From NCBI GenBank assembly GCA_002840555.1, contig PHBJ01000002.1, forward strand, positions 186,001 through 250,000: a stretch of 64,000 nucleotides of DNA, given 5' to 3'. A program made the translations under genes and the position numbers. This stretch comes from Deltaproteobacteria bacterium HGW-Deltaproteobacteria-13 (GTDB lineage Bacteria; Desulfobacterota; Syntrophia; Syntrophales; Smithellaceae). This document shows, one piece after another, positions 1 to 64,000 of this stretch; positions within the stretch are counted from its first letter, which is position 1, and each line of letters begins with the position of its first letter. The notes below the pieces were generated by a model. The model was not told where the DNA came from. It worked only from the letters and a program-made list of their open reading frames with translations, and did not search any database.

Positions 1-1773
1 ATAATAGCGCATATTGACCACGGCAAATCCACGCTGGCGGACCGTCTGATTCAATTCACCGGCGTCTGCAATGAAAGAAACTTTCAGGATCAGATTCTGG
101 ACAATATGGATATTGAGCGGGAACGGGGCATTACCATTAAAAGTAATGCCATCTCCCTGCCCTATCGCGCAAAAGACGGCAAAAATTACATCCTCAATCT
201 GATTGACACGCCGGGCCATGTTGATTTTTCCTATGAAGTCTCCCGGTCACTGGCTTCCTGCGAAGGCGTTCTTTTGTTGATCGATGCCGCCCAGGGCGTA
301 CAGGCGCAAACTTTAGCTAATTTATATCTCGCGCTCGATCACAATCTGGAGATTATTCCCATCATCAACAAAATAGATCTTCCCTCTGCCGATATTGAAC
401 GGGTGTTGGAGGAAATTGAATCGGAACTGGGGCTTGATCCGGATCTCCATATCAAATGCTCAGCCAAGGAAGGGACCGGCATAGAAGAAATTCTGGAAGC
501 CATTGTCACGCGCATTCCGCCGCCCAAGGGCGATGCTGCAAATCCTCTGGCTGCTTTGATCTTTGACGCCAAGTATGATTCTTTCCGCGGCACGATCATT
601 CATTGCCGCGTGTTTGAAGGAACCGTTAAAAGCGGCGACATCATCAAATTCATGTATAACGGAACAACTTATAAAGTGGAGGAAGTAGGCCATTTTCTAT
701 TGACCCGCACCAAGCGTGACAAACTCAGCGCGGGAGAAGTGGGCTACATTATCGCCGGCGTGAAAACCGTCGCGGATGTGCGTACAGGCGATACCATTAC
801 ACTGCAGGACAGGCCTTGCAGCCAGCCTTTGCCCGGTTTTAAGGAAGTTAAGCCTGTAGTCTTTGCATCCATCTATCCTATCGCCTCTGACGATTATCAG
901 GATCTGGCCGATTCGCTGGAAAAATATAAACTAAACGACGCCTCTTTTATTTATGAAAAAGATTCTTCCGCCGCGCTTGGACAGGGCTTCCGCTGCGGCT
1001 TTTTAGGTCTGCTGCATCTGGATATCGTACAGGAGCGCCTGGAGAGAGAATATGACCTTTCCATCATTCTTTCCGTGCCCAGCGTGCGTTACCGCTTTAC
1101 GCTAAAAGACCGTAAAGTTATTTACGTCGATAATCCCGCGCATTATCCCGATCCTTCCGAAATTGAAAAAGGCGAGGAACCTTATATCCGCGCCGCAATG
1201 ATGCTTCCCGAGCGTTACCTGGGAGCGGTCATGAAACTCTGCATGGAAAAGCGAGGCGTCAATTCCAACATGAATTACACCGGCCCCGGGCGCGTTGAAT
1301 TATCTTACGAAATGCCGCTGGCCGAAGTTATCTATGATTTTTACGACCGCTTCAAATCCGTTACTCAGGGTTATGGTTCTTTTGATTACGACATTATCGA
1401 TTACCGGGACAGCAATCTGGTTTTGATGGACATTCTGGTCAACAGCGAAAAGGTTGATGCCCTTTCCCAGATCGTTCATCGCGAACGCGCCCGTTCGCGC
1501 GCCCTGCTGGCCTGTGACAGACTCAAAGAGGAAATACCGAAACAAATGTTCAAGATCGCCATCCAGGGCGCCATCGGCGGAGAAATCATCGCCCGCAGCA
1601 CCATCAGCGCCTTCCGCAAAGATGTCACGGCAAAATGTTACGGTGGTGACATTACCCGGAAAAGAAAACTGCTCGAAAAACAAAAAGCCGGCAAGAAGCG
1701 CATGAAGATGATTGGCTCCGTAAGCATTCCGCAGAGCGCGTTTCTGGCGGTTCTTAAGTCCGATACCGATTAA
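1..1773 (+). CDS. lepA: Elongation factor 4 (LepA), 5' end cut off
   Basis: Ribosome-associated GTPase that back-translocates or remodels stalled ribosomes. The reading frame is open from base 1, so only roughly the first ten residues are missing. Visible motifs are the P-loop AHIDHGKST at the very start, the switch-[18 protein letters not shown] carrying the catalytic His, and NKIDLP for guanine specificity. The LepA-specific C-terminal domain ends in KKRMKMIGSVSIPQSAFLAVL, which separates it from EF-G. About 590 codons are present, close to the usual length of about 600. It is followed by hemW on the same strand, a pairing seen in many bacteria. Nothing unusual in the gene itself. Confidence 0.97.
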   Translation: MIAHIDHGKSTLADRLIQFTGVCNERNFQDQILDNMDIERERGITIKSNAISLPYRAKDGKNYILNLIDTPGHVDFSYEVSRSLASCEGVLLLIDAAQGVQAQTLANLYLALDHNLEIIPIINKIDLPSADIERVLEEIESELGLDPDLHIKCSAKEGTGIEEILEAIVTRIPPPKGDAANPLAALIFDAKYDSFRGTIIHCRVFEGTVKSGDIIKFMYNGTTYKVEEVGHFLLTRTKRDKLSAGEVGYIIAGVKTVADVRTGDTITLQDRPCSQPLPGFKEVKPVVFASIYPIASDDYQDLADSLEKYKLNDASFIYEKDSSAALGQGFRCGFLGLLHLDIVQERLEREYDLSIILSVPSVRYRFTLKDRKVIYVDNPAHYPDPSEIEKGEEPYIRAAMMLPERYLGAVMKLCMEKRGVNSNMNYTGPGRVELSYEMPLAEVIYDFYDRFKSVTQGYGSFDYDIIDYRDSNLVLMDILVNSEKVDALSQIVHRERARSRALLACDRLKEEIPKQMFKIAIQGAIGGEIIARSTISAFRKDVTAKCYGGDITRKRKLLEKQKAGKKRMKMIGSVSIPQSAFLAVLKSDTD

Positions 1774-1828
1774 ACCATTTGTCTTTCCGGCAAAGCGACT
1801 ATGTCATTATATACGAAATCACGACCTA

Positions 1829-1912
1829 AGTCGTCATGCCGGCGAAGTCCGGTATCCAGAAATTAAAAATAATCCTGGATTCCGTGTCGCGCTTCGCTTG
1901 CACGGAATTACA
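1829..1912. repeat. REP-like palindromic intergenic element
   Basis: The lepA-hemW spacer holds nested inverted repeats: ATCCAG (1854-1859) pairs with CTGGAT (1875-1880), and ATTCCGTG (1879-1886) pairs perfectly with CACGGAAT (1901-1908) around a 14-base loop. A CCGG-CCGG mini-stem lies at about 1839-1852. The wording (gtcatgccggcg... atccag ... ctggattcc) is typical of dispersed REP-like repeats in proteobacterial spacers. Its genome-wide copy number cannot be seen here. Confidence 0.6.
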
Positions 1913-1934
1913 AATATTTATTAAAAATATTCCT

Positions 1935-3062
1935 ATGAAAGAAGAACAGGCCGGGCTTTATATTCACATTCCTTTTTGCCTCAGCAAATGCGGCTATTGC
2001 AGCTTTTACTCGATCAAATCAGTCGATCTTATTCCCGAATATATTGCGGCTCTAAAGAAAGAAATAAAACATTACCGCAATGTCTTTTCATCTTTTGACA
2101 CTATCTACATTGGCGGCGGCACCCCTTCCCTGCTTTCCACTGGACAGATTGATGATCTTTTTTCTACGATAAATAAATATTTTGATATCGACCGTAAGGC
2201 TGAAATTACGATCGAAGTCAATCCCGGCGATGTGTCGCTTGAATATTTACAGGCATTGCGCAAGTCGGGAATAAACCGTTTAAACATCGGTATTCAATCA
2301 TTCGATGATAAAATTTTAAGATTTCTGGAACGCAGGCATTCGAGCAAGGAAGCGATTGCCGCGATAAAAGCAGCAAAAGCGGCAGGCTTCGATAATCTCG
2401 GAGTAGATTTGATTTATGGAGTTCATGGCCTGGGGATCAAATCGTGGAAAAATACTTTGCAAAAAGCCGTTTCATTCGCGCCGGAACACATTTCCTGCTA
2501 CCAGCTGTCACTCGACGATAGAACACCCCTCTATAAAAAATATTCTTCCGAAGGATGGAAGTTGCCCGATGAAAATACGGAATTGAAATTATTTTTCACC
2601 ACGGCAGATGTATTGGAAAATGCCGGTTACCTTCACTACGAAGTTTCCAACTTTGCGCGCCTTGATAAGTTCAAATCCCGGCACAATCAGAAATACTGGC
2701 AGCATGTGCCTTACCTGGGCCTGGGACCTGCGGCGCATTCCTTCCTGGGCAACAAACGCTGGTGGAATAAAGCTACCGTTAAAACGTATTTAAATGAGAT
2801 TGCCGCCGGCAAAATGCCGGTAGAAGATATGGAAAATCTTTCGACAGATCAATTGCAACTGGAAGCATTGTTTCTCGGCCTGCGCACCAAAGCCGGCATT
2901 AACTTAAAACGCTACAAAACCAGATACGGCATTGATTTGCTTGTGGATAAAAAAACTATCATTGACGCTTTAATTAAAAACAAACTCGTAGAATTAAAGA
3001 ATGGATTTTTACGTCCTACGCGTGCAGGAATGGCTGTCGCCGACAGTCTGGCGCTTATTTAA
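1935..3062 (+). CDS. hemW: Radical SAM heme chaperone HemW
   Basis: HemN-family radical SAM protein. HemW members bind heme and deliver it to respiratory proteins rather than oxidising coproporphyrinogen. The radical SAM triad is C15-X3-C19-X2-C22 in HIPFCLSKCGYC, followed by GGGTPS and the HNQKYW motif typical of HemW. The frame is open back to 1836, but the first 33 codons would be read from a REP-like repeat, so the ATG at 1935 (MKEEQAGLYIHIPFC) is chosen. That gives 375 aa, the normal family size. Heme delivery fits the cytochromes of the Dsr complex encoded later in the window, though that link is inference. Its 3' end recurs as decayed copies at 4163-4246 and 5790-6111. Confidence 0.93.
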   Translation: MKEEQAGLYIHIPFCLSKCGYCSFYSIKSVDLIPEYIAALKKEIKHYRNVFSSFDTIYIGGGTPSLLSTGQIDDLFSTINKYFDIDRKAEITIEVNPGDVSLEYLQALRKSGINRLNIGIQSFDDKILRFLERRHSSKEAIAAIKAAKAAGFDNLGVDLIYGVHGLGIKSWKNTLQKAVSFAPEHISCYQLSLDDRTPLYKKYSSEGWKLPDENTELKLFFTTADVLENAGYLHYEVSNFARLDKFKSRHNQKYWQHVPYLGLGPAAHSFLGNKRWWNKATVKTYLNEIAAGKMPVEDMENLSTDQLQLEALFLGLRTKAGINLKRYKTRYGIDLLVDKKTIIDALIKNKLVELKNGFLRPTRAGMAVADSLALI

Positions 3063-3245
3063 TAAAAAACGATTAAAACCTTTTTAGCAGACTACCATTT
3101 CTATTCCCCCTTCGACGTGTTTTGCCAATTCATATTAGCAGAAACTCTTGAAGGGGCAACACATATCGAAACTTACGAACTTCGGCCATTCATTGCCGCT
3201 GGGCAATAACAGAACCCTTTTATTTTAACACATTCTTCTAAGATT

Positions 3246-3452
3246 CTATAGCTTGCGAACATTCTCGGCAGCAGGACCCTTAGCGCCTTCGCCAATATCG
3301 AAACTGACCCGATCACCCTCTGCCAATGATTTGAATCCTTCTTGCCCCTGAATTGCTGAATGATGTACAAACAGGTCCTTGCCACCACCTTCCTGCTCAA
3401 TAAAACCAAACCCTTTCGAAGCATTAAACCATTTTACTTTTCCTTCCGGCAT
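3246..3452 (-). CDS. Cold-shock domain protein
   Basis: A 68-aa single-domain CspA-type protein that binds single-stranded nucleic acids and melts RNA structure. It has the RNP1 motif KGFGFIEQ and an RNP2-like DLFVHHSAI, and starts with the typical [15 protein letters not shown] block. The ATG at 3452 follows a strong AAAGGAGGG ribosome-binding site. Upstream there are over 120 bases before the next gene, consistent with the long leader common in csp genes, but no leader structure was demonstrated. Numerous paralogues are usual, so no specific letter is given. Confidence 0.95.
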
Positions 3453-3577
3453 CTTTAACCCTCCTTTGTATTGTGTTTCTATGTGGATTTATTTGCAATC
3501 CTAATTCACCTCTTACTTTTTATCTTGCACTTCAACAGGACAAAGCTGTTATGCAAATATCTGAACCGTGATTTCTA

Positions 3578-3691
3578 TCAAGGTTTTCTTTTCGGTTGCT
3601 TGTCAAACTTGTCTTTTGACTTTTGTTTTTGTTTTTCGGTGTTCTGTTTCTGACCCTTTTCCTTATCTTTCTTGCCGCCCTTGTCTCCCAT
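3578..3691 (-). CDS. 37-aa lysine-rich mini-protein
   Basis: A short gene encoding MGDKGGKKDKEKGQ followed by an almost uninterrupted Lys/Gln/Asp stretch ending DKQPKRKP. It begins at ATG 3691 behind a good AAAGGAG site with six bases of spacing and stops at TGA 3578-3580. About 17 of 37 residues are lysine or arginine, and there is no hydrophobic core, so the product should be disordered and may bind nucleic acid. I recall similar very short MGDKGxKKDK-type proteins annotated as hypothetical in deltaproteobacteria, but no function is known to me. It lies between csp and khpA, both RNA-binding, on the same strand. Confidence 0.72.
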   Translation of the reverse strand: MGDKGGKKDKEKGQKQNTEKQKQKSKDKFDKQPKRKP

Positions 3692-3770
3692 TACATACTC
3701 CTTTTTCCGGTTTCTCAAAACATCTTTTTGTGATGCAGATTCTGTTACTCCCAAATAAAGTCCGTCATTT

Positions 3771-4001
3771 TTAATCCAGAATATCCAGAACTACCCGTTT
3801 ATGTGCCTTGGCGGACGCGGCACTCAAAATAGTGCGGATGGCTTGGGCTGTTCTGCCATGCTTTCCAATAACTTTTCCTATATCTTCTTTTGCCACACGC
3901 AGCTCAATGATGTACGATTGATCACCGATGACTTCAGTTACTTCCACTTTGTCGGCATTATCAACTAAAGATTGAGAGATTTGCTTAATCAATTCCTTCA
4001 T
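3771..4001 (-). CDS. khpA: KH-domain RNA-binding protein KhpA
   Basis: A 76-aa single KH domain with the RNA-gripping loop GKHG inside [19 protein letters not shown]. KhpA usually acts with the Jag/KhpB protein on small RNAs and cell-elongation mRNAs. An in-frame ATG five codons earlier (4016) overlaps the Shine-Dalgarno GGAGGT, so the ATG at 4001 (MKELIKQ) is the better start and gives the usual family length. The gene is often found between rpsP and rimM; here it stands alone, downstream of nothing obvious on the same strand. Confidence 0.92.
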
Positions 4002-4162
4002 CGTTGGGACCTCCATTGTTTTCGGTTAACGGTTCTGGAAAATTCACTTCAATCTTCATGCTGCTTAATCAGTAAAGTACTATAAAATAATAATATTTAC
4101 AAACACTTATTAAACATCAATTGGTTAAGAATAAATAATTGTTTTGAAGAGTCACATTATAA

Positions 4163-4246
4163 AAAACCGGATTTGATTTAAATAACTACAAATCAAGATA
4201 CGGCGCCGATTTGCTTAAAGATAAAAAAACAATTATTGACGCTCTC
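4163..4246 (+). pseudogene. hemW-like 3' gene fragment (left remnant)
   Basis: Read in frame, this stretch encodes KTGFDLNNYKSRYGADLLKD and then KKTIIDAL. It matches the C-terminal part of the intact HemW (codons at 2889-2972) at 20 of 28 residues. There is a stop just upstream (TAA 4160-4162) and the similarity ends abruptly at about 4246, right before the decarboxylase-like gene. It is a fossil of a second, diverged hemW copy, not a gene. Confidence 0.8.
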
Positions 4247-4257
4247 CATCAATCAAC

Positions 4258-4581
4258 TTATTGCTGATCAATTACTTTCTTCAAGTGATTAAATCCCGAG
4301 ACTGCAGCGGGCCACCCGGCGTAAATGGCAATATGCGTAATCGCAGCCACAAGTTCTTCCTTCGTGAGTCCGTTTTCAAAAGCCTTTTTAAGATGAAACT
4401 CGACCTGCTCAATACGATTCAGCGCAACCAGGCATGTTACAGTGATTAAGCTTTTATCGCGCTGCGAAAGTTCGGGACGTTTCCAAATATCACCGAAAAC
4501 AAAGTCTTCTGTAAGCTTTGCAAATTCCGGTGCTACAGCCTTTAGATCATCTAGTGTCTTTTGTTCGCCGTTGTTTGCCAT
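4258..4581 (-). CDS. Carboxymuconolactone decarboxylase-like (AhpD fold) protein
   Basis: A 107-aa all-helical protein of the carboxymuconolactone decarboxylase/AhpD family. It shows the family core RDKSLITVTCLVALNRIEQV ... HLKKAFENGLTKEEL ... HIAIYAGWPAAV. The thioredoxin-like CXXC of true AhpD peroxidase partners is absent (only one Cys, in TVTCL), so peroxidase activity is unlikely and the substrate is unknown. The ATG at 4581 is preferred because the AAGGAG site sits six bases before it and touches the alternative ATG at 4587. It follows the aldo/keto reductase on the same strand by about 40 bases, a common pairing of small quinone or aldehyde-detoxifying enzymes. Confidence 0.88.
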   Translation of the reverse strand: MANNGEQKTLDDLKAVAPEFAKLTEDFVFGDIWKRPELSQRDKSLITVTCLVALNRIEQVEFHLKKAFENGLTKEELVAAITHIAIYAGWPAAVSGFNHLKKVIDQQ

Positions 4582-4615
4582 GAGCATCTCCTTTTCTTGT
4601 CGTTAATTGCAATGA

Positions 4616-5655
<1,040 letters not shown>

Positions 5656-5762
5656 CTATAATTGTTTGTGACCGGATTTATTCACAGACTTTTTCAACAT
5701 CTATTTGCCGCCTTTTTGATGGTCATATTATACTCCTGACAAAACAAAAAAGGTAGACCAAT

Positions 5763-6180
5763 CCTGTTTATTTCTTGCTTAATACCCATGAACAAAAAAC
5801 TATCATTAATGCGTTAATCAAAAATAAACTTGTGGAATTTAAAAAAGGCTTCTTACGCCCGACATGTCAAGAAATGGCTGTATCTGATAGCATGGCATTG
5901 ATCTGATACCAAGTTGCATGTAAGTTATCACTTAGAAACTTAGTATTTTAGGGGCGTCCCCATTATCCTTCCCTGTTCATTTCTTGTAATACCCATGAAC
6001 AAAAAACTATCATTAATGCACTAATCAAAAATAAACTTGTGGAATTTAAAAAAGGCTTTTTGCGCCCGACGCAGGGACATGGCTGTGGCTGACAGCCTGG
6101 CGCTTATCTGATACCAAGTTGCATGTAAGTTACCACTTAGAAACTTAGTATTTTAGGGGCGTCCCCATCACCTTCGTCCC
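5763..6180. repeat. Tandem duplication of ~205-209 bp carrying hemW 3'-end fragments
   Basis: Two head-to-tail units, about 5763-5971 and 5972-6180. Each begins with cctgtt(t/c)atttcttg, continues with a hemW-like 3' end, then a shared tail (ataccaagttgcatgtaagt...), and ends with the hairpin GGGG-CGT-CCCC (5951-5961 and 6156-6166). The first unit keeps the HemW C-terminus open (5790-5906, 28 of 38 residues identical to intact HemW, ending in TGA); the second (5997-6111) has lost two bases and is frameshifted. No protein is expected from either. Confidence 0.85.
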
Positions 6181-6189
6181 TAGGTGTTT

Positions 6190-6702
6190 TTATACCACCA
6201 CTAAATCAAACCTAAAATTTTTCGCCTCTTGTGCCATTTCTTCTGTAATACCCAATACATCCCATGTCACATGACGGTATGAGGTAGGCCAGTCGCCGCC
6301 GTTATCTGCTAAACGAATAAAGTCACCCCATCCGTATTTTCCGTGACTACAGAAAATAGGATATACACGGTAACAACATTCTTGTGGCCCGTCAATGCTA
6401 TGATCCACCCCATCCCATGGATTGCCCCAAACAACTACTGATTCCTTAGGATCGACGCTCATTCTCTCGGTTAATTCATCTACGTATGTATTTGTTGGCA
6501 TTATTGGTTTGTATTCAACAAATAGCGGCGTTGATTTATCGCCCATATGTTTACGAAATACTAGAAAATCCCACACGTGACTACAATGTTCTGGTGGATG
6601 GTAGATCCACTGATGTCCACCAAGATCAAGTGTTCTTGCAAACACGGCTTCTGATTTTGAATCAAAGATTATTCCTTTATATTCAGTTTTTTTAGCATCC
6701 AT
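6190..6702 (-). CDS. Putative PD-(D/E)XK nuclease-like protein
   Basis: A 170-aa protein of uncertain function. Its first half reads like the small phage/mobile-element nuclease-like family with a YxGIxFxSKxEAxxA opening: YKGIIFDSKSEAVFARTLD, then WIYHPPEH, HVWDFLVF and LFVEYKP. In the PD-(D/E)XK fold the acidic residues would be Glu in SKSEA, Asp in VWDF and the E-X-K of VEYK. The second half (Trp-rich, CCYRVYPIFCSHGKYGWGDF) is not recognised. It starts 47 bases after nrdG on the same strand behind only a weak ribosome site, and lies beside the hemW-fragment repeats, which fits acquired DNA. The nuclease call is inference from motif order. Confidence 0.55.
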   Translation of the reverse strand: MDAKKTEYKGIIFDSKSEAVFARTLDLGGHQWIYHPPEHCSHVWDFLVFRKHMGDKSTPLFVEYKPIMPTNTYVDELTERMSVDPKESVVVWGNPWDGVDHSIDGPQECCYRVYPIFCSHGKYGWGDFIRLADNGGDWPTSYRHVTWDVLGITEEMAQEAKNFRFDLVVV

Positions 6703-6749
6703 AAGTTACCTAATGTTTATATGTATCTTGTACGTGTCGCCTTCAACTT

Positions 6750-7439
6750 TTATCTTATCGTAACAGATGTAATTTGCTTTTCGAGATGACTTTTGATTTT
6801 TTGTAATTTTTCGTCTGAAAAAGGTTTTTCTTTCAGGAATTTTTTGTCCAGAGTTTTTGTAGACACAAAGTTTTGTAAAACATAATGGTCGGCGCCGGCA
6901 ATCAGTTTCCCAATTTGCAGAATGTCATTTTCTCCGAGTTGTGATTCCACGATGGTTGTGCGGAATTCGTACGGGATTTTTGCTTTTAAAATGAGATTGA
7001 TGCTTTCCTTGATGGAGTCGGGATTGACCGTTGCTTTAACGATATCCTTGTATTTCTCCAGCGGCGCCTTGATATCCATGGCAATAAAATCGAGCAGTTT
7101 CTCGGCAAGAAGATTCCTGATAACCTTCGGCTGTGAGCCGTTGGTATCCATTTTAACGGCGAAGCCCATTTTTCTTATGTGTTTGATAAAAGCAGGCAGT
7201 TTATCCTGAAGTGTGGGCTCACCACCGGTGATGGACACAGCATCCAGCTTGCCTTTGCGTGTGTCCAGAAAATCAAATATATCATTTTCTCTAAGGCACG
7301 GTTGAAACAGGCGTGGATCCACCAGTTCGGGATTGTGGCAATACGAACATTTGAAATTACATCCCTGCAAAAAAACAACCGCGCTAATTAATCCCGGATA
7401 ATCAATAAGCGATACTCTCTGTAATCCGCCGATTTTCAT
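6750..7439 (-). CDS. nrdG: Anaerobic ribonucleotide reductase activating protein
   Basis: Radical SAM enzyme that makes the glycyl radical on NrdD. The cluster motif CNFKCSYC (C-X3-C-X2-C) lies near residue 27 after the typical opening GLQRVSLIDYPGLISAVVFLQG; SITGGEPTLQ follows. At 229 aa it belongs to the longer NrdG class rather than the ~155-aa E. coli type. The start has a clear AAGGAG site. It follows nrdD by 236 bases filled with a palindromic repeat, so the two are probably co-transcribed but may be expressed unequally. Its context beside nrdD argues against other glycyl-radical activases. Confidence 0.92.
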   Translation of the reverse strand: MKIGGLQRVSLIDYPGLISAVVFLQGCNFKCSYCHNPELVDPRLFQPCLRENDIFDFLDTRKGKLDAVSITGGEPTLQDKLPAFIKHIRKMGFAVKMDTNGSQPKVIRNLLAEKLLDFIAMDIKAPLEKYKDIVKATVNPDSIKESINLILKAKIPYEFRTTIVESQLGENDILQIGKLIAGADHYVLQNFVSTKTLDKKFLKEKPFSDEKLQKIKSHLEKQITSVTIR

Positions 7440-7524
7440 TTTTCTCCTTCATTTTAGAAACACAAATGCATTGCGTACAATGTTTTAACCTGCAATTCCA
7501 CGTATCATGCTACGGATTGCCTGG

Positions 7525-7655
7525 ATGCCTCCCCTTCATGGGGGAGATTAGGTGGGGGTGACGAGCTTGCAGTCCTGTACTTCACCCTCCCCTCACCCCT
7601 CCTATCGAGGGAGGGGGAATTTAGGGATACCCCGCAGCTTACTGCGGGGGAGGTT
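7525..7655. repeat. GC-rich palindromic (REP/BIME-like) element between nrdD and nrdG
   Basis: Three stacked inverted repeats: CTCCCC-ttcat-GGGGGAG, CCCTCC-tatcga-GGGAGG, and CCCGCAG-ctta-CTGCGGG close to the nrdD stop codon. The blocks ggtgggggtga and ttcaccctcccct can also pair with each other, giving a long imperfect cruciform. There is no T-run after the stems on either strand, so it is more likely an mRNA-stabilising or repeat element than a simple terminator. Confidence 0.65.
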
Positions 7656-7675
7656 TACTAATTTTAATTAACTAC

Positions 7676-9763
7676 TTATTTAAATTTGAAAACCTGTCTG
7701 GAATCAAATTCTTCCTGTTTGCCCTTATTCCACTGTTTAACCGGCCGTAAATAACCAACCACGCGCGAGTAAACCTCGCAATCATCGGCACACGTCGGAC
7801 ATTTTTCCTGTTCACCTTTCAGGTACCCGTGCGACGGGCATACGCTGAAGGTAGGAGTAAAGGTTATGTAAGGCAAATGATAATTGCAGCAAATCTTCTC
7901 AATCAGTCTCTTTACCGATTTAGGATCATCGATTCTCTCGCCGGCAAAGGTATGAAAGACCGTACCGCCGGTGTATTTTATTTGAATATCGTCCTGTAAA
8001 TCCAGCGCTTCAAAAACATCATCCGTATAGTTTACCGGCAATTGCGTGGAATTCGTATAAAACGGTTCCGCATTGTCCGACTTCTCATCACTGGCCGTAA
8101 TAATCTCGGGATATTTTTCTTTATCTGTTTTGGCCAAGCGATAAGAAGTCCCTTCCGCCGGCGTTGATTCCAGATTATAATTGTTTCCTGTTTCCTTCTG
8201 GAAATCGATAAGCTTCTTTCTCATAAAATCAAGAACCTGTTTTGTGAATTCCTGACCTTTGTCCGTAGCAATGTTCACTCCCAGCAAATTTAAACAGGCT
8301 TCATTCATGCCAACAAGACCGATTGTCGAAAAATGATTCTTCCAGTATTCATCGAATCTTTCCTTGACGCTTCGCAGGTAATATTTCGTGTAGGGATAGA
8401 GATTGCCGTCTGTAAATTTCTCCAGCACCTTCCGCTTGGTCTCCAGACTTTCCTTGGCAACATCCATCAGCTTGCTCAATTGCTCCAGAAAGCCTTTTTT
8501 GGATTTAGCAAGATAGCCGATACGCGGCATATTGATGGTGATAACGCCGATGGAGCCGGTAAGCGGATTGGAGCCGAAAAGTCCGCCGCCTCTCAATTGC
8601 AGTTCACGATTGTCGATGCGCAAACGGCAGCACATGCTGCGGGCATCTTCCGGATTCATGTCGGAATTGATGAAATTGGAAAAATAAGGCACGCCGTACT
8701 TGGCCGTCATCTCCCATAAATCCTTCATATTGGGATTGTCCCAGTTAAAATCTTTAGTGATGCTGTATGTCGGGATCGGGAATGTAAAAACTCTTCCCTT
8801 GGCGTCGCCTTCGGCCATCACCTGCAAAAAAGCTTTGTTGAAAAGATCCAGTTCTGCCTGAAACTCTTTATAGGTTTCTTTCTGCGGCTTACCGCCGATG
8901 ATGACACTCTGATCAGCATAATATTTGGGTATGGTCATATCCAGCGTGACATTGGTAAAAGGCGTTTGAAAGCCCACTCTCGTCGGCACATTAATGTTAA
9001 AAATGAATTCCTGCAGGGCCTGTTTAATCTCTTTTATGGTTAAATTATCATAGCGGATAAACGGAGCAAGCAATGTATCGAAGTTGGAAAAAGCCTGCGC
9101 TCCCGCGGCTTCTCCCTGCAGCGTATAAAAGAAATTTACCACCTGACCCAAAGCGCTTCGCAGATGATTGGCCGGCTTGCTTTCCACTTTACCGGATACG
9201 CCTTTGAATCCCTGCAATAGCAAATCATACAAATCCCAGCCTACGCAATAAACGGAAAGCAGACTTAAATCGTGAATATGAAAATCGCCGTCACTGTGAG
9301 CCTTGCGGACTTCCGGAGAATATATTTCATTGAGCCAGTAAACCTTGCTGACTTCTGAAGATATATAATTATTCAAACCCTGCAACGAGTAATCCATATT
9401 GCTGTTTTCATTTATTTTCCAATCAGCTTTCTTCAAATACTGATCGACCAGATCAACTTCCATTTTGTTGGTAATATCCCTCAAACGGGAATGCTGCTCG
9501 CGATAAATAATATAAGATTTAGCCGTTTTCCGATAAGGCGTAAGGATGAGAACCTCTTCCACAACATCCTGAATCTCTTCAACCGTTAAAATTTTGCTGT
9601 CAAAGAGCTTTTCGGCAAGATTTAAAACCTTGATCGTCAATTTATGCGCTTCTTTTGCATCGAACTCGCCTGTCGCAGCTCCAGCCTTGGCAATGGCGTT
9701 GGTAATTTTATCCGCATTAAATTTGACTAACCGGCCATCTCTTTTTTTGATTTTTAAATTCAT
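7676..9763 (-). CDS. nrdD: Anaerobic (class III) ribonucleoside-triphosphate reductase
   Basis: Makes deoxynucleotides from ribonucleoside triphosphates under anoxia. The 695-aa protein has an N-terminal ATP-cone (KKRDGRLVKFNADKITNAI), the ten-stranded barrel, a C-terminal zinc site (CPSHGYL ... CPTC) and the glycyl-radical motif RVVGYLRP with Gly670. Full length and intact. The start follows GGAG with a seven-base spacing. NrdG, its activase, lies downstream, and two NrdR boxes lie 50-95 bases upstream, so it is probably repressed by NrdR when dNTPs are plentiful. It is the only ribonucleotide reductase seen in this window. Confidence 0.97.
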   Translation of the reverse strand: MNLKIKKRDGRLVKFNADKITNAIAKAGAATGEFDAKEAHKLTIKVLNLAEKLFDSKILTVEEIQDVVEEVLILTPYRKTAKSYIIYREQHSRLRDITNKMEVDLVDQYLKKADWKINENSNMDYSLQGLNNYISSEVSKVYWLNEIYSPEVRKAHSDGDFHIHDLSLLSVYCVGWDLYDLLLQGFKGVSGKVESKPANHLRSALGQVVNFFYTLQGEAAGAQAFSNFDTLLAPFIRYDNLTIKEIKQALQEFIFNINVPTRVGFQTPFTNVTLDMTIPKYYADQSVIIGGKPQKETYKEFQAELDLFNKAFLQVMAEGDAKGRVFTFPIPTYSITKDFNWDNPNMKDLWEMTAKYGVPYFSNFINSDMNPEDARSMCCRLRIDNRELQLRGGGLFGSNPLTGSIGVITINMPRIGYLAKSKKGFLEQLSKLMDVAKESLETKRKVLEKFTDGNLYPYTKYYLRSVKERFDEYWKNHFSTIGLVGMNEACLNLLGVNIATDKGQEFTKQVLDFMRKKLIDFQKETGNNYNLESTPAEGTSYRLAKTDKEKYPEIITASDEKSDNAEPFYTNSTQLPVNYTDDVFEALDLQDDIQIKYTGGTVFHTFAGERIDDPKSVKRLIEKICCNYHLPYITFTPTFSVCPSHGYLKGEQEKCPTCADDCEVYSRVVGYLRPVKQWNKGKQEEFDSRQVFKFK

Positions 9764-9811
9764 TCACTACTCCATAATAATAAGAAAATTAAAGAACATT
9801 AACTCCACATT

Positions 9812-9858
9812 ACGCTATATATTGGGGTTGGATTAGATAATACTACTACATATAGTAA
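9812..9858 (-). promoter_or_regulatory. Tandem NrdR boxes upstream of nrdD
   Basis: Two ten-base cores match the NrdR consensus CWATATATWG: CTATATATTG at 9815-9824 (perfect) and CTACATATAG at 9846-9855 (one mismatch). Their start-to-start distance is 31 bp, three helical turns, the arrangement expected for cooperative NrdR binding. They lie directly upstream of the nrdD start codon at 9763. The nrdR gene is not in this window. Confidence 0.8.
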
Positions 9859-9957
9859 TTATCAAGAGAATAATTAAAATATTTTTGGGGGTGTGTATTC
9901 TGATGGAAACCTGATTTAAGGGCAATAATTTAAATAAGATAAGACGGCTGAAATCAT

Positions 9958-11991
9958 TCACGCCTTGTTATATTCTGAAAAAATCATGGAAAAAACGGCA
10001 CGTCCCTGTGTGGATGATCTCAAATCGGTGGAATAACCAAACATGGCCTTTAAAGGAACCTTGGCTTTAATCTCGCTGATCGTTCCCTTGGGGTTAACGG
10101 ATTGAATCTCGCCCTTGCGGCCATTGATATCACCTATCACATCCCCCATAAACTCACTGGGCGTAATGATATCAACCATCATAATCGGTTCAAGCATAAT
10201 AGGATCGGCAAGATTACATCCGTCACGGAAAGCGGTGGCCGCCGCGATCTTGTAACCCTGAGCGGAAGATTCGCCTTCCCGGAAAGAGCCGCCGGTAATG
10301 GTCACTTCGACATCTATGACCGGATAGCCGTTCAATACGCCGTTCATCGTCGATTCCCTGATGCCCTCTTCAATCATTTCATAATATTCAGCAGGAATTA
10401 TGCTGTCATCAATTTTATTGATTATTTCAATTCCGGAACCACGCTTGATCGGAACAAGGGAAAGCCGTACATGGCCAAAGTGTTTCTTATCGCCCAGTTC
10501 CTTTTCAAAGATTCCTTCTATTTCCACCTTCTTCTGAATTGTTTCACGATAGACAACCCGCGGCCTGCCGACATTGACATGGCAATTGAATTCGCGCAGC
10601 AAACGATCAACAATAATTTCCAGATGCAGTTCTCCCATGCCGGAAATGATCGTTTGCGCGGTTTCATCTTCATACTTTACCCTCAACGTCGGATCTTCTT
10701 CTACCAGCTTTTCCAGGGCCATGGTCAGCTTCTCCTGATCGGCCGGCGTTTTGGCTTCAATGGCCTGGCTGATGACCGGCTCGTAAAACTCGATCAGCTC
10801 CAGCATAATCGGATTTTCTTCTTTACAAAGCGTATCGCCCGTTGTCGTTGTTTTTAAACCCAGGACGGCAACGATTTCCCCCGCGGAAGCAGAATCAATT
10901 CTTTCCCGTTTATTGGCGTGCATGCGTAAAAGACGGGCGATTTTTTCCCGCTTTTTCTTAATTGAATTATAAACCTCGTCATTAACATGAATTTTACCGG
11001 AATAAATCCGCAGGTAGGTAAGCTTCCTGCCTTCATCCAGCATAACTTTAAAAGCCAGCGCGGCAAGAGGTTCTTTATCGGAACTGTGCCGGACCTCTTC
11101 TTTTTTAGTGACAGGATTAATCCCTTTGACCGGCGGAACATCTTCGGGAGAAGGAAGATAATTGATGATGGCATCAAGCACCGGTTGAATGCCTTTATTA
11201 CGTAAAGCTGCGCCGCAAAGTACAGGAACTATTTTTAGAGATATAGTCGCTTTTCTCAAAGCTTCCTTTATTTCGGCAGGGGTAATTTCTTCACCGCTAA
11301 GATATTTGTCAGCCAGAACATCATCCGCTTCGGCAAGCGTCTCTATCATCTTTTCACGTTTTAATTTTACCTCATCGATGAATTCCTCAGGAATTTCCTC
11401 CGTTGAAAATTCCATCCCGTGCGTTGAATCATCCCAGACCAGCATCTTTTGATCGATCAGGTCGATTGCCCCCCGAAAATTATCTTCACTGCCCGCGGGA
11501 ATCTGGATGGCCACGGGAATGGAAGCAAAACGTTCCCGCATCATTTCAACCGTGCCGAAGAAATCCGCGCCCACCCTGTCCATTTTATTGATGAAGGCGA
11601 TCTTGGGAACACCGTACTTATCCGCCTGGTGCCATACGGTTTCCGATTGAGGCTGCACACAACCCACAGCGCAGAAAACAACCACCGCGCCGTCCAGCAC
11701 GCGCAGCGAACGCTCCACCTCGATAGTGAAATCGACATGTCCCGGTGTGTCAATGACATGAATGTCGTGATTATTCCATACCAGGGTGGTCACCGCCGAT
11801 GTAATCGTGATGCCTCTTTCCTGCTCCTGCGGCATCCAGTCCATAACGGCTTCACCGTCATGAACCTCGCCCATCTTGTAAGATTTGCCGGTGTAATAAA
11901 GGATTCTTTCCGTAAAGGTCGTTTTCCCCGCGTCAATATGAGCAATGATGCCTATATTGCGCGTGCGGGATATTTTCGATTTTGCTGCCAT
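9958..11991 (-). CDS. fusA: Elongation factor G-type GTPase (fusA paralogue)
   Basis: Ribosomal translocase or recycling GTPase of 677 aa. It shows the P-loop [29 protein letters not shown] and NKMD motifs, then EF-G domains III-V. It is not next to rpsL/rpsG/tuf, so it is likely a second EF-G copy rather than the str-operon gene. Deltaproteobacteria often carry several EF-G forms with divided translocation and recycling roles, and which this is cannot be told by eye. It begins 11 bases after a GerMN-domain gene, forming an odd two-gene operon. Confidence 0.92.
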
Positions 11992-12002
11992 AAGATAATC
12001 AA

Positions 12003-12611
12003 CTATTTTTCCGAAATAATAAGTTCCAGATCAGGAGAAAAGGCCTTCCGCGTAGAAATATGACCTTTGATGGAGGAAAGTTCTTTGCCTTCCACCAATA
12101 TTTTTACCTTCTTAATACCGGGAATATTTTCAGTGATAGAATTTGTTAAGGAATAAATTGTAGCCATCTCCGAAGCGGAGCTGCCCTGATGCAGCTTGGT
12201 CAGGCTTTTACTGAAATTAACTAAAGCAACTTCTCCATCTATCTTTACATCCCGGACGGCAACACCGTGAGGAAAGGTATTAACCAATTTATCTTTGGAT
12301 CCTTCAAGCAGGGCTTGAACAATTTCTCTGGCCTGCAACGCCGCATCGGCTTCCTTGACAACATAACGTTTTTCCGGCCTTAAAAAACGTTCCTGTTCGT
12401 CAGAAAAATAAATTTTAGCGATTTGTTTTTCTTTCTTTTTCATGGCGTCCATGTCCACCGGAGGAAACAAGGCGCTGAATAATGTCACAAAAAAAACGAC
12501 CAGCAAAACGAATATTCCACCGAGGATAACCGACAAGTAAATAATTCTTGTTGATTTCTTTGTCTTCTTTTCTTTGATAGTTTCAGACCGAAGCTGTCTC
12601 TTGGTCGTCAT
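12003..12611 (-). CDS. Membrane-anchored GerMN-domain protein
   Basis: A 202-aa protein with a positively charged N-terminus, one transmembrane helix (about residues 24-46, [20 protein letters not shown]) and an extracytoplasmic GerMN domain. Diagnostic GerMN features are [21 protein letters not shown], the central [21 protein letters not shown] and the terminal [11 protein letters not shown]. The domain is known from spore germination protein GerM but is widespread in non-sporulating Gram-negatives, where its role is unclear (cell-wall association is suspected). It precedes the EF-G gene by 11 bases, which suggests co-transcription from the promoter at 12645-12673. Confidence 0.85.
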
Positions 12612-12644
12612 AAAAACTTAACTCCTTTTGGAAAAACTTTTTTT

Positions 12645-12673
12645 GATTTATGGCATTTTACCTTAGCTGTCAA
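12645..12673 (-). promoter_or_regulatory. Candidate sigma-70 promoter for the GerMN-EF-G operon
   Basis: On the minus strand a perfect -35 TTGACA (12673-12668) is separated by 17 bases from TAAATC (12650-12645), about 35 bases before the GerMN start codon. The -10 is only moderately good. Confidence 0.5.
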
Positions 12674-12696
12674 GAAGAACAAACTTCCGTCCGGTG

Positions 12697-12751
12697 AAAA
12701 ATAAACAGCCCCTGCAATCACAACAGCATTACGCTGTAGATTCCAGAGGCT
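12697..12751 (-). terminator. Rho-independent terminator after rubrerythrin
   Basis: On the minus strand a two-part stem forms: AGCCTCTG (12751-12744) with CAGGGGCT (12714-12707), one mismatch, enclosing an inner hairpin ACAGC-gtaat-GCTGT (12737-12723). It is followed by the T-rich GTTTATTTTTC. It lies 27 bases beyond the rubrerythrin stop. Confidence 0.65.
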
Positions 12752-12777
12752 ATTATATAAAATCTTTTATCTACAAT

Positions 12778-13359
12778 TTAATAATTTTCCGCTAAAACCT
12801 CATAATACGATTGCGGGTGCTTGCAGGCGGGGCATTCTTTGGGCGCTTCATCTCCCTCATACACATATCCGCAGTTAATGCAGTGCCATTTTGTTGATGT
12901 CTTCTTTTTAAATACTTCGCTGCCGGCAATGTTGGCGGCCAGCTTGCGGTATCTTTTTTCATGGAAATTTTCAACTTTCGATATTTGCTCATAAGAACGG
13001 GCAATTTCGGGGAAGCCTTCCTCTTTGGCAATGTTGGCAAAATTGGCATAAAGCGTCGTCCATTCCATGTTCTCTCCGGCGGCCGCCGCCTCCAGATTGC
13101 TCTTCGTGTCGCCGATTACGCCTGCGGGATAGCCGGCCGTAATTTCAACTTCCCCGCCTTCAAGATATTGAAAAAATACTTTTGCATGCTCTTTTTCATT
13201 TTCCGCCGTCTCCAGGAAAATGCGCGAAATCTGTTCAAGGCCTTCTTTTTTAGCTGCACTGGCAAAAAAAGTATAGCGGTTCCTGGCCTGTGACTCACCG
13301 GCAAACGAAGCCAGTAAATTTTTTTCTGTCTTTGTTCCTTTAATTGATTTACCCATCAT
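12778..13359 (-). CDS. rbr: Rubrerythrin
   Basis: Peroxide-reducing di-iron protein of anaerobes, cytoplasmic, 193 aa. The N-terminal four-helix bundle carries the ligands in FAGESQARNRY and ETAENEKEHAKVFF, repeated in the second half as EEGFPEIARSYEQISKVENFHEKRY. A C-terminal rubredoxin-like site CINCGYVYEG ... CPACKHP binds the FeS4 iron. Full length. It follows a flavoredoxin-like gene by 59 bases on the same strand, so the two probably form an oxidative-stress operon ending in the terminator at 12697-12751. Two adjacent ATG codons leave the start uncertain by one to two residues. Confidence 0.96.
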   Translation of the reverse strand: MMGKSIKGTKTEKNLLASFAGESQARNRYTFFASAAKKEGLEQISRIFLETAENEKEHAKVFFQYLEGGEVEITAGYPAGVIGDTKSNLEAAAAGENMEWTTLYANFANIAKEEGFPEIARSYEQISKVENFHEKRYRKLAANIAGSEVFKKKTSTKWHCINCGYVYEGDEAPKECPACKHPQSYYEVLAENY

Positions 13360-13418
13360 TCATCTCCTTTCATTTCTTGTTTTCAGTAACTTATACACTC
13401 TTTTTTATTTAGCAATGG

Positions 13419-13988
13419 CTATTTCAAATTTTTACCCACGGAAAAAGCTTTCCCCAGATATTTTCCCACACCATAATAGGATTGTATTTCCGGTCCGTAA
13501 AGCACCGGATTGATTTTTAAGATATCCGGCAGTCCATCTTGCCCCAGCATTGATTCATCAACCTTGACATCGATAATCTCACCGATAAAATGCGTGTGAA
13601 TGCCGATCTCGACTGAATCAATGAGTTTGCATTCCAGAATCATTGGGAATTCATTAATATAAGGAGCATCAACCTTTTCGCTTTTTACGGCTGTCATTTT
13701 TGCCGCTGCGAATTTATCAACCTTTCTGCCGGAAACCATGCCGCAATAATCGGCAATTTCGACCTGAGCGGATGAAGGGACATTGACCGTAAAGGCCTTG
13801 CGCTCCATGATGTTGCCGTGAGTATAAGTAGCCGATCTTAACGAGACAGCCAGACACGGCGGTATGGAGCTGCAGACCCCTCCCCAGGCAATGGTCGCCG
13901 CATTGGGTTTGCCATTTTGGTCATAAGTCCCTATTAACCAGACGGGTGTGGGGAAAGTCAGCGTTTTGGCGCCAAAAGACTTTTTCAT
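13419..13988 (-). CDS. Flavoredoxin-like FMN-binding protein
   Basis: A 189-aa member of the flavin-reductase/flavoredoxin split-barrel family, which binds FMN and shuttles electrons or reduces flavin. The family pattern is clear: TPVWLIGTYDQNGKPNAATIAWGGVCSSIPPCLAVSLR near the start, then NIMERKAFTVNVPSS and the late HTHFIGEIIDV. Flavoredoxins are known in Desulfovibrio, where they have been linked to thiosulfate reduction, and are often near oxidative-stress genes, as here with rubrerythrin. The electron partner is not identifiable. Confidence 0.88.
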   Translation of the reverse strand: MKKSFGAKTLTFPTPVWLIGTYDQNGKPNAATIAWGGVCSSIPPCLAVSLRSATYTHGNIMERKAFTVNVPSSAQVEIADYCGMVSGRKVDKFAAAKMTAVKSEKVDAPYINEFPMILECKLIDSVEIGIHTHFIGEIIDVKVDESMLGQDGLPDILKINPVLYGPEIQSYYGVGKYLGKAFSVGKNLK

Positions 13989-14191
13989 AAATTTCTCCTG
14001 ATCGTTTTTTAATTTAAAATAATACTTATTTTTTTAAATTTTATATATTATTTAAAAAAATTCAAATTATTAAAAAATTAATTTCTAAACTAATTTATAT
14101 TATGATAAGGATAATTAAAAGCAGTGTTCGTTATAATGCGATAAATACCAGATGCTGTTAAATTTTTTGATTATATGAGGAGGATCTCTTT

Positions 14192-14371
14192 ATGGCAACG
14201 ATTATGCCGGAATCAGAACAGGTACAAAAAGCAATCAAATGGATATCCATAAGTTTGGAAGATGATAATCAGCCGATAAAAACGCTTTTGGAAAAGGCGA
14301 TTTTAAAATTTGACTTATCGCCCAAAGATTCGGATTTCTTAATGAATTTCTTTGCCAACAGAGACAAATAG
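14192..14371 (+). CDS. 59-aa conserved-looking small protein
   Basis: Encodes MATIMPESEQVQKAIKWISI followed by a short amphipathic region ending DSDFLMNFFANRDK. It starts at ATG 14192 behind a strong GAGGAGG site eight bases away and is followed by a terminator hairpin at 14397-14439, so it has all the marks of an independent gene. There is no signal peptide, Cys or metal motif; helices with a hydrophobic face are likely. Similar small proteins occur in deltaproteobacteria as I recall, without known function. It stands alone between flavoredoxin and mscL, both on the other strand. Confidence 0.75.
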   Translation: MATIMPESEQVQKAIKWISISLEDDNQPIKTLLEKAILKFDLSPKDSDFLMNFFANRDK

Positions 14372-14396
14372 GCAAAAGATTTATCTCCAAAATATT

Positions 14397-14442
14397 AAAC
14401 TCAAGCAGCTATCCATAAGCCGGAAGCTGCTTTGAGTTTATC
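14397..14442 (+). terminator. Rho-independent terminator after the 59-aa gene
   Basis: AAACTCAAGCAGCT (14397-14410) pairs with AGCTGCTTTGAGTTT (14425-14439), with one bulged base and a 14-base loop. The U-tract continues as TTTATCTTT. It ends the 59-aa gene and might also help stop mscL transcripts arriving from the other side. Confidence 0.75.
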
Positions 14443-14487
14443 TTTAAAAAACAGGATCTTAATCCTGATAAATACGCGGGAATCCGG

Positions 14488-14889
14488 TTATTTTCTCAAT
14501 AGCTCTCTTATTTCGGTAAGCAATTCCTGATCTTTCGTCAATGGCGGCGCCACAGCTTCCTGCTGCTTATTTTTCATGATCATTCCGATAAATTTGACAA
14601 TGAAGATATACAAGGCCAAAGCGACTATCAGAAAATTGACGATTTCTCCGATAAACAATCCGTAAGGAACGTCCTTGCCGTTAAGCACCCATTTCCAGGT
14701 CAGATAACTCTGATTACCGGGCATCAAAACACTGACAAAAGGCATGATGATGTGCTTCACAAGGGAATCTACAATCTTGCCGAATGCTGCTCCGATAATC
14801 ACACCAATGGCAAGATCAACGACATTACCTTTAAATGCGAAATTTTTAAACTCTTCCAGCATTCCTGATACTTTTTTCCTGGCTTCCAT
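14488..14889 (-). CDS. mscL: Large-conductance mechanosensitive channel
   Basis: Homopentameric inner-membrane channel opened by membrane tension in osmotic down-shock. The first helix carries the signature FAFKGNVVDLAIGVIIGAAFGKIV, the second is GEIVNFLIVALALYIFIVKFIGM, and a cytoplasmic C-terminal helix ends LLTEIRELL. The ATG at 14889 gives 133 aa. The Shine-Dalgarno GGGGGAGG almost touches it, so an upstream TTG (14904) or the ATG of MLEEF cannot be excluded. It is the last gene of a short minus-strand group with the lipoprotein and HD genes. Confidence 0.94.
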   Translation of the reverse strand: MEARKKVSGMLEEFKNFAFKGNVVDLAIGVIIGAAFGKIVDSLVKHIIMPFVSVLMPGNQSYLTWKWVLNGKDVPYGLFIGEIVNFLIVALALYIFIVKFIGMIMKNKQQEAVAPPLTKDQELLTEIRELLRK

Positions 14890-14915
14890 ACCTCCCCCTT
14901 TCAATGTTTGCCGTA

Positions 14916-15353
14916 TTATTCTATCTTGGACATTTCTTCATAAATCTTCAAATCAATCACACTAAAAAATGTGTCATATTGTTCTTTCTGTAAAAGGCGC
15001 TGCATTTTCCATCCTGTGTTTGTTTTCTTCTCCGTAATCACGGAAAGGCCGACCTCACATTCTTTCCAGTTGAGCCGTTTGACGCGGGCGATTGATTTCG
15101 TCCGCCAATCGCCGGATTCCCGAAAGTCCGAATCAACCCGCAGATTTTTCAAATCTATCCTGACATTCGTCCCGATATCTTTTTCCTTAAAAACACCGGC
15201 AATCGCCCGGAGAATAACTATTTCTTTGGCTTCATAAACATGGCTGTATTCATCCGGCTGCGATATGACCGTCCCGCCGAAGTGACCGGCACAGGCGGTA
15301 ATACCCAACAGGAGAAGAAAAGAGAAAAACAAAATATTTTTTTTATGAATCAT
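14916..15353 (-). CDS. Predicted lipoprotein, function unknown
   Basis: A 145-aa protein with a lipoprotein signal: MIHKKNILFFSFLLLLGITAC, in which the lipobox ITAC puts the acylated Cys about 21 residues in. The mature part is small and charged, with WKECEVGLSVITEKKTNTGW, and has no recognised domain. The ATG at 15353 is chosen because AGGA lies eight bases upstream; the two earlier in-frame ATGs overlap or precede that site. It follows the HD-domain gene by about 30 bases, so the two may be co-expressed. Confidence 0.75.
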   Translation of the reverse strand: MIHKKNILFFSFLLLLGITACAGHFGGTVISQPDEYSHVYEAKEIVILRAIAGVFKEKDIGTNVRIDLKNLRVDSDFRESGDWRTKSIARVKRLNWKECEVGLSVITEKKTNTGWKMQRLLQKEQYDTFFSVIDLKIYEEMSKIE

Positions 15354-15383
15354 CAAATCCATCCTATGAACGATCACAAAGGC

Positions 15384-15959
15384 TTACCGGCTATTTCCGT
15401 TTATCCACCATGATCCTTTTTCTTTGAACCACCACAGTGAGGAATCTGTCTTCGTAATTCTATCGGCAAGTTTTTTACCATTCTCCGTCGTTAATCTCTG
15501 CAACGCAAAATCGATCCATTCGTCCGAATATTTATTTCCTAAATCGCCGCATTCTTTTAATTGCAGGATGAGAGCGATCTGATCGGCATCACGCGCGATT
15601 AATGATTCCTTTGTCTCTTTTGCATTAAACTCTTCTATCGCCGACCGGATATCTTCACCGAAAAAAAGTTCATCCGTTAACTCTTTAACGGCTTTTTCTT
15701 CATCGACATTGACGTATTTTTTATTCACATAATTCATATCGCCGGTACGCGCTTCAGGCAAATCGTGAAGAACACACATCTTCAATACGCGAAACTCGTC
15801 CAGGGAATCATCCATTTTACAAAGCGTGTAACCGACAAATACGGTGCGCAAAACGTGTTCGGCGACCGATTCATTGCCGCTGCCCAGAAACTGATAACCG
15901 CTCCGCGGCGTTCTGCTGAGCATTCCTACCTCAAACAAAAAATTGGCGATACTATCCAT
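15384..15959 (-). CDS. HD-domain phosphohydrolase (YfbR/HDDC2-like)
   Basis: A 191-aa metal-dependent phosphohydrolase. The HD ligands are His in ESVAEHVLRT, the His-Asp pair in CVLHDLPEA, and Asp in ARDADQIALILQ, spaced as in the 5'-deoxynucleotidase YfbR and human HDDC2. The likely role is dephosphorylation of deoxynucleoside monophosphates, but that is family-based. The start has a good AAGGA site that overlaps the stop of the preceding small gene, implying coupled translation. Confidence 0.9.
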   Translation of the reverse strand: MDSIANFLFEVGMLSRTPRSGYQFLGSGNESVAEHVLRTVFVGYTLCKMDDSLDEFRVLKMCVLHDLPEARTGDMNYVNKKYVNVDEEKAVKELTDELFFGEDIRSAIEEFNAKETKESLIARDADQIALILQLKECGDLGNKYSDEWIDFALQRLTTENGKKLADRITKTDSSLWWFKEKGSWWINGNSR

Positions 15960-15960
15960 T

Positions 15961-16170
15961 TTATTCCTTTTTCAATGTTTTGATCCGGTTAGCCATCATG
16001 TCCGATATTTTCGTTATTTGCAACTGCATTGACGCAACACCGTCGGGACGCATAGCGATAACCTTGTCTAATTGCGTTTTCCAGTGTTCCAGCAAGTTGA
16101 TTTCATTTTCCTTTATTTTTTTCTCGAAACGTTCCTGGTATTCCTTTATAAACAAGTCAGTTGCATTCAT
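15961..16170 (-). CDS. Small hypothetical protein upstream of the HD gene
   Basis: A 69-aa, helical, charged protein beginning MNATDLFIKEYQERFEKKIK and ending MMANRIKTLKKE. No domain is recognised. The ATG at 16170 follows AAGGTGG with five bases of spacing; a GTG three codons earlier is part of that site and is rejected. Its stop is one base before the HD-domain start, so it is the first gene of a minus-strand group running into the HD, lipoprotein and mscL genes. Confidence 0.7.
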   Translation of the reverse strand: MNATDLFIKEYQERFEKKIKENEINLLEHWKTQLDKVIAMRPDGVASMQLQITKISDMMANRIKTLKKE

Positions 16171-16259
16171 TCTAACCACCTTATATTTTATTTTTTTGAA
16201 ATGTGAGGTATTATATCATCGAAGGTTCATCTTGCAACAAGGAATTTAAAAATCATGAT

Positions 16260-16288
16260 TTGACACTACTCGTCAAATACTATAAACA
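16260..16288 (+). promoter_or_regulatory. Promoter with overlapping inverted repeat
   Basis: TTGACA at 16260-16265 is a perfect -35; TAAACA at 16283-16288 (17 bases) or TATAAA at 16281-16286 (15 bases) can serve as -10. The -35 lies inside a perfect inverted repeat TTGAC-N7-GTCAA (16260-16276), which could be an operator. It drives the DUF1385 gene starting at 16324. Confidence 0.5.
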
Positions 16289-16323
16289 AACATAAAAATT
16301 TAATTAAAGTAGAATAAATATAT

Positions 16324-17193
16324 ATGCCATCCAAACCAAAACATGAAGACATCGCCGGCGGACAGGCAATTATCGAGGGCGTTATGATGCGCCACGGTAA
16401 TAAAATCGCCGCAGCCGTTAGACGGCCCGACAAGGAAATTGTTTTTCAGGAACGTGAATATATTCCGCTGACTAAACGTTACAAGATCCTTGGATGGATG
16501 TTTGTCCGGGGAACCATTACTTTATTTGAAATGATGGTCGTGGGATTTAAATGTCTGATGTTTTCTGCCGATATAGCCCTTTCGGAAGAAGAAAGAAAAC
16601 CCAAAGACTGGGAAATGTATCTTTCGTTACTCATAAGTTTTTCTATTGCCATTTTTTTCTTTGTCGTCGTGCCGGCTTTTTTCTTTACAAAGATAAAATT
16701 CTACATAGATAATCTTATTCTTTTAAATATTCTGGAGGGCTGCGTACGCCTCGGCATGTTTCTTTGTTTTCTGGCCGCTACGCTTCTCATGACGGACATG
16801 CGGCGTGTTTATATGTATCACGGCGCCGAACATAAAACCGTGTTTGCCTGGGAAGCAGGTGAAGAGCTGACTGTTGAAAATGTTAAAAATTATTCCACCC
16901 GTCATCCCCGTTGCGGAACAAGTTTTATTCTTTTTGTGATGATTGTTTCCATATTGGTATTTTCTTTACTGGGACGTCCGGACTTTCTGCACAGAGTCAT
17001 CTATAAAATTCTGCTCCTCCCCGTTGTGGCGGGCATTTCTTATGAGGCGATCCGTTTTACAGGCAAATACAGCCACTCGAAACTTGTACAGATGATGAGC
17101 TGGCCGGGATTAATGCTCCAAAAAATAACAACCCGGGAACCGTCTGATGATCAAATTGAAGTGGCCATTGCCGCAATGAAAAAAGTGATTTAA
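16324..17193 (+). CDS. DUF1385 membrane protein (YqhQ-like)
   Basis: A 289-aa integral membrane protein of the DUF1385 family, whose function is unknown. Family signatures are present: the N-terminal GGQAIIEGVMMRHGNK, the central YMYHGAEHKTVFAWEAGEELT with conserved His/Glu, and HPRCGTSFIL. Four to five membrane helices are visible (around residues 95-120, 135-160, 200-220 and 225-245). In many genomes this gene neighbours prfA and rpmE; here the context is different, with a LysM gene downstream. The conserved polar motifs suggest an enzyme or metal site at the membrane. Confidence 0.9.
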   Translation: MPSKPKHEDIAGGQAIIEGVMMRHGNKIAAAVRRPDKEIVFQEREYIPLTKRYKILGWMFVRGTITLFEMMVVGFKCLMFSADIALSEEERKPKDWEMYLSLLISFSIAIFFFVVVPAFFFTKIKFYIDNLILLNILEGCVRLGMFLCFLAATLLMTDMRRVYMYHGAEHKTVFAWEAGEELTVENVKNYSTRHPRCGTSFILFVMIVSILVFSLLGRPDFLHRVIYKILLLPVVAGISYEAIRFTGKYSHSKLVQMMSWPGLMLQKITTREPSDDQIEVAIAAMKKVI

Positions 17194-17381
17194 TCCAAAG
17201 CTCCCTTCAATCAATTAATTTTTGACGCCTCGGAATCCGATTCTAATCCTTTTCCTGTCCTATAAACTTCAGAATTTCATTGAGGGCAATATAATATAAG
17301 GAATTGACTTTTCTTATGAATTGGAGTAATAAATATACTGTATTTTTGTTTTTTAATCTCTTATGTAAGGGGAAGGCGCTA

Positions 17382-19088
17382 ATGATTAAGCGGTACGTTT
17401 TTGTATTATTGTTAGTTATTTTTTCTGCCACCTTGATTTGCTTACCGGCAACAGCGAAAGAAGATACTGCTCAAATAAAATTAAAAAAAACAGCTGTACA
17501 TTCAAAAAAATTATATACTTACACTGTTAAAACAGGAGATGATCTTTCAACGATCATCAAAACCCTTCCCGGTGTTACCGAAGAAAATATATCCCGTCAT
17601 TATGAGCTTATTAAGGAACTCAACCCCGATATATCAGATCTCGATAATCTTGAAGCGGGACAAAAGCTGATTCTGCCCGGGAAACCGCTCACAGAAACAC
17701 AGGAAAATGAAGCAGGATACCAAACCGCCGTTAATCCTAAAATTTCTCACACCGGATTAAAATATTACAAAATAAAAAGTGGAGATACTTTATCTAAAAT
17801 CATTCACCGCCAGCTAAAAACCGAAACGAATATCGGCAAAATGCTGAGAACCATCAAGTCAATGAATCCCAGTATTAAAAATGTGAACAAAATTTACGCC
17901 GGCTCAGTTATAAAGCTGCCGGGGAAAACTATCTTTGTTAAAACTCCGGAAGAAATCAAACCGGTGGCGAGGGAAACAGCCAGACTATCAGAAAAATTCA
18001 GTCAACCGGACAAGATCATCGAAATTAAAGAAAAGAAATTTATGCCGCCGGAAGCCCGCATGGCCGTTCTGAAACAGGTCATTAACCAGATGAACGGAAC
18101 AATTACCACAACCGGCAATTACTATCTGCCCATACCCAAAGCAGGTCAGGTCACCATTGATTGTTCTAAAATTCCGCTGATTGAATTCGACGATAACACG
18201 ATCGTGTTTCTCGATTTGGAGAATCGCGCCCAGCATAATTTAAAAAAGATGATCGGCGACAATTGGACGAACTACTCTTTGGTCAAAATAGACAAGAACG
18301 ATGACGTCATTACGATCTTAAGAAAGATTATCAATACAACAAATAATTACCGTATGATAAAAAGCGATAAACCGTTGATTTTAGGCGCAATGCCGCCGGT
18401 AGAAGTCATCGTCGACTGGGTCATTGTAAAATCTCTTCCGCAGCAGCCGCCCCAGACAATCCAGGGACTGCGTTCCATTTATGAAAACAATCTGCTTTTG
18501 CCCAGGTCCGTCAAGAACTATTATCAAAAGAACGGATTAATTATTACTGAAATTTCCGATGAGACGGGTATTGTCGGCAAACCGGAAGAAGTCTATGCCC
18601 TGCCTCCGGCGCCGGTTTTCCCGACAACATCAGCTAAAGATTTTTCTTACGCGCTGGTTTCATATTTAGGATTGAGTGCTGAAAAAGACGTTGATATTCA
18701 AATATTCGACACAGTGAAAGACGGCTTTAATTTGTCATTGAAGGCCGATGTTCTGGTTAAGAAAGAAAACAAAAAATATATTATCTATTCACAGAACATT
18801 TCTCAACAATTTACCAACGCGCTGAGACAGGCCGGCAATGAGACCATTTTCGTCAGCGATAGCGATTCTCCCAGGAATATGATGGAAAATATTTTGCGCA
18901 ATCTTAATATTCCTTTCACTTCCGGTAATTTTATATTTTCCGGGCTGGATAAAAGTCAGGCGCCTTATACGCTGAAATTCAGCGGAACTAAAATTAATCA
19001 GAATTTGTTCGTTGTTAATTTTGATATGGATCAGGGACTGCGCGGTTTACTGCAAGAGGTATGGTCGGTGAACATTGCCCAATATTGA
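17382..19088 (+). CDS. Secreted LysM-domain protein with unknown C-terminal domain
   Basis: A 568-aa exported protein. A signal peptide (IKRYVFVLLLVIFSATLICL ... ATA) is followed by two LysM peptidoglycan-binding repeats: YTYTVKTGDDLSTIIKTLPG ... LEAGQKLILPG, and YYKIKSGDTLSKIIHRQLK ... IYAGSVIKLPG. The remaining ~380 residues are not recognised; they alternate beta-rich blocks such as LIEFDDNTIVFLDLENR and VDIQIFDTVKDGFNLSLKAD. No catalytic motif is evident. The ATG at 17382 (behind AAGGGGAAGG) is chosen over an upstream ATG because it begins the signal peptide. Likely periplasmic or wall-associated. Confidence 0.82.
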   Translation: MIKRYVFVLLLVIFSATLICLPATAKEDTAQIKLKKTAVHSKKLYTYTVKTGDDLSTIIKTLPGVTEENISRHYELIKELNPDISDLDNLEAGQKLILPGKPLTETQENEAGYQTAVNPKISHTGLKYYKIKSGDTLSKIIHRQLKTETNIGKMLRTIKSMNPSIKNVNKIYAGSVIKLPGKTIFVKTPEEIKPVARETARLSEKFSQPDKIIEIKEKKFMPPEARMAVLKQVINQMNGTITTTGNYYLPIPKAGQVTIDCSKIPLIEFDDNTIVFLDLENRAQHNLKKMIGDNWTNYSLVKIDKNDDVITILRKIINTTNNYRMIKSDKPLILGAMPPVEVIVDWVIVKSLPQQPPQTIQGLRSIYENNLLLPRSVKNYYQKNGLIITEISDETGIVGKPEEVYALPPAPVFPTTSAKDFSYALVSYLGLSAEKDVDIQIFDTVKDGFNLSLKADVLVKKENKKYIIYSQNISQQFTNALRQAGNETIFVSDSDSPRNMMENILRNLNIPFTSGNFIFSGLDKSQAPYTLKFSGTKINQNLFVVNFDMDQGLRGLLQEVWSVNIAQY

Positions 19089-19215
19089 TGATTTTATCGA
19101 TTTACCGCAAATACGCAAAGAAAAGCTGCGGCGTTTTCCAAAAAGATTATCCTCAGATTGCGTCTCTTCTTTCATCTCTGCCGGTATGAATAAATAATTA
19201 TTTAATGGATATTCT

Positions 19216-20187
19216 ATGGTAAAGGCTATTGCCCTCTTTTCCGGGGGATTAGACAGCATATTGGCGGCGGAATTTGTTCGCAGGCTAAACATTGACCTTC
19301 TCTGCGTGACATTTACCACACCTTTTTTTAACGCTCAAAAAGCGCAAGCCGCCGCCGGGCAAATAAAATTACCCCTGCTCGTTGAAGATATTACCGGCGA
19401 GCATCTGAAGATGCTCAAATCCCCCCGCTACGGCTATGGTAAAAATATGAATCCCTGTATTGACTGCCACACGTTGATGCTGCAAATCGCCGGCAGAAAG
19501 ATGGAGGAAACCGGAAGCGATTTCATTATTACCGGAGAAGTCCTTGGCCAACGGCCGATGTCGCAAAACAAACAATCTCTTTACGTTGTCGCTAAAAATT
19601 CCGGATATCAAGACTATATTCTACGACCCTTGAGCGCTCAATTGCTTAATCCGATAAAAGCGGAAAGAGAAGGTTTAATTGATCGCTCCCTATTGCTTTC
19701 CATTCAGGGACGCGGACGCAAACAGCAAATAAAGATGGCTGCCGATTTCGGCATTGTTAATTACGCTCCGCCGGCGGGAGGATGCCTGCTTACCGATCCG
19801 ATATTTACACGCCGCCTGCGTGATTTATTCTCATATCAGGGCGACCGGAATTTTCGCGACTTTGATCTGCTTAAATACGGAAGACATTTCCGGATCAGCG
19901 ACCACTGCAAAATCATTGTCGGCAGAAACAACGCGGATAACGAAGCCATCAAGAAGCTGACGGTATCTGATGATTTAATTTTGAATATGGCCAATTTTCC
20001 CGGCCCGCTGGTTGTCGTGCCTTACGGCGATGAAAAGGATCAACAAATGGCCGCCTCATTGTGCGTTCGCTACAGTGACGCGCCCAATGACCTGGAAGCC
20101 GACGTGGTCTGCCAGCGCAATCATTCGTCGAAATTAATCAAGTCGATAGCGGCGAAAAAAGAAGACTGTGAAAGATGGATTCTTTAA
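19216..20187 (+). CDS. PP-loop tRNA thiolation-type ATPase (ThiI/MnmA-like)
   Basis: A 323-aa protein with an N-type ATP-pyrophosphatase P-loop, ALFSGGLDSILA, at residue 6. CIDCH and AGGCLLTDP carry the Cys residues expected to handle sulfur or an iron-sulfur cluster in tRNA 2- or 4-thiouridine synthases. This stand-alone form, lacking the THUMP domain of ThiI and the C-terminal barrel of MnmA, is often annotated as a thiouridylase-like protein in deltaproteobacteria. The substrate tRNA is unknown. It converges with the DUF4301 gene, leaving only 15 bases between the stop codons. Confidence 0.8.
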   Translation: MVKAIALFSGGLDSILAAEFVRRLNIDLLCVTFTTPFFNAQKAQAAAGQIKLPLLVEDITGEHLKMLKSPRYGYGKNMNPCIDCHTLMLQIAGRKMEETGSDFIITGEVLGQRPMSQNKQSLYVVAKNSGYQDYILRPLSAQLLNPIKAEREGLIDRSLLLSIQGRGRKQQIKMAADFGIVNYAPPAGGCLLTDPIFTRRLRDLFSYQGDRNFRDFDLLKYGRHFRISDHCKIIVGRNNADNEAIKKLTVSDDLILNMANFPGPLVVVPYGDEKDQQMAASLCVRYSDAPNDLEADVVCQRNHSSKLIKSIAAKKEDCERWIL

Positions 20188-20202
20188 TCTGAAATTAAAG
20201 TG

Positions 20203-21738
20203 TCACGGAATTAAATGTTCAGGACGTAAAAGATCGTTCACGGTTTTTACCGGATTGAAAACAATGATCGGAAGCTTCACCAATACGGTATTCCAGTAAG
20301 CCATGCCGCCGTTCCAGAGACCCGGGACTTCCAGAGCTTTTATCCGGCGGCCTTTTTCATTTTTCCTGCTGATTAAATAGGCATCCTTGTCCACATAATC
20401 AGACAAATCAAATTTTTCCCCTTTATAATTTTTTATTCCGCAAACCATATCCACCGGATTAAAATATTCCGACCGGGACCAGACCGCCACTTGATCCGGC
20501 TTGCTTTTATCTACATGGCCTCCTTCAACGATTTGAAGAGTTTGCGTGCCGTCATTTTCGTTCACCCAGAAAGGCCCGCCGCCCGGTTCTTTTTTATTTC
20601 TAACCACTCCGCAAATCCGCAGAGGACGGTTTAAAAGACAAAACAGAATTTTAATTTTTTCTTTCTGTGATTGCCGCCCGAAGGACCGCGAAAAAACAAT
20701 ATTGAGCTTATCCTGGCAGAAAGCCATAATTTTCTCAATTTGGGAAACGCTTATTTTTTCGCTCTCCAACTGGTGAAGACTCGCAAAGATCTCTTTCTGT
20801 AAATGAATGGCCAGGCCGCCCAGCATTTTTTTATAAGGAATAATTTTTTTCAAAAGATGTTCCGGAGCGATGTTGTCAATGTTTTTTATGAAGATAAAAT
20901 CAGCATCAAGATTTTGTAAATTCGCCAGTAAAGAGCCATGACCGCCCGGTCGAAAAACAAGCCTGCCTCCCGCATCCCGCAGCGGCAGGTTGCTTTCATC
21001 AACAGCCAGAATATTTGTTGACGGGGACTGAACCGATAAAGAGATTTTATATTTTATCCGGAAAAGACTTTCGTATCGGGATTGTGCAGCTTTCAATTTT
21101 TCGGTGACTTCTTTTTTGTTTTCCTGAGCAATGGTGAAATGCAGATAACAAACATCATCCGCGCCTCGAATATATTGGGCGGCTTCAATCAAATGCTCCT
21201 CGAGAGCGGTACGTGCTTCCTCCGCGTCATAAAGATGAAAAGGAATTAACGCCTTGGGCAGCCAGCCGAAATTCAATCCTTTGGCCGTTAAAACATAATC
21301 CATTAAGTTCTCGATATTGTTTTGCTCAATGAATTCGGAAGCACTTTTGTTCTGTTTGATCAGAGCGTAAAAAGGATAATTTTTAAAATTGCGTAAAAAT
21401 GACTGATTGAGCGCCGGCGAATCAAATCCACCCGACTCCAGAGCTAAAAACCATTCGGCAAACATGCGGCTGGCGGCGCCGGAAGCCGGAACAAATTTTA
21501 TTAATTGATATTTCCGGGACTCTTTTTCATAAAAAGATATCCATCTTTTTTTTTGCGCGGACGTACAGGAAAAAATGCCGTCGCTGACCGTGCAGGGTCT
21601 TTTTAATTCCAAATAATTTGAACCATGCCGGTACATGGCCAGTTGTTTTTCCACGGCGTTTAAATCCAACCCTAAACGCTCTATTTGTTGAATATCTTTT
21701 TCGGAAAACAATAATTTATTTTTAATCACTTTCTTCAT
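20203..21738 (-). CDS. DUF4301 family protein
   Basis: A 511-aa cytoplasmic protein of the DUF4301 family. The family hallmark is KFVPASGAASRMF at about residue 80, a nucleotide-binding-looking loop reminiscent of sugar-nucleotide pyrophosphorylases, followed by FRPGGHGSLLANL and CGVVRNKKEPGGGPFWV. Its biochemical role is unknown to me; a nucleotidyltransferase-like activity is only an inference from the Gly-rich loops. The start is the ATG at 21738. It has its own promoter region shared divergently with the lytic transglycosylase gene. Confidence 0.8.
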   Translation of the reverse strand: MKKVIKNKLLFSEKDIQQIERLGLDLNAVEKQLAMYRHGSNYLELKRPCTVSDGIFSCTSAQKKRWISFYEKESRKYQLIKFVPASGAASRMFAEWFLALESGGFDSPALNQSFLRNFKNYPFYALIKQNKSASEFIEQNNIENLMDYVLTAKGLNFGWLPKALIPFHLYDAEEARTALEEHLIEAAQYIRGADDVCYLHFTIAQENKKEVTEKLKAAQSRYESLFRIKYKISLSVQSPSTNILAVDESNLPLRDAGGRLVFRPGGHGSLLANLQNLDADFIFIKNIDNIAPEHLLKKIIPYKKMLGGLAIHLQKEIFASLHQLESEKISVSQIEKIMAFCQDKLNIVFSRSFGRQSQKEKIKILFCLLNRPLRICGVVRNKKEPGGGPFWVNENDGTQTLQIVEGGHVDKSKPDQVAVWSRSEYFNPVDMVCGIKNYKGEKFDLSDYVDKDAYLISRKNEKGRRIKALEVPGLWNGGMAYWNTVLVKLPIIVFNPVKTVNDLLRPEHLIP

Positions 21739-21834
21739 GTTATTTCAAATAACATCAACAGAATACATTGGCAAGAGGAAACAATACCGGCCATTTATTG
21801 CGTTGGTAATCATTAAATTATATTTTGTAAAAAT

Positions 21835-21863
21835 TTGACAAAGCCACCCTTCCCTAGTAAACT
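21835..21863 (+). promoter_or_regulatory. Strong sigma-70-type promoter of the lytic transglycosylase gene
   Basis: A perfect -35 TTGACA (21835-21840), a 17-base spacer and TAAACT (21858-21863). Transcription would begin near 21870, leaving an untranslated leader of about 120 bases with the hairpin at 21911-21958. Confidence 0.65.
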
Positions 21864-21910
21864 TTGTTAAAAGCTTTGGTGAGGCCTCAAATCTCATCCT
21901 GGCTGTTTAT

Positions 21911-21958
21911 CTTTTACCCCGCCCCCAGGGAATGGTTTTCTTTCCGGCGGAGTAAAAG
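21911..21958 (+). promoter_or_regulatory. Long hairpin in the leader of the lytic transglycosylase mRNA
   Basis: CTTTTACCCCGCC (21911-21923) pairs with GGCGGAGTAAAAG (21946-21958): 13 positions with one C-A mismatch, and a 22-base loop. It ends 31 bases before the TTG start. It does not match a riboswitch class I know. Confidence 0.6.
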
Positions 21959-21989
21959 GGATATCAATGATTACCGCGGGGGAAGCGAC

Positions 21990-23162
21990 TTGAACCGTTT
22001 ATATTCATTATTAAAAATTTTTTTGATTATCGCGATCATAACCGCCGGCGCAGTCAACGGCGAAGCGCAAATAGGATGGCGTCAATCAGTCGGGCAATCG
22101 CTTATCCAGGCGCTTAAAATCAGTGAGCCTCTGGCTTTTTGCAATGAACCGGTGCCTCTCAAGGAAGCGGATGTAAAGGAAAGACTGGAAAGGGAAATGC
22201 TGGTATGTCTGGATAACAGCGACGATGTTATTTTATGGCTGAAACGCTCTAACCGTTATTTCCCTTATATCGAACAATATTTAAAAGATCACTCCCTGCC
22301 TGATGATTTAAAATATATCGTCATAGCCGAAAGCTCTTTGAAGCCCCTGGCGGCATCGCACAAAGGTGCGGTGGGGTTCTGGCAATTCATTGAAACCACC
22401 GGCAACAGATACGGCATGAAAATCAATAACGACATTGACGAACGCCGCAATTTTTTTACTTCCACACAGGCCGCAATGGCTTACTTAAAAGACCTCCATG
22501 AGCTTTTCGGCTCCTGGACTCTGGCGGCGGCCGCATATAACATGGGGGAAGACGGCCTGAAAACGGAAATGTTAATGCAGAAAGTGAATAATTATTATCA
22601 GCTTTATTTAAATGAAGAAACGCAACGATATGTTTTTAGAATTTTAGCGGTCAAAATCATTCTTTCCAATCCGGAAAAATACGGATTTCACCTGACCGAA
22701 GACGACCTTTACAAGCCGGTGCAATTTGATCGCATAGAAATAACCGTCAGTCAGCCGGTGCCCCTGTATATCATTGCTCAGGCGGCAAATACTTATTTCA
22801 AGGTCATTAAAGATCTTAATCCTCACATAAAAAATTATTCTTTATCTGCCGGGAAACACGACCTTTTGATTCCCAGGGGTGCGGCTTCCGGATTTTCCGA
22901 AAGGTATGGAAATCTGCTTAAGCAATGGCTTGAGGAAAAAGGAAAATCTATTTATACGGTGGAGAAAGGAGATAATTTATCCGCCATTGCCAGCCGCTTT
23001 CATGTTTCGATGAAAGCGATAATGAAATGGAATGGCATCACCAATGCCAAAAACATTTCCCCCGGAGACAAACTCTTTATATTCTCCGACACAAACACAT
23101 TCAAACCGAAGAAAAATGAGACAAAAACAATTCCGGATGATTCTGTTATGCCCCCCCCTTAG
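21990..23162 (+). CDS. MltD-like membrane-bound lytic transglycosylase with LysM
   Basis: Cleaves peptidoglycan glycan strands, forming 1,6-anhydromuramic ends. After a signal segment (LLKIFLIIAIITAGAVNG) the SLT domain shows the catalytic Glu in VIAESSLKPLAAS, then GAVGFWQFIETTGNRYG and AAAAYNMGEDGL. A LysM domain, YTVEKGDNLSAIASRFHVSM ... ISPGDKLFIF, is at the C-terminus. The frame is open from 21864, but the promoter's -10 lies there, so translation must start later; the TTG at 21990 behind GGGGGAAG gives MNRLYSLLKIF and a proper signal peptide, 391 codons including the stop. Envelope growth or remodelling is the likely role. Confidence 0.88.
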   Translation: MNRLYSLLKIFLIIAIITAGAVNGEAQIGWRQSVGQSLIQALKISEPLAFCNEPVPLKEADVKERLEREMLVCLDNSDDVILWLKRSNRYFPYIEQYLKDHSLPDDLKYIVIAESSLKPLAASHKGAVGFWQFIETTGNRYGMKINNDIDERRNFFTSTQAAMAYLKDLHELFGSWTLAAAAYNMGEDGLKTEMLMQKVNNYYQLYLNEETQRYVFRILAVKIILSNPEKYGFHLTEDDLYKPVQFDRIEITVSQPVPLYIIAQAANTYFKVIKDLNPHIKNYSLSAGKHDLLIPRGAASGFSERYGNLLKQWLEEKGKSIYTVEKGDNLSAIASRFHVSMKAIMKWNGITNAKNISPGDKLFIFSDTNTFKPKKNETKTIPDDSVMPPP

Positions 23163-23212
23163 CAAAAAGGGTCGTTTTAATTTCGTACCGGTAAAAGATG
23201 ACTCTTAATTCC

Positions 23213-23241
23213 TTGACAAATGCATTTTTCTGATTTAATCG
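23213..23241 (+). promoter_or_regulatory. Candidate promoter for nadA-ridA
   Basis: TTGACA (23213-23218), 17 bases, TAATCG (23236-23241). It lies about 60 bases before the nadA start codon. Confidence 0.45.
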
Positions 23242-23299
23242 CTTATGCACAGATACCGGAAAAGCCGTCTTATTAAAATGTTTTCAAGATTGCGAAATT

Positions 23300-24205
23300 A
23301 TGAAAATTGCTGATAAAATCAATCAATTAAAAAAAGAAAAAAATGCCGTCATTCTGGCGCATAATTATCAACTTCCTGAAATTCAGGACATCGCTGATTT
23401 TGTTGGTGATTCGCTGGGCTTAAGCATCGAGGCGGCGCGAACAAACGCCTCGGTAATCGTTTTCTGCGGCGTCCATTTCATGGCGGAAACGGCGAAAATA
23501 TTATCTCCGCAAAAAATGGTATTACTTCCGGATAAAGATGCCGGTTGTCCGATGGCCGACATGATCAATCCCGAAGCGTTAAAATCTCTTCAGGCAAAAC
23601 ATCCTGATGCGGTAACCATGTGCTATGTGAACTCTTCGGCCGCGGTAAAAGCGCTGTGCGATTATTGCTGCACGTCCGCCAACGCCCTGATGATGGCTGA
23701 AAAAATTCTTCTTCAGCACAAGGAAATTATTTTTGTCCCCGACAAATACCTGGCCCGGTACGTTTCGGCGCAGGTGGGGCATGATTTTATCACTTGGGAA
23801 GGATACTGCCCAATCCATGCAGAAATCTTGCCGGAAAATATTACGCATGCAAAGAGTCTGCATCCTGAGGCTAAAGTTATTGTCCATCCTGAATGCAAAC
23901 CGGTCATAACGGACCTTGCCGACATTGTCACTTCCACCGAAGGAATGAGCAAATATATACGGGAATCCGGAGGAAAAGAATTCATTATCGGCACGGAAAC
24001 CGGTATCATTCACAGATTAAAAAAAGAAAATCCGGATAAACTTTTTTATCCGGCAACTGACGCAGCGTCTTGTCGCGACATGAAAAGAATCAATCTGGAA
24101 AAAGTTCTCCATTCTCTTACGAATTTATCCTACGAAATCACATTGCCTCCGGATATTATGGATAAAGCCCGGCTTTCCATAGAACGAATGCTGCAAACAG
24201 TCTAA
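23300..24205 (+). CDS. nadA: Quinolinate synthase NadA
   Basis: Condenses iminoaspartate with dihydroxyacetone phosphate to quinolinate for NAD synthesis; carries a [4Fe-4S] cluster. A 301-aa protein of the short NadA class with the family signatures ILAHNYQLPEIQDIADFVGDS, FCGVHFMAETAKILSP, DKDAGCPMADM, HPEC and TGIIHRLKKENPDK. Conserved cluster cysteines are present in the GCPM, HPECKP and ASCRDM regions. There is no strong ribosome site before the ATG at 23300. nadB and nadC are not in the window. ridA follows by 48 bases, probably in the same transcript. Confidence 0.96.
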   Translation: MKIADKINQLKKEKNAVILAHNYQLPEIQDIADFVGDSLGLSIEAARTNASVIVFCGVHFMAETAKILSPQKMVLLPDKDAGCPMADMINPEALKSLQAKHPDAVTMCYVNSSAAVKALCDYCCTSANALMMAEKILLQHKEIIFVPDKYLARYVSAQVGHDFITWEGYCPIHAEILPENITHAKSLHPEAKVIVHPECKPVITDLADIVTSTEGMSKYIRESGGKEFIIGTETGIIHRLKKENPDKLFYPATDAASCRDMKRINLEKVLHSLTNLSYEITLPPDIMDKARLSIERMLQTV

Positions 24206-24253
24206 ATTTATACAGAATCATTTATACCAGGACAATCATTACAGGAGATATAA

Positions 24254-24631
24254 ATGAAGAAAAACATTATCGCCTCAACCAAATTTCCGGTTTCCGGGCC
24301 CTATTCCGCCGCCGTGGAAGCCAATGACTTTATTTTCATTTCCGGTCAACTGCCGGTTGATCCGGCTACCGGTGAAATGATCAACGATATTGAAAAAGCG
24401 ACCCGGCAGGTTCTCACAAACATAAAAATGATACTGAACAAAACCGATTTGGACATGTCTAATATTGTCAAAACAACCGTCTTTTTAAAAAACATCACCG
24501 ATTTCCCTGCTGTTAATGAAATATATGCCAGGTTTTTTCCTGAAGAACCGCCGGCACGTTCGACCATTGAGGCCAGTGTATTACCCAAAGGGGCGCTCAT
24601 TGAAATCGAAGCTATTGCAATCAGAAAATAA
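24254..24631 (+). CDS. ridA: RidA family enamine/imine deaminase
   Basis: A 125-aa trimeric protein that hydrolyses reactive 2-aminoacrylate and other imines released by PLP enzymes. Family signatures: GPYSAAVEANDFIFISGQLP near residue 15, and the C-terminal ARSTIEASVLPKGALIEIEAIAI with the conserved Arg that binds the carboxylate. An AGGAGAT site lies before the ATG. Its place behind nadA is reasonable, since NadA consumes an unstable iminoaspartate that RidA-type enzymes could otherwise hydrolyse; this functional link is inference. Confidence 0.95.
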   Translation: MKKNIIASTKFPVSGPYSAAVEANDFIFISGQLPVDPATGEMINDIEKATRQVLTNIKMILNKTDLDMSNIVKTTVFLKNITDFPAVNEIYARFFPEEPPARSTIEASVLPKGALIEIEAIAIRK

Positions 24632-24652
24632 ATATTTATAGGCAAAGGTTGA

Positions 24653-27532
24653 ATGATTATGGCAACAAAACCGGAATCAGCAAACAAATCCGATCATAAG
24701 AAAAAATCACAGCAGGACGATTTAGCCCTTCTGACAAAAGATATTATAGCAAAAGCCGGCGTCGGAATCTATATCGTTCAGCATGGCGAATTCATCTATG
24801 CCAGTGAGCTGTATGAGAAAATGACCGGCTATACCGAGGAAGATCTTATTGGCACATATTCGCTGAGCAATATTTATCCCGATGATAGAGATAAGGTCAG
24901 AAATAAGGCCATCCAAGGTTTAAAAACTAATAATTCCGAACCGTATGAATACAGGTTCGTCAATAAGAATAATGATGTCAGGTGGGTCTTGGAAACGGTC
25001 ACGCCCATTGTTTATAAAGGTGAGCGAGCCGCACTGGGAAGTTTTATGGATATCACCGAGCGGAAACGGATGGAGCAAGCCCTCGTCCAGAGCGAGGAAA
25101 AGTACAGGGGGATTCTTGAAAGCATTGAAGACGGCTACGTAGAACTCGATCTTAAAGGAAACTTCATCTTTTTCAACGATGCGATCAGTAAAATGCACGG
25201 CTATCCGAAAAACGAATTAATAAAGCTGACCTATCGCGATGTGATGGATGAAGAAAATGCAGCAAGGATATATGAAAAATATCACCATGTATTCACCACA
25301 GGCGAATCAGAAAAAGAATTCGAATATGAAATTATTACGAAAGACAGGCTTAGAAAATATTTAGAAACGTCTATTACACCCATCAAAGACGCTTCAGGCC
25401 GCATTGTTGCTTTTCGCGGTATTGTTCGGGATAGAACCCAGCACAAACAAGGGGAAGAAGCTCTCCGCCAGAGTGAAGAGAAATACCGAACCATTCTTGA
25501 AAATATCGAAGAAGGATATTTCGAAGTTGATCTCGCCGGTAATTTCACCTTTTTCAATCATTCAACGTGTTCACTCCTTGGTTATTCGAAAGAGGAAATG
25601 ATGGGCATGAATTACCTGCGCTATACCGATAAAGATGATGTAAAAATACTTTTTGAAACTTTTAATACCGTTTATAAAACCGGCGTGCCCGCCAATGAAT
25701 TCGATTGGCCGATTATAAGAAAAGATGGAACAAAAAAATACGTTGAGGCATCAATATCTTTAAAAAAAGATTCGGCAGGAAAACCCGTCGCGTTTCAGGG
25801 ATTCACTCGCGATGTCACTGCGCGCATACAGGCGGAAGAAGCGCTGCGCCAGAGCGAAGAAAAATACAGAAGTATTCTTCAAAACATCCAGGAAGCCTAT
25901 TTTGAAGTCGATCTTGCCGGCAATTTTACCTTTTTTAACGATTCCTTATGCCGAATCACAGGATGCTCCAAAGAGGAATTGGCTGGCGCGAATTACAAGC
26001 AGTTCTCAGATAAAGATAATTCAAACAATGTTTTTCATACGTTTAATAATATTTACAAAACAGGCGACCCCGTCGAAGGATTCGATTGGCTGATTATCAG
26101 AAAGGACGGAACGAAAAGATATATTGAGTCGTCCGTATCTTTACGAAAAGATTCATCGGATCAACCGGTCGGCTTTAAAGGAGTTATACGGGACATCACC
26201 GAACGTAAACGGATAGAACAGGAACTCAGTTATATGGCTACCCACGATGCCCTGACCGGTCTGCCCAACCGTTTAATGTTTATTCAATTGCTGAATCAGG
26301 CCATTCTTTCCGCGAAGCGTCATAAAAGACAATTGGCCGTTTTCTTCATCGATCTTGATCGCTTCAAGACGATCAACGACTCTCTGGGGCACGAGGCGGG
26401 AGATCTGCTGCTGCAGGAAATTGCCAAGCGTTTCAGAAAATCGTTGAGAGATGTTGATGTTGTCGGCCGTCTTGGCGGTGATGAATTTATCATCCTCATT
26501 GAAGATTTCAACAACCTGAATCAGGTAAGAAATGTTGCACACAAAATACTTGCCACCGCTATTAAACCGATGGTTCTGATGGGTGAGGAATGCCGCGTTA
26601 CAGCCAGTATCGGCATAAGCATTTTCCCGGAAGACGGACGGGACGAACAATCCCTGATGAAAAATGCTGATGTCGCCATGTATTATGCCAAGGAGGAAGG
26701 TAAGAACAACTTTCAGTTCTACTCGGAAAATATTCACACAACGGCCAATGAACGTCTGTTAATCGAAACAAATCTTCGTGTTGCTTTGGAACGCAGAGAA
26801 TTCTCTCTGAATTATCAGGCCAGGCTGGATTTCAAAACAGATGAAATAACCGGCGTGGAAGCCCTGCTGCGCTGGGATAACCCATTGCTGGGTTCGGTAA
26901 CTCCAACGCAATTCATTCCCGTGGCAGAAGAAACAGGGCTTATCGTGCCCATCGGCAGATGGGTGCTGAAAACGGCCTGCGCCCAGAATGTCGCCTGGCA
27001 ACGTCAGGGGCTGCCCGCCGTCTGCATGGCGGTGAATTTATCGCTTCGTCAACTGACGGACGACAATTTCTTAGAAGACATCAGGGTCACATTGAAGGAA
27101 ACCGGCATGTCGCCGAATCTTTTAGAATTGGAAATCACCGAAAGTATGGTCATGCACAATCCCTCTCGACTGATTGCACTCCTGACCAAAATCAAGGAAA
27201 TGGGTATCCGCCTGGCCATTGATGATTTCGGAACCGGTTATTCGTCTCTGGCTCAGATAAAACACTTCCCCATTGACACGCTCAAGGTGGACAGGTCTTT
27301 CATTCGCAATCTCCCGCAGGATTCCGAAGATAAGGCCATCACCGAAGCGATCATTACCATGGGCAAGACTCTAAGCCTTACCGTTGTTGCCGAAGGCGTA
27401 GAAACCATAGAGCAGCAGGAATTCCTTCGTGAACATGTGTGCGACGAAATGCAGGGTTTTTATTTCAGCAAGCCTGTCGTGTCTGATCAATTTGCCGATT
27501 TGCTGCGTGAGCACAGGCCCTATTTTCGATGA
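24653..27532 (+). CDS. PAS(x4)-GGDEF-EAL cyclic-di-GMP protein
   Basis: A 959-aa cytoplasmic sensor that could make and break cyclic-di-GMP. Four PAS/PAC modules cover about residues 30-520, joined by SEEKYRxIL linkers, with no transmembrane helix. The GGDEF domain (about 535-695) keeps an intact GGDEF (VVGRLGGDEFIIL). The EAL domain (about 710-955) keeps VEALLRW, ITESMVM and IDDFGTGYSSL, so both activities look possible. PAS modules 3 and 4 are very similar to each other, pointing to internal duplication. The ligand is unknown; bound heme or FAD cannot be judged by eye. It starts 21 bases after ridA but is probably an independent gene. Confidence 0.95.
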   Translation: MIMATKPESANKSDHKKKSQQDDLALLTKDIIAKAGVGIYIVQHGEFIYASELYEKMTGYTEEDLIGTYSLSNIYPDDRDKVRNKAIQGLKTNNSEPYEYRFVNKNNDVRWVLETVTPIVYKGERAALGSFMDITERKRMEQALVQSEEKYRGILESIEDGYVELDLKGNFIFFNDAISKMHGYPKNELIKLTYRDVMDEENAARIYEKYHHVFTTGESEKEFEYEIITKDRLRKYLETSITPIKDASGRIVAFRGIVRDRTQHKQGEEALRQSEEKYRTILENIEEGYFEVDLAGNFTFFNHSTCSLLGYSKEEMMGMNYLRYTDKDDVKILFETFNTVYKTGVPANEFDWPIIRKDGTKKYVEASISLKKDSAGKPVAFQGFTRDVTARIQAEEALRQSEEKYRSILQNIQEAYFEVDLAGNFTFFNDSLCRITGCSKEELAGANYKQFSDKDNSNNVFHTFNNIYKTGDPVEGFDWLIIRKDGTKRYIESSVSLRKDSSDQPVGFKGVIRDITERKRIEQELSYMATHDALTGLPNRLMFIQLLNQAILSAKRHKRQLAVFFIDLDRFKTINDSLGHEAGDLLLQEIAKRFRKSLRDVDVVGRLGGDEFIILIEDFNNLNQVRNVAHKILATAIKPMVLMGEECRVTASIGISIFPEDGRDEQSLMKNADVAMYYAKEEGKNNFQFYSENIHTTANERLLIETNLRVALERREFSLNYQARLDFKTDEITGVEALLRWDNPLLGSVTPTQFIPVAEETGLIVPIGRWVLKTACAQNVAWQRQGLPAVCMAVNLSLRQLTDDNFLEDIRVTLKETGMSPNLLELEITESMVMHNPSRLIALLTKIKEMGIRLAIDDFGTGYSSLAQIKHFPIDTLKVDRSFIRNLPQDSEDKAITEAIITMGKTLSLTVVAEGVETIEQQEFLREHVCDEMQGFYFSKPVVSDQFADLLREHRPYFR

Positions 27533-27633
27533 TCATTTGGAGTTGAAAGGTTCAATAAATATTTGCAGAGTTATACAGAGGGGAAAAAGCTGTAAAAGAA
27601 ATAAAACTTTTCTTTATTTCGAGGATAAAGCAT

Positions 27634-28551
27634 ATGATTCAGAATATTTTTGATTTACGTAATTGCGCAAAGCTAAAAATAGCTTTGCTTATAGTTTTTA
27701 TAACTTTCACGCTGAGCTCCTGCTCTCTGATGCATTCGGCCTCGCCTGCTTCCACCAAACCGGCGAAAATAGCGGTCGTCCTGGGAGGCGGCGGATCCAA
27801 GGGATTCGCGCATATTGGCGTCCTCAAGGTGCTGGAAGCGCAGAAGATTCCCATACACATGGTCGTGGGAACCAGCGCAGGTTCTCTGGTCGGCAGCTTA
27901 TACGCATCGGGTAAATCCGCTTTTGAACTGCAGGCCATCGCTTTGAAAATGGATAAGGATAATGTCATTGATTATGATTGGAAGGTATGGAGCGGCGGGC
28001 TTATTAAAGGAGATAAGCTGGAAAATTTCATTAACGCCAATGTCAAAAATACTCCTATAGAAAAGCTCAAAATCCCTTACTATGCCGTAGCCACGAACAT
28101 AGCCACGGGAGAAGAAGCGGTTTTCGACAGAGGCAACACGGGTATGGCCGTGCGTGCCAGCTGCTCGGTTCCGGCGGTTTTTCATCCCCTGAAAATCGGC
28201 AGCAATACCTACGTTGACGGCGGCGTGGTGAGTCCCGTGCCCGTTGACGCGGCCCGCCGCAATGGAGCGGATATTGTCATCGCTGTGGATATTTCCGGCG
28301 GCCTAAGAAAAGACGTTCCGGATGGAATAATGGATACCATGAAGAAATCCGTCAATATCATGTACTCCAAAATCGCTGAATATCAGATCAAGAATGCCGA
28401 CATAGTCATCCGCCCTGACGTGCGGGATATCGGGTCCACGGACATGGATAAATTTAATGAGGCGATTTTTGAAGGTGAAAAAGCGGCAACCCTAAAGATT
28501 CCCGAACTGCAAAATATTATTTCCCGTTTAAAACAGGAAGGACGGCTTTAA
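27634..28551 (+). CDS. Patatin-like phospholipase, lipoprotein
   Basis: A 305-aa serine acyl hydrolase of the RssA/patatin type. The Ser-Asp dyad is visible: oxyanion loop GGGGSKGFAHIG, nucleophile in VGTSAGSLVG, and Asp in YVDGGVVSPVPVDAA. An N-terminal export signal with lipobox TLSSCS predicts a membrane-anchored lipoprotein, so it would act on envelope phospholipids. The true start may be a little downstream of 27634. A sugar-phosphate isomerase-like gene begins four bases after its stop, so the two are likely co-transcribed. Confidence 0.92.
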   Translation: MIQNIFDLRNCAKLKIALLIVFITFTLSSCSLMHSASPASTKPAKIAVVLGGGGSKGFAHIGVLKVLEAQKIPIHMVVGTSAGSLVGSLYASGKSAFELQAIALKMDKDNVIDYDWKVWSGGLIKGDKLENFINANVKNTPIEKLKIPYYAVATNIATGEEAVFDRGNTGMAVRASCSVPAVFHPLKIGSNTYVDGGVVSPVPVDAARRNGADIVIAVDISGGLRKDVPDGIMDTMKKSVNIMYSKIAEYQIKNADIVIRPDVRDIGSTDMDKFNEAIFEGEKAATLKIPELQNIISRLKQEGRL

Positions 28552-28555
28552 AGCC

Positions 28556-29314
28556 ATGATCACCATCGGCGGCAGAGCCCATAACATGGAAGAGATTGTC
28601 ACGGTAAGCAAGTTCGGCTACCCTACCCTTGAAATTTCTCTTGATGATCCTGCCGTTGTTTCCGGATGGATTCCTCAGCTTCTGGAAATAAAAAACACCT
28701 ATGGCACCGCGTTTCTCGCACATTATCCTAACGAAGATAATCCTTTTGATCTGGAAGTACTTCGGGATAAATTTCTTCCCCGTATTAAAGCGTTGATGGA
28801 AATATCAGAACAACTCGACATCCGCAAAGCGACCATCCATTTCTGGATGGATAACCGCTGGGCTCCGGCCGATCTTATTCGCGGGAAAATTGAACTGCTT
28901 TCCCGCATAGTGAACTACGGCAACCAGTATGGAATTACCGTATGCATTGAAAACCTGACCGAACGCCCGGAGAGCTTCGGACCGGCATTTGAAGCGATCC
29001 CGGAATTGAGGATGACCCTTGATATCGGGCATGCCCAGCTTCTGGCGAAACAAAATACTTCTTTTCGTTTTACAGAAGATTGTTTTCCCCGCATTGCTCA
29101 TATGCATGTTCATGACAACCGCGGCGGTACGAGTGTTAAAGACGACCTCCATCTGGCGCTTGGTGAAGGCTCAGTCGATTACGCCGCAATCATAAAATCT
29201 CTGGTTAACAAGGGTTATGATTCGACCATTACGATGGAAGTAAAACCCCAAGACATGTCCCGAACCAAACAAACTTTGGAAGATTGCATACGCAACTTTC
29301 AAAATCTTTCTTGA
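28556..29314 (+). CDS. Xylose-isomerase-like TIM-barrel protein
   Basis: A 252-aa member of the AP endonuclease 2/sugar phosphate isomerase-epimerase superfamily. Metal-binding positions are suggested by ATIHFWMD, CIENLTE, LDIGHAQ, MHVHDNRG and TMEVKP, in the usual order. The substrate is not evident; family members isomerise or epimerise keto-sugars or cleave abasic sites. It starts four bases after the patatin gene. Confidence 0.85.
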   Translation: MITIGGRAHNMEEIVTVSKFGYPTLEISLDDPAVVSGWIPQLLEIKNTYGTAFLAHYPNEDNPFDLEVLRDKFLPRIKALMEISEQLDIRKATIHFWMDNRWAPADLIRGKIELLSRIVNYGNQYGITVCIENLTERPESFGPAFEAIPELRMTLDIGHAQLLAKQNTSFRFTEDCFPRIAHMHVHDNRGGTSVKDDLHLALGEGSVDYAAIIKSLVNKGYDSTITMEVKPQDMSRTKQTLEDCIRNFQNLS

Positions 29315-29473
29315 TTCATATCCACTGAGTGTTGCCCAAATATACTTTTCGCTTAGCATGAAAGCGTTTTGGACATGTTTGTCCAGCCCCGTTCAATCCC
29401 GTGACGACAACTCAAAGAACGTCGTTTCGCCGGCAACAGATTGAAAGTTCAACAACTTCATTTCAAAATAACC

Positions 29474-30028
29474 TTATTTTTTCTTTTTGATGAATGTCTT
29501 TATAAACCAGCGAATGGACAGGACAACGACGATGGCCACGCCTGATAAGGCCAGGAGCCATTTGGTGTTTGTTGCCGTTCCGGAAATCGCCACAAGCGCC
29601 GGTGTTGCGCGCCGGAGATCACTCAGAAAATACAGATGCATCATGTTTTCAATCAAATCGCAGATTCCGGCGACAAATGGAGTTAGAATGATGAAATTAA
29701 ATTTCGGACTGACGTCGTTGATTTTGAATGTTCTGGCTATCAGCAGACTCAGGAAAATACTGTACCAGACGGGATGGAAATTATCGAAGTAGAAATGTTC
29801 GTAATAAACTCCGATTTGGCCTGATGCGATCCAGCCGGAGGCGATGGCTTTGAAAGTGTCACTGGAGAAAGTTGTCTGAAGAGTCAAAGCATCTTTAATG
29901 CCCAGGGGGTGCATAATAGAACCGATAATAATCTGTGAAGTAAAATAGATAATGGTGAATACTACGATGAGAACGTTGGAATCCGATTTTTGAATGATGA
30001 AATTTTCGGCTCGTGTGAATATACTCAC
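29474..30028 (-). CDS. Four-helix integral membrane protein, unknown function
   Basis: A 184-aa protein with about four hydrophobic segments (residues 18-38, 85-105, 110-130 and 155-175) and a Lys-rich cytoplasmic tail (WFIKTFIKKKK). No family is recognised. A GTG start at 30028 sits seven bases behind a strong AGGAGG site, supporting that it is a real gene. It is flanked by about 160 bases without a gene downstream (29315-29473), which contain only short weak hairpins, and by a CAP-domain gene on the same strand. Confidence 0.65.
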   Translation of the reverse strand: MSIFTRAENFIIQKSDSNVLIVVFTIIYFTSQIIIGSIMHPLGIKDALTLQTTFSSDTFKAIASGWIASGQIGVYYEHFYFDNFHPVWYSIFLSLLIARTFKINDVSPKFNFIILTPFVAGICDLIENMMHLYFLSDLRRATPALVAISGTATNTKWLLALSGVAIVVVLSIRWFIKTFIKKKK

Positions 30029-30131
30029 GGCTATTCCTCCTGAGAATTATATTTTTAATATTGTTACCGGAAATCGGAAAAAAATATAATAAGAATGATT
30101 TCTCATGTCAATAAATATTGACAAACGAATA

Positions 30132-31070
30132 TCAATGCGATGACTGGCAATCGTTATAAGTCTGTAACATTCTGTTGTACTCATTGACCATTGATTCCGC
30201 GACAGTTGATTTGGCTTTCGCATCTGCGGCAACCCTGTTATACCAGCGGCTCTTTTCATTGAAGGTGTTAATTCTCACATTCAGTTTCTGAATTTTTTGA
30301 GGATCACCATAGGTATATCTTTGATCCGTATCGATAGATTCCTTCTCGGCATCAAGCTCATTTTTCAACCGTTTAAGCTGATCCTGCAGAGCTTCTATCT
30401 CCGCCTTTTTAAGGTCGATATCATCGTGAAGATTTTTTGAGGGAGCGACACAAATATTGTGCGAAACAGGCAACGATTGAAGACCGAATATCTGCACGGT
30501 AATGTATGTGTCCGCGTCTTTAAATTTCCCCTTTAATACCGCGGCGCCAATATCTTCAACTTCCGTGGAAAGAATATTTGCTCTGTGACCGGGACTCTGC
30601 ATCCAGCCATCTACGATCTTCTGGTTGGTATAAAAATTACCGCTTCCGATGTTTTCCGCTATGACCTTATAATGGTAACCGACTTCCTGGGCTATATCCG
30701 AAGCCTGTTGACCCGTGGGAGAAACATGGGCGAAATATTGTTTGTCCAGCATATCCTGAGCTCTCGTCTCGGCAATTGCGTTTAGAAATTGATTCTCTTT
30801 CAAAGGGGGAAGACCATTGAGGGCACGGGCATTGTTCGTCAGGGTTATAACAGCTTCCCTGGTAAGGACCTCCCGTGAAACGGAAGGTAAAATAGAATGA
30901 CCTGAAGATTCAACCTTCCGCAAAATATCAGCAGCATTGTTATTTCCTTTTTTCAAGAAGTCAAATATTCCCGGCATATTGGTCATGACGACCATAAAAA
31001 CAACTATGGCAAGAAGAATGAGGACAATCCCATATTTATTCCATCCATCAGATTCTGTCGGTTTAACCAT
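30132..31070 (-). CDS. Membrane-anchored CAP (SCP/PR-1) domain protein
   Basis: A 312-aa protein with an N-terminal transmembrane helix (about 12-33, YGIVLILLAIVVFMVVMT), then a CAP domain (about 65-200) with NNARALNGLPPL, the His in YFAHVSPTG, AENIGSGN and the signature GWMQSPGHRANIL. The last third (about 205-300) is a coiled coil rich in Glu, Lys and Leu. Bacterial CAP proteins are secreted and their roles are mostly unknown. The gene stands alone and has no clear ribosome site. Confidence 0.85.
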   Translation of the reverse strand: MVKPTESDGWNKYGIVLILLAIVVFMVVMTNMPGIFDFLKKGNNNAADILRKVESSGHSILPSVSREVLTREAVITLTNNARALNGLPPLKENQFLNAIAETRAQDMLDKQYFAHVSPTGQQASDIAQEVGYHYKVIAENIGSGNFYTNQKIVDGWMQSPGHRANILSTEVEDIGAAVLKGKFKDADTYITVQIFGLQSLPVSHNICVAPSKNLHDDIDLKKAEIEALQDQLKRLKNELDAEKESIDTDQRYTYGDPQKIQKLNVRINTFNEKSRWYNRVAADAKAKSTVAESMVNEYNRMLQTYNDCQSSH

Positions 31071-31221
31071 TAAAAGGATTTCTCACTTTTTTGAAAGTAT
31101 ATGAATAAAGATATTTTATATCAACGCGATATTGAAATGCAAGGAGTGATGTTTATAATACTTTGACGCTAAAAGTGTTTTTATTCCGGATACCGGCGCT
31201 GGGGCTGAACTTGTCCAATAT

Positions 31222-32715
31222 TTATTCAAATTCGATTTCTATGGAATCGGATATTTCCTGCACGAAATCTACTTCACGCGGAGCCTTGTAACTGGAAAGA
31301 TATGTTTTGCAATGACGAATCATTTCTTTTTCGTCGGCAGAATGTCCTTTTTTCAGTACGATATGAGCTATGACTATTTCACCGCGCATCAAATCTTCTT
31401 TACCCGCCACGCGTGATGCCTGAACCGCCGGATGCATGTTGATCACTGTTTCTACTTCGCGCGGATAAACATTAAAGCCGCTGGTGATGATCATTCTTTT
31501 TTTAAGTCCGGTCAGGAAGATGTAATCATTCTCATCCATTCTGCCCAAATCTCCGGTGTAGAGCCAACCCTCTTTTATAACAGCGGCCGTGGCCGCTTCG
31601 TTTTTATAATATCCCTTCATGACATTATCGCCCTTGACGATCAACTCTCCGATTTCATTGCGGGGAAGTTCGCGGCCCTTGTCATCAACAATTTTTATGT
31701 CAATGCCTGTCAGAGGAGTGCCGATGGAGCCGGGTTTCGCAACCGACTCGATCCTGTTAAAAGAACAGGCGGGCGATGCTTCCGTCAGGCCATAGCCTTC
31801 CAGAATGCGGACGCCGAATTTTTGCTCGAAAACGGGTATAAAATCGGGAGGCATGGCTGAACCGCCGGTGACGCAAAGCTGCAAGGAACTCAAATCATGT
31901 TTCGACGCCTTTTCATCGTAGATCATGCCTATATAAAGACGCGGCACGGCTGCAATATAAGTGATTTTTTCTCTTTCAATGGCCGAGAAAAGACCTTCCA
32001 TGGTAAAGCGATCCATCATGACGGTCGAACATCCCGCCTGAATGACGTTAAGCATGTTCACGGTGGCCCCGAAAGAGTGGAACAGAGGAATGAGAGAAAG
32101 GCCGACATCGTCCGGCGCTCTTCGAAAAATAGGCTGGATCATATTGAGCTGTGAGCATAGATTGCGATGCGTGAGCACTGCGCCCATCGATTTGCCGGTT
32201 AAGCCGGCTGTATATATTAATTCGGCCGGATCTTCCGGATTAATTTCCGCTGAAAAGGAATCCTCGCCATCGGCTCCCGTAAGAAGCTCTCCGTTCTGGT
32301 TTAACGAATCGATGGAGAGGACCTGATGACAGGACAATAGTTTGTCCTTGATATCCTGATATTTCCTGACCTGAGATGTCTGAGTGATTAATATTTTCGA
32401 ATCCGAATTATTAAGCAGATAAGTCAGTTCAAATGGCGTGGAAGATGTATTAAGAAGAACAACAGCGGCACCGGTTTTTAAGACGCCGAAATAGCTGTAA
32501 ACAAATTCCGGGATATTGGGGAGCATAAGCGCTACATTATCTCCCGTACCGACACCTGCTTTTTTTATTAAACCGGCAACAGCGTTTACGGCCTGGTTTA
32601 ACTGCCCGTAAGTAATGTGTTGCTTTTCGCTGATCAGGACTGTGCGCTCAGGATGTTTTTGAACAGCATCTTCCAGTAACTGTATTAGATTAATGGCCGT
32701 AATAACCCCCAGCAA
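31222..32715 (-). CDS. AMP-dependent acyl-CoA synthetase-like protein, C-terminus lacks the catalytic-lysine motif
   Basis: A 497-aa protein of the ANL superfamily, which adenylates carboxylic acids and transfers them to CoA. Core motifs are seen: A3 as YTAGLTGKSMGAVLTHRN (altered from the usual YTSGTTGKPKGA), A5 GYGLTEASP, A7 YTGDLG and A8 GFNVYPREVE. The end is unusual: after YKAPREVDFVQEI the protein stops with SDSIEIEFE, where an active enzyme has the A10 motif PKxxxGKIxR with the acyl-adenylation Lys. It may be inactive for adenylation or a specialised variant. The start is unclear; an upstream TTG at 32715 is used because no ATG precedes the conserved NLIQLLEDA. Confidence 0.85.
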   Translation of the reverse strand: MLGVITAINLIQLLEDAVQKHPERTVLISEKQHITYGQLNQAVNAVAGLIKKAGVGTGDNVALMLPNIPEFVYSYFGVLKTGAAVVLLNTSSTPFELTYLLNNSDSKILITQTSQVRKYQDIKDKLLSCHQVLSIDSLNQNGELLTGADGEDSFSAEINPEDPAELIYTAGLTGKSMGAVLTHRNLCSQLNMIQPIFRRAPDDVGLSLIPLFHSFGATVNMLNVIQAGCSTVMMDRFTMEGLFSAIEREKITYIAAVPRLYIGMIYDEKASKHDLSSLQLCVTGGSAMPPDFIPVFEQKFGVRILEGYGLTEASPACSFNRIESVAKPGSIGTPLTGIDIKIVDDKGRELPRNEIGELIVKGDNVMKGYYKNEAATAAVIKEGWLYTGDLGRMDENDYIFLTGLKKRMIITSGFNVYPREVETVINMHPAVQASRVAGKEDLMRGEIVIAHIVLKKGHSADEKEMIRHCKTYLSSYKAPREVDFVQEISDSIEIEFE

Positions 32716-32796
32716 AACTGCTTTTCACTTAACATAACGATGCATGTTTAATAATATAAAATCTTCGTCATTTCCAGTAATATTTCCTGCATAATA

Positions 32797-34683
32797 TCAT
32801 TTTTCTTCGTTGATTATTTCCAGAAATATCTCCGTGATCGATGCATCAAAAAGCACTCCGCAGTTTTTTTTCATAAAATCTATGGCCTCCATTCTCTGAA
32901 ATCCTTTTCTGTAGGGCCGGTCAGCCGTTATTGCGTCCCAGACATCGGCAATCGTAATGATCCGGCTTGAAAGCGGTATGTCTTCGCCCTTAAGACCATC
33001 GGGATAACCGTTCCCGTTCCAGTGTTCATGATGATAAAGAATTCCTGGTAATATTCTGTCATACGACGGAATGTCCGCAATAATGCGCGCCCCTGTCCGG
33101 GGATGTTCTTTGATCAAAGCAAATTCATCGTCCGTGAGTTTCCCGGGCTTATCGAGAATGGTTTCAGACACGGCAATTTTGCCTATATCATGGAGAATTG
33201 CTGAAAAAGTAACCGTACGAACGGCATCCTCATCCATGTTCAGTCGAAGCGCTATTTTCTCTGAAAACGCGGCAACCCGTTCGCTATGACCTGCCGTCCA
33301 CTTCGATTTGGCGTCAATGGACCTGGTCAGCGCGAGGAGTATCCCTAAAAGAAGCTGCTCCTTCTCTTCAAAAGATCTGATACTCTGTAATGCAATACCC
33401 ACCTGGTCTGCGAGCATGACGACGGACTCTGTCTCTTCATCGGAAAAAGGGTTCTCTTGATCGCGTGAAAGTATCATTGAACCGAGATATCTGTCCGACA
33501 TGTAAACCGGCACATTTAAGCCGACGCCTGTTTTCCCGCCAACCAATTTCTCAAAAATTTCACGGTATGATCTCTCTTCACGCCGCGGCATAAATTGAAA
33601 TACCTTTTGTAAGCTCTCCAAGGCTTCCTTACCGATATGGCCGGCCGGAATAAAAGGTTTTTCGGAGAAGACTCCCTTGGACGCTCCCGAGTAGCGGGTA
33701 AGAAGATCGAACCCCTTTTTTTCTTCATTATACAGAGAGAGGGTGATTGAACTGCTGTTATACAGGGAGGAAACCAGACCCATGACGCGATCCAGCAGAT
33801 CGGCACGTGAAATGGAAGACAGCACCGCCTTATCTATCTTGTTCATCGTTTCCATGGTATTCATGCGCCGTTCGATTTCCTTCACATGAGAGTCAATCCT
33901 TTGCGTCATAATATTCAGGGAGCTCGCAAGGACGCCTATTTCGTCATCCCGATCCGTATGGAATTCGCTCGTCAGATCCCCATCCGCCCGCTTCTGTGCC
34001 ACGGCTGATAGTGTCTCAATGGGCCGTACAATGCGGCGGGCAAACAACTTGCCGAGGATGATTGAAATCAGCATCAGCAAAGAGCCGAAGAGCATGAACT
34101 GCTGGATGTGCATCATCGTATAGTTAACAATGCCCTGTCGATTCATCTCCAGCAACAGAACGTAATTATTTTTTGCCTGGGGGAGCGGAAGACGAAGCAG
34201 AATGGATATCCGGTCGCTTTTTCCCCAGAATAAATGCGATGAGTTATAAATGGCACTGGTCAGCGCAGCATTCAGATCAGCTGTTTGAGCGGTCCGGGCA
34301 GGTCTCTGTCTGAAAATATCGCTGTCATCTATATATATTTCTTTCCATGTTTTTTGATCCCTGTCTGAATAAAAAATAATCGGTTTAACTTTCCCGAAGC
34401 CGGCGTAAGACGGCTGTATAATCATATTGTAAATCCTGAGCACATCATCGTTTTTTTTATCGACCAGATCGGACAGGAAATCTTCTCCCTTTGACCCGGT
34501 GATATTCTTTATAATCGGCACAATGGTTTCGTATGCCGCTTCAATATTATTCCGTGCGACGCCTATGGTGTAAAGGACAAAAGATATATACCCGATGATA
34601 ATTCCGAATATCATAAAATAAAGGGTCAGTCTCGTTCCGAGTGATATTTTCGGGATCAATCTTTTAAGTTTTTTTATTTTCAT
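32797..34683 (-). CDS. HAMP-GAF-HD-GYP cyclic-di-GMP phosphodiesterase
   Basis: A 628-aa membrane sensor. Two transmembrane helices (about 18-40 and 195-215) flank a periplasmic sensing region; a HAMP domain follows (RRIVRPIETLSAVAQKRADGDL), then a GAF domain (about 290-430), and a C-terminal HD-GYP domain (about 440-625). The catalytic features are intact: HSERVA, LHDIGKIAV, HHEHWNGNGYPDG and DVWDAITADRPYR. It should hydrolyse cyclic-di-GMP to GMP in response to an external signal and so oppose the GGDEF protein encoded 7 kb upstream. It is not in an obvious operon. Confidence 0.94.
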   Translation of the reverse strand: MKIKKLKRLIPKISLGTRLTLYFMIFGIIIGYISFVLYTIGVARNNIEAAYETIVPIIKNITGSKGEDFLSDLVDKKNDDVLRIYNMIIQPSYAGFGKVKPIIFYSDRDQKTWKEIYIDDSDIFRQRPARTAQTADLNAALTSAIYNSSHLFWGKSDRISILLRLPLPQAKNNYVLLLEMNRQGIVNYTMMHIQQFMLFGSLLMLISIILGKLFARRIVRPIETLSAVAQKRADGDLTSEFHTDRDDEIGVLASSLNIMTQRIDSHVKEIERRMNTMETMNKIDKAVLSSISRADLLDRVMGLVSSLYNSSSITLSLYNEEKKGFDLLTRYSGASKGVFSEKPFIPAGHIGKEALESLQKVFQFMPRREERSYREIFEKLVGGKTGVGLNVPVYMSDRYLGSMILSRDQENPFSDEETESVVMLADQVGIALQSIRSFEEKEQLLLGILLALTRSIDAKSKWTAGHSERVAAFSEKIALRLNMDEDAVRTVTFSAILHDIGKIAVSETILDKPGKLTDDEFALIKEHPRTGARIIADIPSYDRILPGILYHHEHWNGNGYPDGLKGEDIPLSSRIITIADVWDAITADRPYRKGFQRMEAIDFMKKNCGVLFDASITEIFLEIINEEK

Positions 34684-34760
34684 ATTTTAAAATAATTTTT
34701 CATCATTAACCATGAGAATTACTGTCGGAAATGTTTAATCCAATATCAGCATGGAGGTTT

Positions 34761-35867
34761 TCAATCGAGCATTTTCTCCCCGGCCGCTAATTCTAAAATT
34801 TCGTCTGCAACTTCCGGCCAGCCATGTGGAATTTTTTCCAGATTTTTTGACCAGTCCGGCCACCAACCGGATTGACGACGTTGATTTAAATCAACTATTG
34901 CCGCATTAAGGGAATCCACGTTTTGGGGATCAAAGTAGATGGCTTCTTCCCCACAAAGTATGCGCGCATAAGGAAGATCAGGGCAGATAATCGGTAATCC
35001 TATCCACATGGCTTCGACTAGCGGAAAACCTAAGCTTTCCGAAAGAGAAAGAAAAAGGAGCGCATCAGAAGTTCGATAATAATTCAATATGGCATCAGGC
35101 TCAAGCCTGTCAAGGCAATGTATCCAGGGAATGGAAGGATTCGGATTCAGGTTGTTCGGGATTGTCAGTATCAACTCCGATACAGGCCAACTTAACGATC
35201 GATTAATTTTTTTTAATATACGGTGATTTTTGTGAGGGTAAAATGCTGCCGGATAAAAAAGCTGCATACCCGAATCCGATGGGTTAATGAATTTTGTGCG
35301 TTTGATTTCAGACCTGATCAACCAGTTGGGCGGAGGCTGCGGGATAATATGTATACGGTTTTTTATTTCAGGATAACTATCGATAAGTGCTGATTTCATA
35401 GCTTCGGTTTGTACAATGAAGTCAGACGCATACCGTATATTGCGGCGGAACAACCATCTCGCGATCAAATACTTGATCGCGCCCAATTTTCTGTCTTTGC
35501 CTGCTTCTCCGGTAAGTAGAGGCGTCTGAACAAATACCGTCTGTTTTGACTTGCCCCTGATTGGAATGTCACCGAATATCAATAAGGGGGTCTTGCCATT
35601 GAATTTACTGCCGAACAGGGTACACTCAAGCAGTCTTGAAATGGAATTGGGCAAATAGCGTTTATACGGGATGAGCATGGTTCCTTGTTCAAATTGAACG
35701 TAATTGGAGAGTTCGCCGCGTATCGGAATATAGGCTGCTTCGATCCTGTAGTTACGCTGATTGATCATTGAGGGAAGAAGAGATTGAAGCAGGCGCACAG
35801 CCCCCAGACCGGCTACATTCGTAAAATGGAGGCGAATGGCTTTTCTCTGATCAGAATTTTTTTGCAT
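34761..35867 (-). CDS. Family-4-like glycosyltransferase
   Basis: A 368-aa GT-B-type glycosyltransferase. The acceptor half is divergent; the C-terminal donor half has YPAAFYPHKNHRIL and the E-X7-E-like region SLSESLGFPLVEAMWIGLPIICPD typical of GT4 enzymes. The ATG at 35867 is used because it is behind AAGGAC and falls just after the end of the preceding GT2 gene; the longer open frame would overlap that gene. It is the last gene of the minus-strand glycan block. Substrates are unknown. Confidence 0.82.
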   Translation of the reverse strand: MQKNSDQRKAIRLHFTNVAGLGAVRLLQSLLPSMINQRNYRIEAAYIPIRGELSNYVQFEQGTMLIPYKRYLPNSISRLLECTLFGSKFNGKTPLLIFGDIPIRGKSKQTVFVQTPLLTGEAGKDRKLGAIKYLIARWLFRRNIRYASDFIVQTEAMKSALIDSYPEIKNRIHIIPQPPPNWLIRSEIKRTKFINPSDSGMQLFYPAAFYPHKNHRILKKINRSLSWPVSELILTIPNNLNPNPSIPWIHCLDRLEPDAILNYYRTSDALLFLSLSESLGFPLVEAMWIGLPIICPDLPYARILCGEEAIYFDPQNVDSLNAAIVDLNQRRQSGWWPDWSKNLEKIPHGWPEVADEILELAAGEKMLD

Positions 35868-35871
35868 ATGT

Positions 35872-36720
35872 TTACGTCCTTGTCCAGTACGGAGGTAAAC
35901 CATATACCCGCCTGCCCAAATCAAGAAGTTTTCTCGCTGTTTTCTCCCCGAACAAATGCCATAACACTAAACGTATATAAACACGAATCATCGCCATTAC
36001 CCAATATACTCCGGGGAAATATTGACCATGCATTTTCTGTGCGCGCCTGAACTCCAGCATTGCCTCAATGGTATTTGCCGGGGCGCTACTGAGACCGCCT
36101 TGACGCATTGCGGTTACAATGATATCGGGAATAAACATTGCCTCGCCAGTTTTAAGCTCACGCAATAGCAATTCATAGTCGCCGGCGATGCGGAACGACT
36201 CATCAAATCTGCCCCGAAGTTCAAATAAGCTGCGCCTGTGCATTACACCTTGATGAGTAATGCTCATGTATTGTGTAAAATATTTCTTCGCCTTATTCCA
36301 CTCCTCACCCTTGAGATAAAGACCTTCTTCACGCTCATTGACTATCATGACTTGTCCGTAGGCGACACGAATTCCAGTGGGGAGTTCAATCAGGCTCTTC
36401 GTCATCCGCTCCAACACCTGCAAATCCCAAAAATAATCATCCGCTCCAAGAAAACAAATCCAATCGCCTTTCGCCTGTAATAAGCCCTTGTTCCATGCGC
36501 TGCAGATACCCTGATCCGGCTCTGAAATCCAGTAGTTGATTTTATCGCTATTTTTTATCACGATGTCAACAGTCCCGTCTGCTGAACCACCATCAATGAT
36601 GATTAATTCTTTATTTTTATAAGTTTGCATAAATACGCTGTCCATGCATTTTTGCAAAGTTTTAGCTCCATTTGAAACCGCAACGATAATTGAAATCAGT
36701 GGAGCAGATTGATTGTTCAT
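35872..36720 (-). CDS. Family-2 glycosyltransferase
   Basis: A 282-aa GT-A enzyme with the typical opening PLISIIVAVSNGAKTLQKCM, nucleotide-binding IDGGSADGTVDIV and the metal motif in FLGADDYFW. A hydrophobic C-terminal segment (YWVMAMIRVYIRLVLWHLF) suggests membrane association. Its first codon overlaps the stop of the upstream GT4 gene by four bases (36717-36720), so translation is coupled. The likely role is adding a sugar to a surface polysaccharide or O-antigen. Confidence 0.92.
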   Translation of the reverse strand: MNNQSAPLISIIVAVSNGAKTLQKCMDSVFMQTYKNKELIIIDGGSADGTVDIVIKNSDKINYWISEPDQGICSAWNKGLLQAKGDWICFLGADDYFWDLQVLERMTKSLIELPTGIRVAYGQVMIVNEREEGLYLKGEEWNKAKKYFTQYMSITHQGVMHRRSLFELRGRFDESFRIAGDYELLLRELKTGEAMFIPDIIVTAMRQGGLSSAPANTIEAMLEFRRAQKMHGQYFPGVYWVMAMIRVYIRLVLWHLFGEKTARKLLDLGRRVYGLPPYWTRT

Positions 36721-37973
36721 AATTTGTACCGGGAAGAGCGGGCGGCTTCATAAATTGCCTTGTAACGCGGAATCACGACCTCCGGAGCCCACAGACGTAA
36801 GGCTCTTTCACGAGCCGCTCTGCTCAAAGATTCATGGCGATCTTTGTTTTCTATCACCCATCTGATGCCATTAGCCAGATCAACGGAATCATATGGCCTG
36901 GCCAGGTAACCGGTTACGCGATGTTCCACAATATCCTGCAAGCCGGTACAATTAAAGGAAACCACGGGGCAACCGCAGGCTTGAGCCTCGCTTCCGGTTT
37001 GTCCAAATGCTTCCATCCGTGATGGTACGACCATCACATCCGCAGCGCTGTAGAGCAATGCTAACGTTGCGTCATCATTGAGATACCCCATCCAATACAA
37101 AGGCAAACCAAGATTCGGCGGATGATCGGGCCGGCTTTGACCGAAGATGACACCCTGCACGTCAGAGTGGTCACCCGCAATAAGAGTCAAGGCAGTATGC
37201 AGTAAATCCCAACCTTTGATAAAATTTTTTATACCTTCCATAGCGCCAAAAAGAACCAGCGTTGCATCGGGCGGTAATCCAAGAACCTCACGCGCAAGAT
37301 GCTTGGGCCAGGGTTGAAACTGGCGGCAATCCAATGTATTTGGTATTACCGTAACAGGCCATTCGCGCATCAAACAGCTGGCATGGACGCATTCCGATAA
37401 CCAGCGGCTGGGTGTCACAATTTGTACAGGATAACGCCAAGCCCTCCGTTTACGGTTCCATACCCAACGATCGATGTCGAAACCTTTATGGCCCGCGGGC
37501 CGGTTGTCTTTTGTATATCCCTTTTTCCAGCGAGCACTGGAATTATCCGAACTATAATGCTCACTACCCGAAAAAGCCCACATGTCATGCAGCGTCCACA
37601 CGACCGGTTTGCGAATGCGGCCAATATCTTCAATAGAAAGAAACTCATCACATACCCAATGCAAATTGATTACATCTGCTGATGATGCGTTGATTTTATC
37701 GACCAGACAGGAAGGTAAAATCGCCGGTGAATTAAAAATGGATTTGTCGGTTTTCTGGAGTTCCATGAACGACTGCCCCAGAAACCGGCGGGCTAATCCC
37801 ATGGCATTGCCGAATCTTTTCTTCGGACCATCTATTGAAATAATATCCGATTTCTTAACGCCCACCCGCATCCTGCTTTCTATTCCGCTCACCAAGAGGG
37901 AGTTGTGCAAGCGCAAAGCAGCACGGGCAGCACCGCCAATAATGTCGGAGGCACTGACAATCATTATTTTCAT
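36717..37973 (-). CDS. Family-4 glycosyltransferase
   Basis: A 418-aa GT-B glycosyltransferase. The N-terminus KIMIVSASDIIGGAARAALRL has the Gly-rich acceptor loop. The C-terminal half has VLFGAMEGIKNFIKGWDLL and the E-X7-E motif within SRMEAFGQTGSEAQACGCP. It overlaps its neighbours at both ends by four bases (ATGA), so it sits inside a coupled group with the methyltransferase and GT2. The sugar is not identifiable. Confidence 0.92.
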   Translation of the reverse strand: MKIMIVSASDIIGGAARAALRLHNSLLVSGIESRMRVGVKKSDIISIDGPKKRFGNAMGLARRFLGQSFMELQKTDKSIFNSPAILPSCLVDKINASSADVINLHWVCDEFLSIEDIGRIRKPVVWTLHDMWAFSGSEHYSSDNSSARWKKGYTKDNRPAGHKGFDIDRWVWNRKRRAWRYPVQIVTPSRWLSECVHASCLMREWPVTVIPNTLDCRQFQPWPKHLAREVLGLPPDATLVLFGAMEGIKNFIKGWDLLHTALTLIAGDHSDVQGVIFGQSRPDHPPNLGLPLYWMGYLNDDATLALLYSAADVMVVPSRMEAFGQTGSEAQACGCPVVSFNCTGLQDIVEHRVTGYLARPYDSVDLANGIRWVIENKDRHESLSRAARERALRLWAPEVVIPRYKAIYEAARSSRYKL

Positions 37974-38812
37974 ACTTTAAAAGCCTCCAAATACATCGAT
38001 TCTCTTCCTTTACGGGGACGGCCATCTGCTGACACATCAAGAGGATGAAGTGGAAAATCAGGTATGGATGTTTTGTCAAACGACACTCTGAGAACCTTTG
38101 CAAATCCATATTTTTTCAGCAATGAAGATAACAGGTGTTCATCATAAAGCCATGCATGCTTTTCTCCAACCTGAGCAAAGCTGACATTTTGTTCCCGGAA
38201 TGCAGATGGAAAAAGTAATGAGATAAATCGACAGTATTTTGTCTCCAGATAAGGCAACATATATGCAGGATGCTTTAACAACCTGAGCCATCGATTTTCA
38301 GGTTCCTTATCGCGATAATCATACGAAACATTTTCACCGCAGCGTTCAAAAACATATTCGGAAATACTGGCATCACGTTGCTCTTCCAGCATTTTATATA
38401 GAGTACCCAACTGCCCGCCGGATTCCTTCCTGACGCATTGGTCAAGCATTTCCATAACAACAAAATCAGCTTTGTCGTGATTTCCTGACTCGCGCTGTTG
38501 AATATATTCTCGGCACATTTCTTCAAAGTCCGGCAAAACAAATCGCGCTATACCTCCACCGGGTTTAAGAATCCGATAACATTCCATTAAAAAACCAGGT
38601 ATCCGGACTCTGGGGATGTGCTCGATGAAGTGGGAACAATAAATCACGTCCACAGTTCCGTCTCCAAAAGGAAGGGGACCGAGAATGTTGGTTCTTCGAA
38701 CTGCCGACGATGTTGTCCTGTAGTCCAGATTAATCCACTCCGGAGCCTCAATATAGGAACTCCCGCAGGCGATGTTGACGAAAAGAGTATGATGAGCTAT
38801 CGGCTTTTTCAT
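37970..38812 (-). CDS. Class I SAM-dependent methyltransferase
   Basis: A 280-aa methyltransferase. Motif I reads FVNIACGSSYIEAPEWINLDY, and the second half of the Rossmann fold gives LPFGDGTVDVIYCSHFIEHI and RILKPGGGIARFVLPDFEEM. Within a glycosyltransferase block it probably methylates a sugar or caps a growing surface glycan; this is inference. It overlaps the next gene by four bases. About 88 bases separate it from the upstream glycosyltransferase gene. Confidence 0.9.
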   Translation of the reverse strand: MKKPIAHHTLFVNIACGSSYIEAPEWINLDYRTTSSAVRRTNILGPLPFGDGTVDVIYCSHFIEHIPRVRIPGFLMECYRILKPGGGIARFVLPDFEEMCREYIQQRESGNHDKADFVVMEMLDQCVRKESGGQLGTLYKMLEEQRDASISEYVFERCGENVSYDYRDKEPENRWLRLLKHPAYMLPYLETKYCRFISLLFPSAFREQNVSFAQVGEKHAWLYDEHLLSSLLKKYGFAKVLRVSFDKTSIPDFPLHPLDVSADGRPRKGRESMYLEAFKV

Positions 38813-38900
38813 AAATCGCGACCACGCGTACGCATAGATTTATACTGAGAATATTTCACAAAGTGCCTGATCATTATGTTTAGCATATCCGCGAATAAAT

Positions 38901-39911
38901 TTACCACAATTTGGTCTTCCCCTGCAAAATTCTTTTGAAAAATCTGTACATCCTTGCCATAACATAACCACCCGGCTGCTGTGTCAGCCATGATTTGAGT
39001 GATGCAATAAAAGTAATGCCGAACACATATCTGTCAGACCAACGATCTGCTGATAGGTTACGCTCAACAACAGTGGGATGAATGAGTGGAAACTCCGCAC
39101 GCTCAAGCGGAAGTTTTGCAATCCAATTACTATCATCGAACGTATGGGTCCCCTGAGTTCCGAAACCGATATTTTTTACCAGATTTCTGCCGGGCATAAT
39201 TGACAGGCCTTGATTTGCCCAACAGGCAAATGTAAAATGGTAATCCCAAATATCAGCGCTCCCGGCATGAACCCTATCGAATATTTTCGACCAGTAATTG
39301 ATAAAGAATCTGTTTTGATCAGCCAGCAAACGCAGAAAATTTGTCCGTTTTAATTTCGGCCACTCCGTCATCTGTCGATCATTACGTTTCCAGGCTCGAC
39401 GCCAGGTAGCCCAACCCCACATATGAGGATATTTGCTAAAATAATAGCTTTCCGCAGGCCGATATTTTTCGCCTGCAAAATAGTTTCCTGAAATTATCAT
39501 AACCTGCGATACATTCTTATATCGTGCCAGCAATTCTTCACAAAATGGAAAAAAACTCACATCAGGCAATACATCATCTTCAAAAATAATTCCCGTTTCC
39601 TCAGATTCGAAAAACCAGTCAATCGCGTTGCTGACCGCGACTCCGCAACCCATATTACGGTCCCGGAAAAGTGTCTTAACCTCGCATGTCCAGTCAATAT
39701 TGTTCAAAACATAGTTTCGCACTTCCCGGACCTTAGCATCCTCCCCCGCGCGGTCAGGACGATAACCGTCTGCGGCGATATAAAGCCTGGGCGGTTTGGC
39801 CCGGCGGATGGCTTCAAAAACCAGCTTCGTGGTATCCAATCGATTGAAAATCAAAAAAAGAACTGCCGTATTGAGTGGTTGGGGCGGAGTGAAGGTTTGG
39901 ACGGCTTCCAT
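38901..39911 (-). CDS. GT2-like glycosyltransferase of the HlpA-type family
   Basis: A 336-aa protein with a GT-A opening (NTAVLFLIFNRLDTTKLVFEAI), ADGYRP, NMGCGVAVSNAIDWFF and an acidic metal-binding motif in IIFEDDVLPDVSFF. This pattern matches proteins annotated as hemolytic protein HlpA-like or nucleotide-diphospho-sugar transferases. The internal motif YPHMWGWATWRRAW is typical of the group. Part of the surface-glycan block; substrate unknown. Confidence 0.85.
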   Translation of the reverse strand: MEAVQTFTPPQPLNTAVLFLIFNRLDTTKLVFEAIRRAKPPRLYIAADGYRPDRAGEDAKVREVRNYVLNNIDWTCEVKTLFRDRNMGCGVAVSNAIDWFFESEETGIIFEDDVLPDVSFFPFCEELLARYKNVSQVMIISGNYFAGEKYRPAESYYFSKYPHMWGWATWRRAWKRNDRQMTEWPKLKRTNFLRLLADQNRFFINYWSKIFDRVHAGSADIWDYHFTFACWANQGLSIMPGRNLVKNIGFGTQGTHTFDDSNWIAKLPLERAEFPLIHPTVVERNLSADRWSDRYVFGITFIASLKSWLTQQPGGYVMARMYRFFKRILQGKTKLW

Positions 39912-39989
39912 TAAATAACGCCTCCGAAATATTCTATCATTTTCTTCATGCCTGCTGACTTAGGAATCATTTTCATTTATTTCAATTAC

Positions 39990-40865
39990 TCATTTAAATT
40001 TCGCGCCGAGATATTTTTTTATACTTTCTTTCATGGGTTTTGGTATGATTCGTCTCAAAATATTAATCATATTTATATCGTCCGGAATAGAATATTTATA
40101 AGGCGTCATTCTAAGATATTTCCAGTAAAGACGCTTATAGGGATGACTGTCTCCGAGATGCCACGGTTTATGCAATCCGGTGTAGTGAATGATAACCGGA
40201 TTATCCATGGCTTCCCTGATTTGGGGATCGGAAGCATAGTCTGAGCTTAACAACACCGTATGTAAATTGTATTTTGGATGTAGTTCTCGCCACTGACCGT
40301 TAATTACGGAATTCAAACCATCCTGATCAACAAACCGGATCACCTCCGGTTTTCGACTAACAAATTCTATGACTTTTTCTTTGATAGTATGGGCACGCCA
40401 ATATTCAAGATTAATCAACATAACACCGGAATTAAAATATTTGGCTGAAGATTCCATTTCCAGGTCATAGCGATTATTAATCTCCGGGTTATCAACTGCG
40501 GCAAGAAAGGTATCCGATATTTCGGTATGGTATAGATCGTCAATGCGCTGGGTGACAACAATATCAGCATCTAAATAGAGTGCCCGGTCACCCTTCACTA
40601 TATCCGGTATGAAAAGCCGGTAATAATTGGCTTTTGTGAAATATGAATGTGTAATCAGCCTTTCAATGCGGCGGTCATCTATCTTGGCGTCGATTAACTT
40701 TGAATCTTTTCCGGCAAAAAGTTTTTCCAGCTTTCTCCAGTCAGTTCCGGATATATCTTGGTTAATGACATAAACGTTCATTCCGGAATTGTTTGCTAAC
40801 AAAGATATCAATGCTACTGCAAGGTGCTGCAAGTAACCTCTATCGGTTGCAAATACCACATTCAT
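39990..40865 (-). CDS. Family-8 glycosyltransferase (copy 1)
   Basis: A 291-aa retaining glycosyltransferase of the LPS glucosyl/galactosyltransferase type. The start MNVVFATDRGYLQHLAVAL and the DXD motif ALYLDADIVV are diagnostic; later motifs are FNSGVMLINLEYWR, VDQDGLNSVI and IIHYTGLHKPW. It lies three bases after a closely similar copy (40869-41765) and probably adds a hexose to lipopolysaccharide or another glycan. Confidence 0.94.
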   Translation of the reverse strand: MNVVFATDRGYLQHLAVALISLLANNSGMNVYVINQDISGTDWRKLEKLFAGKDSKLIDAKIDDRRIERLITHSYFTKANYYRLFIPDIVKGDRALYLDADIVVTQRIDDLYHTEISDTFLAAVDNPEINNRYDLEMESSAKYFNSGVMLINLEYWRAHTIKEKVIEFVSRKPEVIRFVDQDGLNSVINGQWRELHPKYNLHTVLLSSDYASDPQIREAMDNPVIIHYTGLHKPWHLGDSHPYKRLYWKYLRMTPYKYSIPDDINMINILRRIIPKPMKESIKKYLGAKFK

Positions 40866-40868
40866 ATA

Positions 40869-41765
40869 TTATCTCTCGATGGACTCATTATTTATTTTCT
40901 TATGACTAAATTTTAATATATTTTTGAAATATTGTTTTACCGGGATTGGTACCATCCATTTAACAATGTTTATTATATTTAAATCATCCGGAATGAAATA
41001 TTTATAGGGAGTCATTTGAAGATATTTCCAGTAAAAGTGTTTATAGGGATGAATGTTTCTGAAATGCCAGGGTTTGGAAGGACCTGTGTAGTGTATAATA
41101 ACCGGCTTATCCATTGCTTCTTTGATAGAAGAATCAGGTTCAATATATAAAAGTCTGGTATGCAAATTATATTTAGGGTGAAGTTCCTGCCACTGGCCGT
41201 TAATAACGGCATTCAATCCATCCTGATCGTGATACTGCATTACTTCTGACTTTCGACTGATAAAATCTATGACTTTCTTTTTGACATCATGAGTACGCCA
41301 ACATTCAAGATTAATCAGCATGACACCAGAATTAAAATATTTGGCAGAAATATCCATCTCCAGGTCATGGTGATTATAAATATCCCTGTTATCTACCGCG
41401 GCAAGAAAGGTATTTGATATTTCAGTTCCATAGAGATTGTCAATTCTCTGAACGACAACAATATCAACATCCAAATAAAGCGCCTTGTCTGCCTTTACTA
41501 TATCCGGTATAAAAAGCCTATAATAAGTGGCTTTTGTTATATGGCGGCTCGTAATCAAATTTTCAGTCTGCCTGCCATCTATCTTGACATCGATTAATTT
41601 TGAGTCTTTTCCGACAAAAAGTTTTTCCAGTTTTTTCCAATCTGTTAGGGAAATGTCATTGTTAATGACATAAACATTCATCCCGGAATTATTATCCAGC
41701 AGGGCTGCCAAGGCAACAGCCAGGTGTTGCAAATAACCTCTGTCAGTCGCGAAAACTATATTCAA
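40869..41765 (-). CDS. Family-8 glycosyltransferase (copy 2)
   Basis: A 298-aa paralogue of the downstream gene, with the same order of motifs: MNIVFATDRGYLQHLAVALA, ALYLDVDIVV, FNSGVMLINLECWR, DQDGLNAVI and IIHYTGPSKPWH. The DXD metal motif here reads DVD, still functional in this family. The two copies are similar along their whole length and are surely a tandem duplication; the C-terminal tails (KKINNESIER here) differ, so donor or acceptor specificity may have diverged. Confidence 0.94.
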   Translation of the reverse strand: MNIVFATDRGYLQHLAVALAALLDNNSGMNVYVINNDISLTDWKKLEKLFVGKDSKLIDVKIDGRQTENLITSRHITKATYYRLFIPDIVKADKALYLDVDIVVVQRIDNLYGTEISNTFLAAVDNRDIYNHHDLEMDISAKYFNSGVMLINLECWRTHDVKKKVIDFISRKSEVMQYHDQDGLNAVINGQWQELHPKYNLHTRLLYIEPDSSIKEAMDKPVIIHYTGPSKPWHFRNIHPYKHFYWKYLQMTPYKYFIPDDLNIINIVKWMVPIPVKQYFKNILKFSHKKINNESIER

Positions 41766-41876
41766 GGTTTTATGCTCCTAAATTATTTTGACAAGGTATT
41801 CTTTTCAATGGTTGCTATAGATCTCCGGTCCCGTATGTCTGGAAGCTCTCCATAATTATCTTAATTTTATAAGGGA

Positions 41877-42800
41877 TTAATCCATCTTGTGAAATCCATA
41901 ACGGTCAATGCGTACACCTTTTGTGATATCTTCAGTTTTTAGATGAACCAGTTTCGGCAATTTATCCCAAAACGCTGTATTGCCATATTTTGCGTCCATG
42001 GATCTGGGATGTTTATAATTCATAAAATGAATATAGATAAATTCTCTGTTCTCATCTTTATTATTAGTGACGTGACCGTCTTTCCAAAACCATACTTCCG
42101 GATGATTAAATGTCCCGTCTAACCATAGTTCATGTGTTAAAGGTGTTGTGAATTGTTCTTTAAGATATAATCCTCTGCGATGTCTTATGGTTGCCGGATA
42201 TATTATATCGTAGATAAAGCGTATGCTTTTTAATTTACCCGAGAGAAAAGGAGGATATCTTCTGAACGCTTTAATAAAAATATTCTCATCAAATGTTTGA
42301 TTTCCATCTTTCTCCAGGAGGCTCCTCCAGTTCGTTATTCTTCTGAACATCCTTCGCAACCATTGAGTATTCCTGATTAATGTGAGATGTCCTGAAAAAC
42401 ACCAGGTGAGAGTGCTGATAACGTTGTTTTTCAAGACTTCGTCATTATAGAATTTTCTAATATCACCGTATAATAAATCGATATCGCCATAACCAAAAAA
42501 ATCGTACCCCCTGATCTCTTCTTCGTATAGTTCTCCGTACGCCGGCCTCAAATCACATATTTTGTAATTGTCATCAGGTGGAAAATTTATTCCCAGCTTT
42601 TGGTTTACGTTTTTTATATATTCTTCTTTTGTCATGGAACTAAAAATAACATTTTCGATATTAAAAGAACTATGATCACAATTTGTATGAAACAACCAGG
42701 TGATGGTAGGATTTTTTCTACAACTTTCCAGATAGATCGGGAACCATTCCGGCCATTTTATGCCAAAGTAATCGATAATAATTATAATAGACTTCATCAT
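41877..42800 (-). CDS. DUF6625-like putative glycosyltransferase
   Basis: A 307-aa protein resembling the DUF6625 group found in polysaccharide clusters. It opens with KSIIIIIDYFGIKWPEWFPIYL, has LRPAYGELYEEEIRGYDFFG and a DXD-type motif in GYGDIDLLYGDIRKFY, consistent with a GT-A fold. The catalytic role is inferred from the motif and from neighbouring glycosyltransferases. It is the first gene of the minus-strand glycan block. Confidence 0.75.
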   Translation of the reverse strand: MMKSIIIIIDYFGIKWPEWFPIYLESCRKNPTITWLFHTNCDHSSFNIENVIFSSMTKEEYIKNVNQKLGINFPPDDNYKICDLRPAYGELYEEEIRGYDFFGYGDIDLLYGDIRKFYNDEVLKNNVISTLTWCFSGHLTLIRNTQWLRRMFRRITNWRSLLEKDGNQTFDENIFIKAFRRYPPFLSGKLKSIRFIYDIIYPATIRHRRGLYLKEQFTTPLTHELWLDGTFNHPEVWFWKDGHVTNNKDENREFIYIHFMNYKHPRSMDAKYGNTAFWDKLPKLVHLKTEDITKGVRIDRYGFHKMD

Positions 42801-43176
42801 GAGACTCCGAGAATCATTTCTTATATTACTGATAGCGCTCTATTTCCAATATCAATTGACAGAACATCCCTTCCTGGCGGCAAACTATAATAAGTTAGGT
42901 CTTTTATGTCAATTAAATACAGGCCGTCAGACATGGAATTATTGTCAGGATGTGTCGTTTTGCCTGAATTGTATTTATTGCAATTTAAAAATTCTGATGA
43001 GAAGAATTGCAGGGATGAAGACTTCACAAAACATCAATAATTGATTAAGGCGGAAATTTGTGGCCGGAAGCAGAATAGACATCTTGGTAATGTGCCCTGA
43101 CGTTAACAGACGGTTCTCTTTGTTGAGAGCATCATCATACAACGGTTATGATGAAAAGATCTTCCTGCTAAAAGGA
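42801..43176. other. 376-bp spacer without a recognised gene
   Basis: Separates the glycan block from the TetR gene. Short open frames on both strands have no ribosome site and do not resemble known proteins. A TATAAT (plus strand, about 42887) and a TTGACA (about 42855) are present but are spaced 24 bases apart, so they do not form a standard promoter. I see no RNA gene or repeat. Confidence 0.5.
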
Positions 43177-43797
43177 TTAAATGCGCAGTCCATCGATAAA
43201 TCGATCCAGGGCCTCCATGTAAAGAGATTGATATTCATCCTTTGCCAGGATGGTCTTTTTCATTTTTTTCAACTGGATCATGCCATTGAAAGTGCCCCAG
43301 AGGATAATAGCCTGCCTTCTCGGGTCAACCGCTTTGAAATCTCCTTTGTCGATGCCTTCGCGAATCGCTGCGGTAAGGGTAAAAATGCTGGCATTGCCAT
43401 GCGCGTCGATCTCGTTTTTCAAGTCGGGAGGAAAGATCGTTTCCGGCGATGTTAAAAAATAATTGATGATGTCAAAATAGTTTTTATGCTTCTCGCTGAA
43501 TCGAAGATAGGCCATGGCGATCGATCGGATGTTCTCTTCAGGAGATGATTCATTTTTTATGGCCTTCCTGATTTTCTGATGCAGCAGTTCCAGTCCTTCG
43601 ACCTGAAGGGCCGCAAAAAGTTCTTCTTTGTCTTTAAAATAAAAGTAGATTGCCCCGACGCTCATTTCGGAACATTTTGCAATCTGATTAATGGAGGTAG
43701 CATTCAATCCCTTTTCCAGGAGAAGCGCTCTGGCCGTATCAAGGATATGGCTTTTACGCTGCTCCCTTTCTCTTTCCCGTCTTTCCTTGGCACCCAT
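43177..43797 (-). CDS. TetR-family transcriptional regulator
   Basis: A 206-aa repressor-type protein. The N-terminal helix-turn-helix is typical: ILDTARALLLEKGLNATSIN, then QIAKCSEMSVGAIYFYFKDKEEL. The C-terminal ligand-binding domain is divergent, as usual, so the inducer cannot be named. It lies at the far end of the long minus-strand run that holds the sulfonate/dsr genes, 146 bases after the small ORF; a perfect 16-bp palindrome (43888-43903) sits just upstream. It is a good candidate to control the neighbouring dehydrogenase-transporter-lyase genes, but this is inference. Confidence 0.93.
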   Translation of the reverse strand: MGAKERREREREQRKSHILDTARALLLEKGLNATSINQIAKCSEMSVGAIYFYFKDKEELFAALQVEGLELLHQKIRKAIKNESSPEENIRSIAMAYLRFSEKHKNYFDIINYFLTSPETIFPPDLKNEIDAHGNASIFTLTAAIREGIDKGDFKAVDPRRQAIILWGTFNGMIQLKKMKKTILAKDEYQSLYMEALDRFIDGLRI

Positions 43798-43887
43798 AAG
43801 TTCTCTGATCCTTCAATTATTTATTCCCTTGCGCGGGTTTTTTCGAGTCTTACCATCCGAAATTTTTTAAATCAAAATTTTTTTCTT

Positions 43888-43903
43888 TTCTCTCATGAGA
43901 GAA
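43888..43903. promoter_or_regulatory. 16-bp perfect palindrome, candidate TetR operator
   Basis: TTCTCTCATGAGAGAA reads the same on both strands and lies about 90 bases before the tetR start. With no loop and no T-run it cannot act as a terminator hairpin. TetR-family dimers commonly bind palindromes of this size, so autoregulation is plausible. Confidence 0.5.
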
Positions 43904-43943
43904 GAAAGTTTTCAACAGGTTAATGTTTTGCAAAAAACCGGCA

Positions 43944-44192
43944 TCACGATTGTTCCGGTTTTTCCACGGCTCTGATATCAAACCATGGGTTCTGCCTCTT
44001 GAAGGGGCAGAATGCTGCCTTGCAGTAACGAACAGGATCTTCGGAAGGAACTTTCACGGTTCGTGACTGAGCCTCCCGGTTTTTCTTTAGCCACTCCCGG
44101 GCCTCGGCAAGGGTATCCGCATATCCCGCAGAATAACTCGTCTTTCCGCGGCAATGGACAAACCCGTAAATAAGTTCGTATTGCTCAAGCAT
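43944..44192 (-). CDS. 82-aa hypothetical protein in the putative sulfonate operon
   Basis: An 82-aa protein beginning MLEQYELIYGFVHCRGKTSY with a central helical part (ADTLAEAREWLKKNREAQSR) and the Cys/Trp-containing end RYCKAAFCPFKRQNPWFD. It is not recognised. A clear AGGTG site precedes the ATG, and it starts 14 bases after the alcohol dehydrogenase gene, so it is probably translated from the same message. No export signal. Confidence 0.6.
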   Translation of the reverse strand: MLEQYELIYGFVHCRGKTSYSAGYADTLAEAREWLKKNREAQSRTVKVPSEDPVRYCKAAFCPFKRQNPWFDIRAVEKPEQS

Positions 44193-44206
44193 AATACACC
44201 TGCCAT

Positions 44207-45229
44207 CTAAAATTCCTCGCCTATCCTTAGCAGCACCTTTAAGGCCAGACCGGTATCGATTCTCTCTCTGTAGACGGCAGGTAATCGTTCCAATGGCTCA
44301 TAATCGGAAATCAATGGCCGGGCATCCAGTTTCCCTTCCGCCATCCATTGCAGACACTGAATATTTTCCTGATGTGTGTTGGAGATGGACGCCGTTAAAA
44401 GAATTTCCTTAAGATTGATGAGGAAAGGCGCGGCAATCGTGAGCGGGGTGAATATCATGCTCACAATGCAAATTTCACCGTTGTCCACCGACAGATTGAC
44501 GGCACGGTCGATGTTGCTCTTTACGCCCGAACATTCGAATATTTTCTGGAAACCGCCGGAAACAAGGGACAGCGCCTGCTGATCCGTATCGTTTTCGAGC
44601 GGATCGAAGACATGATCGGCGCCGTAAAGCAAACCGATATCGCGCTTTGATTTTACTGGCTCATAAAGCACAATGGGACTGTAGCCGAGAATCTTCAGCA
44701 GGCGCACAGTGCAGAGGCCGATCGGACCGCCTCCCATGACCAGGGCAGAACCTTTCTTATCGCTTGTACAATGAATGGCGTGCAGGGCGGAAGCAAAGGT
44801 TTCCGCTAAAGCAGCGTTGCGGGAATCGACTCCGGAAGGGATGGGAATCAGCATCTGCGGATAAACTTTAACATACTCGGCAAAACCGCCCGGCAAATCG
44901 CCAATCCCCGTGGTTCGCCTGTTTACCCGGCAAAGCTGCTCTTTGCCCGAAAGACAATTGACGCACTTTCCGCAGTAAGTGGGACGGATACAAACTCTTG
45001 TCCCCACGGCCGGTCCGTCAGCTTTCGCCCCTTTATCAACGACGACACCACTGATTTCATGTCCTATGATATACCCTTCGGCTAGAAGCCCTCCGGCCAC
45101 CAGGGAATGATCGGACCCGCAGAAACCTGTATTGGCAACCTTAACCAGGACTTCGTCCGGCGCCATAGGATAATCGGGAACTTCTTCATAAACCAGTCCG
45201 GCCGATTTCCGAAACACAACTGCTTTCAT
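44207..45229 (-). CDS. Zinc-dependent medium-chain alcohol dehydrogenase
   Basis: A 340-aa NAD(P)-dependent dehydrogenase of the MDR superfamily. The catalytic zinc ligands are Cys in NTGFCGSDH and the His-Glu of GHEISGVV. The structural zinc site is a four-Cys lobe, CIRPTYCGKCVNCLSGKEQLC. The nucleotide fold is VMGGGPIGLCTVRLL. It follows the MFS transporter by 29 bases. In the sulfonate model it would oxidise a hydroxylated C2 or C3 sulfonate, but the sequence gives only the enzyme class, not the substrate. Confidence 0.93.
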   Translation of the reverse strand: MKAVVFRKSAGLVYEEVPDYPMAPDEVLVKVANTGFCGSDHSLVAGGLLAEGYIIGHEISGVVVDKGAKADGPAVGTRVCIRPTYCGKCVNCLSGKEQLCRVNRRTTGIGDLPGGFAEYVKVYPQMLIPIPSGVDSRNAALAETFASALHAIHCTSDKKGSALVMGGGPIGLCTVRLLKILGYSPIVLYEPVKSKRDIGLLYGADHVFDPLENDTDQQALSLVSGGFQKIFECSGVKSNIDRAVNLSVDNGEICIVSMIFTPLTIAAPFLINLKEILLTASISNTHQENIQCLQWMAEGKLDARPLISDYEPLERLPAVYRERIDTGLALKVLLRIGEEF

Positions 45230-45258
45230 AATTTATTTTTCCTCATGAAATCATCTTT

Positions 45259-46551
45259 TCATTTTTCCCATTCCAATGTCACCTTTTCCACCTTGCTCAT
45301 GTCTTTTTTGTAAAAATAAGCTCCGGCAAAAAACATGATGGCCGAGGCCATAAGGAACACAGGCAGGATGGACATAGCCGCCTGGATGCCATAAAGGTCG
45401 GATATCCTGCCGATCACGATTGGCGCCATGGATGCTCCCAGAAGATTCTGAACAACGACGCAAATGGAATAGGAAATAGCCCTAAGGCCGGGGTGAATGA
45501 CTTCCTGCGTAACGGTAATAGCCGCCGGGGCAAAGGCGGAAGCGAGGATGCCCATACCCAGAAGAGTCAGATATTGCGCCTGTCCCTGCAGGAAGGAGAA
45601 AGCAATAAGAATGACAATGCCGTTGAGGGTAGTCGTAATTGCCGGAAACAGCAGTCTTGCCGTCACCCGTTTCTTAAACCACGTATCGGCCAGCCAGCCT
45701 CCCAGAGGCAGACCGATGATTGCCAATATCATGATGGCACTCACCTTGATTCCGGCCTCGCTGATGGGGATGCCTGTCGTACGATGAAAATATGTAGGCA
45801 GCCAAAAGATGATCGCATTGTTAACGAAGATGCAGCCGATGAAGCCCAGATCGGTCAGAATCAGAGAAGGTGTGCGCATAAATTCCCAAAAGATGTCCAT
45901 CTTGCTCATCTTAGCCCTGATTTGACTGCTCGTATCTTTTGTTTTAACCAGTTCCACCGTTTTGTAATCCTTGACGAAGAAAAATAGTATGGCCACAATC
46001 GCCCCGGGAATCGCTACCAGACCAAATGCATGCCGCCACCCCCAGTGTGCGGCAATAAAACCGCCGAGGCCAATGCCGACGGCTGTCCCGAGAGGAATAG
46101 AGATATTCCAGAACCCCATCATGCGTGAACGTTTTTCCTCTGGGAACAAACCGGAAAGCATGGCCGTACCGGCCGGAGCGTAACCGGCCTCACCGACGCC
46201 GATACAGGATCGAGCGGCAAGCAGTTGAGGGAAACTTCTGGTGAAAGCGCAAGCCACCGTGGCAAAGGTCCAAAGCAAAGCCATGACACCGATTGTCTTT
46301 TTCCGGCTCCAGCGATCAACAATGATGGAGACGGGGAAGACGAAAGCGACAATAGACCAGTAGACGACCGACATGAGCAGACCGGATTGAGTATCCGTGA
46401 GTCCCCACTCCTTCTGGATAAAGGGGGCCACGGAGGTGACAATCGTCCGGTCTATGTAATCGAAGAAATACAGCAGAAACAAGAGGGCGAAGATGTAATA
46501 TGCGCTCCGCGGGGACAACTTGTTTTCGTTTGCTCCAGTCATGCTTTTCAT
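45259..46551 (-). CDS. MFS transporter, putative organic-acid/sulfonate importer
   Basis: A 430-aa inner-membrane secondary transporter with about 12 helices. The MFS motif A region reads VDRWSRKKTIGVMALLWTFA, and ARSCIGVGEAGYAPAGTAML is typical of the anion:cation symporter and spinster-like branches that carry organic acids. The start has AAGGAG six bases upstream. It is 75 bases behind the ThDP enzyme gene and 29 before the dehydrogenase, so it most likely imports the substrate of this cluster. Transport of a sulfonate is inference. Confidence 0.92.
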   Translation of the reverse strand: MKSMTGANENKLSPRSAYYIFALLFLLYFFDYIDRTIVTSVAPFIQKEWGLTDTQSGLLMSVVYWSIVAFVFPVSIIVDRWSRKKTIGVMALLWTFATVACAFTRSFPQLLAARSCIGVGEAGYAPAGTAMLSGLFPEEKRSRMMGFWNISIPLGTAVGIGLGGFIAAHWGWRHAFGLVAIPGAIVAILFFFVKDYKTVELVKTKDTSSQIRAKMSKMDIFWEFMRTPSLILTDLGFIGCIFVNNAIIFWLPTYFHRTTGIPISEAGIKVSAIMILAIIGLPLGGWLADTWFKKRVTARLLFPAITTTLNGIVILIAFSFLQGQAQYLTLLGMGILASAFAPAAITVTQEVIHPGLRAISYSICVVVQNLLGASMAPIVIGRISDLYGIQAAMSILPVFLMASAIMFFAGAYFYKKDMSKVEKVTLEWEK

Positions 46552-46626
46552 AGAAACTCCTTATCATCTTGTCTGAAAATTTCAGTCTTTCACACCCCTG
46601 TTAAAACGGCGGCATTCCATTTAGCA

Positions 46627-48324
46627 TCAACTACATTTATATCCGCCGAGATTGGCCAGGGCGACACTGCCGGGGCTGATCACGGAAGGATCAACTTTAA
46701 CGTTGACGCAGGCCGTTTTTCCGGAGGCAAAAGCAGCCTCAAGCGCCGGCCGGATATCTTCCGGTTTCTCCACACAGACACCGAATCCGCCCATGACTTC
46801 CACCATCTTATGGTAATCTACCCAGCCCAGTTCGGTTCCGTTGGGAATATTGTGTCCCATACGCAGTGTCTGGCTGTGCATGATCATGCCCCAGGACTGG
46901 TCATTGGCGACAACAACGACGATGGGGAGCTTTTTACGGATCGCCGTATGAAATTCCATAAAGTTAAAGCCGACAGATCCGTCACCCATGATCAGTAAAA
47001 CGCGCTTGTCCGGGTGTTTCAGTTTGGCGGCGTTGGCATAAGGAATGCCGACAGCCAGGCATCCATAAAGGCCGTAATCCAGGTAGGTGCCGCCCTTTTT
47101 GATGGTCCGTGTCATGCCTGTCCAGGTTGATGTATCGCCGCCGTCAGCGACAACGATGTCATCTTCCCGATCCATAAAATCGTTAACCTCTTTAGCCAGC
47201 CTCATGGGATGAATGGGCAGGGTTTCGCATTCCCACATGGCTTTGGCATCTTTTTTGCCGTTTTCATCAGCCGCGCGAACCGTATCCACCCAGGGCTGAT
47301 ATTGTTTTTTCAGCGTGGCGCCTATTTTTTGTTCATCCAGAACGCCGTTGATCTCCTTCAAAAATGCCTTGAGGTCGCTGACAATTCCCAGATCAATGGT
47401 TCGATTACGTCCGATTTCGTCAGGCGCGATATCGACCTGAACGAATTTCGCCGTTGACGGGAAAATATCACCGAAGATATAGAAAAGACTCAGCCGTCCG
47501 CCAAGGAAAAGCACCATATCCGTGGTCATCAGCGTGATCATGGCCGAGCCGGGTCTGATGGCCAGAGAAGATTCAAAACAAAGGGGGTGCGTATCGGGAA
47601 TGACGCCCCTTCCCGCTCCTGATGTATATGCCGGTATGCCGATCTTTTCCACGAATTCGATAAATTCTTTTTCCGCATCTGAATACCACAAGCCGCTGCC
47701 GCCGATCACAATGGGGTTTTTTGCCGCCTTCAGAAGATCAACGACCTTCCGGGTATTGTCCCGATCCACGGGCTTGGATACGACCGTCGTGTGCATCTTT
47801 TTGACGATGGACATGTTCACTGCCGCGTTCAGGACGTTGCAGGGAAACTCGAGGTAAACGGGTCCCGGCCGTCCGCTCATGGCCGCGCGGAAGGCCATGT
47901 CGACATATTCAGGAATCCGCTCGGGGACGTTGCAGACCAGCGCTTTCTTAACCATGGGTTCGATGACGGGAAGCTGAGTCATGTCCTGAAGGTCCAGTTT
48001 TTCCGTAGCTTCAGTTCCCACACAGCCGGCAATAAGAATAACCGGTGCGTTGGAGAGCCTGGCGCTCGCGATTCCCGTGAGAGCGTTGGTAAATCCCGGT
48101 CCCGCCGTGACCATCACGACCGCCGGTTTCCGGTTCAATCTGGCCCAGGCCTCACCCATAAAGACAGCCGCCTGCTCATGGCGCGTGTCAAAGAGAGTAA
48201 TTTTTGTATTTTCCAGAAATTGGTAAATGGGAGTAATGTGTCCTCCGCTTAAAGTAAAAATATAATCTACATCCCTTTCAATCAAGGCATCTGCGACGAG
48301 CTTGCCTCCAATAATTTTATCCAT
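46627..48324 (-). CDS. Thiamine-diphosphate-dependent decarboxylase/lyase (acetolactate synthase-like)
   Basis: A 565-aa ThDP enzyme of the acetolactate synthase/oxalyl-CoA decarboxylase branch. The activating Glu is in DTRHEQAAVFMGEA, the central domain has NPIVIGGSGLWYSDAE, and the ThDP/Mg motif is MGDGSVGFNFMEFHTAIRKK ending NDQSWG. The FAD-binding features of true acetolactate synthases are not obvious. Beside xsc it is a candidate for making sulfoacetaldehyde, for example as a single-chain sulfopyruvate decarboxylase (known ones are often two small subunits); this is speculative. It could equally act on another 2-oxo acid or acyl-CoA. The start has a strong AGGAGG site. Confidence 0.88.
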   Translation of the reverse strand: MDKIIGGKLVADALIERDVDYIFTLSGGHITPIYQFLENTKITLFDTRHEQAAVFMGEAWARLNRKPAVVMVTAGPGFTNALTGIASARLSNAPVILIAGCVGTEATEKLDLQDMTQLPVIEPMVKKALVCNVPERIPEYVDMAFRAAMSGRPGPVYLEFPCNVLNAAVNMSIVKKMHTTVVSKPVDRDNTRKVVDLLKAAKNPIVIGGSGLWYSDAEKEFIEFVEKIGIPAYTSGAGRGVIPDTHPLCFESSLAIRPGSAMITLMTTDMVLFLGGRLSLFYIFGDIFPSTAKFVQVDIAPDEIGRNRTIDLGIVSDLKAFLKEINGVLDEQKIGATLKKQYQPWVDTVRAADENGKKDAKAMWECETLPIHPMRLAKEVNDFMDREDDIVVADGGDTSTWTGMTRTIKKGGTYLDYGLYGCLAVGIPYANAAKLKHPDKRVLLIMGDGSVGFNFMEFHTAIRKKLPIVVVVANDQSWGMIMHSQTLRMGHNIPNGTELGWVDYHKMVEVMGGFGVCVEKPEDIRPALEAAFASGKTACVNVKVDPSVISPGSVALANLGGYKCS

Positions 48325-48357
48325 GATATATCCTCCTAAAACGATTGTGTTGTTTTT

Positions 48358-49197
48358 TTATAATTCCATGCACTGACCGCCATCAATATTGATGGCCTGT
48401 CCCGTTATATATCGCGATGACTCGGAAGCCAGAAAGGCGACCAAGTCCGCAACTTCGCGGGGCGGTCCGATATATCCCAGCGGAATGGTCTTGCACATTT
48501 CTTTCTCACGTTCTTCAATGGTCGTACTGAAAAAAGAAGCTTCCAGCCCGAAACGCCATTTCTCCAGATCCGTGGCGATTTGTCCGGGACAAATGGCATT
48601 AACCCGGATGCCTGCGCCGCCCAGTTCTTTAGCCATGGTTTTGGTCAGCATGATCACCCCTGCTTTGGCGACGGCGTAAGCGCTGTTAAATATGGGTGGT
48701 ACCTTCCCCGCCCGCGATGCCGTATTAATGATGGCCGCGGGTTTGCCCGCCATTAACGGAATAACGGCACGCGAGATGCGGAAGACAGAAAACAGGTTGA
48801 CATCGATGGTTTTTATCCAGGCGGCTTCGTCATAACCCAAAACCGTATTCGGCACGCCGAATGACGCTCCCGCATTGTTGCAAAGAATATCAATGTGATC
48901 AAAGGCGCCTTTGATGGTCGCAATCATTGCGCCGATGGCTTTGTTGTCGGTAATATCAACAGCCACAGCCAGTGTTTTGACACTGTATGTCCCGGCCAAC
49001 TCGACGGCAATCGCATCCATCTCTTCACTCGTTGGAGACTTCAGGGACTCTCCGGGTGTTGGCGCTTTGCCCAGATCGGCAATAATCACGTTGCATCCGC
49101 ATGCGGCTAATTTTTCCGCAATGGCGTAACCGATGCCTGTTTTTTTGCCCGCTCCCGTGACAATCGCTGTTTTTCCTTTCAGGTCTTTATAAATCAT
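48358..49197 (-). CDS. Short-chain dehydrogenase/reductase
   Basis: A 279-aa NAD(P)-dependent SDR. Cofactor motif [20 protein letters not shown], then NNAGASFG, the catalytic Ser-Tyr-Lys as NTASRAG ... YAVAKAGV, and the C-terminal [16 protein letters not shown]. The ATG at 49197 follows GGAGG and lies inside the last codons of xsc (11-base overlap), so the two are translationally coupled. SDR-type sulfoacetaldehyde reductases (IsfD) and sulfolactate or sulfopropanediol dehydrogenases are known, so a redox step on the sulfonate is plausible but not proven from sequence. Confidence 0.92.
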
Positions 49198-50947
49198 GGA
49201 CGCCTCCTTTGTACCAGTTATGATGGTCCAGATGAGCATACTTGGGCAGGAATCGCGTCGGCAGAGCCAGCGCATCCTTCCGAAACGGCGGGGCCAGCTG
49301 CTTTCCGTCCACCAGGAATTCGAGAACGGTCGGCTTTCGGCTCTTCAGACAGGCATCGAAGGCCTCACGGATATCTTCGGGTCTGCTGACCTGGAAGCCA
49401 TTGGCCCCCATGGCTTTCGCAACGGGGACGAAACTCTTGGGCGTGGGGATATCGACACCGACAAAACGGTTGTTATAAAAGTCCACCTGGTTTTTGGCTT
49501 CCGCGCCCCACCACATATTCCTGAATACGCAGGCTACGACGGGAAGATTGTGCTCCACAGCGGTGCTGACCTCGTGAAGGCTCATTCCCCAGGCGCCGTC
49601 ACCGACGATGGCAATAACGGGCGCATCGGGACGGGCAAGCTGTGCCCCCAGTGCAGCCGGGTATGAAAAACCAGTATTCCCGAAGGTCAGGGCGGCAATG
49701 TGCCGGCGGGATTGATTGAACTTGAGGTAGCTGTTTGCTGTTGAGGCAACGTTTCCGATATCCGTGGTTACAATGGCATCCTCCGGCAGCATTCTTGAGA
49801 TTTCCAGCAATACGCGGCGGGGATTGATGGGATTGCCGTCGACCATTGCCAAATCAACGATTTCTTTTTCCCATTTCTTCTTTTCCTTCGCCACAGCCTC
49901 CAGACGCGCGGTAATGGGCTTGCGGCCTTTATCCGCGGTTTTCAGGCGTTTCAGGATTTCCACGGTAGCTTCCTTCGCGTCACCGATAATCCCGACCTCT
50001 ATGGGATGGGTCCGGGCAATGTGCTTCGGATTGATGTCGATCTGGATGATCTTGGCATTCTCCGGGAAGTAATTGATATCATACTGCGGCAGAGTTCCGA
50101 AAACGGAAAGTCTTGTGCCTATGGCCAGCATAACATCCGCCTTGGCCAGCGTCTTCATAGCCGCCTTGGAGCCCATATAACCGATGGGTCCGATAGACAG
50201 GGGGTGATTCCCGTAAAACGCATCATTGTGCAGATAGGTCACCGCGACCGGCGCAGTCAGGTGTTCGGAGATGGCTTTGACAACATCCAGCGCGTCGGCA
50301 TCGACCACACCCCTGCCGGAAACAATAACGGGGTTTTTAGCTTTGGACAAAAGTTCGGCAGCCCGATCCAGTTGTTCCATGGAACCGCAGCCCCGGGCGT
50401 CTACGCGGTATTGAGATGGTTTGAGGATAGCCTCTTCGATCTCTCCATAGAAATAATCACGGGGAATATCATAAAGGACGGCGCCCCGGTCGGCGTAGGC
50501 AATGCGGAAGGCCGTTCTCAAACAATCGGCGGCTCTTTTGGGATGGGGAACGCGGACGACTGCCTTCGTGACGGATTTGAAGACGGACATCTGATCGCAT
50601 TCCTGGAAACCGTCCCAGCCGATGGTCGGCGTGCCTGCCGATGGAGAAATGATAACCAGGGGGGTATGCCCCATGTTGGCCGCCGCCACCGAAGTGACCA
50701 TATTCGTAATACCGGGGCCGTTCTGACCCGTCACAACACCGCACCGGCCGGAAATGCGGCAGTAAGCGTCTTCCATATGAGCGGCGCTCTGCTCATGACG
50801 GACGGGAATGAACTTGATCCCCGCCGATGGAAAAAGATCGAGCATGTCCATAAAAGCAGAACCCACAATGCCGCAAACGTGATCCACGCCTTCGGCAAGC
50901 AGGGTTTCGACGATTGCTTCACTGGGTGTCATTTTAACTTTTTTCAT
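49187..50947 (-). CDS. xsc: Sulfoacetaldehyde acetyltransferase (Xsc-like)
   Basis: ThDP enzyme of 586 aa that in its family converts sulfoacetaldehyde plus phosphate to acetyl phosphate and sulfite. Features that fit Xsc rather than acetolactate synthase: [19 protein letters not shown] near the start, [13 protein letters not shown], the long block [39 protein letters not shown] with RFVGVD, and the end APPFRKDAL. The ThDP motif is [14 protein letters not shown] and the activating Glu is in VRHEQSA. The start is the ATG at 50947 behind GGAGGT; it overlaps ackA by 14 bases. Coupling to acetate kinase, which uses the acetyl phosphate product, strongly supports the call. Substrate remains to be tested. 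Confidence 0.8.
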
Positions 50948-52211
50948 TTTTCTTACCTCCAATATCTTTCATTGTTGAATGGTTAAAAGCGCAGCCTTTC
51001 TCAGGCGTATTTTTATTGCTTTGTAACACCGCCCAGGACTCCTGAGCGATCATTTTTTCTTCATCCGTTGGTACAACAAGAACCATAATTTTCGTCCCAT
51101 TTCGGGAGATAAGCCCTTCAACGACAGAGTCTACATTTTTATCTTCATCCAGGGCGATGCCCAGCCAGGAAAGAAATTCACAGATCCGCCGGCGCATGGG
51201 TGATGAATGCTCGCCGATCCCCGCCGTAAAGGCCAGAACATCAAGACCATTGATCGCCGGAATCAGAGAACCAATCCCGCGAGCCACACTATAAGCGTAG
51301 ACCATAAGCGCCAGGCGGGCACGCTCATTGCCCAGCCCGGCTTCTTTTTCCAGATCACGAAAATCGGGAGAGATACCGGATATGCCGAAAACACCGCTTT
51401 CACGATTTAAAATTTCCATAACCTGCGTGAGGGATATTTTTTCTTTCTCCACAAGAAAAGAAACAAGGGCCGGATCAATATCGCCGCAGCGCGTGCCCAT
51501 GACCAGTCCCGAAAGCGGCGTAAATCCCATGGACGTATCCAGGGATTTTCCCCCACCTACAGCACAAAGACTGGAGCCCGCGCCAAGATGACAGGTAATG
51601 ATCTTTAAATTCTCCAATTTCTGCTGCAGAATTTCCGCTGTTCTGCACGCTACATACCGGTGAGAAATACCGTGGAAACCGTAGCGGCGGACATGGTCCT
51701 GGGTGTAATAACGATAAGGTATCGCGTAGGTGTAAGCATACGCGGGCATGGTCTGGTGGAAAGCCGTGTCAAAGACCGCCACCTGAGGCACGCCGGGCAT
51801 CAGGCTGGTGCAGACATCGATTCCCATCAGGTTCGGCGGGTTATGCAGCGGCGCGAGTTTCTTGGTTGACTCGAGGATTTCCCGTATCGCGGAATCGACG
51901 GCAACGGAGGTGCGGAAATGTTCACCGCCGTGAACAACCCGGTGTCCGATGCCCCCTATTTCGCTCATATCAGCCAGAATGCCCTGCTTTTTGTCCGTGA
52001 GAATGGCTAACAAGGCATGGACAGCTTCATAATGGTTTGCAAGCTGCGTTTCGATTGTTAGGCTTTGCCGCCCCCTGATATCATGTTGAAACAATGCGTC
52101 GGCAAGTCCGATCCGGTCCGCCTGGCCCTGCGCCAGAACCACGTTTGTTTCCATCTCAAAGAGCTTGTATTTGAGTGATGAGCTTCCGCAATTTAAAACC
52201 AGAATCTTCAT
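50934..52211 (-). CDS. ackA: Acetate kinase
   Basis: Interconverts acetyl phosphate plus ADP with acetate plus ATP. A 425-aa protein with the ASKHA-fold motifs [13 protein letters not shown] at the start, [46 protein letters not shown] and [16 protein letters not shown]. Slightly long because of a charged tail ([14 protein letters not shown]...) that overlaps the xsc start. The ATG at 52211 is preferred over a TTG two codons earlier. Most xsc loci in aerobes carry pta, which forms acetyl-CoA; having ackA here means the acetyl phosphate is used directly for ATP, as expected of a fermenting or respiring anaerobe. Confidence 0.96.
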
Positions 52212-52221
52212 AGACAACGCC

Positions 52222-53415
52222 TCAATCTTTCATGTTAGCTGCCGCTTCGTCATGACGGACGCCGTCAATGCCGCTGCGGACAGCGACAAAAATTTGATAA
52301 AATAATGTCAGGATCAGAAATCCGACCGCCCAAACGCCGAGCGTTATGGCGATTTCCGTTCCCGTTGGAAAATATTCTGTGATCTGCTCCAGCGGGGACG
52401 GGATGAAACCGGTTACGACCAGACCTAGGCCCTTCTCAATCCAGAGCGAAACAAAAACGGCTATACAGGCTATCGCCAGTAAGCCCTCCTTCCGGCGGAT
52501 CGGCGGAAGAATCAGCATCCCCAGCGCGGCAAAAGCCAGCACCGCCGAGGTCCACATCCAGGGAACGAGGTTGTGATGACCCTCAAGGCCGGCAAACAAA
52601 TAAATAAAAGGTGCTTCATGCTCGGGCATGCCGCTGTAAAATACCGTGAAGACTTCCACAAGGACAAAGAAGATGCTTACGGCCAGAGCGTAGGCCACAA
52701 TCTTCGACAGAGCCTGAATGGCTTTTTCTCCTGCGTCAAAGCGTCCATAACGCTTCAGGATCAGACAGACGATAATCAACAGCGCGGGACCGGAGGCGAA
52801 GGCGGAGGCGAGGAACCGGGGAGCCATAATAGCCGTGAGCCAGAAACTTCTGCCCGGTAAGCCGGCATAAATGAAAGCCGTTACCGTGTGGATGCTGATG
52901 GCCCAGGGAATGGAAAGATAGATCAGCTGTTTGACCCATTGCGGCGGTGGAATTTCCTTGCGATTACAGGACAGGATGACCCAGCCGATAATAATGTTGA
53001 TCAGCAGATAACCGGAAAGGACAATCATGTCCCAGAAAAGGATCGAGGTCGGTGCCGGATGCAGTAAGACATTCATCACACGGGAGGGCTGACCCAGATC
53101 AACGAAAACAAAAAGTACACACATAATGACGGCGGACACTGCCAAAAACTCACCGAGCACGGTGATCTTCCCGAAAGCCTTGTAGTCATGAAGATAGTAA
53201 GGCAGAACCAGCATGACGGCAGATGCGGCGACACCGACCAGGAAAGTAAACTGGGCGATATAAAGTCCCCAGGAGACGTCCCGGCTCATCCCCGTAACAC
53301 CTAAACCATAATCCAACTGGCGAAGGTAGAAGAAAAATCCGGTCGCGACGACGGCGAGTAAAAAAGCGATCCATACCCAGTATCCGCGGCTGCCTTTCAA
53401 AGCTTTTTCCAGCAT
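52222..53415 (-). CDS. dsrP: Sulfite reductase-associated membrane protein DsrP
   Basis: NrfD/PsrC-family quinol-interacting subunit of DsrMKJOP, 397 aa with about ten transmembrane helices. Characteristic stretches are DVSWGLYIAQFTFLVGVAAS, LFVFVDLGQPSRVMNVL, TSILFWDMIVLSGY and AIMAPRFLASAFASGPALL. It exchanges electrons between menaquinone and the periplasmic DsrJO module. It lies in the canonical order after dsrO (seven bases) and ten bases before ackA, tying the Dsr and acetate-kinase modules into one run. Confidence 0.93.
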   Translation of the reverse strand: MLEKALKGSRGYWVWIAFLLAVVATGFFFYLRQLDYGLGVTGMSRDVSWGLYIAQFTFLVGVAASAVMLVLPYYLHDYKAFGKITVLGEFLAVSAVIMCVLFVFVDLGQPSRVMNVLLHPAPTSILFWDMIVLSGYLLINIIIGWVILSCNRKEIPPPQWVKQLIYLSIPWAISIHTVTAFIYAGLPGRSFWLTAIMAPRFLASAFASGPALLIIVCLILKRYGRFDAGEKAIQALSKIVAYALAVSIFFVLVEVFTVFYSGMPEHEAPFIYLFAGLEGHHNLVPWMWTSAVLAFAALGMLILPPIRRKEGLLAIACIAVFVSLWIEKGLGLVVTGFIPSPLEQITEYFPTGTEIAITLGVWAVGFLILTLFYQIFVAVRSGIDGVRHDEAAANMKD

Positions 53416-53422
53416 AGCATCC

Positions 53423-54202
53423 TCATAATATATAATAAACCTGCGGCGCGGTTCCTAAGTGCGCCCTTCGGCGCAGGTTAAAACGTTTCCCCAGGGCAAG
53501 ACGGATTTCCGATGCGGGATTTTCCACATCGCCGAAGACCAGAGCTTTTTGTTCACAGGCCAGGACGCAGGCGGGCAGTAGCCCTTTGGCCAGACGTTCC
53601 TCGCAGAAGTTGCATTTCTCCACGACACCCTTGGTGCGTGTCGGAAAATCAGGATTTATTTTTGCAATAAACGGCCGGGGGTCCCGGTAGTTCATGCTCC
53701 GCGCTCCGTAGGGACAGGCGGCCATGCAAAGCCTGCATCCGATGCAGCGATGGTAGTCCATCATGACGATGCCGTCGGGCCGCTTGAATGTGGCCTTCGT
53801 GGGGCAAACGCGCACGCAGGGGGGATTCGCGCAGTGATTGCATAAAACCGGCAGCTGCATGTTTTGGATGGATTGTCCGTAATACGCGTGATTTTCACCG
53901 GAAAAGGCAGCGGCAAACGGTTCCGTCCAGATCCATTTGATTTCGTCCTTGCGATTGCCGAAGTCGGGAACGTTGTGCGTTGCGTGACAGGCGGCGATAC
54001 AGTCCACACAGCCGTCGCGGCACTTTAACGGATCTACTGCCATGGCCCAACGTTTGGCTGTGAGGGCTTTTGCGGGCGTAATACTTTGGCCCGGAATTCT
54101 TGTAATATCCTGAGCCCAGACTGGACGGAAAACAGCCGGCGTCATCAGCGTAAGGGCTGACGCCCCCGCTATTTTCAGAAAGTCTCTGCGGTTCGACGTC
54201 AT
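53423..54202 (-). CDS. dsrO: Sulfite reductase-associated ferredoxin DsrO
   Basis: Periplasmic iron-sulfur subunit of DsrMKJOP, 259 aa. A Tat signal with RRDFLKIAG (residues 5-13) directs folded export. Cys motifs for several [4Fe-4S] clusters follow: CRDGCVDCIAAC, CNHCANPPCVRVCP, CIGCRLCMAACPYG and CNFCEERLAKG. It overlaps dsrJ by four bases and lies seven bases before dsrP, the standard gene order. Electrons pass between DsrP and the DsrJ hemes. Confidence 0.95.
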   Translation of the reverse strand: MTSNRRDFLKIAGASALTLMTPAVFRPVWAQDITRIPGQSITPAKALTAKRWAMAVDPLKCRDGCVDCIAACHATHNVPDFGNRKDEIKWIWTEPFAAAFSGENHAYYGQSIQNMQLPVLCNHCANPPCVRVCPTKATFKRPDGIVMMDYHRCIGCRLCMAACPYGARSMNYRDPRPFIAKINPDFPTRTKGVVEKCNFCEERLAKGLLPACVLACEQKALVFGDVENPASEIRLALGKRFNLRRRAHLGTAPQVYYIL

Positions 54203-54603
54203 TTATTTACCTCCCCGGGAACAACATGGCAGTTAAAGCAGGTTGGTTTGGCGCCGACATAGTCGTGGCACCGGGTGCAAAACTGTTCCCTGTTGCTGTG
54301 ACACTGAATGCAGGTGCCGGACAGGCTTTTTTCATAGGTGCGGCCGTCTTTTGCGGTATATTGACGATGGCCTTCACGAACGGCTTCATCTCTCCAGGCA
54401 TTAAGCATCTTCATATGATTGGCTCGCATGAATGAAGTATCTTCGACACAGCGTTTTTCTTTCATCTCATGAATGACGGGCGTATCAAGGCTCAGTACCG
54501 GAGGAGGAGTTTTGCTCCCCTTGCCGTACCAGAAGGGAAATGTGACCATAATCAAAAATATCACAAGTCCCAATGCTATCATGCCCCATTTATTTTTTTT
54601 CAT
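54199..54603 (-). CDS. dsrJ: Sulfite reductase-associated triheme cytochrome DsrJ
   Basis: A 134-aa membrane-anchored periplasmic cytochrome c with one N-terminal helix (about 7-26) and three heme-binding motifs: CIQCH (98-102), CTRCH (109-113) and CFNCH (122-126). This short triheme type with a membrane anchor is diagnostic of DsrJ. The exact role is debated; it transfers electrons with DsrO and DsrP. Its stop overlaps the dsrO start by four bases, so translation is coupled. Confidence 0.95.
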   Translation of the reverse strand: MKKNKWGMIALGLVIFLIMVTFPFWYGKGSKTPPPVLSLDTPVIHEMKEKRCVEDTSFMRANHMKMLNAWRDEAVREGHRQYTAKDGRTYEKSLSGTCIQCHSNREQFCTRCHDYVGAKPTCFNCHVVPGEVNK

Positions 54604-54647
54604 CTTCTATACATCCCGTCTTTTTACTATCCACTATTCTCCATCCA

Positions 54648-56249
54648 CTATCCACCAATCGGATCACCGCGCAGGTCTGTCGTCCTTTCTTTCTCTCCCG
54701 TCATCATCAGAGCATTCCCCAGGAGTTCATGCACGCCCATAACCGTTACACCCGGCACCCAGTAGTCCATGAGAGAGGTCAGCGTAGCCCGATCAATGGC
54801 GCAGATGCAGGCCAAACGATTGACGCCGTATTTTTTCACGACCTCCCGAACCGCCATGGCTCTGGGCATGCCGCCGCGCATTCGCATTTCCATGTTTTCA
54901 TCATTGCCCAGCCCCGCCCCTGCGCCGCAGCAGAATGTTTTTTCACGAATGGTGTCCTCGGCCATCTCATAGAAATTGTTGCAGGTATTTTTAATAATAT
55001 AGCGCGGTTCTTCCAGCAGCCCCATGGAGCGGGCGGGATTGCAGGAATCGTGAAAAGTAAGTTTTAAATGATCGTTTCTCCGTGAGGCAAGTTTCAATTT
55101 GCCGTTGCGGATCAGGTCCGCCGTGAATTCAACGATGTGAACCATCTTCGTGGACCGGGCGTTTTCGAAGCGCGTCCCGGTAATCGGCGAAACGGGTTCC
55201 TGCAGAAAATCCGCGGGTCCATTCATGGTATCCATGTACTGATGAATCACCCGCCACATATGGCCGCATTCGCCGCCGAGAATCCATTTTACGCCGAGGC
55301 GTTTCGCTTCCGCGTAGATCTTGGCGTTAAGACGTTTGACCATATCGTGGGACGTGAAGAGACCGAAATTCCCACCTTCGGAAGCGTAGGTGCTGAAGGT
55401 GTAATTTAATCCGATTTCATGGAAAAGCATCATGTATCCCATACAGGTGAATGTTCCCGGATCGGCGAAGTAATCGCCCGACGGCGTAACGAAAAGAATG
55501 TCGGCGCCTTTTTTATTGATGGGAACGTCAACCCGGACACCGGTGCGGTCTTCAATATCGTCGGCCATGAATTCCAGCATATCCTTGATGCCGCCCGGCT
55601 GAATGCCCAGATGATTTCCTGTCCTGAAACAGTTGGCCACAGGCTCCATCACCCAGTTGATATTGCAGCCCACAAGATTAAGAAGTTCACGGCCGATTAT
55701 GGTGATTTCCGCCTGGTCGATGCCATAGGGGCAGAAGACGGAACACCGGCGGCACTCCGTGCACTGGTAGAAATAATAAAACCATTCCTTCAAAACATCG
55801 ACAGTCAGGTCCCGCGCTCCGGCCAGACGGCCGAAACGTTTCCCCGCTGTGGTAAAGTAACGCCGGTAAACCGACCGCAAAAGCTCGGCGCGCAAAACGG
55901 GCATGTTTTTCGGATCGCCGGAACCGATGTAAAAATGACATTTGTCAGCGCACGCTCCGCAGCGGACGCAGATGTCCATGAACAACCGGAAGGAACGATA
56001 TTTTTCCAGTCGTTCTTTCATCCCGTCAAGAATGATTTCCTGCCAGTTCGGGGGCAGCTTCCAGTCTTCGTCGGAGGGCTGCCAGATTCTGGGATTGGGC
56101 ATATCCAGACTTGTCAGGTTTTTCGGAGCGCCGCTGTAGCTCCAGGTTCCCGGCCGGAAATCAACGGGTGTATCCATCCATTCTGTTTTCGGCGATGTAT
56201 ATCTGATACTGATCAGCTCATCAGGTTTGGGAATTTTGATAGACGACAT
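54648..56249 (-). CDS. dsrK: Heterodisulfide reductase-like iron-sulfur protein DsrK
   Basis: Cytoplasmic catalytic subunit of DsrMKJOP, 533 aa, thought to reduce the DsrC trisulfide. Two [4Fe-4S] sites: CVRCGACADKCHFYIGSGDP (the canonical DsrK wording) and CTECRRCSVFCPYGID. The C-terminal HdrD/CCG domain has HDSCNPARSMG and FCCGAGAGLGNDENMEMRMR with RLACICAID for the special noncubane cluster. It starts two bases after dsrM behind a good site. It is clearly the orthologue belonging to dsrJOP, in contrast to the second copy at 57267-58877. Confidence 0.95.
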   Translation of the reverse strand: MSSIKIPKPDELISIRYTSPKTEWMDTPVDFRPGTWSYSGAPKNLTSLDMPNPRIWQPSDEDWKLPPNWQEIILDGMKERLEKYRSFRLFMDICVRCGACADKCHFYIGSGDPKNMPVLRAELLRSVYRRYFTTAGKRFGRLAGARDLTVDVLKEWFYYFYQCTECRRCSVFCPYGIDQAEITIIGRELLNLVGCNINWVMEPVANCFRTGNHLGIQPGGIKDMLEFMADDIEDRTGVRVDVPINKKGADILFVTPSGDYFADPGTFTCMGYMMLFHEIGLNYTFSTYASEGGNFGLFTSHDMVKRLNAKIYAEAKRLGVKWILGGECGHMWRVIHQYMDTMNGPADFLQEPVSPITGTRFENARSTKMVHIVEFTADLIRNGKLKLASRRNDHLKLTFHDSCNPARSMGLLEEPRYIIKNTCNNFYEMAEDTIREKTFCCGAGAGLGNDENMEMRMRGGMPRAMAVREVVKKYGVNRLACICAIDRATLTSLMDYWVPGVTVMGVHELLGNALMMTGEKERTTDLRGDPIGG

Positions 56250-56251
56250 GG

Positions 56252-57241
56252 CTACTCCTTCTCCACCGGCAGGCAGGCCGTCTTCATTTTATCCCGAAAC
56301 TCGTCTTCATATTCTTCGTACGTATGGACTTTCACGGGAGCGTTCCAGGGATTGATGTGGCGCAGCATCCGGCTGTTGTTGGCCAGATTGCGGGTTGGGC
56401 TCATGAAGACGCCGCCCATGTGCATCAGTTTACTGAAAGGAAACCAGGCCATCAGGGTAAAAACAAAACAAAGATGAATATAAAAAACAACGCTGATATT
56501 TTGAGGCACGACCGGTGAAAAAATGATCCAGCTCATGGCCAGAGTTTTAATTTCGTTAAGATCAGCCGGGAAAAAGTGGCGCATCAACAGACCCGTCACC
56601 GCTATGCCGCAGATCAGCAGCAGTGAAAAATAATCGGTAAAGAGAGAAATATAACGCACTTGTGGAATGATTACCCGGCGCAGGAAAAGAAACGTCAGGC
56701 CAGCAAGCAGCGCGACATCACTTAAGTACAGAGCCGGAACGCCGATTTCCAGAAATCCGTCCACGGCGGAAAGCGCATTCACACAGGGGATGATCGGTTC
56801 CGTAAAAAAGCGCAAATGCCTCAGGATGATAATTAAAAGCGACCCGTGAAACAATAAACCGAAAAACCAGAGCCATTTGGCGCTGCCGTAAATAGGCCGC
56901 CCATCGATAATCTTCACCTCTGTATTTCGGAACAGAGACCGGAACAAAAATATCTCCTGGGCCATTCTTCCGAAGACTCCCCAGAAACCGGATGGGTTTT
57001 CCACCGGATTGTTCTTTATCCAAGGCAGTGTTTTCTCCTGACCGCATGTCGTGGGGATGCGGAAAGGCACAGGGGATTTCGCCCATTTCACTATCCGGTA
57101 AATAAAACCGCCCAAAAAGACAACAAAAACAAGGTATGGCGCAACAACCGTCAGGGCATAGCTCGCGGTATGGCTTGCCGCGATTCCCGCAGCCAGAAGG
57201 ACAAGTCCTGAAACGACAATGATGGATATTAATAAATTCAT
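56252..57241 (-). CDS. dsrM: NarI-like heme b subunit DsrM
   Basis: Membrane subunit of DsrMKJOP, 329 aa. It oxidises menaquinol and passes electrons to DsrK. Five to six transmembrane helices are seen with heme-ligand His in LLFHGSLLIIILRHLRF and LMHMGGVFMSP. The DsrM-typical C-terminus SPTRNLANNSRMLRHINPWN ending in HTYEEYEDEFRDKMK is present. It is two bases from dsrK, in normal M-K order. An extra M-like gene (58874-59818) lies further upstream. Confidence 0.93.
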   Translation of the reverse strand: MNLLISIIVVSGLVLLAAGIAASHTASYALTVVAPYLVFVVFLGGFIYRIVKWAKSPVPFRIPTTCGQEKTLPWIKNNPVENPSGFWGVFGRMAQEIFLFRSLFRNTEVKIIDGRPIYGSAKWLWFFGLLFHGSLLIIILRHLRFFTEPIIPCVNALSAVDGFLEIGVPALYLSDVALLAGLTFLFLRRVIIPQVRYISLFTDYFSLLLICGIAVTGLLMRHFFPADLNEIKTLAMSWIIFSPVVPQNISVVFYIHLCFVFTLMAWFPFSKLMHMGGVFMSPTRNLANNSRMLRHINPWNAPVKVHTYEEYEDEFRDKMKTACLPVEKE

Positions 57242-57266
57242 AACAATAATCTTATCTGCTTGTTAT

Positions 57267-58877
57267 TCATTCCCATGACGGCTTCTCGCCGAAGCTTATA
57301 ATCGGTTTTTTCATCCCCTCGAACGCATTGACAATGAGTTCAACCAATCCGCCGTAATAAAGATGACTTCGTTCTTCTGCGTGATAGTAGTTTATAATAT
57401 CCCGGATGGCGCCTTTGCAGTTTGAGCAGGGAGCGCAGACATACTTGGGAACTGCTTGAGGTTCATCCTCAAAGGCATTCAGGATTTGGAGGAACTTCTT
57501 GCGCGAACTGACCAGATTTCGCCATTCGGCAAAGTTATATCCGGACATGATGGCAAAACCTGACCCGCCGCCGCAGCAATAGTTCTCAACACCGTGCGGC
57601 GTCATTTCCCGGAAACGCGGCGCAATTTTTCTTAAGATTCTTCTTTGCGGCTCCACAATACCCATCGCCCGGACTACATTGCAGGGGTCATGGAGCGTTA
57701 CCGGAAAATTGTTTTTGAGTGGATCGAATTTCAACTTTCCGTTCATCACTATGTTTTCCAATGTAACCATCGCCGATTCACGGGGAATATTGAGATCATC
57801 TGTCAGCAGTCGGTCGGCAATGACGGTCAGCGCTTTATGCGCGTGTCCGCACTCACCAATGACGATCTTTTTGACTTTAAGCCTTCGGGCGATATCGGCA
57901 TGTTTAACGGCAACGCGCGCGAATTGAACGTCGTCATACCACAGGCCGTAATTGACGGCGTCATAACCGGCAGCTTCGGACGACATTGTCCAGGAAATTC
58001 CCGCAGCCTGGAAAATGATCGCAAAAGCCCCGACATTTTCCGGCCATGCGAGCATCTCCCCGGCATTATGGATCAGCAGGATATCCGCACCTTCCACATC
58101 CCAGGGGATATCGACTTTATATCCCGTAATCTCTTCCATCTCTTCCTGGATGAATTCGGCGCTGTCTTTGGCAGCCATAGGATTCATCCCTGTCGAAGAG
58201 CCGACTTTCAGATGCTGGACCGAGCCCTTGTCGTGGATCTCCTTGGGGGCAATACCCATTTCCTGCGAGAAAAGCTTGCGGATTTCGTGATTGATGAGTC
58301 CGTTGTCTACGCCAATGGGGCAAACCATGGCGCAGCGCCGGCACAGCGTGCAGCGATAGGACAATTCAGCAAGGCGTGCGATGGTCTTCCAGTTCAGGTC
58401 GATATCGCCTGTCAGTTTGGCAGTAATTTTTCCGCCGGGTTTTAAATATTTCCTGTAAACCCTACGTAATACCTCCGACCGGAAGATGGGCCGGTAGATC
58501 TCCTTGCGGCCGCTCATTTCAAAAACAGGACAGGCATCGGAACAGGTATGACATTTGGCGCAATGCTCCATGGAAAGAAGCAGAGGCTGCAAAAAGGTCC
58601 AATTATTTTCCTTCTCAAATAGTTTTTTCAGGCCGGAAAGAAATTGCCGTACAAGAGCTTCTTCTTCCTCCTGATTTGCGGGCTTGGGAATGCCGATAGC
58701 CACGGTGTCGTCCAAAGAGGCTTCAATGTTACCGATCTTTTCCGGTTTAAGAGGTGTTAAAACGGTTTGGTTGAAATCTTCGTAAGGATAAGGCAGAGGC
58801 GTAAGCTCCCCCGGCGCAACATGACACAAACGGTCGGACTTGTCGGCTATATCAGATGGCTTTAATAAGGTTTTCAT
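57267..58877 (-). CDS. Second HdrD-like iron-sulfur protein (DsrK paralogue)
   Basis: A 536-aa cytoplasmic protein of the HdrD/DsrK/TmcB type. It has two [4Fe-4S] sites (CAKCHTCSDACPVF and CTLCRRCAMVCPIGVD) and CCG domains with HDPCNVVRAMG, YCCGGGSGFAIMSG and a distinctive CAPCSNCKGAIRDII. These differ from the DsrK next to dsrJOP, so it is a separate paralogue, perhaps closer to TmcB or HmeD types. The ATG at 58877 behind AGGGAG overlaps the preceding M-like gene by four bases (ATGA), making the two a coupled pair. Its disulfide or electron partner could be DsrC, encoded just upstream. Confidence 0.85.
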   Translation of the reverse strand: MKTLLKPSDIADKSDRLCHVAPGELTPLPYPYEDFNQTVLTPLKPEKIGNIEASLDDTVAIGIPKPANQEEEEALVRQFLSGLKKLFEKENNWTFLQPLLLSMEHCAKCHTCSDACPVFEMSGRKEIYRPIFRSEVLRRVYRKYLKPGGKITAKLTGDIDLNWKTIARLAELSYRCTLCRRCAMVCPIGVDNGLINHEIRKLFSQEMGIAPKEIHDKGSVQHLKVGSSTGMNPMAAKDSAEFIQEEMEEITGYKVDIPWDVEGADILLIHNAGEMLAWPENVGAFAIIFQAAGISWTMSSEAAGYDAVNYGLWYDDVQFARVAVKHADIARRLKVKKIVIGECGHAHKALTVIADRLLTDDLNIPRESAMVTLENIVMNGKLKFDPLKNNFPVTLHDPCNVVRAMGIVEPQRRILRKIAPRFREMTPHGVENYCCGGGSGFAIMSGYNFAEWRNLVSSRKKFLQILNAFEDEPQAVPKYVCAPCSNCKGAIRDIINYYHAEERSHLYYGGLVELIVNAFEGMKKPIISFGEKPSWE

Positions 58878-59818
58878 TTCATCTCCCTGGGAGCCGAAGA
58901 CGCTATGTCGCGCCATGATTTTTGTCCGTCCGCGCCGATATGTTTTGCCTTCCAAGTGGGTTTAAATTTCAAATTCATTATAACGGCAGATTCAATACTG
59001 CTGCCGCGCTTGTTGGGAATATCATCCCACTTGACGCTGTGATAGAGAAAATACTTCATAAACATATGAGACATATGGGTGAGTGGAATATAGGCAATTA
59101 AAAGAGAGGCCAGTACGATGGTGAATGCTCCGGGAATGGTTTGCCCCGGCGCATAAACAGGATCAAATGCGCCCGCGGTCAGAAGACCGAGAACATAATG
59201 TCTGGCACCGTTCAGAGAAGGATCACCGGAGAGCACGGTCAGGAGGGCGAAGACGAAGAACAGGAGGATGAAAAGGAGATTGAAATAATCGGCAAAGGTG
59301 GAATAGTTTCTCAGCTCCCGATCAGCCAACCGTTTGTATAACATAAACAGACCGCCTGCTATTCCTGCGGTTAGTCCTAGCCAGCCTGCGGCAGGTATAA
59401 GACCGTTCATTATCATTCTGATAATGCCGTCTGCGGCAAATGCCGTTCCCGCCCACAGGATGAAGAAGGCATGGCACAGTAAAAGAACCACAGTCGCCAT
59501 CATGAGATACAATCCCAGATGAAAAGGAAAGGATGCCATCCATAGACGTTTGTTTTCCTTCCAGAGGCCTCTGATAAGCAGTATTTCCGGCACCATATAT
59601 TTGAACTCGTTTAAACGCGAAGGTTCATAAGGGCTTCTCCACCAGTCCGATTTCTCCATGTAGGAACCGCCGTAAACATTTCTTTCTGCCATTTCATGCA
59701 TTACGGGGTAGATTTCCCAGCGGACATGCAACGGAAGGGTTAAATGCCTGTAAATCAGACGACCAATGGTCGCTGCAAACACGGCGATGCAAAAATAAGT
59801 TAAAATATAATATCCCAT
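58874..59818 (-). CDS. Second NarI-like heme b membrane protein (DsrM paralogue)
   Basis: A 314-aa membrane protein of the NarI/DsrM/TmcC type with about five helices and likely heme-b ligands in ASFPFHLGLYLMMATVVLLL and IPLTHMSHMFMKYF. A large hydrophilic N-terminal part (HEMAERNVYGGSYMEKSDWW) and the shared block NKRLWMASFPFH mark this subgroup. It pairs with the second DsrK-like gene and lies between dsrC and the canonical dsrMKJOP. The expected role is quinol oxidation feeding the HdrD-like subunit. Confidence 0.82.
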   Translation of the reverse strand: MGYYILTYFCIAVFAATIGRLIYRHLTLPLHVRWEIYPVMHEMAERNVYGGSYMEKSDWWRSPYEPSRLNEFKYMVPEILLIRGLWKENKRLWMASFPFHLGLYLMMATVVLLLCHAFFILWAGTAFAADGIIRMIMNGLIPAAGWLGLTAGIAGGLFMLYKRLADRELRNYSTFADYFNLLFILLFFVFALLTVLSGDPSLNGARHYVLGLLTAGAFDPVYAPGQTIPGAFTIVLASLLIAYIPLTHMSHMFMKYFLYHSVKWDDIPNKRGSSIESAVIMNLKFKPTWKAKHIGADGQKSWRDIASSAPREMK

Positions 59819-59931
59819 ATGATGTTTCCTTCAGTCACCGGATTGCGGGGGAACGATATAGCTATCTTTTTCAAATTTTTTCGTTCAATATACCCTGCTT
59901 TCTTCATGCGAAAGAGACGCGGCTTGCACGC

Positions 59932-60252
59932 TCAGACGCAACCGGTCGGTTTCGAAAGACCCGCCAGTTTACAGCCGCCCTTGGCTGGCCCCGTGGGAAA
60001 AAGCTCATAGAGTTTCTTCATGTCGACACCGTTGTCCTTGCATACTTTGCGGACCATCGGAGCAATACCGAACTGCTTAAAATAATCCCGCAGATAATTA
60101 ATGATCTTCCAGTGCTCCTCCGTCAGAGGTCCTTCGATATCTTCAGTTTTAGCGTAGGCCTGGGCAAATTCTTCATTCCATTTGTCGAGTTCCTGAAGGA
60201 ACCCGTCTTCATCCACTTCATAAATTTTGCCTGCTAATTCTATTTGCGGCAT
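59932..60252 (-). CDS. dsrC: Sulfur-carrier protein DsrC
   Basis: A 106-aa sulfur carrier that takes sulfur from DsrAB as a trisulfide between its two conserved cysteines, reduced later by DsrMKJOP. The C-terminal arm ends GGCKLAGLSKPTGCV, giving Cys94 and the penultimate Cys105 separated by ten residues, so it is a true DsrC and not a TusE-type partial form. A strong GAGGAGG site precedes the start. It lies 37 bases after dsrN. Confidence 0.97.
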   Translation of the reverse strand: MPQIELAGKIYEVDEDGFLQELDKWNEEFAQAYAKTEDIEGPLTEEHWKIINYLRDYFKQFGIAPMVRKVCKDNGVDMKKLYELFPTGPAKGGCKLAGLSKPTGCV

Positions 60253-60289
60253 ATTAAAATCCTCCTCATTCTATCGATATCTTTTTTTA

Positions 60290-61750
60290 TCATAAACCCA
60301 CCCTTTCATTTTGCGCGAGACCCGACCTGTCCCTGATAAAATACTGGGTTTGATTTAATTTTGTTTGACGGTAATATCCGGCCCTGTCAATCAGAGCGCC
60401 GGCCCACTGTGGTGTTCCCAGTGCGTGCAGATGCGTAAAACCCGCCATAATATTTTTTCTGCACAGTCCGTCTCTTTGTCCGTCTATCCCGATTCCCCGT
60501 TCAACGCTGCAAGCCGTATAACTTTCACCCTCTTTTTGAGAAATGATTCTGCAGTAATGAAACTCATGACCGGTGATCTTCGTGCCTATGGGAAAGAAGG
60601 GGTTTTCTCTGTCTACGGCCAGGGTCGTATATCCGTGCCCCTGAGGCCGCTTCTCCATGGAAAATTTCACGGGCAGTGCGCCGGCCATCGGATAATGTTT
60701 GTCGCCGATGGTCAGGGATTCTCCCAGATAGATGAAACCTCCGCATTCGGCGTAAATCGGCAGACCCGCTTCAGCCGCATCCTTGAGCGAAAGGCGGAAG
60801 GTTTTATTTGCAGCAAGTTGACCTGCCTGAGTTTCAGGAAATCCTCCGCCGATGTACAAGGCATCGACAGGCGGTAAAACTTTTTCATCAAGAGCGCTGA
60901 TCATGACGACTTTCGCGCCCCGGTCAGTCAAAGCCTCAATATTTTCCTGATAATAAAACTGAAACGCAGAATCTTTAATCACGCCGATGGTTACGGGTTC
61001 TTCATCCGACCTCACTAACCGGACAGGTTTGGTAAAAGCATCTGTCTTCCAGGGTGATGCGCTTCGGGCAACGCGAAGCAGACCGGGAATATCCAGATAG
61101 TCAGAGGCAATGGCCCCTGCCCTTTCCAGGGCCTGACGCAGGCGGCTGTGTTCCTCGGGAGGGATCAATCCCAGGTGTCTCTGCACAAAGGGCAGATCCT
61201 GCAGGCGCGGCACTGTGCCGAACACGGGTAAACCCGTGTACTCTTCAATGGACTGGCGGATAACGGAAGCGTGACGACTTCCGTTCACCCGGCTTAAGAT
61301 GACGCCCCGGATATCTACTTCAGGGTCAAGGTTTTTGCAGCCCAGTACCATTGCCGCCGCCGTCCGTGTAACCTTATCGCAATCCACAATCAGAATAACC
61401 GGCGCGTGCAGAAGTTTGGCGAGCTCTGCAGTGCTGAATTCCCCTGCGGCGTTTACACCGTCAAAAAGTCCTCTGTTGCCTTCGATGATGGAAATGTCGC
61501 CTTTGGCGGCATGTCGTGAAAAGGAACGGACAACCTGATCCGCACCCATGAGATAGGTGTCCAGATTATAACAGGGACCGGATGCCGCCTGTGACAACCA
61601 GGCGGCATCAATATAATCCGGTCCCTTTTTAAAGGAGGCTACAGCGAGACCCTGCCTGCGCAGGGCCACGATCATAGCCACGGAGAGGGTTGTTTTTCCC
61701 GCGCCGCCCCGAAGTGCGGCTATCATTAAACGCGGACATTGTTGGTTCAT
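60290..61750 (-). CDS. dsrN: Siroheme amidase DsrN (CbiA/CobB family)
   Basis: Glutamine- and ATP-dependent amidase that converts siroheme to the amidated form used by dissimilatory sulfite reductase. A 486-aa protein of the cobyrinate a,c-diamide synthase family: P-loop LRGGAGKTTLSVA, the middle region IIEGNRGLFDG, and a class I glutamine amidotransferase domain with the nucleophile in YAECGGFIYLG and His in GFTHLHALGTPQW. Cobalamin CbiA is a close relative, but the place between dsrD and dsrC favours DsrN. It is 13 bases from dsrD. Confidence 0.88.
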   Translation of the reverse strand: MNQQCPRLMIAALRGGAGKTTLSVAMIVALRRQGLAVASFKKGPDYIDAAWLSQAASGPCYNLDTYLMGADQVVRSFSRHAAKGDISIIEGNRGLFDGVNAAGEFSTAELAKLLHAPVILIVDCDKVTRTAAAMVLGCKNLDPEVDIRGVILSRVNGSRHASVIRQSIEEYTGLPVFGTVPRLQDLPFVQRHLGLIPPEEHSRLRQALERAGAIASDYLDIPGLLRVARSASPWKTDAFTKPVRLVRSDEEPVTIGVIKDSAFQFYYQENIEALTDRGAKVVMISALDEKVLPPVDALYIGGGFPETQAGQLAANKTFRLSLKDAAEAGLPIYAECGGFIYLGESLTIGDKHYPMAGALPVKFSMEKRPQGHGYTTLAVDRENPFFPIGTKITGHEFHYCRIISQKEGESYTACSVERGIGIDGQRDGLCRKNIMAGFTHLHALGTPQWAGALIDRAGYYRQTKLNQTQYFIRDRSGLAQNERVGL

Positions 61751-61763
61751 GTTCCTTTACCTA

Positions 61764-62000
61764 TTAAGAGCAGGTCTCTTCCTTGGGAAAGAATTCGGCC
61801 AGCATAATGTATGTTGTGCTGCCGCTCGACCAGTACACCAGCACTCCTTCATCGAGAAGTACTTTTACGGCATCCTGAACAGCATGCCGGTCGTCATCGG
61901 GCAGCCACTTGGTGACGTCACGAATATAGAATTTTTTCTTGTCACCCCTGGATTTTTCATGAAAAAGATCAACGATCCGTTTTTTCAGGTCCTCACTCAT
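61764..62000 (-). CDS. dsrD: Sulfite reductase-associated protein DsrD
   Basis: A small winged-helix protein of 78 aa that stimulates DsrAB and is a marker of the reductive form of the pathway. Typical sequence: RIVDLFHEKSRGDKKKFYIR, then DVTKWLPDDDRHAVQDAVKV and VLVYWSSGSTTYIML. The ATG at 62000 sits behind GGGGGTGA, which contains the dsrB stop, so translation is coupled to dsrB. Oxidative (reverse) Dsr loci usually lack it, so here sulfite is reduced. Confidence 0.95.
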   Translation of the reverse strand: MSEDLKKRIVDLFHEKSRGDKKKFYIRDVTKWLPDDDRHAVQDAVKVLLDEGVLVYWSSGSTTYIMLAEFFPKEETCS

Positions 62001-62002
62001 GC

Positions 62003-63064
62003 TCACCCCCATTTGAACTGCGTCGATGTCCGGAAAGTTTCGGTTGCCATATCGTAGTCGTCGATATGCTTATCCGTAAACGGAATGCCGGTCAGGGTAA
62101 AAAACCTCTCCCAGCCTACACGCTCAATCCATTCGCCTACCCGTTCATGCTTTCTGGCGTGGCTCGCGTAGACCTCGATGATGTTCTTCACGGCCTCCAC
62201 AACTTCCGGCCAGCGCGGCGGATTGTTAGGCAGGAAAGGAATTGCCAGTTTGGAGAACTTGGGCGCACTCCTGGCATTGGAGACCTTCCCGCCGACCCAG
62301 ATGGAGATGCCGTCATTGTCAGGGTCCGCGATGGGCATGGCGGGACAGACGGTGTAACAGTTACCGCAGTACATGCACTTTTCGTCGTTGACCGTGACGG
62401 TCTTGGCTTTCATGTCACCCCGAATAGCGCCTGTGGGGCAGGAAGCTACCGTGGATGGAATTTCGCAGACATTCGGAACGCGGGTGTTGTCTGTCTTCGG
62501 AACGGTCCGGTGAATTCCCAAAATCGCGATGTCGGAACAGTGCACGGCGCCGCACATATTCAGGCAGCAGGCCAGAGCGATCCGCACGTGGTTCGGCAAT
62601 TTCATCGTGACAAAATAATCATAGATTTCATCCATCAGGGCTTTGACCGGTCCGGAAGCATCTGTTGCCGGCGTGTGGCAATGAACCCATCCCTGCGTGT
62701 GAACGATATTGGAAATGGCATGTCCCGTGCCGCCGACAGGATAATTTAGGCTGGTTAATTCCGCGATCAGGGGGTCGACTTTGTTTTTGTCGTCGAGAAG
62801 AAACTCGATGTTATGACGGCTTGTAAAACGCAGATAGCCGTCGCAGTATTTTTCTGCCAAGTCGCAGATTTCCCGGATATGATCCGTTGAAATCAGCCGC
62901 GGGGAGCCTGCGCGCACCGTGTAGAGCGCCTCTCCCGATTCCGCGATGTGCATCAGAACACCGGGTTTAAGAATTTCATGATACAGCCATTTCCCGTAAT
63001 TTCTGGAAATAACGGGAGGCAGCATGGTTTTATAATCAGGGGGGCCAATATCTGTTTTTGCCAT
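62003..63064 (-). CDS. dsrB: Dissimilatory sulfite reductase beta subunit
   Basis: With DsrA forms the alpha2beta2 siroheme enzyme that reduces sulfite by electrons passed to DsrC. A 353-aa protein with the siroheme/[4Fe-4S] motif [16 protein letters not shown] and the distal [11 protein letters not shown], and an inserted ferredoxin domain [12 protein letters not shown]. The C-terminal [17 protein letters not shown] is typical. It starts one base after the dsrA stop. Full length. Confidence 0.97.
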
Positions 63065-63065
63065 C

Positions 63066-64000
63066 TTACTTCACCTCCTTTTGAATTTCTTCGGGCCAGA
63101 AGAAGACATATGGATTGCTCCTCGGCGCCTTGACCATCTGAGGAACAGCGGGCAGACCGACGGCCTTAAGAAAGACCCGCATGCCTACTCGTTTGATCAG
63201 TTCACCTAAACGTTCCCGCGATTTGCCGTTTTCATCCCACCAGTCCTGAATACGCTCGATAAGGTCTTTCAATTCCGCATAGGGTGGTTCAAGTTTCATG
63301 AACGGCACAACGACCCAGGAAAGCAAAGCCCCCTGGACAATGGGCGCTTTGCCGCCGACGAGAATTGTCGCGCCTTTTTCCTTGCCCGGCCGTAAAGCCT
63401 TCGGCATGAGGTTGATGCAGTGCATGCAGCGGTTGCAGTCCCCATCATGGATTTTCAACGTCTTGCCGTCCCATTCCATGCATTTCGTCGGACAGAGATC
63501 GCAGACCTCCTTTTGAATGTCCAGATCCGATCCGGCGTAGATGGTGACTTCCGCCGGATTGATGAGAATCTTCCCCTTCCATGTCCCGATAATGGAAAAA
63601 TCGGATCGGGCGATGGAAGCAACGCAGTCATTGGGACAGGCGGATACCTTTATCTTGAATTTGTAGGGAAACATGGGACGATGGATCTTATCCTGAAATT
63701 CCATGGTAAGATTGTAGCAGACATCCAGGCTGTCAATACAGGCCCACTCGCAACGACCGGGTCCCACACAGGCGCTGGGCGTCCGGAGAGCGGAGCCGGA
63801 GCCGCCGAGATCAAAACCCGCGGCGGAAAGATCGTCAAAGCAGGGTTGGAGGTGTTCTGTTTTTGTACCCAGAAGAATAGCATCACCCGTGGAACCGTGC
63901 ATATTGGTCAGACCGCTGCCATGCTTGTCCCAGACGTCGCAGAGTTTCCGCAGGGCGTCTGTTTTATAAAACCACCCCGTGGGATGGTTTACCCGTAAGG
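63066..64000 (-). CDS. dsrA: Dissimilatory sulfite reductase alpha subunit, N-terminus beyond the window
   Basis: Catalytic partner of DsrB. The frame stays open to the right-hand edge, where the first visible residues are [20 protein letters not shown], so about 120 N-terminal residues are missing. Visible features are [32 protein letters not shown] and [17 protein letters not shown] for siroheme and cluster binding, and a ferredoxin insert with [11 protein letters not shown] and [12 protein letters not shown]. The ATG at 63902 is internal and is not a start. It opens the visible part of the long minus-strand run. Confidence 0.96.

Follow-up and report, generated by a model that had tools for sequence, protein, structure and literature searches.

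Linkage of a dissimilatory sulfite reductase block to ackA, xsc and a putative sulfonate feeder containing a new ThDP-enzyme clade in a Syntrophales genome

The stretch analysed here (the window, 64,000 nucleotides) comes from a Smithellaceae-type Syntrophales genome (G000) and contains a block of about 20 kb that lies entirely on the minus strand (Table 1). Profile searches recovered every gene named in a preliminary description of this DNA, in the same order, from dsr through ackA, xsc, SDR, ThDP enzyme and MFS to ADH, and the reductive Dsr set is complete (DsrAB, DsrC, DsrD and DsrMKJOP). The portion of DsrA within the window scores 397 bits against a cut-off of 393. The first of the two MK pairs (DsrK2, whose start was set at the checked ATG within ORF 57267–58955, and DsrM2) is weaker than the second. 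With start codons checked, recomputation gave the same spacing as before: a 10-base gap between dsrP and ackA, a 14-base ackA/xsc overlap and an 11-base xsc/SDR overlap. A 409-base interval separates the tetR gene from the end of the ADH gene. No minus-strand terminator-like site was found in any gap between 44001 and 64000, and promoter and terminator scans gave counts close to the shuffled mean. The GC content of the block is 51%; for 78 kb taken from elsewhere in the same genome it is 45.7%.

Table 1. Genes of the block, with positions in the window and the supporting profile matches.
Feature	Position	Strand	Profile match
TetR-family regulator	43177..43797	-	PF00440 57 bits
Zn-dependent alcohol dehydrogenase (ADH), probable second sulfonate-alcohol dehydrogenase	44207..45229	-	PF08240 + PF00107
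MFS transporter, probable sulfonate importer	45259..46551	-	PF07690 197 bits
ThDP2, ThDP-dependent enzyme, candidate C-C lyase yielding sulfoacetaldehyde	46627..48324	-	PF02776 + PF00205 + PF02775
SDR dehydrogenase	48358..49197	-	PF13561 188 bits
xsc, sulfoacetaldehyde acetyltransferase (predicted)	49187..50947	-	TIGR03457 847 bits, cut-off 676
ackA, acetate kinase	50934..52211	-	TIGR00016 473 bits, cut-off 293
dsrP	52222..53415	-	NF045798 485 bits, cut-off 350
dsrO	53423..54202	-	NF045797 301 bits, cut-off 200
dsrJ	54199..54603	-	NF038038 160 bits, cut-off 100
dsrK	54648..56249	-	NF045796 743 bits, cut-off 400
dsrM	56252..57241	-	NF038037 468 bits, cut-off 300
dsrK-like second copy (DsrK2)	57267..58877	-	NF045796 346 bits, below cut-off 400
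dsrM-like second copy (DsrM2)	58874..59818	-	PF02665 32 bits; NF038037 only 21 bits
dsrC	59932..60252	-	TIGR03342 114 bits, cut-off 53.5; PF04358 125 bits
dsrN / cobB-type amidase	60290..61750	-	NF002204 440 bits, cut-off 254
dsrD	61764..62012	-	PF08679 63 bits, cut-off 24
dsrB	62003..63064	-	TIGR02066 530 bits, cut-off 341
dsrA (5' end 256 bases past the window)	63066..64000	-	TIGR02064 568 bits (whole gene)

The absence of sat and apr noted earlier for the window extends to the whole host genome, which has no sat match and no aprA over the cut-off (top match 24.7 bits against 642); from this gene content, the bacterium is predicted to be unable to reduce sulfate. The genome has no Tpa match at E<=1e-60, the query being the aminotransferase beside xsc in L061, called Tpa by position. 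Four glycyl-radical enzymes all score far below the cut-offs of the models compared, those for HpsG and HpfG. The single PF00815 gene lies on another contig and is 33% identical to a Leisingera HpsN and about 49% identical to annotated HisD, leaving no spare HpsN candidate.

The Xsc-like protein was tested against the alternative that it is an acetolactate synthase, the outcome that the preliminary description had named as fatal to its reading; profile score and tree ruled this out. The 17 Xsc rows form one clade (support 100/100) with an annotated xsc, acetolactate synthase falls elsewhere, and none of 14 control genomes exceeds the Xsc cut-off. Glu483 and Gln115, which correspond to the catalytic residues Glu510 and Gln125 (E510/Q125) listed for published Xsc (PMC13327070), are kept in 17/17 rows. 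The protein is identified as Xsc on these grounds, and is predicted to release sulfite and acetyl-phosphate.

These identities support the logic first proposed for the locus, in which Xsc would convert sulfoacetaldehyde and phosphate to acetyl-phosphate and sulfite, AckA would use the acetyl-phosphate to form ATP and acetate, and DsrABCD with DsrMKJOP would reduce the sulfite to sulfide. The further suggestion, that known sulfite reducers use glycyl-radical lyases and that joining Xsc to Dsr would be a distinct design, is not borne out by published work on taurine respiration through Xsc, AckA and Dsr. Taurinivorans muris respires taurine via Tpa-Ald-Xsc, AckA and DsrAB-DsrC, with lactate, pyruvate or formate as donor and no growth on taurine alone (PMC10507020), and the same scheme has been proposed for Desulfotomaculum ruminis (PMC3569383). 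T. muris is like the present system in that Xsc frees sulfite, AckA yields ATP and Dsr reduces the sulfite; it differs in being fed by Tpa and an outside donor, whereas here dsr, ackA, xsc and a feeder of ThDP2 and dehydrogenases stand in one block. Glycyl-radical sulfonate lyases (IslA, HpsG; PMC6386719) likewise deliver sulfite to Dsr, but by other chemistry. Taurine fermentation in Desulfonispora thiosulfatigenes also pairs a strict anaerobe with Xsc, but its product is thiosulfate (PMC6386719, PMC10507020).

The feeder (SDR, ThDP2, MFS and Zn-ADH) appears to be new, as does its association with sulfite reductase. The literature covered, which took in few subscription journals or preprints, described neither xsc-dsr adjacency in Syntrophales or Syntrophomonas nor any supply of Xsc by a ThDP lyase, and we know of no link between D. 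thiosulfatigenes and a ThDP2-type feeder.

The most unusual part of the block is ThDP2 and its dehydrogenases. ThDP2 is a single 565-aa chain of three domains and forms a clade of its own in the tree, for which ThDP2 rows had to hold GGH in the first 40 residues (a filter that removes Xsc rows and lost 0/22 named loci). That ThDP2 might be another copy of Xsc, or an acetolactate synthase, is excluded by the tree, by the cut-offs and by the missing Xsc Glu, which is Ile in 22/22 ThDP2 rows. The residues of interest are His29, Glu50, Gln113 and Ile481; His29 occurs in 22/22 ThDP2 rows as against 0/26 other rows, and is invariant too in the unfiltered alignment A1. The closest folds are 2-hydroxyacyl-CoA lyase (HACL), benzaldehyde lyase (BAL), formolase and oxalyl-CoA decarboxylase (Oxc), at 26–31% identity. 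ThDP2 shares the catalytic Glu50 with BAL, formolase and HACL, and both His29 and Gln113 of the BAL active site are present in all 22 rows; it differs from BAL in having Ile at the Thr481 position and in matching HACL/Oxc slightly better over the whole sequence (257 vs 247 bits). ThDP2 may be a C-C lyase yielding sulfoacetaldehyde.

The presence of a decarboxylase, Oxc, among the closest folds favours a different assignment, in which SDR/ADH would produce sulfopyruvate from sulfolactate and ThDP2 would be a one-chain sulfopyruvate decarboxylase replacing ComDE ahead of Xsc, with loss of CO2 and four electrons per sulfonate drawn from an outside donor. This route fits the known SlcC/ComC-ComDE-Xsc route (PMC11382572) and requires no handling of formaldehyde. 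We nevertheless regard it as unlikely: His29 is as in the C-C lyase BAL and probably as in CDH too (a PDB title names H28A/N484A), and ThDP2 matches ComE weakly (E=7e-4, 113 residues) and ComD not at all (E=6.4). ComDE consists of two short chains, a pattern that the single ThDP2 chain does not follow.

We next consider the distribution of these genes. Among 60 genomes, dsrA and xsc, each over its cut-off, occur together in 11, with dsrA alone in 5, xsc alone in 3 and neither in 41 (p=3e-6, shared descent ignored). ThDP2 at 789 bits or more is present in 14/14 xsc-positive genomes as against 5/46 others (p=7e-10, shared descent again ignored; the A1-based search used E<=1e-150), and a second, weaker-scoring group (533–626 bits) occurs in genomes with and without xsc. 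The gene order recurs in other assemblies, indicating that it is not due to chance. In three genomes from two other families (G038, G057 and G042), the feeder is on the opposite side of dsr: SDR-ThDP2-MFS-(ADH)-tetR lies upstream of dsrA, with tetR the gene before dsrA, and ackA-xsc is still downstream of dsrP.

Other genomes carry parts of the set. G017, G029 and G032 (95, 87 and 84% complete) have xsc and SDR-ThDP2 with no dsrA match, so that Dsr is not a requirement for the feeder; G048, G054 and G056 have SDR-ThDP2 with no xsc over the cut-off; and G025, G045, G046 and G050 have dsrA with no trace of xsc. In G030, where SDR adjoins ThDP2 as it does in G048, G054 and G056, xsc is on a separate contig near an aminotransferase. 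The feeder without dsrA (G017, G021, G029, G032, G048, G054 and G056), dsrA without xsc, and the GC content of the block, which suggests acquisition, would all fit two adjoining operons, one for respiration of sulfite from elsewhere and the other an unrelated carbon-catabolic set with Xsc, joined by chance or joint transfer. That reading is improbable in view of the 10-base gap and gene overlaps, the gaps free of terminator-like sites, the persistence of the genes together in two orders, and the recurrence of the association in Firmicutes, where the reductase genes are dsr or asr.

Among 80 named xsc loci, the fetched flank holds ThDP2 or its Firmicute relative in 24, Tpa (an aminotransferase at least 40% identical to that of L061 or L064) in 38, and both in 1. 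DsrA/B/K or AsrA/C, the only reductase proteins counted, are encoded in 16. Within this set ThDP2 is present at 14 loci and Tpa at none; in the other two, L059 and L060 (the same as G057 and G042), ThDP2 lies beyond the flank. L048, L053, L107 and L112 have other dsr genes, with ThDP2 visible only in L112; the L048, L053 and L107 contigs end or begin beside xsc or SDR. In Firmicutes, a 35–39% identical relative of ThDP2 is beside xsc, with dsr in L085 and L087 and with asrABC over the cut-offs in L103 and L106. Genes for aldehyde ferredoxin oxidoreductase are near ThDP2 in G048, G056, L085, L087 and L112, a placement that would suit the release of an aldehyde by ThDP2.

The constant company of ThDP2 and Xsc also bears on isethionate, a common C2 sulfonate, as substrate. 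The chemistry would be the simplest, with SDR or ADH oxidising isethionate straight to sulfoacetaldehyde and ThDP2 serving another purpose such as acetoin-type products. We think this hardly probable, however, since it leaves unexplained both ThDP2 in every xsc-positive genome and its reappearance beside Xsc in Firmicutes.

From the sequence data we infer that the block probably works as a single unit that respires (or dismutates) sulfonates, in which a C3 sulfonate would pass through ThDP2 and Xsc to Dsr. Supporting this are Xsc, AckA and Dsr matches over cut-offs, the Xsc residues and clade, the absent sat, aprA, Tpa and spare HpsN candidate, the co-occurrence of xsc with dsrA and with ThDP2, the two gene orders, the counts at named xsc loci, the Firmicute loci, His29 and the fold of ThDP2, the aldehyde ferredoxin oxidoreductase genes near ThDP2, and a sulfur-type flavoprotein encoded after dsrP in some relatives. 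Counting against it are xsc or the feeder without dsrA, SDR-ThDP2 without xsc, xsc on a separate contig in G030, dsrA without xsc, the distant kinship of SDR and ADH to HpsO and HpsP, the patchy detection of ackA, MFS and tetR in relatives, HACL/Oxc as nearest matches of ThDP2, and its Ile in place of BAL Thr481. In such a unit, the MFS carrier would import a small hydroxy-sulfonate, most likely C3 (DHPS being the leading candidate, followed by sulfolactate), SDR and Zn-ADH would oxidise it at the carbon next to the sulfomethyl group, and ThDP2 would cleave a C-C bond to give sulfoacetaldehyde and a one-carbon product. Electrons would come from the dehydrogenase steps, plus an outside donor where the substrate is not DHPS.

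The preliminary description had called the module self-contained. Redox arithmetic for eight sulfonates upholds this for DHPS, which alone balances exactly, but not for sulfolactate, isethionate, taurine or cysteate, each 4 [H] short. We tentatively propose, as a possibility that we would not yet favour, a so far undescribed DHPS dismutation free of any external electron donor and acceptor: the dehydrogenases would form 3-hydroxy-2-oxopropanesulfonate, ThDP2, as a new acyloin lyase family, would release sulfoacetaldehyde and formaldehyde, Xsc/AckA would yield acetate and ATP, and six electrons would reduce sulfite exactly to sulfide (overall, DHPS to acetate + CO2 + H2S + H2O). The ThDP2-Xsc pair would then be a module partnered by Dsr in Syntrophales and Syntrophomonas, and by AsrABC in Clostridia-type loci.

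The hps DHPS pathway (HpsN/O/P/U), which Alphaproteobacteria are reported to have in a variant with Xsc (PMC11382572), and the Leisingera plasmid cluster L176, the only one of six plasmid regions to carry hisD-SDR-ADH-comDE, share with the block the Pfam families of SDR, Zn-ADH and MFS. Unlike them, the block has no HpsN candidate and no ComDE. Direct orthology of SDR and ADH to Hps proteins, suggested by the common families, was not upheld against this cluster: ADH is 28% identical to a Leisingera HpsP, and SDR 31% over 194 aa to HpsO, with three unrelated SDRs scoring higher. The L176 SDR as query found nothing further. As SDR and ADH are superfamily-level kin of HpsO and HpsP, the case for DHPS is one of pathway logic and arithmetic.

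A sulfonate-respiring unit would give a concrete role to the dsr genes of Syntrophales without apr. DsrABD have been reported in a Smithella bin (PMC5946492), and Syntrophales includes a DsrAB lineage that is catalogued as an uncultured family-level group (PMC10591310), in which membership of the host is not implied. If the proposal is true, kin of classic syntrophs could switch to sulfide production on sulfonates in sulfate-poor methanogenic systems, and ThDP2 beside xsc could mark sulfonate respirers missed by Tpa and IslA markers, including those with Clostridia-type AsrABC loci.

The accessory genes vary. ADH is near MFS/ThDP2 in relatives; MFS was not detected in G031, nor tetR behind ADH in G035, L045 and L054. 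In L043, L051 and G020 no ackA was detected in the interval from dsrP to xsc. Other carrier types are SBF in G017 and a sodium:sulfate symporter in G056. A common palindromic operator 5' of dsrA was rejected, as a perfect inverted repeat (7 bases) came up in just one of 12 relatives, G031. By eye, a TTGACA promoter-like stretch 5' of dsrA is common to G000, G033, G020 and G024. In G004, L044, L045, L047, L051 and L056, the gene for a sulfur-type flavoprotein (CoA-disulfide-reductase-like with a rhodanese domain) is inserted after dsrP, ahead of ackA or xsc.

Nineteen minus-strand genes reach to the end of the window in the order dsrA-B-D-N-C-(M2K2)-M-K-J-O-P-ackA-xsc-SDR-ThDP2-MFS-ADH-tetR, where M2K2 is a second DsrMK-like pair and ThDP2 is a second ThDP-dependent enzyme that, together with the SDR, MFS and ADH proteins, we refer to as the feeder. 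Spacing within this block ranges from -14 to 113 bases (the dsrK2 start in this computation is 3 bases off), the ADH-tetR gap of 409 bases being the only wider one, confirming the single-strand linkage of dsr to ackA, xsc and the feeder proposed in the preliminary description. Terminator-like sites on the minus strand between positions 44001 and 64000 were all intragenic, with a total close to the shuffled mean. GC content is 51.2% for the block, as compared to 43.1% for positions 1-43000 and 45.7% for 78 kb of other stretches from the same genome. The lack of sat and apr described earlier for the window extends to the whole genome (G000; 3.51 Mb, 29 contigs, rated 100% complete): sat had no match, and aprA matched at no more than 24.7 bits (cut-off 642). 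Among 60 genomes, aprA was over the cut-off in one (G046) and dsrA in 16, including G000.

Directly upstream of dsrA, the same strand encodes a YeiH-like membrane protein (PF03601) that may transport sulfite or a sulfonate; relatives with 71-86% identity precede dsrA in G050 and G025 (split) and precede ackA-xsc in locus L058. Genes for cytochrome c assembly (PF01578) and for ResB adjoin the dsr block and perhaps serve the DsrJ cytochrome. Identity of the M2K2 pair is 32% and 61-63% in G027/G035 versus 64% and 86% in G023, as if the pair had been swapped independently of the remaining block. A large PAS-GGDEF-EAL signalling protein is encoded outside the block.

Locations of features in the window (G000:C25:186001-250000) and in fetched loci (L numbers)
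Feature	Location	Strand	Remark
Block, dsrA to tetR	window 43177 to end	minus	nineteen genes
ThDP2	window 46627-48324	minus	
M2K2 pair	window 57267-59818	minus	
PAS-GGDEF-EAL protein	window 24653-27532		
PF03601 membrane protein	L010:1497-3074 (G000:C25)	as dsrA	
Cytochrome c assembly (PF01578) and ResB genes	L010:3383-5613		
CoA-disulfide-reductase-like flavoprotein	L044:6963-8627; L151:4582-6282		counterparts in L045, L047, L051, L056

The block is a real, conserved unit with exceptions in gene order. The window order from dsr through ADH recurs on a single contig in G023, G027, G033 and G035, in G031 with MFS undetected, and in G020 with a broken xsc and ackA not found. In G024 it is split into two halves, each ending at a contig end inside dsrN. 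tetR follows ADH in G020, G023, G024 and G033, and was undetected behind ADH in G035, L045 and L054. Only one of 16 same-genus genomes, G004, has a trace of the block (dsrMKJOP-ackA-xsc, running to the contig end), with no match to dsrA. An extra gene of ~555 aa, not found in the window, separates dsrP from ackA in G004, L044 (G035), L045, L047 (G031) and L056 (G033), and dsrP from xsc in L051. In the three copies scanned (L044, L056 and L151, the latter from G004) it encodes a CoA-disulfide-reductase-like flavoprotein, below the family cut-off, with a C-terminal rhodanese domain in both of the two scanned with Pfam. Three genomes belonging to two other families (G038, G057 and G042) have SDR-ThDP2-MFS-(ADH)-tetR ahead of dsrA and ackA-xsc behind dsrP, all on one strand; this stretch has no close ADH in G042. 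G030 has dsrP-ackA-SDR-ThDP2-MFS-ADH-tetR with the xsc position empty, and its xsc is on a separate contig near a class-III aminotransferase. Counting against a dsr-xsc link, G017, G029 and G032 have xsc-SDR-ThDP2 and lack dsrA (ackA precedes xsc in G017 and, cut, in G032; in G029, xsc is at the start of its contig), while G025, G045, G046 and G050 have dsrA without xsc. Of the 60 genomes, 11 have both genes, 5 have only dsrA (the latter four and G020), 3 only xsc and 41 neither (Fisher p=3e-6, uncorrected for kinship). ThDP2, at 789 bits or more, was found in 19 of the 60: all 14 with xsc and 5 of the other 46 (G020, G021, G048, G054, G056; p=7e-10, likewise uncorrected for kinship).

The enzyme previously described as Xsc-like is indeed an Xsc: the sequence from the window and those from its relatives, Firmicutes, Desulfovibrio-type loci and a Caballeronia plasmid with an annotated xsc (17 in all) fall into a single clade (100/100), and the Glu and Gln listed for Xsc in PMC13327070 (E510/Q125) are kept in 17/17, with an offset of 15 in both residue numbers in the Caballeronia protein. 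The closest named relatives (84-94% identity) come from MAGs under the names Syntrophaceae, Smithellaceae, Smithella or delta proteobacterium, from which we take the host to be of Smithellaceae type. In G021, where no dsrA was found, a ThDP enzyme 47% identical to Xsc (L149-L150; 672 bits, just below the Xsc cut-off, matching from model position 43) adjoins SDR-ThDP2-MFS-SDR-tetR.

Coupling of Xsc to Dsr had been proposed as a distinct design. This is not supported: taurine respiration via Xsc-AckA-Dsr has been shown in Taurinivorans muris, which did not grow on taurine alone (PMC10507020), and proposed for D. ruminis (PMC3569383), so the core is not new. What appears new, within the literature searched, is the feeder, the gathering of the genes into one block, the host group and the use of Asr in place of Dsr. 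The SDR, ADH and MFS share Pfam families with HpsO, HpsP and HpsU of the HpsN/O/P/U route for the C3 sulfonate DHPS, as given in PMC11382572. However, identity to Leisingera HpsO and HpsP is 31% (over 194 aa) and 28%, and no spare HpsN was found in G000; we therefore ruled out the Hps pathway.

ThDP2 has three Pfam ThDP domains and fell below the cut-offs of the best 25 of 51 matched NCBIfam models, the highest among those listed being PRK05858 (411 of 587 bits). Its 22 sequences form one clade (94/86), separate from Xsc and most acetolactate-synthase-like sequences, on the side of E. coli oxalyl-CoA decarboxylase (Oxc), deeper placement being unsure owing to long branches; an acetolactate-synthase-like protein from G000 (L004) is near the clade on a long branch. 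The best structural matches to an AlphaFold model (pLDDT 83.6, pTM 0.87) were 2-hydroxyacyl-CoA lyases, benzaldehyde lyase (BAL), formolase and Oxc, with Z values of 39-43 that also include acetolactate synthases and are not diagnostic of function. In BAL, His29 has a role in acyloin cleavage, and Ser at position 28 favours decarboxylation; a BAL A28S mutant with benzoylphosphonate is on record in the PDB. Residue 29 of ThDP2 is His in 22/22 sequences and in 0/26 others, residue 113 is Gln, as in Xsc, and residue 481 is Ile in 22/22, where Xsc has Glu. A HMMER alignment equates His29 and Gln113 with those of BAL, for which Q113 and T481 are tabulated in PMC13327070. On this basis, ThDP2 is modestly more likely to be a C-C lyase than a decarboxylase.

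In those Syntrophales loci that were read, ThDP2 comes with the SDR, and Firmicute ThDP2 is partnered by a HADH-type dehydrogenase, in some loci plus a different SDR. The second dehydrogenase varies, being ADH in many loci and a different SDR in G017 and G021 (37-40% identical to a Syntrophomonas SDR). Carriers also vary: besides MFS, there is an SBF type in G017, a sodium:sulfate-symporter type in G056, a GltS-like carrier preceding xsc in L103 and, in G048, an exporter of TauE/SafE type. Aldehyde ferredoxin oxidoreductase (AOR) genes are near ThDP2 in G048, G056, L085, L087 and L112, and adjoin HADH in L061; the four in G000 are all outside the block. AOR near ThDP2 is consistent with ThDP2 releasing an aldehyde.

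We scanned genome contigs with Xsc, keeping 80 of 129 related loci, and used tblastn, with thresholds on identity, for a census of their fetched flanks. Of these flanks, 24 contain ThDP2 or its Firmicute relative, 38 contain taurine transaminase (Tpa) and one (L061) contains both. Of the 16 with dsrA/B/K or asrA/C, 14 had ThDP2 and none had Tpa; in the remaining two (L059 and L060, from G057 and G042) ThDP2 is situated beyond dsrA. Syntrophomonas-type loci L085 and L087 have AOR-MFS-HADH-ThDP2-xsc-SDR-(tetR reversed)-dsrM2K2-dsrAB-dsrMK, L087 genes outside the census being assigned by eye. In L103 and L106, AsrA, AsrB and AsrC are over their cut-offs and adjoin xsc-ThDP2-HADH, an arrangement found by tblastn in L115, from a horse-feces MAG. 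Syntrophales Xsc fall in a mixed group (89/95) that also holds Xsc of Peptococcaceae, of Desulfovibrio-type loci and others, apart from Xsc of ThDP2-bearing Firmicutes, though support for this fork is not strong; given this separation, the ThDP2-Xsc pairing may have been assembled more than once. An MfnA-related PLP decarboxylase recurs in xsc flanks (L049, L057, L058, L061, L062, L065), that of L061 matching a tyrosine decarboxylase model below cut-off; it could be a cysteate decarboxylase supplying taurine.

Xsc, AckA and Dsr very probably act in sequence, and the feeder probably makes sulfoacetaldehyde via ThDP2. On mechanistic grounds, we infer that a compound -O3S-CH2-CHOH-R would be oxidised at C2 to a ketone, which a ThDP enzyme would cut to sulfoacetaldehyde; CO2 would leave from sulfolactate (R = COOH) and formaldehyde from DHPS (R = CH2OH). 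We balanced eight compounds to acetate, CO2 and sulfite, as arithmetic and not as evidence of use: DHPS yields 6 [H], the exact need of sulfite reduction; sulfolactate, isethionate, taurine and cysteate yield 2 [H] each; 3-hydroxypropanesulfonate yields 8, sulfoacetaldehyde 0 and sulfoacetate -2. DHPS is a possible substrate. Elsewhere in G000, contigs C6, C8 and C3 (L165-L168) encode four glycyl-radical enzymes, three with long N-terminal extensions; that of L168 scores 205 bits with an activating-enzyme model whose cut-off is 174, as would be expected of an enzyme fused to its activase.
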